DNA from: Bacteroidales bacterium
GTDB taxonomy: Bacteria > Bacteroidota > Bacteroidia > Bacteroidales > B18-G4
DNA: 34,878 nt
Reading direction: 5' to 3'
Assembly (NCBI GenBank): GCA_021107535.1
Contig: JAIOSQ010000074.1
Coordinates: 1-34,878, forward strand
Within the stretch, counting starts at the first letter, position 1. Every line of letters begins with the position of its first letter. Shown here in pieces: positions 1 to 34,878 of the stretch. The translations under genes were made by a program, and so were the position numbers. The notes beneath the pieces are model-generated. The model was given only the letters and a program-made list of their open reading frames with translations, was not told the origin of the DNA and did not search any database.

Positions 1-1535
1 GTTCGATCCTCAGCATATTTTTTATACACTTTAAAATGTTCATCTGCCTTTCCGGCGATCTGTGGCAGATGTGTAATCGCTATCAATTGCATATGGACAG
101 CCATTCCTGAGAGCAAATCCCCCACTTTTCCGGCAATCTCCCCGGAAACGCCCATATCAATCTCATCAAGGATAATGGTCGGAAGAAGGTTTTTTCTTGT
201 GATCAGCGATTTGATAGCCAGCATAAGGCGTGATAATTCTCCTCCTGAGGCAATCCTGGAAACTGCAGCAGGGGGACTCCCCTGGTTTGCTGAGAACAGA
301 AATTCAACCCTGTCCCTGCCCACGTGTGTAAAGTCTTGCAGTCCATTCAAATCTACCTTCATCACAGCTTTTTCCATACCTACCTGCCTAAGTATCTTCC
401 CGATCTCATTCTCTATTTCAGGGATGATCGCTTCCCTTCTTTTTCTTAATTCATCTGAAAGTTTTACCAGATCATTGTATGCTGCTTCAAGCTCTTTCTT
501 TAAACGAATAATATCCTCATCCAAAGAATTGATCATGAAGAGCTGCTTCTCCAACTCATCACGGATTTTGAAAAGCTCCCTTATTTCTTTTACCTTATGT
601 TTTTGCAGCAAGGCATAGATCAGATCAAGCCTGCTGACAACTTTTTCATGTTGGGCCGGATCAAAGTTGATGCTTTCTTCCAGCCGTTCAAGGCCTGTAC
701 TGATGTCTTTTAACTCAATATTGGAACTCTCAATCCTTTGATGCAATTCCCCTATCTCCTGATGATAAGATGAGATCCTGCCGGTGAGCAATGCAACTTC
801 TGCAAGATGGTCAAGGAGGTTATTGTCTGATATATTCAGGATTTGAATGGCCTGGAAAAGCTTGGCTTTGATCTCCTCGGCATTGGATAGGACCTTTAGT
901 TCTTCTTCAAGTTCTTTTTGCTCGTCTTCCAGCAGTCCTGCATTTTGGATTTCCTCAAAACGGAACCTTGTATAGTCTTCTTCTGCACGGATTTCCGCTT
1001 CGCGTGAGACCAGGCCTTCAAGTTTTTCAGAACTGTCTTTGTATGCTCTGAAGCACTTTGCATAGGAACTCAACAATGCCCTGTTATCCGCATAATTATC
1101 GACAACTGCCAGCTGAAATCCTAATTCATTTAATGTAAGGGCCTGATGTTGTGAATGAATATCTACAAGGCGCTCTCCCAGTGCCTTCATGACCGGTAGC
1201 TTAACCGGAGTATCATTGATAAAAGCCCTGGATTTCCCTTGCCTGTTGATCTCTCTTCTAAGGGTAGCCTGATCTTCATAATCAAGCTCATGCTGCTCAA
1301 AAAAACTTTCCAGTTCATACGTATCAATGGCAAATACCCCTTCAATAATACATTTTTTATCCTTGTCGAGCAGCACATCGGTGTCAGCTCTTTTCCCGAG
1401 TATCAGGGAGAGTGCACCAATCAGAATAGATTTACCGGCTCCGGTCTCCCCTGTTATGGTGGTAAAACCTGATTGGAAATCAATTTCAAGCTGATTGATG
1501 AGGATATAGTTTTCTATGGAAAGATGAGTGAGCAT
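1..1535 (-). CDS. recN: DNA repair protein RecN (3' end truncated by window edge)
   Basis: Minus-strand reading from ATG at 1535: MLTHLSIENYILINQLEIDFQSGFTTITGETGAGKSILIGALSLILGKRAD..., with Walker A GETGAGKS and later ASGGELSRLMLAIKS and ILDEIDMGVSG, typical of RecN. Not in the ORF track because it runs off the edge. Confidence 0.95.
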   Translation of the reverse strand, partial: MLTHLSIENYILINQLEIDFQSGFTTITGETGAGKSILIGALSLILGKRADTDVLLDKDKKCIIEGVFAIDTYELESFFEQHELDYEDQATLRREINRQGKSRAFINDTPVKLPVMKALGERLVDIHSQHQALTLNELGFQLAVVDNYADNRALLSSYAKCFRAYKDSSEKLEGLVSREAEIRAEEDYTRFRFEEIQNAGLLEDEQKELEEELKVLSNAEEIKAKLFQAIQILNISDNNLLDHLAEVALLTGRISSYHQEIGELHQRIESSNIELKDISTGLERLEESINFDPAQHEKVVSRLDLIYALLQKHKVKEIRELFKIRDELEKQLFMINSLDEDIIRLKKELEAAYNDLVKLSDELRKRREAIIPEIENEIGKILRQVGMEKAVMKVDLNGLQDFTHVGRDRVEFLFSANQGSPPAAVSRIASGGELSRLMLAIKSLITRKNLLPTIILDEIDMGVSGEIAGKVGDLLSGMAVHMQLIAITHLPQIAGKADEHFKVYKKYAEDR

Positions 1536-1637
1536 GTCTAATACCGGTTCGTATAATCAAACGCAAAGATATGCATATTGGAAAACATGGAGGACATTGA
1601 ATGTTGAATGTCACGGAAATTAATAGATCCGAAAAAA

Positions 1638-2534
1638 TTAGTTCAGAATATCCTCATATTTCGAGGCTTGGGCAGGATCCAGTTTTTTCAGCATGTTCAC
1701 AGCCCTGGTCTTTTCAGTAGCGCTTCCTTCTGAAAATACATTGACAAACTCATCCCCCTTGGCCTCCATGATGATTTGCAAGGCAAACAGATTTGGCCAG
1801 TTGTCCTTCACCTGAATAAGATAATCCATGCTTTTTAATATGCTGGCACGTCCTTTAGATGCATCGTCATACATTACATCCAGTCCGAGTCGATGATATT
1901 CATACATGAATTTTCTCAGTTGCTGGTAAGAAGGATTCACAAAGTTTTCTACGAGCCAGAACCTGTTTTTTTGGCTTTCAAAGGATTTCCATCCTCCTGC
2001 GCTTGCACTTTGGGCGGCATTTACAATGTTTTCGGCCTTTTCAAAATAAGGAGTTCCACCATAAAGTGTATAGCTGTCGAAATCGAGGCCCAGGAAGAAA
2101 TATATATAATATGCCAGGACAGAAGTCAGATTTGAAGTAAAGGTGTTTTCAACAAAATCCAGTGGCTGATATTCAACATAAACAAACTTGAATTCCTTAT
2201 CAATATAATTCATGGTGGTTGAATTATAGGCCGAATTGTAGATAGGACGTTTCAGTGCAATATTCAGCTCCGCGTCAAATTCGTCTGTCGATATCCTGTT
2301 CGTAATATTGAGCAATATGGTACACTCAATCCGCTCTTCAATCCCGAAATTGTAACTGGTCCATTTCCGGTTGTTCATAAATTCAAAGACGGCAGTACGA
2401 AGCGTCTCGAATACTTTTTTATCAGTTCCTTCCACCTGCTGCGTGTTTATTTGTACATCGCAGTATATTTCCTGAGTGTAAACCTGGGAAAAGACCAATA
2501 ATCCTAAAATGAACAATGCTATCTTTCTATGCAT
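1638..2534 (-). CDS. porD: DUF4835 / PorD-like type IX secretion-associated protein
   Basis: Signal peptide MHRKIALFILGLLVFSQVYTQ followed by DUF4835-like sequence (EIYCDVQINTQQVEGTDKKVFETLRTAVFEFMNNRKWT). ATG at 2534 preferred over the TTG at 2552. Confidence 0.82.
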   Translation of the reverse strand: MHRKIALFILGLLVFSQVYTQEIYCDVQINTQQVEGTDKKVFETLRTAVFEFMNNRKWTSYNFGIEERIECTILLNITNRISTDEFDAELNIALKRPIYNSAYNSTTMNYIDKEFKFVYVEYQPLDFVENTFTSNLTSVLAYYIYFFLGLDFDSYTLYGGTPYFEKAENIVNAAQSASAGGWKSFESQKNRFWLVENFVNPSYQQLRKFMYEYHRLGLDVMYDDASKGRASILKSMDYLIQVKDNWPNLFALQIIMEAKGDEFVNVFSEGSATEKTRAVNMLKKLDPAQASKYEDILN

Positions 2535-2560
2535 GGTGTGCGGATTAAGCAAAAAAATAA

Positions 2561-3760
2561 TTAGTTAGTTAAATCTCTGATCTTATCGACTATATCAACT
2601 GCCACATCAAGTTTTAGTTTAAGGTCATATTCAAATTGTTCCTTATCTTTTGTAATGATCGTGACCTTATTGGTTTCAACACCAAATGCAGCTCCTTCGT
2701 CTTTCGGAGAATTTAAAACGATCATGTCCAGGTTTTTCCTTTCCAGTTTTTTAAGGGCATTGGAAAGCTGGTTTTCTGTTTCCAGTGCAAAGCCGGCAAA
2801 AAACTGTTCCGGTTTCTTTTTCTTCCCCATCCCGGAAAGGATATCCGTTGTTGCTTTTACTTTTATATTCAAGTTATCACCTGATTTCTTGATTTTCTCC
2901 GTTTCCATATGCTCAGGTGTATAGTCAGCAACTGCAGCAGCCATCACAATGATATCAGCATCACCGAAATGTTTCATACAGGCGTCATGCATTTCTGCTG
3001 CCGTTACCACATCCACCCGCCTGATGCTCTCATTTGCCAGGCTGCAACTGCTTGGCCCGGTGACAAGTGTGACTTCTCCTCCCCTTTCAGCAAATTCATC
3101 TGCAATGGCAAAGCCCATCAGCCCGGATGAATGATTGCCAATATAACGAACCGGATCAATGGATTCATGAGTAGGTCCTGCTGTGACCATGATCTTTTTG
3201 CCGGCAAAATCCCATTCTCCTGCAAAATGTTCTTTGATCAGTGCAACAATATTTTCCGGTTCTTCCATCCTTCCTGCACCACAAAGGCCACTGGCCAATT
3301 CGCCTTCTGTGGGGGAGATCAGGTGATTGCCAAATTCCTGCAATGCCCTGATATTACCTACCGTAACGGGATGCTTATACATGTCAAGATCCATTGCAGG
3401 TGCGAAAAAGACAGGACATTTGGCTGAAAGGTATGTGGTTAGCAGCAAATTATCGGCGATACCATTGGCCATTTTACCCAGCGTATTGGCAGTAACAGGC
3501 GCGATCAGCATAAGATCCGCCCATAATCCGAGCTCTACATGGCTGGTCCATTCTCCATCCTCAGGATTGAATGAGCGTGTAAACACAGGATTTCCTGATA
3601 GTGTGGATAAGGTAAGTGGTGTAACGAAATCTCTGGCTGAGGGGGTCAATAGTACCTGCACCTGCGCTCCTTCTTTAACAAGCAGGCGGATGAGGTAGGG
3701 TATCTTGTAAGCCGCAATGCTTCCGCTTACCCCGATGATGATCTTTTTATCTTTCAGCAT
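2561..3760 (-). CDS. coaBC: Bifunctional phosphopantothenoylcysteine decarboxylase / phosphopantothenate-cysteine ligase
   Basis: MLKDKKIIIGVSGSIAAYKIPYLIRLLVKEGAQVQVLLTPSA; APAMDLDMY; ITAGPTHESIDPVRYIGNHSSGLMG motifs of CoaBC. Confidence 0.96.
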   Translation of the reverse strand: MLKDKKIIIGVSGSIAAYKIPYLIRLLVKEGAQVQVLLTPSARDFVTPLTLSTLSGNPVFTRSFNPEDGEWTSHVELGLWADLMLIAPVTANTLGKMANGIADNLLLTTYLSAKCPVFFAPAMDLDMYKHPVTVGNIRALQEFGNHLISPTEGELASGLCGAGRMEEPENIVALIKEHFAGEWDFAGKKIMVTAGPTHESIDPVRYIGNHSSGLMGFAIADEFAERGGEVTLVTGPSSCSLANESIRRVDVVTAAEMHDACMKHFGDADIIVMAAAVADYTPEHMETEKIKKSGDNLNIKVKATTDILSGMGKKKKPEQFFAGFALETENQLSNALKKLERKNLDMIVLNSPKDEGAAFGVETNKVTIITKDKEQFEYDLKLKLDVAVDIVDKIRDLTN

Positions 3761-3781
3761 AAAATGCCTCCTGATATCTTA

Positions 3782-4123
3782 CTATGCTTTAGCTTCCTCA
3801 TCAAGTTCTGCGTGAGGATCTCTGAAATAGATCTGTGTATTCAGAAACTCATGAATTGCGATCAGGGTAGGTTTAGGAAGATGCTCATAAAACCTGGCAA
3901 TCTCGATCTGCTCCCTGTTCTCAAATATCTCCTCAAGATTGTCGGTGGGTGTAGCAAATTCCGCAATCTTCCTGTTCAATTCTTCCTTCATTTCCAGGCC
4001 GATCTGGTTGGCCCTCTTTGATAAAACCGATACCGATTTGTAAATATTTCCGGTTTGCTCGTAAAACCTGTGTTTGTCCCTTGTTACAGCTGTTGCTTCT
4101 GTTTTTACTTTCTTATAATCCAT
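3782..4123 (-). CDS. rpoZ: DNA-directed RNA polymerase omega subunit, Bacteroidota type
   Basis: 113 aa MDYKKVKTEATAVTRDKHRFYEQTGNIYKSVSVLSKRANQIGLEMKEEL, in the conserved bamD-omega-coaBC order. Confidence 0.82.
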   Translation of the reverse strand: MDYKKVKTEATAVTRDKHRFYEQTGNIYKSVSVLSKRANQIGLEMKEELNRKIAEFATPTDNLEEIFENREQIEIARFYEHLPKPTLIAIHEFLNTQIYFRDPHAELDEEAKA

Positions 4124-4141
4124 TTCAAATGTGTTTTCTTC

Positions 4142-4936
4142 TTAATTAGATAATTCATCCATTGCATTTTTATGCATGGATTTCAACTCACGGTGATATT
4201 TTGTTTCAGGAAAAAGATAGATAATATCATTGTAGATCTCTACCGCTTCCTGATACCTTTCATCCTGCTTATTATCCACACTGTGTATGGCATAAAAGTA
4301 ATATGATTTCATAATAAAATACAGGATCTCTTCCCTGTTACGGGAATCCGGAAAATCACGTGTTACATTTTCAAGGGCCGTAATGGCTGCCTTGTAATGT
4401 CTTGTTTTATAGTATTGTATCCCTATTTCAATAGCTTTCTTTTCCAGCTTATATCTCAACTCATCAATAACACGGTTGCAACTTCCAATGCTGTCACTAT
4501 TGGGAAACATATTGATGAACAATTGCATTTCCTTGATGGCTTCATATGTATTGGTCTGATCCAGACTATAACGCGGCGAATCAAGATAGTAGCAATAGGC
4601 ATTCAGATACATGCATTCCTCAGCTTTTGGATTGTCGCGATAGTTTTGGGCAAATCTTTTAAAATAATAGCTGGCAAGCAAATAATCGCTCTGCTGGTAG
4701 TAACAGTTGGCATAGTAATAATTGATACTTTCAAGTCTCTCAGTCCCCCTGTAAATGGCGATCAATTGGTCAAAGAGTTGTATGGCCCTGTAATAATCAC
4801 CCTTTTCATAGTAATCAACAGCAGCTTCATACTTCATTTCATTGTCATTACTCTTCAATATCCGTGAATGCTTTGAGCATGAAACTGAGAGCAATACAGT
4901 CAGTATGATTAAGCCGAAAAACCACCTTCTAAACAT
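4142..4936 (-). CDS. bamD: Outer membrane assembly lipoprotein BamD
   Basis: Lipobox LLSVSCSKH; TPR-like YEKGDYYRAIQLFDQLIAIYRGTERLESINYYYANCYYQQSDYLLASYYFKRFAQNYR. Confidence 0.9.
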   Translation of the reverse strand: MFRRWFFGLIILTVLLSVSCSKHSRILKSNDNEMKYEAAVDYYEKGDYYRAIQLFDQLIAIYRGTERLESINYYYANCYYQQSDYLLASYYFKRFAQNYRDNPKAEECMYLNAYCYYLDSPRYSLDQTNTYEAIKEMQLFINMFPNSDSIGSCNRVIDELRYKLEKKAIEIGIQYYKTRHYKAAITALENVTRDFPDSRNREEILYFIMKSYYFYAIHSVDNKQDERYQEAVEIYNDIIYLFPETKYHRELKSMHKNAMDELSN

Positions 4937-5008
4937 GCCGGCAAAAGTAAGTTAATTTAATGAAAAATAAAAACGTATAACATCTCTGATTATTATGATA
5001 ATGAAATT

Positions 5009-5039
5009 TTTGCAAGTATCTTATAAATTAATACTTTTG
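5009..5039 (+). promoter_or_regulatory. Bacteroidota-type promoter for the SPT/KBL-like gene
   Basis: TTTG (5009-5012), 19-nt spacer, TACTTTTG (5032-5039), matching TTTG-N19/20-TAnnTTTG. Downstream GTG start at 5075. Confidence 0.6.
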
Positions 5040-5074
5040 CATGGATCAATTATTAACCAATAAAAGTAATAAGC

Positions 5075-6325
5075 GTGGATATTTTTGAAAAAGTATTGAA
5101 TAGGTTCGGTCCTATAGGGAAATACCGTGATCAGGGAGAAGGGTATTACTTTTTTCCAAAATTAGAAGGGGAATTATCGAACAAAATGATGTTTATGGGC
5201 AAGGAAAGGCTTGTCTGGAGTCTTAACAACTACCTTGGCCTGGGAAATCACCCCGAAGTAAGAAAAGCAGATGCTGAAGCTGCGAAAGAGTGGGGTCTGG
5301 CATACCCTATGGGTGCCAGGATGATGTCAGGCCATACAAAATATCACGAACAACTGGAACAGGAACTTGCAGATTATGTTGGAAGAGAAACCTCCTTCCT
5401 TCTGAATTACGGCTATCAGGGAATGGTTTCGGTCATTGATGCTATGGTAGACAGGAAAGACGTGATCGTGTACGATTCAGAAGCACATGCCTGTATTTTA
5501 GACGGCATGAGACTGCATATCGGAAAACGTTTCGTATACCCACATAACGATATTGCAAACTTTGAGAAACAACTGAGCAGGGCAAAAAAAATCACGGACC
5601 AAAGCGGGGGAGGCATCCTTGTTATCACGGAAGGGGTCTACGGCATGTCAGGCGGTCTGGGAGATCTCAAGGCCATCTGCAAGCTGAAGGAAAAATTTGA
5701 ATTCAGGTTACTGGTAGATGATGCCCATGGTTTTGGCACCATGGGGCCAACAGGTGCCGGTACCGATGAACACTTTGGTGTGCAAGACCAGGTAGACCTG
5801 TACTTCGGTACTTTTGCAAAGGCCATGGCAGGAATAGGCGGGTTTATTGCCAGCAATAAAGAGATCATAAGATATCTGAAATATAACCTTCGCTCGCAGA
5901 TCTATGCCAAAGCCCTTCCCATGCCCATGGTGATAGGAGCGCTAAAAAGACTGGATATGATACGCAGCGGTTCAGAGCAAAGAGATAAACTCTGGACTAT
6001 CGTAAATGCTCTTCAGAAAGGATTGCGAGACAAAGGTTTCAACCTTGGAGACACAGGATCTCCGGTAACACCTGTAATTCTCGCTGGTGGGGTACCTGAA
6101 GCGACCCAGATCACTTTTGACCTGCGTGAGAAATATAACATCTTCTGTTCCATTGTCGCCTACCCGGTGGTACCCAAGGGGGTTATTCTCCTCAGGCTTA
6201 TCCCTACTGCTGTTCATACCCTTGAAGATGTGGATTATACCATCAAGGCTTTTAGCGATATCAAAGAGAAACTTGATAAGGGTGAATATAGTGAAGGAGG
6301 AATGAAGGGTGTCGTTGTCGAATAA
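5075..6325 (+). CDS. PLP-dependent alpha-oxoamine synthase family (serine palmitoyltransferase / AONS / KBL-like)
   Basis: GTG start; WSLNNYLGLGNHPEV, MGARMMSGHTKYHEQLEQELADYVG, LLVDDAHGFGTMGPTGAGTDEHFG, DLYFGTFAKAMAGIGGFI (PLP lysine context). Confidence 0.88.
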   Translation: MDIFEKVLNRFGPIGKYRDQGEGYYFFPKLEGELSNKMMFMGKERLVWSLNNYLGLGNHPEVRKADAEAAKEWGLAYPMGARMMSGHTKYHEQLEQELADYVGRETSFLLNYGYQGMVSVIDAMVDRKDVIVYDSEAHACILDGMRLHIGKRFVYPHNDIANFEKQLSRAKKITDQSGGGILVITEGVYGMSGGLGDLKAICKLKEKFEFRLLVDDAHGFGTMGPTGAGTDEHFGVQDQVDLYFGTFAKAMAGIGGFIASNKEIIRYLKYNLRSQIYAKALPMPMVIGALKRLDMIRSGSEQRDKLWTIVNALQKGLRDKGFNLGDTGSPVTPVILAGGVPEATQITFDLREKYNIFCSIVAYPVVPKGVILLRLIPTAVHTLEDVDYTIKAFSDIKEKLDKGEYSEGGMKGVVVE

Positions 6326-6381
6326 GGGGTAAACGACCTTAAATAATTTATATAGGATTGTTTCAAGCCTGAGTAATTACC

Positions 6382-7653
6382 ATGCCTGCAGGAAGGAAGA
6401 AATATTCTTTTTTTTATCGTATCTACAGAAGATTACGATATCTGAGGTATGTTAAAAAGCTCAGAAGAAAAGAAAAAAAAGAATATGGGTTAAACGCCAG
6501 GGAAGGATCAAAAGAACACAGAACAATAGCCAAAGAACAGCTCAGATCCGAACGCCTTTCTGCAAAGCAAAGACGTATTTATGACAGGCAGCAGAAAAAA
6601 CAGGCAAAGCATGTCTTAAAGCTGGAAATAGAACAGGACCTGAGTGATAATGCCCAACATTACCAGGCCGTATCGGAAGAAAGAAAAGCCCTGAAGACCA
6701 GGGAGCGCAATTATCGCCGGAAGCGCAGAAAGAGGCTGACAATTTTCTTTATTAAGGCTTGTCTCAGAAATACAGGAAAGACTATCCGGAGTATAAATCC
6801 TGCACGGATACCTGTTCTTTTTAAGCATGTCAGGGATAACAGAAAGCAGATAAAGGAGTTGTTGATCATATGCATTCATTCGACCCTATTGTTCACGGCA
6901 GCATATTTACTGATCTATCTCATCTCTCTTGTAACATCGGCCATCGCAGGTGTATTTTTCGATTACCGCTCAATAATATATTTTAATGAAGTATTTTGGC
7001 TCGTAAAACCAGATCAATGGTATGGTGATTCCGTTAAAATGATCTACTCTTCAGGCCCAATAGTTGCCGGGATCATTGCAGTTTTTCTGGCAATTATTTT
7101 TACTTATATCCATACCGATAAAAACCTGACAAAAGTTTTCTTTTTATGGAGTTTCATACATGGATTCAATGCTTTTTTCGGATCCTTGCTGATCGGTAGT
7201 ATGTTTGGAAAAGGATTTGGGTATGCCATCATCTGGTCATACATATCAGATACTGAAAAAGTGATCTATACCATCATCTCGATCACGGCCCTGATCTTAT
7301 TAGGAGTATTTACGACAAGATCTTTTCTTATTTCGGCAAACACTTATTTTCCTGAACTTGAAAAGAATCGTCAACGGCCTTTTATCTGGGCTCAGGTAAT
7401 CCTCCCCTTCCTGTTTGGAAATGTATTGATTGCACTTATTATGCTACCTAAATTATTGTTTTATGAGATGACAGTGTCTCTGGCACTTCTGATCACTATC
7501 GTTCCTATTGCCTTTGCATTCCGCTATTACCCGTCGCTATATTTCGAAAAGGAAACAATCAGGATAAGGCTCAGTATGAAAATCGTCTTTTATGTGCTGG
7601 CTTTTATATTTCTTTACAGGCTCGTTTTGGGAATTGGGATTCCTATTGGATAA
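6382..7653 (+). CDS. Multi-pass membrane protein with long basic N-terminal cytoplasmic region; function unknown
   Basis: First ~125 aa are Lys/Arg-rich (RRLRYLRYVKKLRRKEKKEYGL...RKRRKRLTIFF), then several hydrophobic segments (LLFTAAYLLIYLISLVTSAIAGVFF, IVAGIIAVFLAIIFTYI, etc.). Confidence 0.7.
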   Translation: MPAGRKKYSFFYRIYRRLRYLRYVKKLRRKEKKEYGLNAREGSKEHRTIAKEQLRSERLSAKQRRIYDRQQKKQAKHVLKLEIEQDLSDNAQHYQAVSEERKALKTRERNYRRKRRKRLTIFFIKACLRNTGKTIRSINPARIPVLFKHVRDNRKQIKELLIICIHSTLLFTAAYLLIYLISLVTSAIAGVFFDYRSIIYFNEVFWLVKPDQWYGDSVKMIYSSGPIVAGIIAVFLAIIFTYIHTDKNLTKVFFLWSFIHGFNAFFGSLLIGSMFGKGFGYAIIWSYISDTEKVIYTIISITALILLGVFTTRSFLISANTYFPELEKNRQRPFIWAQVILPFLFGNVLIALIMLPKLLFYEMTVSLALLITIVPIAFAFRYYPSLYFEKETIRIRLSMKIVFYVLAFIFLYRLVLGIGIPIG

Positions 7654-7660
7654 AATAGCA

Positions 7661-7720
7661 GGAGTTCCTGGTTCCTGGTGGCTAGTGCCAACCTAACACC
7701 TAACATCTAACACCTAACAC
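7661..7720. repeat. Degenerate heptad tract
   Basis: ggagttc ctggttc ctggtgg ctagtgc caaccta acaccta acatcta acaccta acac in constant 7-nt phase, between convergent genes. Confidence 0.8.
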
Positions 7721-7722
7721 TT

Positions 7723-9411
7723 TTACCAGTTTACAACCACAAACTTTCTCTGAAACTGTTTTCCTTCCTGCTCTATAATCATAATATAGGTTCCGGCTTG
7801 CAGTGTGCTGATATCAATAAAATATACAGAAGCAGCATCAGTGGACGAAGTATGCAGAAGTTGTCCGCCCATGGAAAATATTTCAATTTTAGATACAGGC
7901 TTTTCACTTTTCACCCTGATATATCCTGGGGTAGCCGGATTAGGGTAGATGGTAAAAGTTTCATGAACCAGCTCTTCTACATCACTAAATGCATCAACCA
8001 ATTCAACATCAAGGATGGTGGCCTGCAAGTTGTTTAGCACAACATTTTCAAAAACCTGTGTGATATATCCGGAGGCTTTGAAACGTATGCTGTATGTGCC
8101 TTCGTGCAGCAACCTGCTGTAATTCCCTTCAGGAAGGGAAGAATACACCCAAGAGCTGTCAGACTCATGGCCAATAGCATAAACCTCAGCCACGAGCGGG
8201 TCACCGGTAGCAGAATCTGTAATCCTGCCTCTTAAACCGTACAGTCCCTGTTCCATATAGTTCAGGAATGACCTGTAATTGTAATCCCAGTGGGCCGGAA
8301 GCTGGTTGGCGGGTAATAGTTTTGTATTGGATATTTCCAGTGTGAACTCCCTCCCCTGGTGAAAATAGGTCATATAATCCTGCCTGCCACCGGCAATTGT
8401 ATACCATTGATATCCATTGGTAATTCCATTTTCAAATCCGCTCATATAGCCCGAAGGGGCATTTACATGAACGGTATCAGCATATTCACGGCACACATAC
8501 ACCCACCAGTCATCATCCGCAGCCAATTGGGCCCAGGTGTCCCACGGGTAATTGCATACTTCTGCACCTCCATGGATGTTGGAACTCATCACAAAGTGAT
8601 GTTCTTCTGCAAAGTCCATAAAGTTCATTGTTTCTATCTGCCATTCATTTCCGTCAGGGTGGGGTCCGTCTTCCGGGTCCGGGTAGTTCCTGTTCAGGTC
8701 GACATTGTGAGCATTATTACGAGTTGCACCGTAGATGTTTGAATTTCCGGCATGATATGCTCCGTCCGGATTTGCGAGAGGGTTGATATATATGTCAAGC
8801 TCATCAACCATATTGGTCAGCCGGGGATCTATACCGTAACCATTGAGCATGTAATCAATTAGTCGAAGCATCAATACGTAGCCTGTGGTTTCATCCCCAT
8901 GCATGGTGGAAGTATACAGGAATTCAGGTTCTCCTTCGGCCAACCCGACATTGTCAGATATCCTGGCAACAAGTAATTCCCTTCCCTGGTACGTATTCCC
9001 AATGCTGAAAACATCGCAAATATCCGGGAAGTCAGTTTCAAACTGGTACATCATGTCTACATAGGCATCATAGGTGGGGTAAAAATCCCAGGAGTCAATC
9101 GCCTTGATGTCCACCTGATCCAACATCCTTGGCTGGATCAGGGTGCCGGGAGCTTGCAGGATATTATAATCGAAACCCTGTGAAAGAAATTCTGAGAATT
9201 CCTTTTTATTCGCGTAGGCGTACACCTGCCGATCATCACTGATACCATCGATGGAGAGCATTCGTGAAAGTGCCTCAATGTCTGTGTCAGCATGAATGGA
9301 AAAAGTAAAATACACCTCGCCCCTATCCTTGAATATCTCCCCGATATCCTGGGCAGGACAAAGTCCTGTTAGTGCAGTAAGTACAATCAGAAGTAATGTT
9401 TTTCTAAGCAT
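7723..9411 (-). CDS. Secreted M14-family zinc carboxypeptidase with T9SS C-terminal sorting domain
   Basis: Signal peptide; YTSTMHGDETTGYVLMLRLIDYML (zinc-site HxxE-type), RNNAHNVDLNRNYPDP, HGGAEVCNYPWDT, FTLEISNTK; C-terminal FTIYPNPATPGYIRVKS...GTYIMIIEQEGKQFQRKFVVV sorting domain. Confidence 0.92.
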   Translation of the reverse strand: MLRKTLLLIVLTALTGLCPAQDIGEIFKDRGEVYFTFSIHADTDIEALSRMLSIDGISDDRQVYAYANKKEFSEFLSQGFDYNILQAPGTLIQPRMLDQVDIKAIDSWDFYPTYDAYVDMMYQFETDFPDICDVFSIGNTYQGRELLVARISDNVGLAEGEPEFLYTSTMHGDETTGYVLMLRLIDYMLNGYGIDPRLTNMVDELDIYINPLANPDGAYHAGNSNIYGATRNNAHNVDLNRNYPDPEDGPHPDGNEWQIETMNFMDFAEEHHFVMSSNIHGGAEVCNYPWDTWAQLAADDDWWVYVCREYADTVHVNAPSGYMSGFENGITNGYQWYTIAGGRQDYMTYFHQGREFTLEISNTKLLPANQLPAHWDYNYRSFLNYMEQGLYGLRGRITDSATGDPLVAEVYAIGHESDSSWVYSSLPEGNYSRLLHEGTYSIRFKASGYITQVFENVVLNNLQATILDVELVDAFSDVEELVHETFTIYPNPATPGYIRVKSEKPVSKIEIFSMGGQLLHTSSTDAASVYFIDISTLQAGTYIMIIEQEGKQFQRKFVVVNW

Positions 9412-9480
9412 GGCTTTAGTTTATTTGCTTGCAAAAATAATAATTAATGCTCATATAGCAACATAATGTATACCGGGATT

Positions 9481-10365
9481 TTACTGATAGTCTTTAATCA
9501 GTGAAGCAAGTTTATTGTATGTGGCTTTATTTGCTTTTACAAGGGGCAACCTGAGATTATTGCTGATGATGCCCATCGCATCGAGCGCTGCCTTGATGCC
9601 GGCTGGATTACCGTCTTCAAACAGTACCTCTATGATCTCAAGCAATGCATAATGAATTTCGCGTGCTTCTTCATATTTTCCGTTCAGTGATAAATTTACC
9701 ATACGAGAAAAATCTGACGGGAAAGCATTGGCAACCACAGAGATTACACCTTCAGCACCGAGTGCCATCATGGGAAAAGTAAGGGCATCATCCCCCGATA
9801 GAACTGAAAAGCCCTCAGGTTTGTTCTTAATGATCTCCATGACCTGCCCCAGGTTTCCGGATGCTTCCTTGATGCCGCTGATATTGTCAAAGTCATTTGC
9901 AAGCTTCAGCGTGGTATCTGCATTAATATTCGAACTGGTACGTCCGGGGACATTATAGAGTATGATAGGAACAGGGCTGACAGAGGCAATGGATCTGAAA
10001 TGGTAATAAATGCCTTTCTGATTGGGTTTATTGTAATACGGAACCACAGACAATATGCCGCTGATCCCTTCAAAATCCATGGATTTGATTGTATCAACGA
10101 TGGATTGTGTATTGTTGCCTCCAATGCCGACAAGCACCGGTAGCTTTTTCTCTGATTCCTCCAGGATATGATTAAGGACTGCAGTTTTTTCATCCCGTGA
10201 TAAAACCGGGGCTTCGCTGGTAGTGCCCAATGCCACCAGGAAATCGATACCTCCCTGCATCACATGCCTGACGAGCTTGCCAAGAGAAGTAAAATCAATA
10301 CTACCATAATTATGAAATGGGGTTATCAAGGCCACTCCGGCACCTTTTAGCATTTCAGATTTCAT
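9481..10365 (-). CDS. dapA: 4-hydroxy-tetrahydrodipicolinate synthase
   Basis: GAGVALITPFHNYGSIDF; ALGTTSEAPVLSRDEK; PIILYNVPGRTSSN; GIKEASGNL; VLSGDDALTFPMMALGAEGVISV. Confidence 0.96.
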   Translation of the reverse strand: MKSEMLKGAGVALITPFHNYGSIDFTSLGKLVRHVMQGGIDFLVALGTTSEAPVLSRDEKTAVLNHILEESEKKLPVLVGIGGNNTQSIVDTIKSMDFEGISGILSVVPYYNKPNQKGIYYHFRSIASVSPVPIILYNVPGRTSSNINADTTLKLANDFDNISGIKEASGNLGQVMEIIKNKPEGFSVLSGDDALTFPMMALGAEGVISVVANAFPSDFSRMVNLSLNGKYEEAREIHYALLEIIEVLFEDGNPAGIKAALDAMGIISNNLRLPLVKANKATYNKLASLIKDYQ

Positions 10366-10912
10366 CTTTTTTGTTTATAATGGTTATGTAGTGATCGATT
10401 TGTGTGATCAATTCTTCCAGCCCGTCTTTTTCCTGAAGACTGATCATCATGTCAAGATAAGCGGCACTGGCATCACGCTGCATGCCAACTTTGAATTTTG
10501 CCCTGCTTAAGCCCGTAATGAAAAGCAAAGGAAGGGAGTTTTCAGTACTGAGGTCAATGAGAATATCAAACTCACAAGCGATAAACTCCCTGACTGCCGT
10601 TGAGATTGGCCTGTAATTCCAACTCAAATTTGATGGATAGAAAAAATCGTATGATAACTTCGGAAGAAATTGCCCTGTAAGATGCTTGCTTTCAACATAG
10701 CCAAGCGCTTTTACTGTCTTACCGTTATCCTGAAGCTTCTTAACATAAGCACTTATTTTTCTGTATGCGGGTTCATCAGGCAGGAAGTATAATATGCCAA
10801 TATTCCCGGCTTCATCCAGATTCATGATCTTCCTGTTCCTTGATACCCGGCCGGCTTCTCTTCTAAGGAAAAACCTTCCGGCACTCTTTCTTATATTCGT
10901 GAAAATACTCAA
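10355..10912 (-). CDS. Conserved hypothetical protein (185 aa, Bacteroidota-type, DUF6913-like)
   Basis: Complete ORF overlapping the dapA start; ILYFLPDEPAYRKISAYVKKLQDNGKTVKALGYVESKHL. No confident functional motif. Confidence 0.65.
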   Translation of the reverse strand: MSIFTNIRKSAGRFFLRREAGRVSRNRKIMNLDEAGNIGILYFLPDEPAYRKISAYVKKLQDNGKTVKALGYVESKHLTGQFLPKLSYDFFYPSNLSWNYRPISTAVREFIACEFDILIDLSTENSLPLLFITGLSRAKFKVGMQRDASAAYLDMMISLQEKDGLEELITQIDHYITIINKKDEI

Positions 10913-10980
10913 GATAGAAAATGTATAATGTTGTAAGGACTTGTAAAGATATAGATTTTAGATGTTGGAATTACTGCACG

Positions 10981-11070
10981 CTAAAACTTAAGGTGTATTC
11001 TTGCCTCAATCCCGAAAGCTTTCTGGGCAAGGGCACTATCATCAGGACTATTAATACCAATAGCCTGTGC
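10981..11070 (-). pseudogene. C-terminal remnant of an outer membrane beta-barrel-like gene
   Basis: Minus-strand frame gives AQAIGINSPDDSALAQKAFGIEARIHLKF* with a terminal aromatic F and alternating pattern typical of OMP ends. No start; preceded in frame by the hicB stop region. Confidence 0.5.
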
Positions 11071-11073
11071 TTA

Positions 11074-11469
11074 TTATCTTTGAATAAGATTTATTTCTGA
11101 AAGTTCTTGTCCAATCTGGTGTATCCCAAGTAGTATTTTATCTCTTTGATTGTCTGATGGTTTCTTACGCCCCTGTACATACTGAGATAATAGTGTTGGG
11201 TTCATGCCAATCCTTTCTGCCAGGAATTTCGAATTAAGTACTCTGTAATATTGAAAGAATTGTTTAAAGTCAATCTCAAACCTTATATTCTCATGGGTTA
11301 TTTGAATTTCTTCTTCTTCAAAATAAAGGTTTGCAGCTTCAAAAGCATTATCTAAAAGTTCAGAAATTGTCTTAGCTGTAGTAAATATCGGATAATCTAA
11401 TGCATACGCAGAAAATCCTGTATCAGTCTTTTCCAGTATCAATACTATTTTCTTCCTCATTGTCTTCAT
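11074..11469 (-). CDS. hicB: HicB-family antitoxin with C-terminal HTH
   Basis: Partial HicB fold (IVLILEKTDTGFSAYALDYPIFTTAKTISELLDNAFEAANLYFEEE) plus HTH-like LAERIGMNPTLLSQYVQGRKKPSDNQRDKILLGIHQIG. Follows hicA by 10 nt. Confidence 0.83.
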   Translation of the reverse strand: MKTMRKKIVLILEKTDTGFSAYALDYPIFTTAKTISELLDNAFEAANLYFEEEEIQITHENIRFEIDFKQFFQYYRVLNSKFLAERIGMNPTLLSQYVQGRKKPSDNQRDKILLGIHQIGQELSEINLIQR

Positions 11470-11479
11470 AGTAGCCTCC

Positions 11480-11665
11480 TTAATTTAATCCTGCATCTTT
11501 CCTGATTTTAATCTCTAATCCTTTACCAAGCTCCTGGGATCCATGATTTGGACATATTATTGTTCCAGTCTTCCTGTCATGTTTCATCTTAACATGAGAT
11601 CCACTCTGTGAGACCGGATACCACCCATCTTTTTTCAGGAGCCTTAATAACTCTGAACACTTCAT
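11480..11665 (-). CDS. hicA: HicA-family toxin (mRNA interferase)
   Basis: 61 aa MKCSELLRLLKKDGWYPVSQSGSHVKMKHDRKTGTIICPNHGSQELGKGLEIKIRKDAGLN: HicA hallmark G-S-H motif and C-terminal KIRKDAGL. Confidence 0.93.
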   Translation of the reverse strand: MKCSELLRLLKKDGWYPVSQSGSHVKMKHDRKTGTIICPNHGSQELGKGLEIKIRKDAGLN

Positions 11666-11684
11666 AAGTATCTTTTCCCTTTTG

Positions 11685-11716
11685 CAAAGGTAAATAAATA
11701 TTTACCTATTTGCAAA
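11685..11716 (-). promoter_or_regulatory. hicAB promoter with overlapping palindromic operator
   Basis: Minus strand TTTG (11716-11713), N20, TACCTTTG (11692-11685). Palindrome GGTAAATA-AA-TATTTACC (11689-11706) lies across the spacer. Confidence 0.65.
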
Positions 11717-11914
11717 TTATTTTCTATAGAATTTGTTGTCAGTTGTTTGATGTCCTCCATATTGCAGTACAATATTTATTTTGCACAGCTGTCCGACATA
11801 GCAATTCAAGTATGTCTATATCTATTAATACCAGTATTCTAATTTTGTCACACAAAAAATTTGTTTAAATCAGTGAGACTTTAATTTTGAGAAACAAAAT
11901 TATTTAGTCGAACT

Positions 11915-12124
11915 GATCCCCCCGAGTACTCGGGGAGGGATCTCATGGGTTATATTCCCCGCCCCTTGGGGCGGCAAAATAAATAATCTATTTTTATACC
12001 CCGCTGCTTGTCGCTTGCGCCAAAGCTTCAGCGACGGAGCACGGCTGGGAGGTTCATTTTAGATGGTGCGTGATAAATGCTTGTCGAGAAACAAGCCATT
12101 AACAGGCCCGAATCTGGAGATTCG
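11915..12124. repeat. Cluster of palindromes / stem-loops (REP-like or mobile-element relic)
   Basis: CCCCGAGTACTCGGGG (11920-11935), CCGCCCC-TT-GGGGCGG (11959-11974), GTCGCT/AGCGAC (12010-12035), GCTTGT/ACAAGC (12079-12096), CGAATCT-GG-AGATTCG (12109-12124). Confidence 0.7.
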
Positions 12125-12252
12125 CCCCAGCGGGAGAGAAGAAGGAAAAATGAATAATGAAGAAGTTACACCCGGCAGGAAGTAATCCACTGGTTTTTTT
12201 TCTGTTTCGCCAAACTTTTCCAAAAACTAATTATGTCAAATCGTCTTTTGTA

Positions 12253-13647
12253 TTAATTGAAATTTATCTTTTCTACAACTATTGAATTGTCTTTAGTTAA
12301 ATAGAATATCATATCTTCTGAATAAAATGATGGTCCTGCTTTAATGGGTTTTGGAAAATCAGTGATTTCTTTCTTTTCTATCAAACTATTTCTTATTCTA
12401 TCAATAAAAGCAAGGTAATGTTTGCCCGATTCTTCATACAATACTTTTATAGTGTTTTCGGAAATATAGGCATCAACAAATCTGTAATTATATTCAAACT
12501 TCAGTAAGCTCATAGATTGACCTGGCATATCAAATTTCAAATCAACTGCATCTAGGGGTAGTTTATAGGTTTTGTCATTATCCAAATTATAATATGAGAG
12601 ACTGTATTGCAAAAATATATAGGGATCAGCAGGTGTTAATATTTTTCTTAAACTTTTGAATTTACCAGCTGGTAAATATTCAGAAGGTAATTTGTAGTCA
12701 GTGAATCCAGAGAATACAAGATCTTCTTCTTTTAAATTAAATCTACCGAATAGATATTGTTCATCCATTGTTTTATCAGCAGGCACCAATTGTAAATAAT
12801 AATCGCCCTTATGCTCAGAGAAAAAACTGGGAAAAATATGGTAACCTTCTGGTAATGATTCTTCACGAATTCGTAATATGGAATAATCTTTGGGGTTGTT
12901 AAAAATGATAATACCAGGTTTATAAGATAGACCAGCTTCATTATTTTCTACTATTATGTCAGGAGCCATTATAAAGGAGGCCATAATATTCCTTTTATTA
13001 AATGAGTGATTGAGTCTCATCATGTCCATATTTGCATCTTTCAAAATATCCCTATATTTAGAAAACATGTGATAGCACATTGTATCCCCTGAAATTTTAT
13101 GAAAGTTTATTTCAGTTGTGAGATCTGATGCTGTTAATACAGTTAGCTTATGGTCAGCATGTTTACTTATAAGCACGTATTTAGCAAATTTCGAATCAGT
13201 AATAAAGAAATAATCTTCAGTATTAATTAGAGTGGTTGCTGCTGAAAAGGCAATACTATCTGGGATTTTTATTTCTCTAGGTCCAAATTCTGCAAACCCA
13301 TAGAACTTCTTCAATAATGAATGATCGTATAGTTTCTTTTCATTATACACATAAACCTCAGAAGTGAGTGCATTATTAATTGAGTTATAGATAGAGTCAG
13401 AAACAATGATATTAAATTTATTGGTATCTGAAATTTTAAAAACTTCACTTAAGTATGCATTGACTTCTGGTTTGGTCAAATTGGGAAACACAATAGTTTT
13501 TTTTATATTTTCATCACTGAATTCGATTTTTTTCATTCCTACATAGCAGTTCAAGCAATCGTTAGGAAAAACTTTGACAACACAGCTATCTTGTGAAAAG
13601 ACATTAGAAAATGAGGTAAGTAACAAGCAAAATAATAATTTCTTCAT
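12253..13647 (-). CDS. Secreted hypothetical protein, N-terminal CxxC region (thioredoxin-like?) plus possible beta-propeller-like body
   Basis: Signal peptide MKKLLFCLLLTSFSNVFSQ; CVVKVFPNDCLNCYVGMKKIEF. AT-rich codon usage relative to neighbours. Confidence 0.6.
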   Translation of the reverse strand: MKKLLFCLLLTSFSNVFSQDSCVVKVFPNDCLNCYVGMKKIEFSDENIKKTIVFPNLTKPEVNAYLSEVFKISDTNKFNIIVSDSIYNSINNALTSEVYVYNEKKLYDHSLLKKFYGFAEFGPREIKIPDSIAFSAATTLINTEDYFFITDSKFAKYVLISKHADHKLTVLTASDLTTEINFHKISGDTMCYHMFSKYRDILKDANMDMMRLNHSFNKRNIMASFIMAPDIIVENNEAGLSYKPGIIIFNNPKDYSILRIREESLPEGYHIFPSFFSEHKGDYYLQLVPADKTMDEQYLFGRFNLKEEDLVFSGFTDYKLPSEYLPAGKFKSLRKILTPADPYIFLQYSLSYYNLDNDKTYKLPLDAVDLKFDMPGQSMSLLKFEYNYRFVDAYISENTIKVLYEESGKHYLAFIDRIRNSLIEKKEITDFPKPIKAGPSFYSEDMIFYLTKDNSIVVEKINFN

Positions 13648-13663
13648 AATTTTTTACTTCAAT

Positions 13664-15289
13664 TTAATGAAGCTTATCAACCCTGCTCAAATCCAGCAGG
13701 TTGATTGGATTACTGCCCAGTCCGCTGATATTTTTTCCTGCAAAGCGCAACACTTCATCATAAAAAAGGATGACCACCGGGGCTTCTTCCATGATCATTT
13801 TATCCATGGCCCTGTATAGTTCATACCTTGCAGAATCATTTATTACACCAAGCGAAAATTCATACAGCAGATCATAATCAGCGCTACTAAAATGGGTATA
13901 ATTTGGCCCTGCAGGGCAGAAGTTCTTACTATAGAACAAGGACAGGTAGTTTTCGGCATCCGGGTAATCAGCAATCCATGAAGCCCTGAAAAACGGCAGT
14001 TTGGCCTGGGCTTTCATTTCTTTGATCGCTGCAGGAGGGCTGACGGATAATTCAATATTCATGCCCAGCATCGACAATTCATGCTGTATATATTTACACA
14101 GATCAAGATATTCTGCTGATGTGCTTAATGTAATAGCTGGAAGCCCATTTCCACCAGGATAGCCTGCTTCTGCAAGCAATTGGGAAGCAAGGCCTGGATC
14201 AAAGGTATAGCCATAGGAGCCCAGGGTATCAAAGGATGGCATTCCGGCAGGAATGATCCCGCTATTTCCGGGTATTCCGATATTATTCCTGAGATAACGC
14301 ATCATTTTTTTACGGTCGAAGCCATAGCTGACGGCCTGACGGATGAGTTTTTGCCTGAGCGGGTTTAGGCTCATGATTTCCATAGAAGTATCCACAAGTA
14401 TCCCAAGGTACTCTGTGTTCAGGTAGGGTTCTGAGATGAGATAAACCTTATCGGAATATTTCGGATTTAGCTCTCCTATGGGAGTCAGCAGCTCATCCTT
14501 ATAACTGGCATCGATACCGGACATAAAATCCAGTTTTCCCTGCACAAATTGTAAAAAAGCGGATTGCTTGTCAATCAGAAAAGTCACTGCAACGGCATCC
14601 AGATATGGCAATCTGCTTCCAATTTCATCAAATTCATAATAATTTTGATTTTTTCTCATGACAAGCTTCACGCCTTCCTTCCAGTACTGAAAAAAGAAAG
14701 GGCCACTTCCCAAAGGGTTTTTTCTAAAATCCTTCCCGTATAATTCCACTATTTCTTTGGGGATTACACTGCAATACTGCATGGCAAGCAATCCCAGGAA
14801 TGGCATAAAGGCCTGTTTCAGCTTTATCTGAAAGACAGAATCGTTCAGGGCCCTGAAGCCACTGTCAGCGACATTATTGAATACCCATGAACCGGGTGAT
14901 GCCAGAGAGGGGTCAAGGATACGGTAAAAGGAATATTCAAAGTCATGTGCATTCACCTTCCTTCCTTTTCCTTCAGGAAATGCTGTATGCTCATGAAAGA
15001 ACACATCATCCCTCAGATAAAAAGTATATGTTGTACCTTCCTCAGAAATACTCCACAACTTTGCAATGCATGGCAGGACTTCCAGCTCTTCATCAAGGCT
15101 TACAAGGCCATCATACAGTTGATTACAAGCCCAAATATTGGCAAGGTCTCTTGCAAACGCAGGATCGAGGGATGTTATCCCGGCTGCTTCATTATAGCGG
15201 AAGATGCTCAGCCCCTCATTATCATATGCATTCCGGCATCCGGTTAGTAAAAGGAAAAAGCAAATGAAAAGGAGAAGTATATTTTTCAT
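13664..15289 (-). CDS. ABC-type (oligo)peptide substrate-binding lipoprotein, SBP_bac_5 family
   Basis: ATG at 15289 gives lipoprotein signal MKNILLLFICFFLLLTGCRNAYDN; ITSLDPAFARDLANIWACNQLYDGLVSLDEELEVLPCIAKLWSISEEGTTYTFYLRDDVFFHEH typical of the family. Confidence 0.9.
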   Translation of the reverse strand: MKNILLLFICFFLLLTGCRNAYDNEGLSIFRYNEAAGITSLDPAFARDLANIWACNQLYDGLVSLDEELEVLPCIAKLWSISEEGTTYTFYLRDDVFFHEHTAFPEGKGRKVNAHDFEYSFYRILDPSLASPGSWVFNNVADSGFRALNDSVFQIKLKQAFMPFLGLLAMQYCSVIPKEIVELYGKDFRKNPLGSGPFFFQYWKEGVKLVMRKNQNYYEFDEIGSRLPYLDAVAVTFLIDKQSAFLQFVQGKLDFMSGIDASYKDELLTPIGELNPKYSDKVYLISEPYLNTEYLGILVDTSMEIMSLNPLRQKLIRQAVSYGFDRKKMMRYLRNNIGIPGNSGIIPAGMPSFDTLGSYGYTFDPGLASQLLAEAGYPGGNGLPAITLSTSAEYLDLCKYIQHELSMLGMNIELSVSPPAAIKEMKAQAKLPFFRASWIADYPDAENYLSLFYSKNFCPAGPNYTHFSSADYDLLYEFSLGVINDSARYELYRAMDKMIMEEAPVVILFYDEVLRFAGKNISGLGSNPINLLDLSRVDKLH

Positions 15290-15333
15290 TAATTGGATAT
15301 CTTGGTCCTGTTTTATCCCTAACAAACTTACAT

Positions 15334-15363
15334 AAAAAAAACGACGGCCTTTCGGCCGCCGTC
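15334..15363 (-). terminator. Rho-independent terminator (minus strand)
   Basis: Minus: GACGGCGGCCGAAAGGCCGTC followed by GTTTTTTTT. Confidence 0.85.
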
Positions 15364-15527
15364 TTCTATAAAGGCTATTACCCTGATCACGAATAAAAAC
15401 CAATAGAGAATTAAAGAAAGGAAAGAGGGTAATAGCCAAGCTCTTCCTGTTGTGTTATATCAAAAAAACAAAAAATAGTCTTATATGTTCTTTCTTTAAC
15501 AAATTATTAACATAAATTTTTCTTCTG
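15334..15527 (-). ncRNA. Candidate small RNA or structured 5' leader
   Basis: Minus-strand TATCTTTG (15541-15534); 12-bp inverted repeat GGCTATTACCCT (15373-15384) / AGGGTAATAGCC (15426-15437); strong terminator at 15363-15334. No ORF of note inside. 5' end assumed from the -7-like box. Confidence 0.45.
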
Positions 15528-15580
15528 ATATTACAAAGATAACATAAAATCAGGTAAAATGTTCAATTCAAACAACTATC

Positions 15581-17764
15581 CTACTTATCTATCCGGCTTG
15601 CTTTTATCACGCCTTTGATCTTCAGTAGTTTATGAACCAACTCATCCAGATGGCCTGAATCTTTAACAATCACCTTGATATAGCCTGTAAAGGCTTCCTT
15701 TTTTGAATCTACCTTAATAGATTGCATGTTAACCCTCAGGTCACCGGAAATGACATTGGTGATTTCGCCCAGCATGCCGATTTTATCCTCACCAGTAATC
15801 CTGATGGTGGCCTGAAATGCAGCGCCATTCTCAGAATCTTTCCATTGAACATTGATCTGCCTGTAGCCATATTTTTCGAGCATCCGCTTCGCATTCGGGC
15901 ATGATTTTCTATGAATGGTGATCCCTTTCCCGATCGTGACAAAACCAAAGACCTTATCTCCCGGTATCGGGTTACAGCATTTCGCCAGTCTGTAGTTCAC
16001 ATTATCCAGTGTCTCATCGATAAGGAGGAAATTTTCATCCGCAGGAGCTTTCTGTTTTACAGTTGGAGGCGTTTGTATCTCTTCTTTGCTTTTTTCGGTG
16101 CTGCCTTTTTCAAGTAAGATATTCCTGATCTCGTTCATATCAGCCTTTTCAAAGGCAATCATACTGTATAGGTCAAGTGCAGATGCAAATTTATAATGTT
16201 TGACAAGCTTATCAATCGCTTCATCGCTGAACTGTATTTTCCAATTTTTGAGTTTCCGGCGCAGGATCTCATTTCCTTCCTGTGCCTCCCTATACTTTTG
16301 TTCTTGAATAGAACGCTTGATCTTGTTCTTGGCCTTGGTTGTTTTGACAAATTGCAGCCAATCCAGCTTGGGGGATTGATTTTTTGAGGTGATAATTTCC
16401 ACTTTATCACCATTATTCAGTTCATAACGGATCGGCACGATCTTATTGTTCACCATGGCTCCGTTACATTGGTCTCCTACCCTGGTATGGATCTCGTAGG
16501 CAAAATCAAGAATAGAGGAACCAAGAGGCAGTTCTTTCAGGTCTCCATCCGGGGTAAAAACAAATATCTTTTCCGACTTTGCCGAACGGATAGGTTCCTT
16601 TTGCTGATCAAATTTCAGCTGATCCGGATTCTCCAGGATATCCCTCACCTGTTCCAGCCATAACTGAGAGTCCTTGGCACTGCCAAAGCCTTTGTACCGC
16701 CAGTGTGCTGCCTGCCCTTTTTCAGCCACTTCGTCCATTCTGCCCGAGCGTATCTGTACCTCTACCCATTTTTTGTTAGGGCCCTGGACGGTAGTATGCA
16801 AGGATTCGTAGCCACTGGCCTTTGGTGTACTGATCCAGTCGCGCAATCGTTTTGGGTTTGGCGTATAAATGTTGGTAACAATAGAATATATCTTCCAGCA
16901 GTCGGTTTTTTCTTTCTTGAGCTTGCTGTTGCTGACGATACGTATTGCAAAGAGATCAAACACCTCTTCAAACTCTACATTCTGTTTTTTCATTTTTTCC
17001 CAAACGGAATGTATTGATTTAGGCCTTCCTTTAATTTCACAATCGAAGTCCTGCAATATCAATTCACGGCTTATCGGATCAATAAACTCATCAATAAAAA
17101 GTTTTCTTTTGGCCTTTGTTTCGGTAATCTTATTGGAAATCTCCTGAAATATTTCAGGATACAGGTACTGCATCAATCTTTCTTCCAGCTCTGATTTAAC
17201 CTTATACAATCCGAGCCTGTGCGTGATTGGCAGGTACACATGCTCTGTTTCAGCTATAAAAATTTCCTGTTTCGATTCAGGAAGATCATGAATTGTACGC
17301 AAATCATGGATCCTGTGGGCAAGTTTCAGGAGGATTACCCTGATATCGTCCACGATGGTCATAAAAAGATTCCTGAATTTTTCAGAATTGACATCAATTC
17401 TTTTGGTATTCAGGTTCGATAGCTTGGTATATTCCTCGATAAGGATGGCAACGGTATCGCCGAATTCTTTTTTGATCTGTGCGAGGGTAATATCCGTTTT
17501 GTTGACAACATCATGAAGAAGGGCGGCAATAACAGAAGTGGCCCCCAAACCAATCTCTTCGGAAGAAACCTTTGCAATCAGGATCGAATGGCAAATATTG
17601 AATTCTCCACTTGCAGTGCGTGCATCCCCATGTCCATCCAGAGCCAGTTCGTAAGCCTTCCTTATCTGTCCCAATTCTTTTTCATCACAATATGGATCAC
17701 AGGATTCGATCAAGCCCTGGAACAGATCTTCTATCTTTTGCATATCCTCTTTTCCTGCTGTCAT
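15581..17764 (-). CDS. RelA/SpoT homolog (RSH), bifunctional (p)ppGpp synthetase/hydrolase
   Basis: HD-type region (ATSVIAALLHDVVNKTDITL), synthetase RPKSIHSVWEKMKKQ...GYESLHTTV, TGS domain (IFVFTPDGDLKELPLGSSILDFAYEIHTRVG), C-terminal ACT domain. Confidence 0.95.
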   Translation of the reverse strand: MTAGKEDMQKIEDLFQGLIESCDPYCDEKELGQIRKAYELALDGHGDARTASGEFNICHSILIAKVSSEEIGLGATSVIAALLHDVVNKTDITLAQIKKEFGDTVAILIEEYTKLSNLNTKRIDVNSEKFRNLFMTIVDDIRVILLKLAHRIHDLRTIHDLPESKQEIFIAETEHVYLPITHRLGLYKVKSELEERLMQYLYPEIFQEISNKITETKAKRKLFIDEFIDPISRELILQDFDCEIKGRPKSIHSVWEKMKKQNVEFEEVFDLFAIRIVSNSKLKKEKTDCWKIYSIVTNIYTPNPKRLRDWISTPKASGYESLHTTVQGPNKKWVEVQIRSGRMDEVAEKGQAAHWRYKGFGSAKDSQLWLEQVRDILENPDQLKFDQQKEPIRSAKSEKIFVFTPDGDLKELPLGSSILDFAYEIHTRVGDQCNGAMVNNKIVPIRYELNNGDKVEIITSKNQSPKLDWLQFVKTTKAKNKIKRSIQEQKYREAQEGNEILRRKLKNWKIQFSDEAIDKLVKHYKFASALDLYSMIAFEKADMNEIRNILLEKGSTEKSKEEIQTPPTVKQKAPADENFLLIDETLDNVNYRLAKCCNPIPGDKVFGFVTIGKGITIHRKSCPNAKRMLEKYGYRQINVQWKDSENGAAFQATIRITGEDKIGMLGEITNVISGDLRVNMQSIKVDSKKEAFTGYIKVIVKDSGHLDELVHKLLKIKGVIKASRIDK

Positions 17765-17821
17765 TCCGGTTTATTATTGCATTCCTTAGATGGCGGCTCC
17801 AACATATAAAAAAATATCCAT

Positions 17822-17859
17822 AAAAAAGTCCCTGCCACCAGAATAGGCACGCAGGGACT
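17822..17859 (-). terminator. Rho-independent terminator downstream of floA
   Basis: Minus: AGTCCCTGC ... GCAGGGACT followed by TTTTTA; 9-bp stem. Confidence 0.8.
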
Positions 17860-17889
17860 ATATATAAGATAAAATCAGTTTAATTATTT

Positions 17890-18897
17890 TTAGCCTTTAT
17901 CATCTTCCCCGCCTTTTTTTGCAGGACTATCAGGGTTATCTGCGATTGACTCTCTCATCTGAGTATCGGCCATGATATTTTTGTATTTGTAGTAATCCAT
18001 AATACCCAGGTTGCCTTCTCTGAATGCTTCGGCGATGGCCTTGGGCACCTCGGCTTCGGCCTGTATTACATTGGCCCTGGCCTCCTGTGCTTTTGCTATC
18101 ATTTCCTGCTCCCTGGCAACGGCCATTGCCCTTCTTTCTTCGGCCCTGGCCTGGGCGATATTTTTATCGGCATTGGCCTGGTCCATTTGCAGCACGGCAC
18201 CAATGTTTTTACCAATATCGATATCAGCAATATCAATGGACAAAATCTCGAATGCAGTACCTGAGTCAAGGCCTTTTTCCAGCACCACGCGGGATATGGA
18301 ATCAGGGTTTTCGAGCACGAGTTTATGAGAATCTGCAGATCCAATTGAAGATACAACACCTTCCCCAACCCTTGCCAGAACAGTTTCTTCTCCGGCTCCA
18401 CCGACAAGCTGTTTGATGTTAGCCCGAACCGTAACCCTTGCTTTGGCAACAAGCTGAATACCATCTTTTGCTACTGCGGTTACAGGTGGTGTATCGATCA
18501 CTTTCGGGTTAACCGACATCTGCACTGCTTCCAGCACATCACGGCCTGCAAGGTCAATGGCTGTCGCCACTTGGAAACTCAGGGTTATATTAGCTTTATC
18601 TGCAGAGATCAAGGCATTAACGACTGTTTTAACACGTCCACCTGCAAGATAGTGGGCCTCAAGGGAATCCCTGCTGAGTTTTAATCCGGCCTTGGTTGAG
18701 GCAATAAGACTGTTAACAATAATTGGTGGTGGTACTTTTCTCCAGCGCATAAATACAAGTTGGAGCAAGGATATCCTGACACCCGAGACGAGTGCCTTAA
18801 ACCATAATCCAACGGGAATAAAATAAAAGATCAGCCAGAGGGCAAAAAGTGATCCAAAACCTATCGCAATGATAATCCATACTTGTGGGTTTTCCAT
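17890..18897 (-). CDS. floA: Flotillin-like protein FloA
   Basis: [45 protein letters not shown]; ...[27 protein letters not shown]; ...[57 protein letters not shown]. Confidence 0.95.
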
Positions 18898-18902
18898 GTC
18901 AG

Positions 18903-19370
18903 TTATTCTTTTTGTTTAACATATATCTTATGGTTTTCAATTTTTTCTATTTCAATATCAACACCCGGATCAAGAAATTCGCCCATGGTCCTGACTTCAT
19001 AAAACTGGTCATTAAAAACAGCCTTACCTGTTGGAACAAGCCTTGATACTGATTTTCCCAGATCCCCGGTATTGAGTTTATCCTCATCGATAAGATTGAC
19101 TTTACTTTTGATACTGGTCTTAAGCATCACCCGCCGCCATGTTTTAGCCCGTAGGGAATATGCAAGAATGGCTACTGTTCCAACGATGGTTCCAGCCAAC
19201 ACCCAGTGTCCGGTATTCGTTCCGTAATATACATAAGCCTGCCACACTCCTATCCCGATCAGGATAAAGCCAATAATTCCTGCCACACCTGTTCCGGGGA
19301 TCACAAGGATCTCCAGAATGAGAAATGCAAGTCCAATCATAATTAATGTAACAACTACCAGCCAGAACAT
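18903..19370 (-). CDS. NfeD-like membrane protein
   Basis: Hydrophobic N-terminus with [24 protein letters not shown]-terminal OB-like [44 protein letters not shown]. Directly upstream of floA. Confidence 0.9.
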
Positions 19371-19390
19371 CTTAAAATTTTATAATTAAA

Positions 19391-19663
19391 TTACTGTATT
19401 TCCACGGTAAGGTCTCTCCGTCCCATTTCCTCATGAATCGGCTTCAGATCTTCAAACGATCCATTCTTAACGCCGCATTTTCCTTTTAAATGGGTAATGA
19501 GGGCACATTGTTCAGCCTGCTGATGTTCATGTTCGCAAATCTCTACCAGGGTTTTGATGACATGATCAAAAGTATTATGCTCATCATTGAACAACACCAA
19601 CTCCCTGACATCTGTTAAAAGCTCTTCGGTATATCCCAGCGGATCTGATTTCTCCTTAACCAT
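19391..19663 (-). CDS. clpS: ATP-dependent Clp protease adaptor ClpS
   Basis: ELVLFNDEHNTFDHVIKTLVEICEHEHQQAEQCALITHLKGKCGVKNGSFEDLKPIHEEMGRRDLTVEI; ATG at 19663. Confidence 0.92.
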   Translation of the reverse strand: MVKEKSDPLGYTEELLTDVRELVLFNDEHNTFDHVIKTLVEICEHEHQQAEQCALITHLKGKCGVKNGSFEDLKPIHEEMGRRDLTVEIQ

Positions 19664-19742
19664 AGTATGAGAATTTGTGATAAAAGTAAACATAAATCCG
19701 GTTATTATAACAAAATTTAGCAGATTGTTGAGAAAATTAAGA

Positions 19743-19815
19743 AGGTGTTGGGTTTTGGGGGTTGGGGTTTGGGTTAGTTTTAAGTTTTGAGTTTTGAGTT
19801 TTGAGTTTTAAATTA
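19743..19815. repeat. Degenerate heptad tract (TTTTGAG-type)
   Basis: aggtgtt gggtttt gggggtt ggggttt gggttag ttttaag ttttgag ttttgag ttttgag ttttaaa in one 7-nt phase. Confidence 0.85.
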
Positions 19816-19847
19816 ATTCAGAATTCGACACCTGGTCCCATATTATT

Positions 19848-20040
19848 TATCTTTGCTATCAAAGCACCCTAATTCAAAACTTAAAACTTAAAACTCAAAA
19901 CCATTATCTGTGATCATCTGTTTAATCCGTTTCATCCGTGTTCCATTTAAATATAAAATCTCGCATACCAAATGAACAATCTTAAATATATTTGCATTAA
20001 AGCACCCAATTTAAAACTCAAAACTCAAAACTTAAAACTA
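19848..20040. repeat. Two imperfect direct copies of [TAnnTTTG - AAAGCACCC - AATT - AAAACTC/AAAACTT heptads]
   Basis: TATCTTTGctatcAAAGCACCCtAATTcAAAACTTAAAACTTAAAACTC (from 19848) and TATATTTGcattAAAGCACCCAATTtAAAACTCAAAACTCAAAACTTAAAAC (from 19987). Confidence 0.75.
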
Positions 20041-20074
20041 CATAAAAAGCCTCCTTAGCAAGGAATCAGCTCCC

Positions 20075-20752
20075 GTGAATTACTTAACTTCGCAGATTCA
20101 AATTAATGACATGCCTCTTGATCCATCATTTCCAACAAGACTGAAGCAGCAACTTTCATATGGATTACCGGGAATGTCGTCTCAGGAGAAGATGGTACCT
20201 GCCACAAGGCGAAAAGAAATACTAAACAGTAAAGGGTATCTTGCTGGGAGAAAAGCCGCTGTTTTAATTTGTTTTTATCCTGATCATCATCATAACATTC
20301 GATTGGTTTTGATCAAACGTAGTGTATATGACGGGGTCCACAGCGGGCAAATATCATTTCCGGGTGGAAAGCCTGAGCAAGAAGACACAGACCTGGTACA
20401 AACAGCCTTACGGGAAGCAATGGAAGAAACCGGTATTGACAGGAACAAGGTGGAGGTCTTAGGTAAACTGAGCACCATTTATATCCCACCAAGTAATTAT
20501 GTCGTACAGCCTGTTCTCGGCTGGCTGAGTACCGAGCCTGAATTTGTTCCTGAAGTTGCGGAAGTCTCGGAGATCCTGAGGATTCCTTTATCTGAGTTTT
20601 CTAATCCCGGAAATGTGCAGGAAAAAGAAATTATTCAAAGAAACTCACAAAAGGTGATGGTTCCCTGCTATTACATACAGGGGCACATTATTTGGGGAGC
20701 TACTGCGATGATACTTAGTGAGATGATAGACCTTATTAGTTTTAAGTTTTGA
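20075..20752 (+). CDS. NUDIX hydrolase, CoA pyrophosphatase-like
   Basis: GTG start at 20075 (alternative ATG 20111); HSGQISFPGGKPEQEDTDLVQTALREAMEETGI with NUDIX box GX5EX7REUXEEXGU. Confidence 0.92.
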   Translation: MNYLTSQIQINDMPLDPSFPTRLKQQLSYGLPGMSSQEKMVPATRRKEILNSKGYLAGRKAAVLICFYPDHHHNIRLVLIKRSVYDGVHSGQISFPGGKPEQEDTDLVQTALREAMEETGIDRNKVEVLGKLSTIYIPPSNYVVQPVLGWLSTEPEFVPEVAEVSEILRIPLSEFSNPGNVQEKEIIQRNSQKVMVPCYYIQGHIIWGATAMILSEMIDLISFKF

Positions 20753-20801
20753 GTTTTGAGTTTTGAATTAATTTAAAACTCAAAACTCAAAACTTAAAAC
20801 T
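20738..20801. repeat. Near-perfect inverted repeat of heptads between convergent genes
   Basis: AGTTTTAAGTTTTGAGTTTTGAGTTTTGAATT / AATTTAAAACTCAAAACTCAAAACTTAAAACT; about 32-nt arms with a single mismatch. Confidence 0.9.
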
Positions 20802-21220
20802 CATTGAACAATTATCTCATGCGTAAGCGTTGAACTCTTTAATAACATCGCACTTACGCCACAATACCTGTCCTGGGAAAGAATTATAGCTTTTTCTAAT
20901 TTTTTCATGGGCAGATCTTTACCCCTGAAAATATACCGGAGGTGAATGCTGTGATAATACTTCGGATGTTCATCAGTAAGTTCTCCTTCCACCTCAACAT
21001 TGAAATACTCAGGCACTACCCTCATTTTCTTCAGAATTGAGATCACATCCATCCCGGTGCAAGCTGCAAGCGAAACAAGGGTTAATCCTTTTGGCCTCGG
21101 CCCTCTGTTTTCTCCTCCTACTGCTTCCTCAGCATCGAGTATTATTTTGAAACCATTAATTTCAGCCTCAAAAGCCATATTTTCTTTCCAGGTGGTGTTG
21201 ATTTTTTGTTTCATAATCAA
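20801..21220 (-). CDS. OsmC family protein
   Basis: GGENRGPRPKGLTLVSLAACTGMDVISILKKMR; SQDRYCGVSAMLLKSSTLTHEI with the two conserved Cys positions. Confidence 0.9.
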   Translation of the reverse strand: MIMKQKINTTWKENMAFEAEINGFKIILDAEEAVGGENRGPRPKGLTLVSLAACTGMDVISILKKMRVVPEYFNVEVEGELTDEHPKYYHSIHLRYIFRGKDLPMKKLEKAIILSQDRYCGVSAMLLKSSTLTHEIIVQ

Positions 21221-21243
21221 ATCGTTTTTTGTGTAACAATTTG

Positions 21244-21251
21244 CAAAGGTA
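21244..21251 (-). promoter_or_regulatory. -7-type promoter element (TACCTTTG) for the OsmC-family gene
   Basis: Minus-strand TACCTTTG about 25 nt upstream of the start; no clear -33 element seen. Confidence 0.45.
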
Positions 21252-21291
21252 ATTGTTTGGTGCTAAAATGAAGATGATGTTTTGGAGAGCA

Positions 21292-21408
21292 GGTACAGGG
21301 TACAAGGTACAAGGTACAGGGTGCAGGGGACGGGGGACGGGCAATCGACTATTACCTCGTTCTTCGGTGCTCGGTGTTCGTTCTTCGTTCTTCGATCTTC
21401 GGTCTTTA
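21292..21408. repeat. Long degenerate heptad tract (about 17 units)
   Basis: GGTACAG GGTACAA GGTACAA GGTACAG GGTGCAG GGGACGG GGGACGG GCAATCG ACTATTA CCTCGTT CTTCGGT GCTCGGT GTTCGTT CTTCGTT CTTCGAT CTTCGGT CTTTAA, all in one phase. Confidence 0.85.
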
Positions 21409-22476
21409 ATTGAAAAAGAATTCCCCGGGAATGATTCCTGCCGAGAATGAATCTACCTTCTCATTCAAATCCGGATCGATCCTGTATACCAGTCCGTTTT
21501 GAGTATAATCCAAAGGATTGCTGGTAAAAACCATTCCGGAAACCGAATCAAATCCCAATGCGTAAAACATTGTCGGAGATGATACTACAAGGTTTAATTC
21601 AAGTGTTTGTGCAGATACTTCCTGGGAATACAAGCCTCCCGGATAATTAAAAAACATCTTCTCCCCTGCCTTGTCAATCACCAATTTTTCAGGATGATCT
21701 GTTGTGCCCGGAAACTCCAGTGTTTTTGTGATGGAATAGTCCTGTGGGTCGATGCAGACCAATTTGCCTTTGGTATCATCCGCCCCGGGAAAACCGTTCC
21801 ATCCCTTTCCTGAACACATGACCCATACAAGTCCATTCTTATCCTGAACGATCCCAGTGGGTTTATCACCAACAATTAGACTTTTTATTGCCTGATCCGT
21901 ACTTATATCAATCACTGTTATGCTGCTATCAATAGACAATCCACCCTGGTTGAGTACCCAAACGCTCTCTCCTACTTGCAGCATTTTCTCAGGACCTGTC
22001 GCCGTGGCAATATTTCCGCTTATGGTATTTGAATTCAGATCAACAATGTAAACCTGGTTGTCCCAGCTTGTAACATAGGCCTTAAAGGCATCAAGGCCAA
22101 GAAAATACCTTGGAAGGTTGATCCCTTCTATAGAACCTGAAGACACCAGGTCGTCCTTTGCCGCTACTTCGATTCTTCCGGCATTGTTCACCACAATGTA
22201 TATCTTGTCCTGGTGGACACTGATAGATTGAACCAGGTTCCCGAGCGTAAATCCGTTCACCCCTTCAAATACATGATTATCAACTTCGTCCGTATCCCGA
22301 TAATAAATACTCAGAGTGCCACTGCCACTCTGAAAAGGCCCTTCATTTACAATAAAAACACGCTTATCGGTTTTTATCGGAATAACTGGATTGTCGTCAT
22401 CTTTTTTACAAGAGCTGATGATAAATACACCTGACAAGATCAGTAGTGCAATAAAGAGTAATTTTTTCTTGAACAT
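21406..22476 (-). CDS. Surface beta-propeller (YncE/DUF5074-like) lipoprotein, probable BtuG-like cobalamin-binding partner
   Basis: Lipobox SGVFIISSCKKDDDN; FIVNEGPFQSGSGTLSIYYRD, WVLNQGG, VDLNSNTISGNIATATGPEKMLQVG repeats; immediately downstream of the riboswitch-controlled TonB receptor gene. Confidence 0.78.
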   Translation of the reverse strand: MFKKKLLFIALLILSGVFIISSCKKDDDNPVIPIKTDKRVFIVNEGPFQSGSGTLSIYYRDTDEVDNHVFEGVNGFTLGNLVQSISVHQDKIYIVVNNAGRIEVAAKDDLVSSGSIEGINLPRYFLGLDAFKAYVTSWDNQVYIVDLNSNTISGNIATATGPEKMLQVGESVWVLNQGGLSIDSSITVIDISTDQAIKSLIVGDKPTGIVQDKNGLVWVMCSGKGWNGFPGADDTKGKLVCIDPQDYSITKTLEFPGTTDHPEKLVIDKAGEKMFFNYPGGLYSQEVSAQTLELNLVVSSPTMFYALGFDSVSGMVFTSNPLDYTQNGLVYRIDPDLNEKVDSFSAGIIPGEFFFN

Positions 22477-22481
22477 TTTTT

Positions 22482-24383
22482 TTAATTTTTAAAGGTTAAT
22501 GAAATAGATAAATTAAAATTTCTTCCGGGCATGGGCCGATAGGCAACAAGCTGATAATCTTTATTAAAAATGTTGTTAAGCCTGGTAGCAATGCCGATAT
22601 TCATAAGTTTTGTCACAAATTCTTTTTTCAGGGAGATGTCCATAAGGTAAAAACCCGGCAGTATAGAAAGGTTGTCTGTTGTGGTGTAGCTTTCACCGGT
22701 ATAATTCCCGAAGAGAAGCATATGCCAGTGACTACAGCTAAACCCTATCTTTCCGGAAGCATTATGCAGCGGGGTATAGATCAACTGTTTTCCGTAGGTC
22801 TCGCCCGGGGCATCTTTGCTCTCATTGCTTGATCTGGAATAAGTGTAAGATAATCCCAGCTCAGCATGTTTCTGGTTTTTTTCAATATGGAAATTCGTTT
22901 CCAGTTCGATTCCCCGTGCCCATACTTTCTGAACATTATCTGCCTTCCAGAAGTTGTTTTGGGGATGCCAGAGGATCCAGTCATCCACCAGGGAAGAGTA
23001 GGCTGTAACAATAAATTCAAGGCCATGGAACTCGGCCCCTCTATAGAATTCCGTGATCATGCTTAGCTCGGCATTCCAGCTGTTTTCCGGCTTTATATCG
23101 GGGTTCCCCCCCGGTTGCCAGTATAATTCATTCATCGTTGGAAGCCTGTAATTCCTTGAGATGCTTATTTTGTTAGAAAGAAATGGAAACAAGGGTCCTT
23201 CAATGCCTATGGCCGGAGTGAACGGAAACAGATCATGCCCGTTGAACTCCTGCCTGGCTCCAACCATCATATCCCAATTTATACGGGAAATATGGTATTT
23301 ACCATTGGCAAAAGCAGCAAGCAGTTCTCTTGCTTCTCTCCCATTATAAGCTTCGATATCAGCCTGCTCGGCAGTCATACTGATGCCTGCATCAATGCTA
23401 ACATTTCCTGACAGCTGATGCCGGTATTCTGATTCAAAAAACCAGGTATCCGTATGAATGCTTGACTGCAGTGATATCAGCGGATCCGTATAATTTTCAT
23501 ATTCTGTAAACCAGGCAGTTTTAAGGCTCAGCACAGCATTTCTGAAAAAGCTTTTCCATTGCAGGGAAGTGCGGAAGGCGCGATCCGACTGATAAGCCTC
23601 ACTGGCATTCATAGTGGTGCTTGGAGGAATCTCACGAATGGCTTCCTGATACCAGAGAAAAAGATCCAGCTGATTCTTCTTAGCTATCTTTAGTGCGGCA
23701 TGGCCATTAAAGCCGAGGCCATTGGAAGCGCCATTCTCCAGGGTCTTTTTTTCACCCCTGTCCGATAAATAATTAAAGTCGTTCCGGGCCTCCTGCCCTG
23801 TAAATGCTAGTTTAAAATAGAACTTATCTCCAGATGTGTATGCTGTAACAGATGTACTCAAAGAGCCAAAGCTTCCTGCCCGCAGATTTAGCGAAGCCAG
23901 GGTATGCCCGGAAAACTCAGCCTGATTGTTCAAAAACACTGCACCACCTATTGTACCGCTGCCATAGCGTATGCCACTGCCACCGAATACAATGGCAGCA
24001 TTATTAAAAAATCCTGCAGGGACCAGCGAAAGGTCAGTAATACCCAGGCTGGGCATCTTCAGGTTTATCCCATTCCAAAAAATGCTGCTCTGGTTGGATG
24101 AAGTGCCTCTGAAAGACATGGTGGTCAATGTATTCTGTCCGTATGACCTGATGTACACAGAAGTATTTTCAGATAAAATATCACCTATGTTATTCCGAAG
24201 GTCCTGCTGCATGATGTCCGCATGCAGGTACTTAATATTTTGGCCGGTAGAAAAGTCTGAATACCTGTCAGCTGCAATACTCACGGTATCCAGTTGCATG
24301 ATGGTGTCGACCCTGATCTCCTGGGAGTTGCCATTGAAAGCAAGGCAGATCACAAAAAGCAGTATTATACCTTTTAATTTCAT
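22482..24383 (-). CDS. btuB: TonB-dependent outer membrane receptor, BtuB-like
   Basis: Plug domain (IGDILSENTSVYIRSYGQNTLTTMSFRGTSSNQSSIFWNGINLKMPSLGITDLSLVPAGFFNNAAIVFGGSGIRYGSGTIGGAVFLNN) and C-terminal NIFNKDYQLVAYRPMPGRNFNLSISLTFKN; cobalamin riboswitch upstream. Confidence 0.88.
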   Translation of the reverse strand: MKLKGIILLFVICLAFNGNSQEIRVDTIMQLDTVSIAADRYSDFSTGQNIKYLHADIMQQDLRNNIGDILSENTSVYIRSYGQNTLTTMSFRGTSSNQSSIFWNGINLKMPSLGITDLSLVPAGFFNNAAIVFGGSGIRYGSGTIGGAVFLNNQAEFSGHTLASLNLRAGSFGSLSTSVTAYTSGDKFYFKLAFTGQEARNDFNYLSDRGEKKTLENGASNGLGFNGHAALKIAKKNQLDLFLWYQEAIREIPPSTTMNASEAYQSDRAFRTSLQWKSFFRNAVLSLKTAWFTEYENYTDPLISLQSSIHTDTWFFESEYRHQLSGNVSIDAGISMTAEQADIEAYNGREARELLAAFANGKYHISRINWDMMVGARQEFNGHDLFPFTPAIGIEGPLFPFLSNKISISRNYRLPTMNELYWQPGGNPDIKPENSWNAELSMITEFYRGAEFHGLEFIVTAYSSLVDDWILWHPQNNFWKADNVQKVWARGIELETNFHIEKNQKHAELGLSYTYSRSSNESKDAPGETYGKQLIYTPLHNASGKIGFSCSHWHMLLFGNYTGESYTTTDNLSILPGFYLMDISLKKEFVTKLMNIGIATRLNNIFNKDYQLVAYRPMPGRNFNLSISLTFKN

Positions 24384-24478
24384 CCGATAAGCCCTTTGCG
24401 GGTTTATATCCAGGGAGAAAACTTTGAATAAATCTTGTGAATTTATTGCAAGCCTTTTACCCGAAAGCTTTTATTTTG

Positions 24479-24675
24479 CATTCAATGGCAGGTCTTCTGA
24501 CTTATCTCAGTTCCGAATGGCCTTCCCATCAGCTCGTTGCGACAGTGGCTTAAGGTTATCCGAAACTCCAGGGCTCAAATAGCCTGAGATTCACAGCATC
24601 GGGAAATGTTGGGGATTTTCACCCCATTCCCTATTATGGCGTTTCCCGCGGGGCGGGATTGCACACCATTGAATG
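24479..24675 (-). ncRNA. Cobalamin (B12) riboswitch
   Basis: Minus: GGGAATGGGGTGAAAATCCCC...GCTGTGAATCTC...GCCACTGT...AAGTCAGAAGACCTGCC (B12-box region), closed by a 10-bp P1-like pairing CATTCAATGG/CCATTGAATG. Confidence 0.93.
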
Positions 24676-24778
24676 ATGTAAAGGTAGAAATTATTTGCAT
24701 GAATAGAACCGACTTTAAAATTTTTATTTATTTTTACCGTTGCTTATTCATACAGCCCTTTCTTAAAACGCCGACAAA

Positions 24779-24994
24779 ATGAAGTTCTGGAAAAGTATAC
24801 CATTTATTCTGACTGCTATTTTACTGAGCATATTCCTGCTTACTTCTGCCTCCTGTTCTCAAAAAACCTACTCTACAGGTTGCAAAGTAAATTATAACAA
24901 GTCGTCCAGAATAAAAGCTTACAAAAAGCCTACCAGCAGGAATTCATTCACCCACAGCAAATCGGTTAAGAAGAAATATGTGGTTAAAAGGTAA
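24779..24994 (+). CDS. Small basic lipoprotein of unknown function (71 aa)
   Basis: MKFWKSIPFILTAILLSIFLLTSASCSQKTYSTGC...KSVKKKYVVKR: lipobox and Lys-rich tail. Confidence 0.6.
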   Translation: MKFWKSIPFILTAILLSIFLLTSASCSQKTYSTGCKVNYNKSSRIKAYKKPTSRNSFTHSKSVKKKYVVKR

Positions 24995-25042
24995 TTCTTA
25001 TCACTCTTTCTCTTAATCAAATAAGGGTTTTACTCGTTGATC

Positions 25043-25080
25043 TATCCGGTCACCGGCCAACGGTTACCGGCTACCGGAAG
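25043..25080. repeat. Short heptad tract (ACCGGCY-type)
   Basis: ATCCGGT CACCGGC CAACGGT TACCGGC TACCGGA. Confidence 0.6.
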
Positions 25081-25096
25081 TATGAGTATTGGATTC

Positions 25097-25161
25097 AGGA
25101 ATGATCATTCCTCGCTCCCCAGCCCTTCCCTGTTCCTTGTTTGTCAACCGAAGTTCTTCGG
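25097..25161. repeat. Two palindromes in one intergenic region (REP-like)
   Basis: AGGAATGATCATTCCT (25097-25112) and CCGAAG-TT-CTTCGG (25148-25161) followed by acgaaggcgg. Confidence 0.6.
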
Positions 25162-25245
25162 ACGAAGGCGGGTTCGCTATTCCTTCTTTCCTGCTTTAGA
25201 GGTCAAAATTATCCCTGGGTTCTTTTAATATACAGGAAAATTGAT

Positions 25246-25253
25246 TATCTTTG
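25246..25253 (+). promoter_or_regulatory. -7-type promoter element (TATCTTTG) upstream of the KamA-like gene
   Basis: Matches TAnnTTTG; implies a ~135-nt 5' UTR. Confidence 0.45.
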
Positions 25254-25395
25254 TAATAATAATCAACAAAATCAAGCTAATCGACTGATTAACGAAAGTT
25301 AACCCAATACTTGTCAGTTTTTTGATTTAGCTTTCTAATCTAACAATTAGCCCCAGTTTTTGTTTTGATTCAAATTGACTAATAACAGGCAAATA

Positions 25396-27552
25396 ATGAC
25401 TGTAAATAAACTACAAGCTCTACTCGAATTACTTCTTTCTGAAAATGATATTTTACGAAACAGCATAAATAATTCCAGTAGTGCCGGCATGATGAAGGAT
25501 GCGCTCAGGAAGTGGATCATGTCTTATATTCAAACCCGTCCCTATCTTCTTGATTGCTGTACAGCAGGTGACGTCAGCCGTAACAAATTTGACAAGCTTA
25601 ACTGGAAGGATGTTGCATCCCTCCGCATACTCGATTACCTGGACAATGCAGGTATCAGGGTCCGGGATCCCAGTATCAGTAAGAAAGAGGTAGTATCTGA
25701 TCCCTTCGGACAATTATACGCCGCCGTAAAAAGAGGAAAATATGAGTTCAGAATTGACTTTGTACTGGATATGCTCATGCTGTTCAGGCAGTTTTCAGGA
25801 AAACTCAGCAAGAGTATCCCACCCAAAAAGAAGGTACTGGAATGGATGTCGAGGCATCCTTCGGGACTGGATCCTGAAATAGTCGCCCTGCGTAATGAAA
25901 ACAGGAACCGGATCATCAGAAAGTTCATTGAACTGATGGAAAAAGGCAGGATAAAGGATGCGAAATTCATATTTGAACCCGGACTTTCATATGATGAGAA
26001 ATATGCAATGATGTTGAAATGGTGGCAAACCCGGCTGTTTCATTTAAGGTTTGCCATCAGGGATCCTGAGATCCTTAATGAAATGCTGGACTATTCCATA
26101 TCCGGGAAAAGAATGAAACTCCTGCGCAAAGCAAAGGAGGCCGGCATTCCTACTTTTGTAAACCCTCACTATCTTTCTCTGCTGAATGTGAATCCACCTG
26201 CTCATCTTAAAGGAACCGATGAAGCGATCCGTGAATATGTTTTTTACAGCAAGGAACTGGTGAAGGAATTTGGAAATATCGTAGCATGGGAAATGGAAGA
26301 TATTGTTGAGGCGGGCAAGCCCAATGCGGCCGGATGGATACTGCCCTCCAACCATTCCATGCACAGGCGATATCCGGAAGTGGCTATTCTCATTCCTAAC
26401 AACGTGGGGAGAGCTTGTGCAGGATTGTGTTCATCCTGCCAGCGGATGTATGATTTCCAGCGCGGTCACCTGAATTTTGATCTGAGCCGCTTGAAACCCA
26501 AAAGTAGCTGGCCTGACAGGCTTGCCCAGTTCATGGATTATTTCAGGCAGGATTCCCAGCTTCGCGATATCCTGATCACAGGGGGAGATGCATTGATGGC
26601 ATCCGACAAATCGCTTGAAGCAGTACTGGATGCAGTTTATGAAATGGCCATAAATAAGATTGAAGACAACAAAAAACGGCCTGATGGCAAGAAATACGCT
26701 GAAATGCGCAGAGTCAGGCTGGGAACCCGCTTGCCGACATACTTGCCGCAGCGTATCACCATGGACCTGGTCTCCGTGCTTGCTGCATTCAAAAAGAAAG
26801 CTGTGAAAGCCGGCATGACCCAGTTTGTGATTCAAACCCATTTCGAAACTGCAATGGAGATCACGCCTGTGACAAGAAAGGCAATCGAAAGACTGCAATC
26901 TGCCGGATGGATCGTAACCAACCAGCTGGTATTCACTGCAGGGGCTTCAAAAAGGGGACATACCGCTAAACTTCGCCAGGTTCTAACTGATCTTGGCGTA
27001 TTGAATTATTACACCTTTACGGTTAAAGGATTTAAGGAAAATTCCAACAACTTTGCTACCAACGAAAGAGCAGTGCAGGAGCAAATGCAGGAAAAAATCC
27101 TTGGGATCCTTCCGCCGGAGTATCTCGAAGAAATCGCAAACATCTCCCTCCATCCTGAAGACAGCAAAAAGATCCTGACAGATATCAGAAAGAGATCAGG
27201 GCTTCCTTTCCTTGCCCTCGACAGAAACGTTCTTAACCTTCCGGGTGTAGGTAAAAGCCTTACCTTTAGAACCATCGGCATCACTCCCGGAGGGAAAAGG
27301 GTACTGCTGTTCGACCATGACCATACCCGTCGCCACAGCCCGATCATCGAGAAGATGGGAAAAGTCACCATCGTTGAATCTAAATCCGTTGCTGCCTATA
27401 TTGCGCAAATGGAAAGTATGGGAGAAGATCCTGCTGAATATGAATCAATGTACGGATACTCCATCTCCAAAACCGAAGCCATTATGCCGGTATACCAGTA
27501 TCCGGACTATGAGTTTGAGACTACTGAGGAGATGACAAATTTGGAAGTTTGA
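25396..27552 (+). CDS. KamA-family (lysine 2,3-aminomutase-like) radical SAM protein, extended form (718 aa)
   Basis: ATG at 25396 (ORF track starts at TTG 25375). Radical SAM CxxxCxxC in VGRACAGLCSSCQRMYDFQ; LITGGDALMAS; RLGTRLPTYLPQRI; QTHFETAMEITPVTRKAIERLQSAGWIVTNQLVFTAGASKRGHTAKLRQVLTDLGVLNYYTFTVKGFKE; NLPGVGKSLTF at the PLP-lysine position. Confidence 0.87.
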   Translation: MTVNKLQALLELLLSENDILRNSINNSSSAGMMKDALRKWIMSYIQTRPYLLDCCTAGDVSRNKFDKLNWKDVASLRILDYLDNAGIRVRDPSISKKEVVSDPFGQLYAAVKRGKYEFRIDFVLDMLMLFRQFSGKLSKSIPPKKKVLEWMSRHPSGLDPEIVALRNENRNRIIRKFIELMEKGRIKDAKFIFEPGLSYDEKYAMMLKWWQTRLFHLRFAIRDPEILNEMLDYSISGKRMKLLRKAKEAGIPTFVNPHYLSLLNVNPPAHLKGTDEAIREYVFYSKELVKEFGNIVAWEMEDIVEAGKPNAAGWILPSNHSMHRRYPEVAILIPNNVGRACAGLCSSCQRMYDFQRGHLNFDLSRLKPKSSWPDRLAQFMDYFRQDSQLRDILITGGDALMASDKSLEAVLDAVYEMAINKIEDNKKRPDGKKYAEMRRVRLGTRLPTYLPQRITMDLVSVLAAFKKKAVKAGMTQFVIQTHFETAMEITPVTRKAIERLQSAGWIVTNQLVFTAGASKRGHTAKLRQVLTDLGVLNYYTFTVKGFKENSNNFATNERAVQEQMQEKILGILPPEYLEEIANISLHPEDSKKILTDIRKRSGLPFLALDRNVLNLPGVGKSLTFRTIGITPGGKRVLLFDHDHTRRHSPIIEKMGKVTIVESKSVAAYIAQMESMGEDPAEYESMYGYSISKTEAIMPVYQYPDYEFETTEEMTNLEV

Positions 27553-27555
27553 TGA

Positions 27556-27646
27556 ATAGAGAATAGTGAACAAGGAATAAGAATAAGAATAAGAATAAGA
27601 ATAAGAATAACGAAGACCGAGCAACGAATATCGAACAACGAACCGG
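27556..27646. repeat. Heptad tract with internal hexamer block (AATAAG)n
   Basis: gaataga gaatagt gaacaag gaataag then about 6x AATAAG then cgaagac cgagcaa cgaatat cgaacaa cgaaccg. Confidence 0.8.
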
Positions 27647-27754
27647 AGGCTGCCGGAATGGGAATGATATTTTGTCCAGACAAAATCAAATGGAATGTAA
27701 AACATGTTAGAAACAGGATCTTTTTCATATTGATTTATGTTCGTCCACAGTAAT

Positions 27755-28975
27755 TTATTCAATTATTACTTTTTTTCTTACAATCTTGCTTTCTAATTCA
27801 AATTCAATAATATAAAGTCCATGTTTAAGAGTTGATACATTAATAGAATTATTAATCAGTTTTCCGGTTACGATTTTTTGTCCATTTTGATTATAAATAG
27901 CATAACGACTAATTTCTACTCTGGGATAACTTAATATTGATAATTTATTATTTGTGGGATTCGGATAAAGTAGTATTTCAGGAGTTGGGATAACATCCTT
28001 TATTCTTAGTATCGGATCATATGATCTAAATAATTGATATTGTTGACTTGATAGATTAATACATTGCAAATAAACAGTATTGTCGGGTGATATTGAAATT
28101 TGATTGATATAAGGGTTTAGAACTGTATCATTTAAACTTACCCAGGTATTACCCCAATCCTCGGAAAATCGACAACCATTATAATTATACCCATTTACAC
28201 CGGCAATTAAATTATCTTGATAGGTAGATTCTATTACTGTAGTTACCATACTTGAAACAAGAGACCAACTTACGCCACCATCATTTGAACTGTAAATAGC
28301 CGCCGAATTACTGCCTACAAGTATTACACCATCATTGTTTACTTCGATTGAATTCAAGTGCTGATCAGTTATCCCAATGTTTTCCCAGCTCACTCCATTA
28401 TCAAGGGAACGATGAAAACCACTACCAGTATGTGGACCGTCATATGATCCTCCAACTGTATATATCTCTCCATTAATGCCAAAGTCTATATCTGCAAAGT
28501 ATATGTTGGAATAAGTGAATAATACAGTATCCCAGGTAATACCATCATTTGAAGAACGTAGAATAGTCCCCCAACCAACAGCATAAATATCATTTGTTGG
28601 GGAAATGTTAAATTTTAAAATATTACCACCTGTTGTACATGCCTGTTCAAAACTATCACCATCGTCTTCGGATCTTAAAATGCAAAAACTTGTTCCAATT
28701 AATAGATTCCCATTTGAAGTGTATTTAATAGTATGAAGAGGAATATAGGAAGGGAGATTTAAGTCTAATAACATCCAAGCGTTTCCGAGGTCAAATGACC
28801 TAAAAAGACCACCAAACTCATTATTTCCTCCAGTCGCCACAAAAAGAATTCCTTCCTTTTCTGCATTTATTGCTCTGGATTTGAGTGTGTCCGGGAAATT
28901 AATTGGCTCCCAAATATTTTGTGCTATTACAGAATTAACTATAAGCATTAATAAAATTGGAACTAGTCTTTTCAT
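27755..28975 (-). CDS. Secreted BNR/Ycf48-like beta-propeller protein with T9SS C-terminal sorting domain
   Basis: ATG at 28975 gives signal peptide MKRLVPILLMLIVNSVIAQ; repeated SxDxGxxW/F motifs (RSFDLGNAWMLL, RSEDDGDSFEQ, RSSNDGITWDT, RSLDNGVSWENI, SSNDGGVSWSLV); C-terminal LLYPNPTNNKLSILS...GLYIIEFELESKIVRKKVIIE. Confidence 0.88.
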   Translation of the reverse strand: MKRLVPILLMLIVNSVIAQNIWEPINFPDTLKSRAINAEKEGILFVATGGNNEFGGLFRSFDLGNAWMLLDLNLPSYIPLHTIKYTSNGNLLIGTSFCILRSEDDGDSFEQACTTGGNILKFNISPTNDIYAVGWGTILRSSNDGITWDTVLFTYSNIYFADIDFGINGEIYTVGGSYDGPHTGSGFHRSLDNGVSWENIGITDQHLNSIEVNNDGVILVGSNSAAIYSSNDGGVSWSLVSSMVTTVIESTYQDNLIAGVNGYNYNGCRFSEDWGNTWVSLNDTVLNPYINQISISPDNTVYLQCINLSSQQYQLFRSYDPILRIKDVIPTPEILLYPNPTNNKLSILSYPRVEISRYAIYNQNGQKIVTGKLINNSINVSTLKHGLYIIEFELESKIVRKKVIIE

Positions 28976-29149
28976 TATTCTGCAATTATAAATTTCGATT
29001 TTGGACAATGTGCACAACTCATTTATCTGTTCAATACTACGCATACAAATCAATCTCCGTTACGTATATGCAGTTTGATTACAATTATTTGTCTTGTAAA
29101 TATACGAAATAATTCTATGTATCTGGTGAGGTTTGTTTGGAGGAAGCAT

Positions 29150-29203
29150 AAAGTATTTAAAGTACTTAAAGTATTTAAAGTATTAAAAGTACTTAAAGTA
29201 TGG
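29150..29203. repeat. 9-nt tandem repeat AAAGTAYTT
   Basis: AAAGTATTT AAAGTACTT AAAGTATTT AAAGTATTA AAAGTACTT AAAGTATGG. Confidence 0.85.
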
Positions 29204-29307
29204 TGTTGAATTTTGGATTATGGATTATGAATGTTTGACCGCCAGGCTTTTATGAGGGAATGAGAGGATGACGGGAAGTGAGGAAGAGGGGATGATCGAA
29301 CCCCACA

Positions 29308-29329
29308 GAGACGTTGCATGCAACGTCTC
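29308..29329. repeat. 22-bp perfect palindrome GAGACGTTGCATGCAACGTCTC
   Basis: Self-complementary over all 22 bases; intergenic. Confidence 0.9.
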
Positions 29330-29427
29330 AACAAGAAATCCCAAACCCCATATCTTCATCCAGTCTCATAGTCGCCACACCCAATGCCCAATATTTGTCT
29401 ATCTTTGCCAAAACGCTTCAGCTAAAC

Positions 29428-30546
29428 ATGAATAAACGACAGATAGTAATTATAATTCTCACAATGTCCGTATTTGCCTTTCTAAACAGTTGCCATATTG
29501 GCAGGTACTTTTCCAGGAACGTGGCTGATACCGGTGATCATAAAAGGTTTCCGGCATATACCGTTAAAGCTGCTCCTCCTGTATTCAATTTTGCGAAAGC
29601 TACGAATGAACAGCCCCCGATATTGCCGGAAGCGTATAACCCAAAAGGGAAATATTCAGATTTCACCGACTTCCTTGAAAAGAATAAAGGCCTTTCATTT
29701 CTAATCATCAGGAATGACAGCATTTTGTGTGAACGTTATTTTGATGGCTATGACCGCTCTACCATTACTGCGGGTTTCAGTGTTGCCAAGGTTTTTGTTT
29801 CTGCCCTAACCGGGATCGCGGTTCAGGAGGGTTATATTGAGAGTGTAGATCAAACAGTTTACGACTTTCTTCCCGAAATGAAGGATCCGGGATTTAAGGA
29901 CGTAACGATCGAAAACCTGCTGAATATGCGATCCGGAATAAAATTCAGTGAAACATACTTCAACCCCTTCAGCCATATAGCCAAATTTTACTACGGCAAT
30001 AACCTCAGCAAATATGTACATAAACTGAAAGTAAACAAAGCTCCGGGAGAAGAATATAATTATCAGAGTTGTAATACTGAGATTTTGGCCATGATCATTG
30101 AAAAAAGCACAGGAAAACCATTTGCGACATATTTCGAGGAAAAGATTTGGAGTCAGCTGGGAATGGAATCTAATGCCACCTGGAATTATGACAGTGAGAA
30201 GTATGGATTGGTAAAGGCTTTTGGCGGACTGAATGCAATTCCTGTTGATTTTGCCAAATTCGGCCGTTTATATCTGAACAATGGCAATTGGGAAGGTAAA
30301 CAAATTATTCCTGAGGCCTGGGTAAAACATTCGATGAGCATTCATAACGACTCAAGGGATTCACAAAATTTTCCCTATTCCTATTTCTGGAGAGTTATGG
30401 AAAGTGGATCTGTTTTTGGCAAGGGAATTCTCGGACAGTACATTTACCTTAATCCTGCCCGTAATCTGATCATCGTAAAATTCGGAAAGAAAAATGCCGA
30501 CATCAACTGGCCTGAACTTTTTGAGGAAATAGCAAAGCAATATTAG
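29428..30546 (+). CDS. Serine hydrolase, class C beta-lactamase-like lipoprotein
   Basis: ATG at 29428 (MNKRQIVIIILTMSVFAFLNSCHIGRYF); SxxK-type TAGFSVAKVFVSALTGIAVQEG; YNYQSCNTEILAMIIEKSTGKPF. Confidence 0.87.
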   Translation: MNKRQIVIIILTMSVFAFLNSCHIGRYFSRNVADTGDHKRFPAYTVKAAPPVFNFAKATNEQPPILPEAYNPKGKYSDFTDFLEKNKGLSFLIIRNDSILCERYFDGYDRSTITAGFSVAKVFVSALTGIAVQEGYIESVDQTVYDFLPEMKDPGFKDVTIENLLNMRSGIKFSETYFNPFSHIAKFYYGNNLSKYVHKLKVNKAPGEEYNYQSCNTEILAMIIEKSTGKPFATYFEEKIWSQLGMESNATWNYDSEKYGLVKAFGGLNAIPVDFAKFGRLYLNNGNWEGKQIIPEAWVKHSMSIHNDSRDSQNFPYSYFWRVMESGSVFGKGILGQYIYLNPARNLIIVKFGKKNADINWPELFEEIAKQY

Positions 30547-30548
30547 TT

Positions 30549-30612
30549 GGGCGATAGGCAGTGGGCGTTGGGCGTTAGGTGTTCGATGTTCGATGTTCGG
30601 TACTCGGTGCTC
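30549..30612. repeat. Degenerate heptad tract abutting the stop codon of the MORN-like gene
   Basis: Minus strand: GAGCACC GAGTACC GAACATC GAACATC GAACACC TAACGCC CAACGCC CACTGCC TATCGCC CAAC. Confidence 0.85.
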
Positions 30613-31421
30613 TATTCCACCTCTTCAAAGTAAACCTTTTCGCTTTTCACCTCCCCATCTTTGTAACGGGTTTCCCTGATGATAACACCCAAAGAATTAT
30701 ATTCAATCCACTTACCTGATTTTATACCGTTCTCATACTGCCCCTCTGTTTTCAGTTGCCCGTTATCATGGAATTCCAAGAACTCACCGACAGCGAGATT
30801 ATTTTCATAGTATTCAATGGATTGAAGGCTGTCATTGGGATAAAACGTTTTCTGGATACCTTCAAAAATTCCATTATGATATTGAAATTCAGCGATTTTT
30901 TTACCGGCCATATCATACCATATGGTAAGGCCATCCCTTTGTCCTTTCTTATACTGAGATGATTCCTGAAGCTGTGCATTTTCATAATACAATTCAGACT
31001 TACCGTGTTTTACCCCGTTTTTATAATTGATCTTGCGTTGCGGATTTCCGCCGTATTTATAGGATATCGATAATCCATCCAGTTTATCATCAACAAAAAA
31101 CTCTTCTCTTGAAAGATATCCCCTGGAATCTATGGCAATATATATTCCGTTCTTTTTGCCGTTTTTGTATGTTTCAAGTTTTGCTAAAAACCCCCTGGGA
31201 TGATAATTAAGCCAGCTCCCTTCCTTAATATCATCAACATATGTACCTCTGCTTCGGATATTTCGCTTTTTCACATCCCAATAGCCCTGTTTTAAGCCAT
31301 TTTCATCAGTAAAATTGATGGTATCCCCTGATGCCGTGACTTCGTACTCTGCCTGGGAAAATAACTGAACACTGCTGAAAAGAATGACTGATAAAAAAAG
31401 AAAAAAGCTTGATTTTTTCAT
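30612..31421 (-). CDS. MORN-repeat-variant (YwqK-like) secreted protein
   Basis: Signal peptide; repeats KQGYWDVKKRNIRSRGTYVDDIKEGSWLNYHPRGFLAKLETYKNGKKNGIYIAID, NGVKHGKSELYYENAQLQESSQYKKGQRDGLTIWYD, ENGIKSGKWIEYNSLG. Confidence 0.88.
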   Translation of the reverse strand: MKKSSFFLFLSVILFSSVQLFSQAEYEVTASGDTINFTDENGLKQGYWDVKKRNIRSRGTYVDDIKEGSWLNYHPRGFLAKLETYKNGKKNGIYIAIDSRGYLSREEFFVDDKLDGLSISYKYGGNPQRKINYKNGVKHGKSELYYENAQLQESSQYKKGQRDGLTIWYDMAGKKIAEFQYHNGIFEGIQKTFYPNDSLQSIEYYENNLAVGEFLEFHDNGQLKTEGQYENGIKSGKWIEYNSLGVIIRETRYKDGEVKSEKVYFEEVE

Positions 31422-31478
31422 AATAAAAGGTTTTAGGATAACAAAAGTAGGAAGCCTGCTTCAAATAGCAAGCTAAAA

Positions 31479-32762
31479 TCAGGTTTTTTCTCCCACGAGG
31501 TCGAATTCCGTGGCCGAGCTTACCCTGATCTTATAAAATTCGCCAATACGCACCGAATTATCGCTTATGATCACTTCATTATCCACCTCAGGTGAGTCAT
31601 ATTCGGTTCTTCCCAGAAACACTTCACCTTCCTTTGCGTCAATGATCGTCTTGAACACTTTGCCTATCTTCTTTTCATTCAGCTTAAGCGAAATGCTTTG
31701 CTGAAGCTCCATAAGCCTTTCTACCCTTTCCTGTTTTAACGCTTCAGGAACATCATCTGTCAGATTGAAGGAAGAGGTACCCTCTTCAGCTGAATAGGCA
31801 AATACGCCCAACCTGTCGAAGCGGCTTTCTTCAACAAATCTCATCAGTTCCATGAAATTCTCCTCTGTCTCTCCCGGATAACCAACAAGCATTGTGGTAC
31901 GTAATGCTATATCAGGCAACAGTTCTCTGAGCTTATACACCAGTTTCTTCGTTTCGGTACTTCCTATGCTGCGCTTCATCGATTTCAGGATGGGCTCGCT
32001 GATATGCTGTAATGGAATATCGAGGTAATTACAAATGTTATCCCGCTCGCGCATCACGCGGAATACATCATCCGGAAAAGAAGCAGGATATGCATAATGC
32101 AGCCTGATCCACTCCAGGCCTTTTATGTCTGAAAGCTTCTCAAGCAAAGTTGCCAGTTTTTGCTCTTTATAAAGGTCCATCCCGTACCATGTCAGGTCTT
32201 GGGCGATCAGGATCAATTCCTTAACTCCCTTCGATACAAGATATTCTGTCTCTTTCACCAGGGATTCGGTGGTACTGGAACGCTGATTGCCACGAATCAG
32301 CGGGATAGCACAAAAGGAGCATCTCCTGTCGCAACCTTCAGATATCTTCAGGTATGCATAGTGAGAAGGTGTTGTGAGATAGCGTTCACCGATCAATTCC
32401 TTCCTGGGATCAAAACCAAGGTCTTTTAAAATTGCCGGAATATCCTCAGTGCCATAAAACCCATCCACTTCGCGGATCTCCGATCTCAGCTGAGAAGCAT
32501 ATCGTTGTGAAAGGCAGCCCGTGACAAATAATTTCTCAAATTGTTTGTTCTTTTTTGCTTCGGCATATTCCAGAATGGTATTGATGGATTCTTCTTTGGC
32601 ATCAGCAATAAAGCCACAGGTATTGATGATCACATAATCGGCCGGTTCTTCAGACTCATGGCTGATTTCAAGCCCCCTGGCTTTAAGTTCTCCCAGGAGG
32701 TTTTCAGAATCTACGAGGTTTTTCGAACATCCGAGGGTGATGATATTGACCTTTTTAGGCAT
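31479..32762 (-). CDS. rimO: Ribosomal protein S12 methylthiotransferase RimO
   Basis: MPKKVNIITLGCSKNLVDSENLLGEL; KISEGCDRRCSFCAIPLIRGNQRSS; C-terminal TRAM-like region. Confidence 0.96.
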   Translation of the reverse strand: MPKKVNIITLGCSKNLVDSENLLGELKARGLEISHESEEPADYVIINTCGFIADAKEESINTILEYAEAKKNKQFEKLFVTGCLSQRYASQLRSEIREVDGFYGTEDIPAILKDLGFDPRKELIGERYLTTPSHYAYLKISEGCDRRCSFCAIPLIRGNQRSSTTESLVKETEYLVSKGVKELILIAQDLTWYGMDLYKEQKLATLLEKLSDIKGLEWIRLHYAYPASFPDDVFRVMRERDNICNYLDIPLQHISEPILKSMKRSIGSTETKKLVYKLRELLPDIALRTTMLVGYPGETEENFMELMRFVEESRFDRLGVFAYSAEEGTSSFNLTDDVPEALKQERVERLMELQQSISLKLNEKKIGKVFKTIIDAKEGEVFLGRTEYDSPEVDNEVIISDNSVRIGEFYKIRVSSATEFDLVGEKT

Positions 32763-32765
32763 CTG

Positions 32766-33722
32766 TCAGGAAGATTGAAAGAGGGAATCGACAAATTCAT
32801 CTCTGTTAAACACCTGCAGGTCTTCTATTTTTTCACCTATCCCAATGTACTTAACAGGAATTTTGAACTGGTCTGAAATGCCGATCGCTACACCTCCTTT
32901 GGCAGTGCCATCGAGTTTGGTGAGCGCCAGGGATGTGACTTCGGTGGTATTTGTGAATTGGCGTGCCTGTTCAATGGCATTCTGGCCGGTGGAAGCATCG
33001 AGGATAAGCAACACATCATGTGGTGCATTAGGGATCACCTTTTGCATCACTCTTTTGATCTTGCTCAACTCATTCATCAGGTTGATCTTGTTATGCAATC
33101 TGCCTGCTGTATCCACAATTATAATATCAACATTTTTATTCACTGCTTCCTGCATTGTTTCAAAGGCAACGGAAGCCGGATCAGCTCCCATGCCCTGAGT
33201 CACCATGGGTACCCCTGCCCTATCAGCCCAGATCTGCAACTGCTCGACGGCAGCAGCACGAAAAGTGTCGCTGGCACCAAGCATCACCGATTTTCCAGCT
33301 TTCTTGAACTGATATGCAAGTTTGCCTATTGTAGTTGTTTTGCCAACGCCATTCACCCCCACAACCATGATCACATAGGGGGTTTTTTCGAGTGACGCTT
33401 CAAAATCCGGTAGCTCTGATTTAGCATTTTCCTGCAACAGCGATGCAATTTCCTCTTTCAGCATGTTGTTAAGCTCGGCAGTACCAAGGTATTTATCCCT
33501 GGCCACCCTCTCTTCTATCCTTTCGATGATCTTGAGAGTAGTTTCCACACCAACATCAGATGTAACAAGGATCTCTTCCAGATCATCAAGAACCTCATCA
33601 TCTACTTTGGACTTGCCAACGATGGCTTTAGAAAGTTTCGAAAAAACACTGGTCCTGGTTTTATCAAGCCCCTCGTCCAGTTTTTCTTTTTTTTCTTTCG
33701 AGAATATTTTAAAAACACCCAT
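32766..33722 (-). CDS. ftsY: Signal recognition particle receptor FtsY
   Basis: VVGVNGVGKTTTIGKLAYQFKKAGKSVMLGASDTFRAAAVEQLQIWADRAGVP; DTAGRLHNKINLMNELSKIKRV; TKLDGTAKGGVAIGI. Confidence 0.97.
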   Translation of the reverse strand: MGVFKIFSKEKKEKLDEGLDKTRTSVFSKLSKAIVGKSKVDDEVLDDLEEILVTSDVGVETTLKIIERIEERVARDKYLGTAELNNMLKEEIASLLQENAKSELPDFEASLEKTPYVIMVVGVNGVGKTTTIGKLAYQFKKAGKSVMLGASDTFRAAAVEQLQIWADRAGVPMVTQGMGADPASVAFETMQEAVNKNVDIIIVDTAGRLHNKINLMNELSKIKRVMQKVIPNAPHDVLLILDASTGQNAIEQARQFTNTTEVTSLALTKLDGTAKGGVAIGISDQFKIPVKYIGIGEKIEDLQVFNRDEFVDSLFQSS

Positions 33723-33737
33723 GATATCAGAACTTAT

Positions 33738-33775
33738 AAAAAAAGCTTCTTCCGTAAAAAGGAAAAAGCTTTTTA
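33738..33775 (-). terminator. Intrinsic terminator-like hairpin between DUF4295 and ftsY
   Basis: Minus: AAAGCTTTTTCC tttttac GGAAGAAGCTTT followed by a T-run. Confidence 0.6.
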
Positions 33776-33792
33776 AATGAGATTTCGACTCC

Positions 33793-33945
33793 TTATTTCT
33801 TTGCTAAAAATTCCTTTACCTTATCGTTAGGAATAATATCTTCTTTAAATGAGTATGCGCCGGATTTGGGAGATTTCACCATTCTGATCACTTTCGCGAA
33901 GTCCTTTCCAGCACTTTGTAATGAAGCAACTACTTTCTTAGCCAT
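33793..33945 (-). CDS. DUF4295 family small protein
   Basis: Manual translation MAKKVVASLQSAGKDFAKVIRMVKSPKSGAYSFKEDIIPNDKVKEFLAKK*; missed by the ORF track (50 aa). Confidence 0.88.
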   Translation of the reverse strand: MAKKVVASLQSAGKDFAKVIRMVKSPKSGAYSFKEDIIPNDKVKEFLAKK

Positions 33946-33953
33946 GGTATATA

Positions 33954-34139
33954 TTATTTAATTTCTTTATGAACGGTCATTCTCTTGAGGATCGGATTAT
34001 ATTTTTTGATCTCGAGCCTGTCAGGAGTATTTTTTTTGTTTTTGGTGGTGATATAACGTGAAGTACCTGGCATTCCGCTGTTTTTATGCTCGGTGCACTC
34101 CAAAATCACCTGTATTCTTTGATCTTTCGATTTAGCCAT
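33954..34139 (-). CDS. rpmG: 50S ribosomal protein L33
   Basis: [61 protein letters not shown]. Confidence 0.95.
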
Positions 34140-34238
34140 TTTCTGATTCTCCTATAATTTTCGGGGTGCAAAAATACATTTCTTTTCTTAAATATCAAAA
34201 TATTAATAGAATATTTTTTTTAGAAGTCTATAGTTAGA

Positions 34239-34374
34239 ATGGTGTTGAGTGTTAGGTGTTAGGCCATTCGAAAAGCTCAGGACAAGTTGTTGGGTGTTGA
34301 GTTGATTGATCGATGTTTGAATAATACTAATTTGACTTCTATCCAGTATCCAGCATCCAGTATCCAGTATCCCA
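34239..34374. repeat. Two heptad tracts (GGTGTTA-type and TATCCAG-type)
   Basis: gtgttga gtgttag gtgttag (34242-34262); ttgttgg gtgttga (34286-34301); TATCCAG TATCCAG CATCCAG TATCCAG TATCCCA (34339-34374). Confidence 0.75.
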
Positions 34375-34381
34375 AAATAGC

Positions 34382-34389
34382 TACCTTTG
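34382..34389 (+). promoter_or_regulatory. -7-type element TACCTTTG directly upstream of xerD
   Basis: TACCTTTG ends 4 nt before the ATG at 34394. Confidence 0.5.
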
Positions 34390-34393
34390 CAAT

Positions 34394-34878
34394 ATGAACT
34401 GGGCCCCCTACACAAAAGGCTTCAAGGTTTACCTTCAACTGGAGAAATCACTTTCTAAGAACACGGTGGAGGCATACCTGAGCGATGTGTGCAAGCTCAC
34501 TACTTTTGAGGAAGAAAATATCCAAAGGTCCTCCCCTGCTGAGATCGGTCTCGCCGATTTACAGCTGTTTATAAAGCATATCAATGAGGAAGGATTAAGT
34601 GCACGAACACAAGCAAGGATCATCTCCAGCCTGAAAGCTTTTTTCAAATACCTGTATCTTGAAAATATCATCAGGGATGACCCTGCCAGTCTGCTGGAGA
34701 GCCCTCGTCCGGGAAGAAAACTTCCTGACACCCTCTCCGTCGAGGAAGTTAAAAATCTCATAAATACCATTGACATGAGCCTCCCCGAAGGAGAGCGGAA
34801 CAAGGCCATCATCGAGACATTATATGGTTGCGGCCTCAGGGTTTCTGAACTCATCAACTTGAAGATCACTGATATATA
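34394..34878 (+). CDS. xerD: Site-specific tyrosine recombinase XerD/XerC (3' truncated by window edge)
   Basis: MNWAPYTKGFKVYLQLEKSLSKNTVEAYLSDVCKLTTFEEE...SSLKAFFKYLYLENIIRDDPASLLESPRPGRKLPDTLSVEEV...ETLYGCGLRVSELINLKI. Confidence 0.92.
   Translation, partial: MNWAPYTKGFKVYLQLEKSLSKNTVEAYLSDVCKLTTFEEENIQRSSPAEIGLADLQLFIKHINEEGLSARTQARIISSLKAFFKYLYLENIIRDDPASLLESPRPGRKLPDTLSVEEVKNLINTIDMSLPEGERNKAIIETLYGCGLRVSELINLKITDI

What the first reader, a model, noticed from the sequence alone, without database searches (positions are those of the whole stretch)
7661..34374. A family of degenerate heptad (7-nt period) tracts at about ten intergenic sites
Tracts at 7661, 19743, 19871/20012, 20738, 21292, 25043, 27556, 29211, 30549, 34239 and 34339 all keep a strict 7-nt phase, yet the unit changes gradually within and between tracts: TTTTGAG, TAACACC, GGTACAR, CTTCGNT, ACCGGCY, GAACAAC, GAACATC, TATCCAG. 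Several fit a loose consensus nAAnAyC on one strand (TAACACC, GAACATC, GAACAAC, CAACACC), suggesting one family. None lies inside a gene body; they occur in convergent, divergent and co-directional gaps. Known comparison: heptameric STRR repeats of filamentous cyanobacteria, which have fixed units. Here the period is conserved rather than the sequence, which suggests a templated or slippage process with a 7-nt step, or a structural or binding role read in 7-nt register.
Basis: partly seen in the sequence, partly recalled or inferred. Interest (0 to 1): 0.85.

Follow-up and report, generated by a model that had tools for sequence, protein, structure and literature searches.

The report
Self-renewing seven-base repeats between genes
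An uncultured Bacteroidota bacterium and its relatives carry an estimated eight hundred or so short arrays of seven-base repeats between their genes, many starting right at a stop codon; between species the array sites stay put while the repeated word changes, which shows fast array turnover and leaves open a role at the 3' ends of genes.

Summary
In 559 kb of this genome, 132-134 tracts with strong lag-7 identity lie in about 74 kb of intergenic DNA. Other lags from 3 to 13 give 2-11 tracts, except lag 8 with 41; 478 kb of coding DNA has 5, and shuffles give 3. The feature is genus- to family-wide and nearly absent elsewhere in the order.

It is not one nAAnAyC family. About 60 units recur more than chance allows, and some come as ordered composite arrays copied to many loci. 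Between two species with 91.5% identical gene flanks, array sites are conserved (Fisher p = 1.2e-7), but only 1 of 12 shared sites keeps its unit. Neighbouring units are more alike than distant ones, and their differences show an ordinary mutation spectrum. These fit self-renewing arrays made by slippage-like 7-nt duplication and deletion, plus dispersal. Reverse-transcriptase templating is not supported: RVT_1 was not found in this genome or in two congeners.

Arrays cluster directly after stop codons, and at least two ordered families are oriented in the gene's sense. Neutral slippage does not explain that, and a 3'-end RNA role remains possible. I class this as a new variant of heptameric simple-sequence repeats (LSSR/STRR).

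The parts
7661..7690 (+). GTTCCTG/GTGGCTA heptads 8 nt after the stop of the + gene ending at 7653, in that gene's sense (family A-like)
7690..7722 (-). TAACACC (AGGTGTT in sense) array abutting the stop of the - gene 7723-9411
19747..19814 (.). GTTGGGG to AGTTTTG gradient array, left end of a ~280 bp dispersed element
19871..19902 (.). AAAACTT/AAAACTC array inside the dispersed element
20008..20040 (.). AATTTAAAACTC array, right end of the dispersed element, preceded by CACCC and a TAnnTTTGC-like box
20738..20768 (+). AGTTTTG array; overlaps the end of the NUDIX ORF and supplies its TGA stop (20750-20752)
20770..20803 (-). AAAACTC array, inverted mate of 20738-20768, reaching the OsmC gene end; perfect 30-bp hairpin
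21291..21341 (.). GGTACAA, GGTACAG, GGTGCAG, GGGACGG ordered gradient; same order at L027:13818 (94% over 51 nt)
21357..21406 (-). TTCGNTC (GAAGACC/GAAGAAC in sense) array abutting the stop of the - gene 21406-22476
25043..25080 (.). ACCGGCY heptads, degenerate
27554..27643 (+). family B ordered array GAATAGA-GAATAGT-GAACAAG-GAATAAG-(AATAAG)n-CGAAGAC..., starting 1 nt after the stop of 25375-27552
29149..29201 (.). 9-nt period array TAAAGTATT
29206..29232 (.). GGATTAT heptads
29252..29295 (.). 8-nt period array
30546..30602 (.). GTTGGGC, GGCGTTA, TGTTCGA ordered gradient in a convergent gap; similar order at L018:18649
34241..34263 (.). GGTGTTA heptads
34339..34373 (.). TATCCAG array; the exact 3-mer of this unit occurs 145 times in the genome

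Best explanation
These are self-renewing heptanucleotide arrays, a degenerate kind of long simple-sequence repeat. Once a few 7-nt units exist in DNA that tolerates change, mainly just past stop codons, replication slippage or short unequal recombination duplicates and deletes them about 7 nt at a time. Point mutations are then spread or lost with the units, so the array persists at its site while its unit drifts. On top of this, array-bearing segments with a fixed order of units are copied to other loci, which gives each species a recurring vocabulary. Shown here: periodicity, intergenic confinement, site conservation with unit turnover, local unit duplication, ordered composite families and a stop-codon bias. 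Inferred: the polymerase or recombination step, and why 7 is favoured. Not explained by this model: the sense orientation of ordered families directly after stop codons, for which selection or a 3'-end insertion bias must be added.
For: Lag 7 far exceeds other lags, and only in gaps. Unit identity falls from 0.893 between neighbours to 0.79 at five units apart; neighbours are 0.884 alike against 0.810 with unit order shuffled, and 19 of 50 arrays are individually significant. Ti/Tv between neighbouring units is 1.08, close to 1.26 for orthologous intergenic substitutions. In 61 orthologous gaps the tract is in both species in 12, G000 only in 6, G003 only in 1, neither in 42 (p = 1.2e-7); units differ by 2.1 of 7 positions where flank divergence predicts about 0.6. 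One site has about 14 units in one species and about 2 in the other. 132 tracts use 60 units, against 108-123 for random 7-mers. Family B ordered arrays sit in unrelated flanks at 29 loci. 36 of 132 tracts have a second copy that includes non-periodic flank.
Against: Slippage alone does not predict shared units at unrelated sites, a sharp left boundary of family B, or sense orientation after stops. No same-species strains were available, so no single 7-nt gain or loss was seen directly. Why 7 and 8 dominate over 5 and 6 is not explained.
Confidence: 0.62

Rival explanations
1. Functional mRNA 3'-end (and partly 5'-leader) elements: arrays are transcribed with the upstream gene and read in 7-nt register by an RNA-binding protein or the terminating ribosome, so period and orientation are selected while sequence is loose.
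For: 55 tract edges lie within 10 nt of a stop against 28 expected (maximum 40 of 300 placements); start edges 9 against 12.5. Related units after stops share sense orientation 116:55 (0 of 300 random). Family A is 7 of 7 in sense after stops in two species. Family B in co-directional gaps is 12:2 sense, 11 in convergent gaps, 0 in divergent gaps, often supplying the stop codon. Family B and TATCCAG RNAs are unstructured.
Against: The unit is hardly conserved at orthologous sites. Only some families are oriented; TATCCAG is not. DNA past stops is also the least constrained, and arrays placed there can replace a stop codon harmlessly.
Confidence: 0.2
2. Small mobile repeats: short palindromic or composite elements insert into gaps and carry heptads with them; the arrays are cargo or target of a transposase-driven element.
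For: The ~280 bp element with arrays at both ends is repeated. A REP-like palindrome is embedded in heptads of different units, and one such insertion is absent in G003. Family B has sharp boundaries.
Against: At 84 of 132 tracts only the periodic part is repeated elsewhere in the sampled DNA. No target-site duplication or transposase was tied to the arrays.
Confidence: 0.12
3. Templated synthesis by a reverse transcriptase or telomerase-like enzyme with a 7-nt step.
For: Fixed unit length, ordered gradients and a defined left edge with a variable right end in family B.
Against: No RVT_1 match in G000, G001 or G002 (one in G003), while many order members have them. There are dozens of units, and the Ti/Tv is ordinary with no A bias.
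Confidence: 0.04
4. Assembly artefact of a metagenome bin.
For: The genome is a 341-contig assembly; contig ends carry periodic tracts slightly more often (7.0% against 3.5%).
Against: Three congeners in separate assemblies show the same architecture with other units. Coding DNA is free of it, and gene flanks align cleanly across the arrays.
Confidence: 0.02

Closest known systems
Long simple-sequence repeats (LSSR) with heptanucleotide excess (Mrazek et al. 2007, as cited in PMC4679880 and PMC4692102)
   Same: 7 nt is the commonest unit length, intergenic, with polymerase slippage proposed.
   Different: Here one genome holds about 60 units in ~130 sampled arrays, highly degenerate, with site conservation and unit turnover shown between species, and oriented families after stops.
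Cyanobacterial heptameric STRR and GGGGA(C/T)T / Xanthomonas GGGAATC repeats (PMC4692102; STRR otherwise from memory)
   Same: Heptameric, intergenic, often at the same gap in related species with length and sequence variation.
   Different: One or a few fixed units per genome there; a shifting vocabulary here.
TAACTGA direct repeats of Beggiatoaceae, Cyanobacteria and some Bacteroidetes (PMC4679880)
   Same: Heptamer arrays, sometimes mixed with other heptamers; reported in a few Bacteroidetes; may overlap stop codons.
   Different: There one unit, mostly forward and just upstream of start codons; here many units and an excess after stop codons.
Small dispersed repeats (SDR) of Nostoc, described as often embedded in heptameric arrays (Elhai et al. 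2008, from memory; paper not held)
   Same: A short palindrome embedded in heptad arrays is seen here too.
   Different: Different sequences and phylum; mobility not shown here.
REPIN/RAYT elements (PMC3116915)
   Same: Intergenic short palindromes, for the embedded element only.
   Different: Heptad arrays themselves are not palindromic REP doublets; RAYT was not searched.

Membership tests
Heptanucleotide LSSR (Mrazek 2007) | Unit series longer than expected by chance in that genome | tested here: met
   134 tracts against 3 in shuffles
Heptanucleotide LSSR (Mrazek 2007) | Heptamers the most abundant unit length, mainly non-coding | tested here: met
   Lag 7 134, lag 8 41, others 2-11; 5 in coding DNA
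Heptanucleotide LSSR (Mrazek 2007) | Length changes by replication slippage | tested here: inconclusive
   Array expansion and local unit duplication seen, but no direct 7-nt event in one strain
Cyanobacterial STRR / GGGAATC-type repeats | One or few fixed heptamer units per genome | tested here: not met
   60 units in 132 tracts
TAACTGA repeats | TAACTGA unit | tested here: not met
   Not among the G000 or G003 consensus units
TAACTGA repeats | Forward, just upstream of start codons | tested here: not met
   9 edges within 10 nt of starts against 12.5 expected; 55 against 28 at stops
RT- or telomerase-templated repeats | A reverse transcriptase in the genome | tested here: not met
   No RVT_1 match in G000 at 91% completeness
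Intrinsic terminators | Stable hairpin in the sense RNA followed by U run | tested here: not met
   Families A and B and TATCCAG have shuffle-level folding; only the inverted pair at 20738-20803 folds strongly
REPIN | Palindromic REP doublet with a RAYT in the genome | not tested
   The palindrome is seen embedded in arrays; RAYT not searched

The most novel reading that the evidence does not exclude
The post-stop arrays are a sense-strand 3'-end code read in 7-nt register: an RNA-binding protein or the terminating ribosome needs the period and a loose unit class, so selection keeps array, site and orientation while units drift within each species.
Probability: 0.13. Interest if true: 0.88.

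Novelty: new variant of a known kind. Interest (0 to 1): 0.6.

Why it matters
Heptanucleotide excess in bacterial repeats has been known since 2007 without a tested cause. This genus offers hundreds of arrays at orthologous sites whose units turn over within about 9% divergence. That lets slippage rate, step size and inter-locus copying be measured, and it lets one ask why 7 nt is preferred. The sense-oriented ordered families that begin at stop codons would, if functional, be an undescribed kind of bacterial 3'-end element.

Tried and rejected
One family with consensus nAAnAyC: rejected, 17% of units. RT-templated origin: RVT_1 absent and ordinary mutation spectrum. Terminator hairpins as the general role: folding at shuffle level except for the one inverted pair. 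General rule that units read the same way outward from every gene edge: only a weak stop-start effect (0.529 against 0.501). Pure in-place slippage from random seeds: rejected by the recurring vocabulary and ordered families. Rfam: only a cobalamin riboswitch. Empty-site analysis of family B in C265 found no orthologous region in G003. The Elhai 2008 paper is not held.
Full report
What was checked. The window is one contig of a 3.41 Mb, 341-contig Bacteroidota assembly, 91% complete. I wrote a simple codon-based gene caller and sampled 559 kb of the genome, 449 kb of the congener G003 with ~90% DNA identity, and smaller samples of other relatives.

The periodicity is real. In the window, lag-7 identity in gaps is 0.320, against 0.264-0.290 at lags 2-6 and 8-13 (lag 1 is 0.3285, from base runs) and 0.256 in coding DNA. 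Eleven lag-7 tracts compare with at most one in 500 shuffles. In 559 kb, 134 intergenic tracts (132 without N runs) compare with 2-11 at other lags from 3 to 13, 41 at lag 8, 5 in 478 kb of coding DNA and 3 in shuffles. Scaling suggests roughly 800 per genome (inference). Lag 8 has its own vocabulary (TCTCTGAY, TTAACAGA, GTTAATCC), and some arrays switch between 6, 7 and 8.

Distribution. The exact TATCCAG trimer of units occurs 145 times in this genome with none in the reversed control, 1-16 times in congeners, rarely in the family and not in the other families sampled in the order. Congeners and the three same-family genomes sampled have heptad arrays with other units. 18 genomes of other families give 3 lag-7 and 4 lag-8 tracts in 34 kb of gaps.

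Units. 132 tracts use 60 units (up to rotation and strand), against 108-123 for random intergenic 7-mers, so units recur. Two species prefer partly different units (2 of 300 permutations reach the observed difference); for example ACTGGAT has 10 tracts in G000 and 1 in G003, and ACCCGGT/ACCCGGC/ACCGGAT has 1 and 8.

Turnover. In 61 orthologous gaps with 91.5% identical flanks, both species have a tract in 12, G000 only in 6, G003 only in 1, neither in 42 (Fisher p = 1.2e-7). The association holds for gaps of 120-250 nt (7/1/0/9, p = 4e-4), is suggestive for longer ones (p = 0.07), and is not testable for short ones. Only 1 of 12 shared sites keeps its unit. Units differ by 2.1 of 7 positions, against 3.1 between non-orthologous gaps and about 0.6 expected from flank divergence. 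Examples: TGGATAC against CGGATAC at L006:9578, and about 14 units against about 2 at L046:13468.

Mode of growth. Neighbouring units are 0.884 alike, against 0.810 when unit order is shuffled, and identity decays with separation. Ti/Tv of unit differences is 1.08, against 1.26 for intergenic substitutions between species. This is what stepwise duplication with ordinary mutation gives, and it does not look like an A-biased diversity-generating mechanism. RVT_1 has no match in G000, G001 or G002.

Dispersal. Several tracts are ordered composites that recur. Family B (GAATAGA-GAATAAA-GAACAAG-GAATAAG-(AATAAG)n) is found at 29 loci in three species with unrelated flanks and a left boundary about 14 nt before GAACAAGG. 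The 26-mer core was the search key, so conservation inside it is by construction; the evidence is the conserved -14 to -2 stretch followed by flank at background level. The GGTACAA to GGGACGG gradient recurs at two loci. Window 19762-20040 is a ~280 bp dispersed element with arrays at its ends. In all, 36 of 132 tracts have a copy elsewhere that includes non-periodic flank.

Position. 55 tract edges lie within 10 nt of a stop codon, against 28 expected from random placement in the same gaps (maximum 40 of 300); start edges are 9 against 12.5. Related units within 15 nt after a stop share orientation in 116 of 171 pairs (0 of 300 random). Pairs are not independent, so the random flips, not the pair count, carry the test. 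Family A is 7 of 7 in sense after stops in two species. Family B has 12 sense and 2 antisense in co-directional gaps, 11 in convergent gaps and none in divergent gaps; in several loci its GAATAG/GAATAA unit is the stop codon. Random placement ignores the promoter constraint at the other edge, so part of the stop excess may be passive. Sense RNAs of families A and B and of TATCCAG are not structured; the inverted pair at 20738-20803 makes a 30-bp hairpin.

Reading. The best account is a self-renewing heptad array, as proposed for heptanucleotide LSSR (Mrazek 2007, via PMC4679880 and PMC4692102), combined with dispersal of composite segments. The novelty lies in the range of units within one genome, the site-conserved but unit-turning-over behaviour, and the oriented families at stop codons. 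Open-access searches found heptamers in a few Bacteroidetes (PMC4679880) but not this pattern. A function at 3' ends is possible but not shown.

Noticed in passing
L139:6720-6790; L004:~2450-2517; L017:~1470-1530; L058:~11918-11990: A REP-like palindrome (CCACCTACGCTAAAGCTTCGGCGGACGCAGTGG and variants) is embedded in heptad arrays of different units and is absent with its arrays at one orthologous site in G003. It resembles SDR elements of Nostoc.
   Followed up: partly
window 11864-12134: A dispersed intergenic repeat with more than a dozen partial copies in the genus, unrelated to the heptads.
   Followed up: no
window 24470-24685 (-): Cobalamin riboswitch (Rfam RF00174, 89.5 bits) upstream of a TonB-dependent receptor at 22482-24383 (-) and a DUF5074 protein.
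   Followed up: yes
L049:2-149, L013:3331-3385, L021:5245-5296, L033:10978-11023: Long 8-nt period arrays with their own vocabulary (TCTCTGAY, AACAGATT, GTTAATCC), looking like heptads with one inserted base.
   Followed up: partly
window 19841-19865 and 19985-20008: Arrays AATTC/AATTTAAAACTC are preceded by CACCC and a TAnnTTTGC stretch like the Bacteroidota -7 box, repeated at several loci.
   Followed up: partly
G000 contig ends: 8 of 115 contig ends carry a 6-9 nt period tract within 80 nt, against 3.5% of random stretches, so long arrays may break the assembly and be under-counted.
   Followed up: yes
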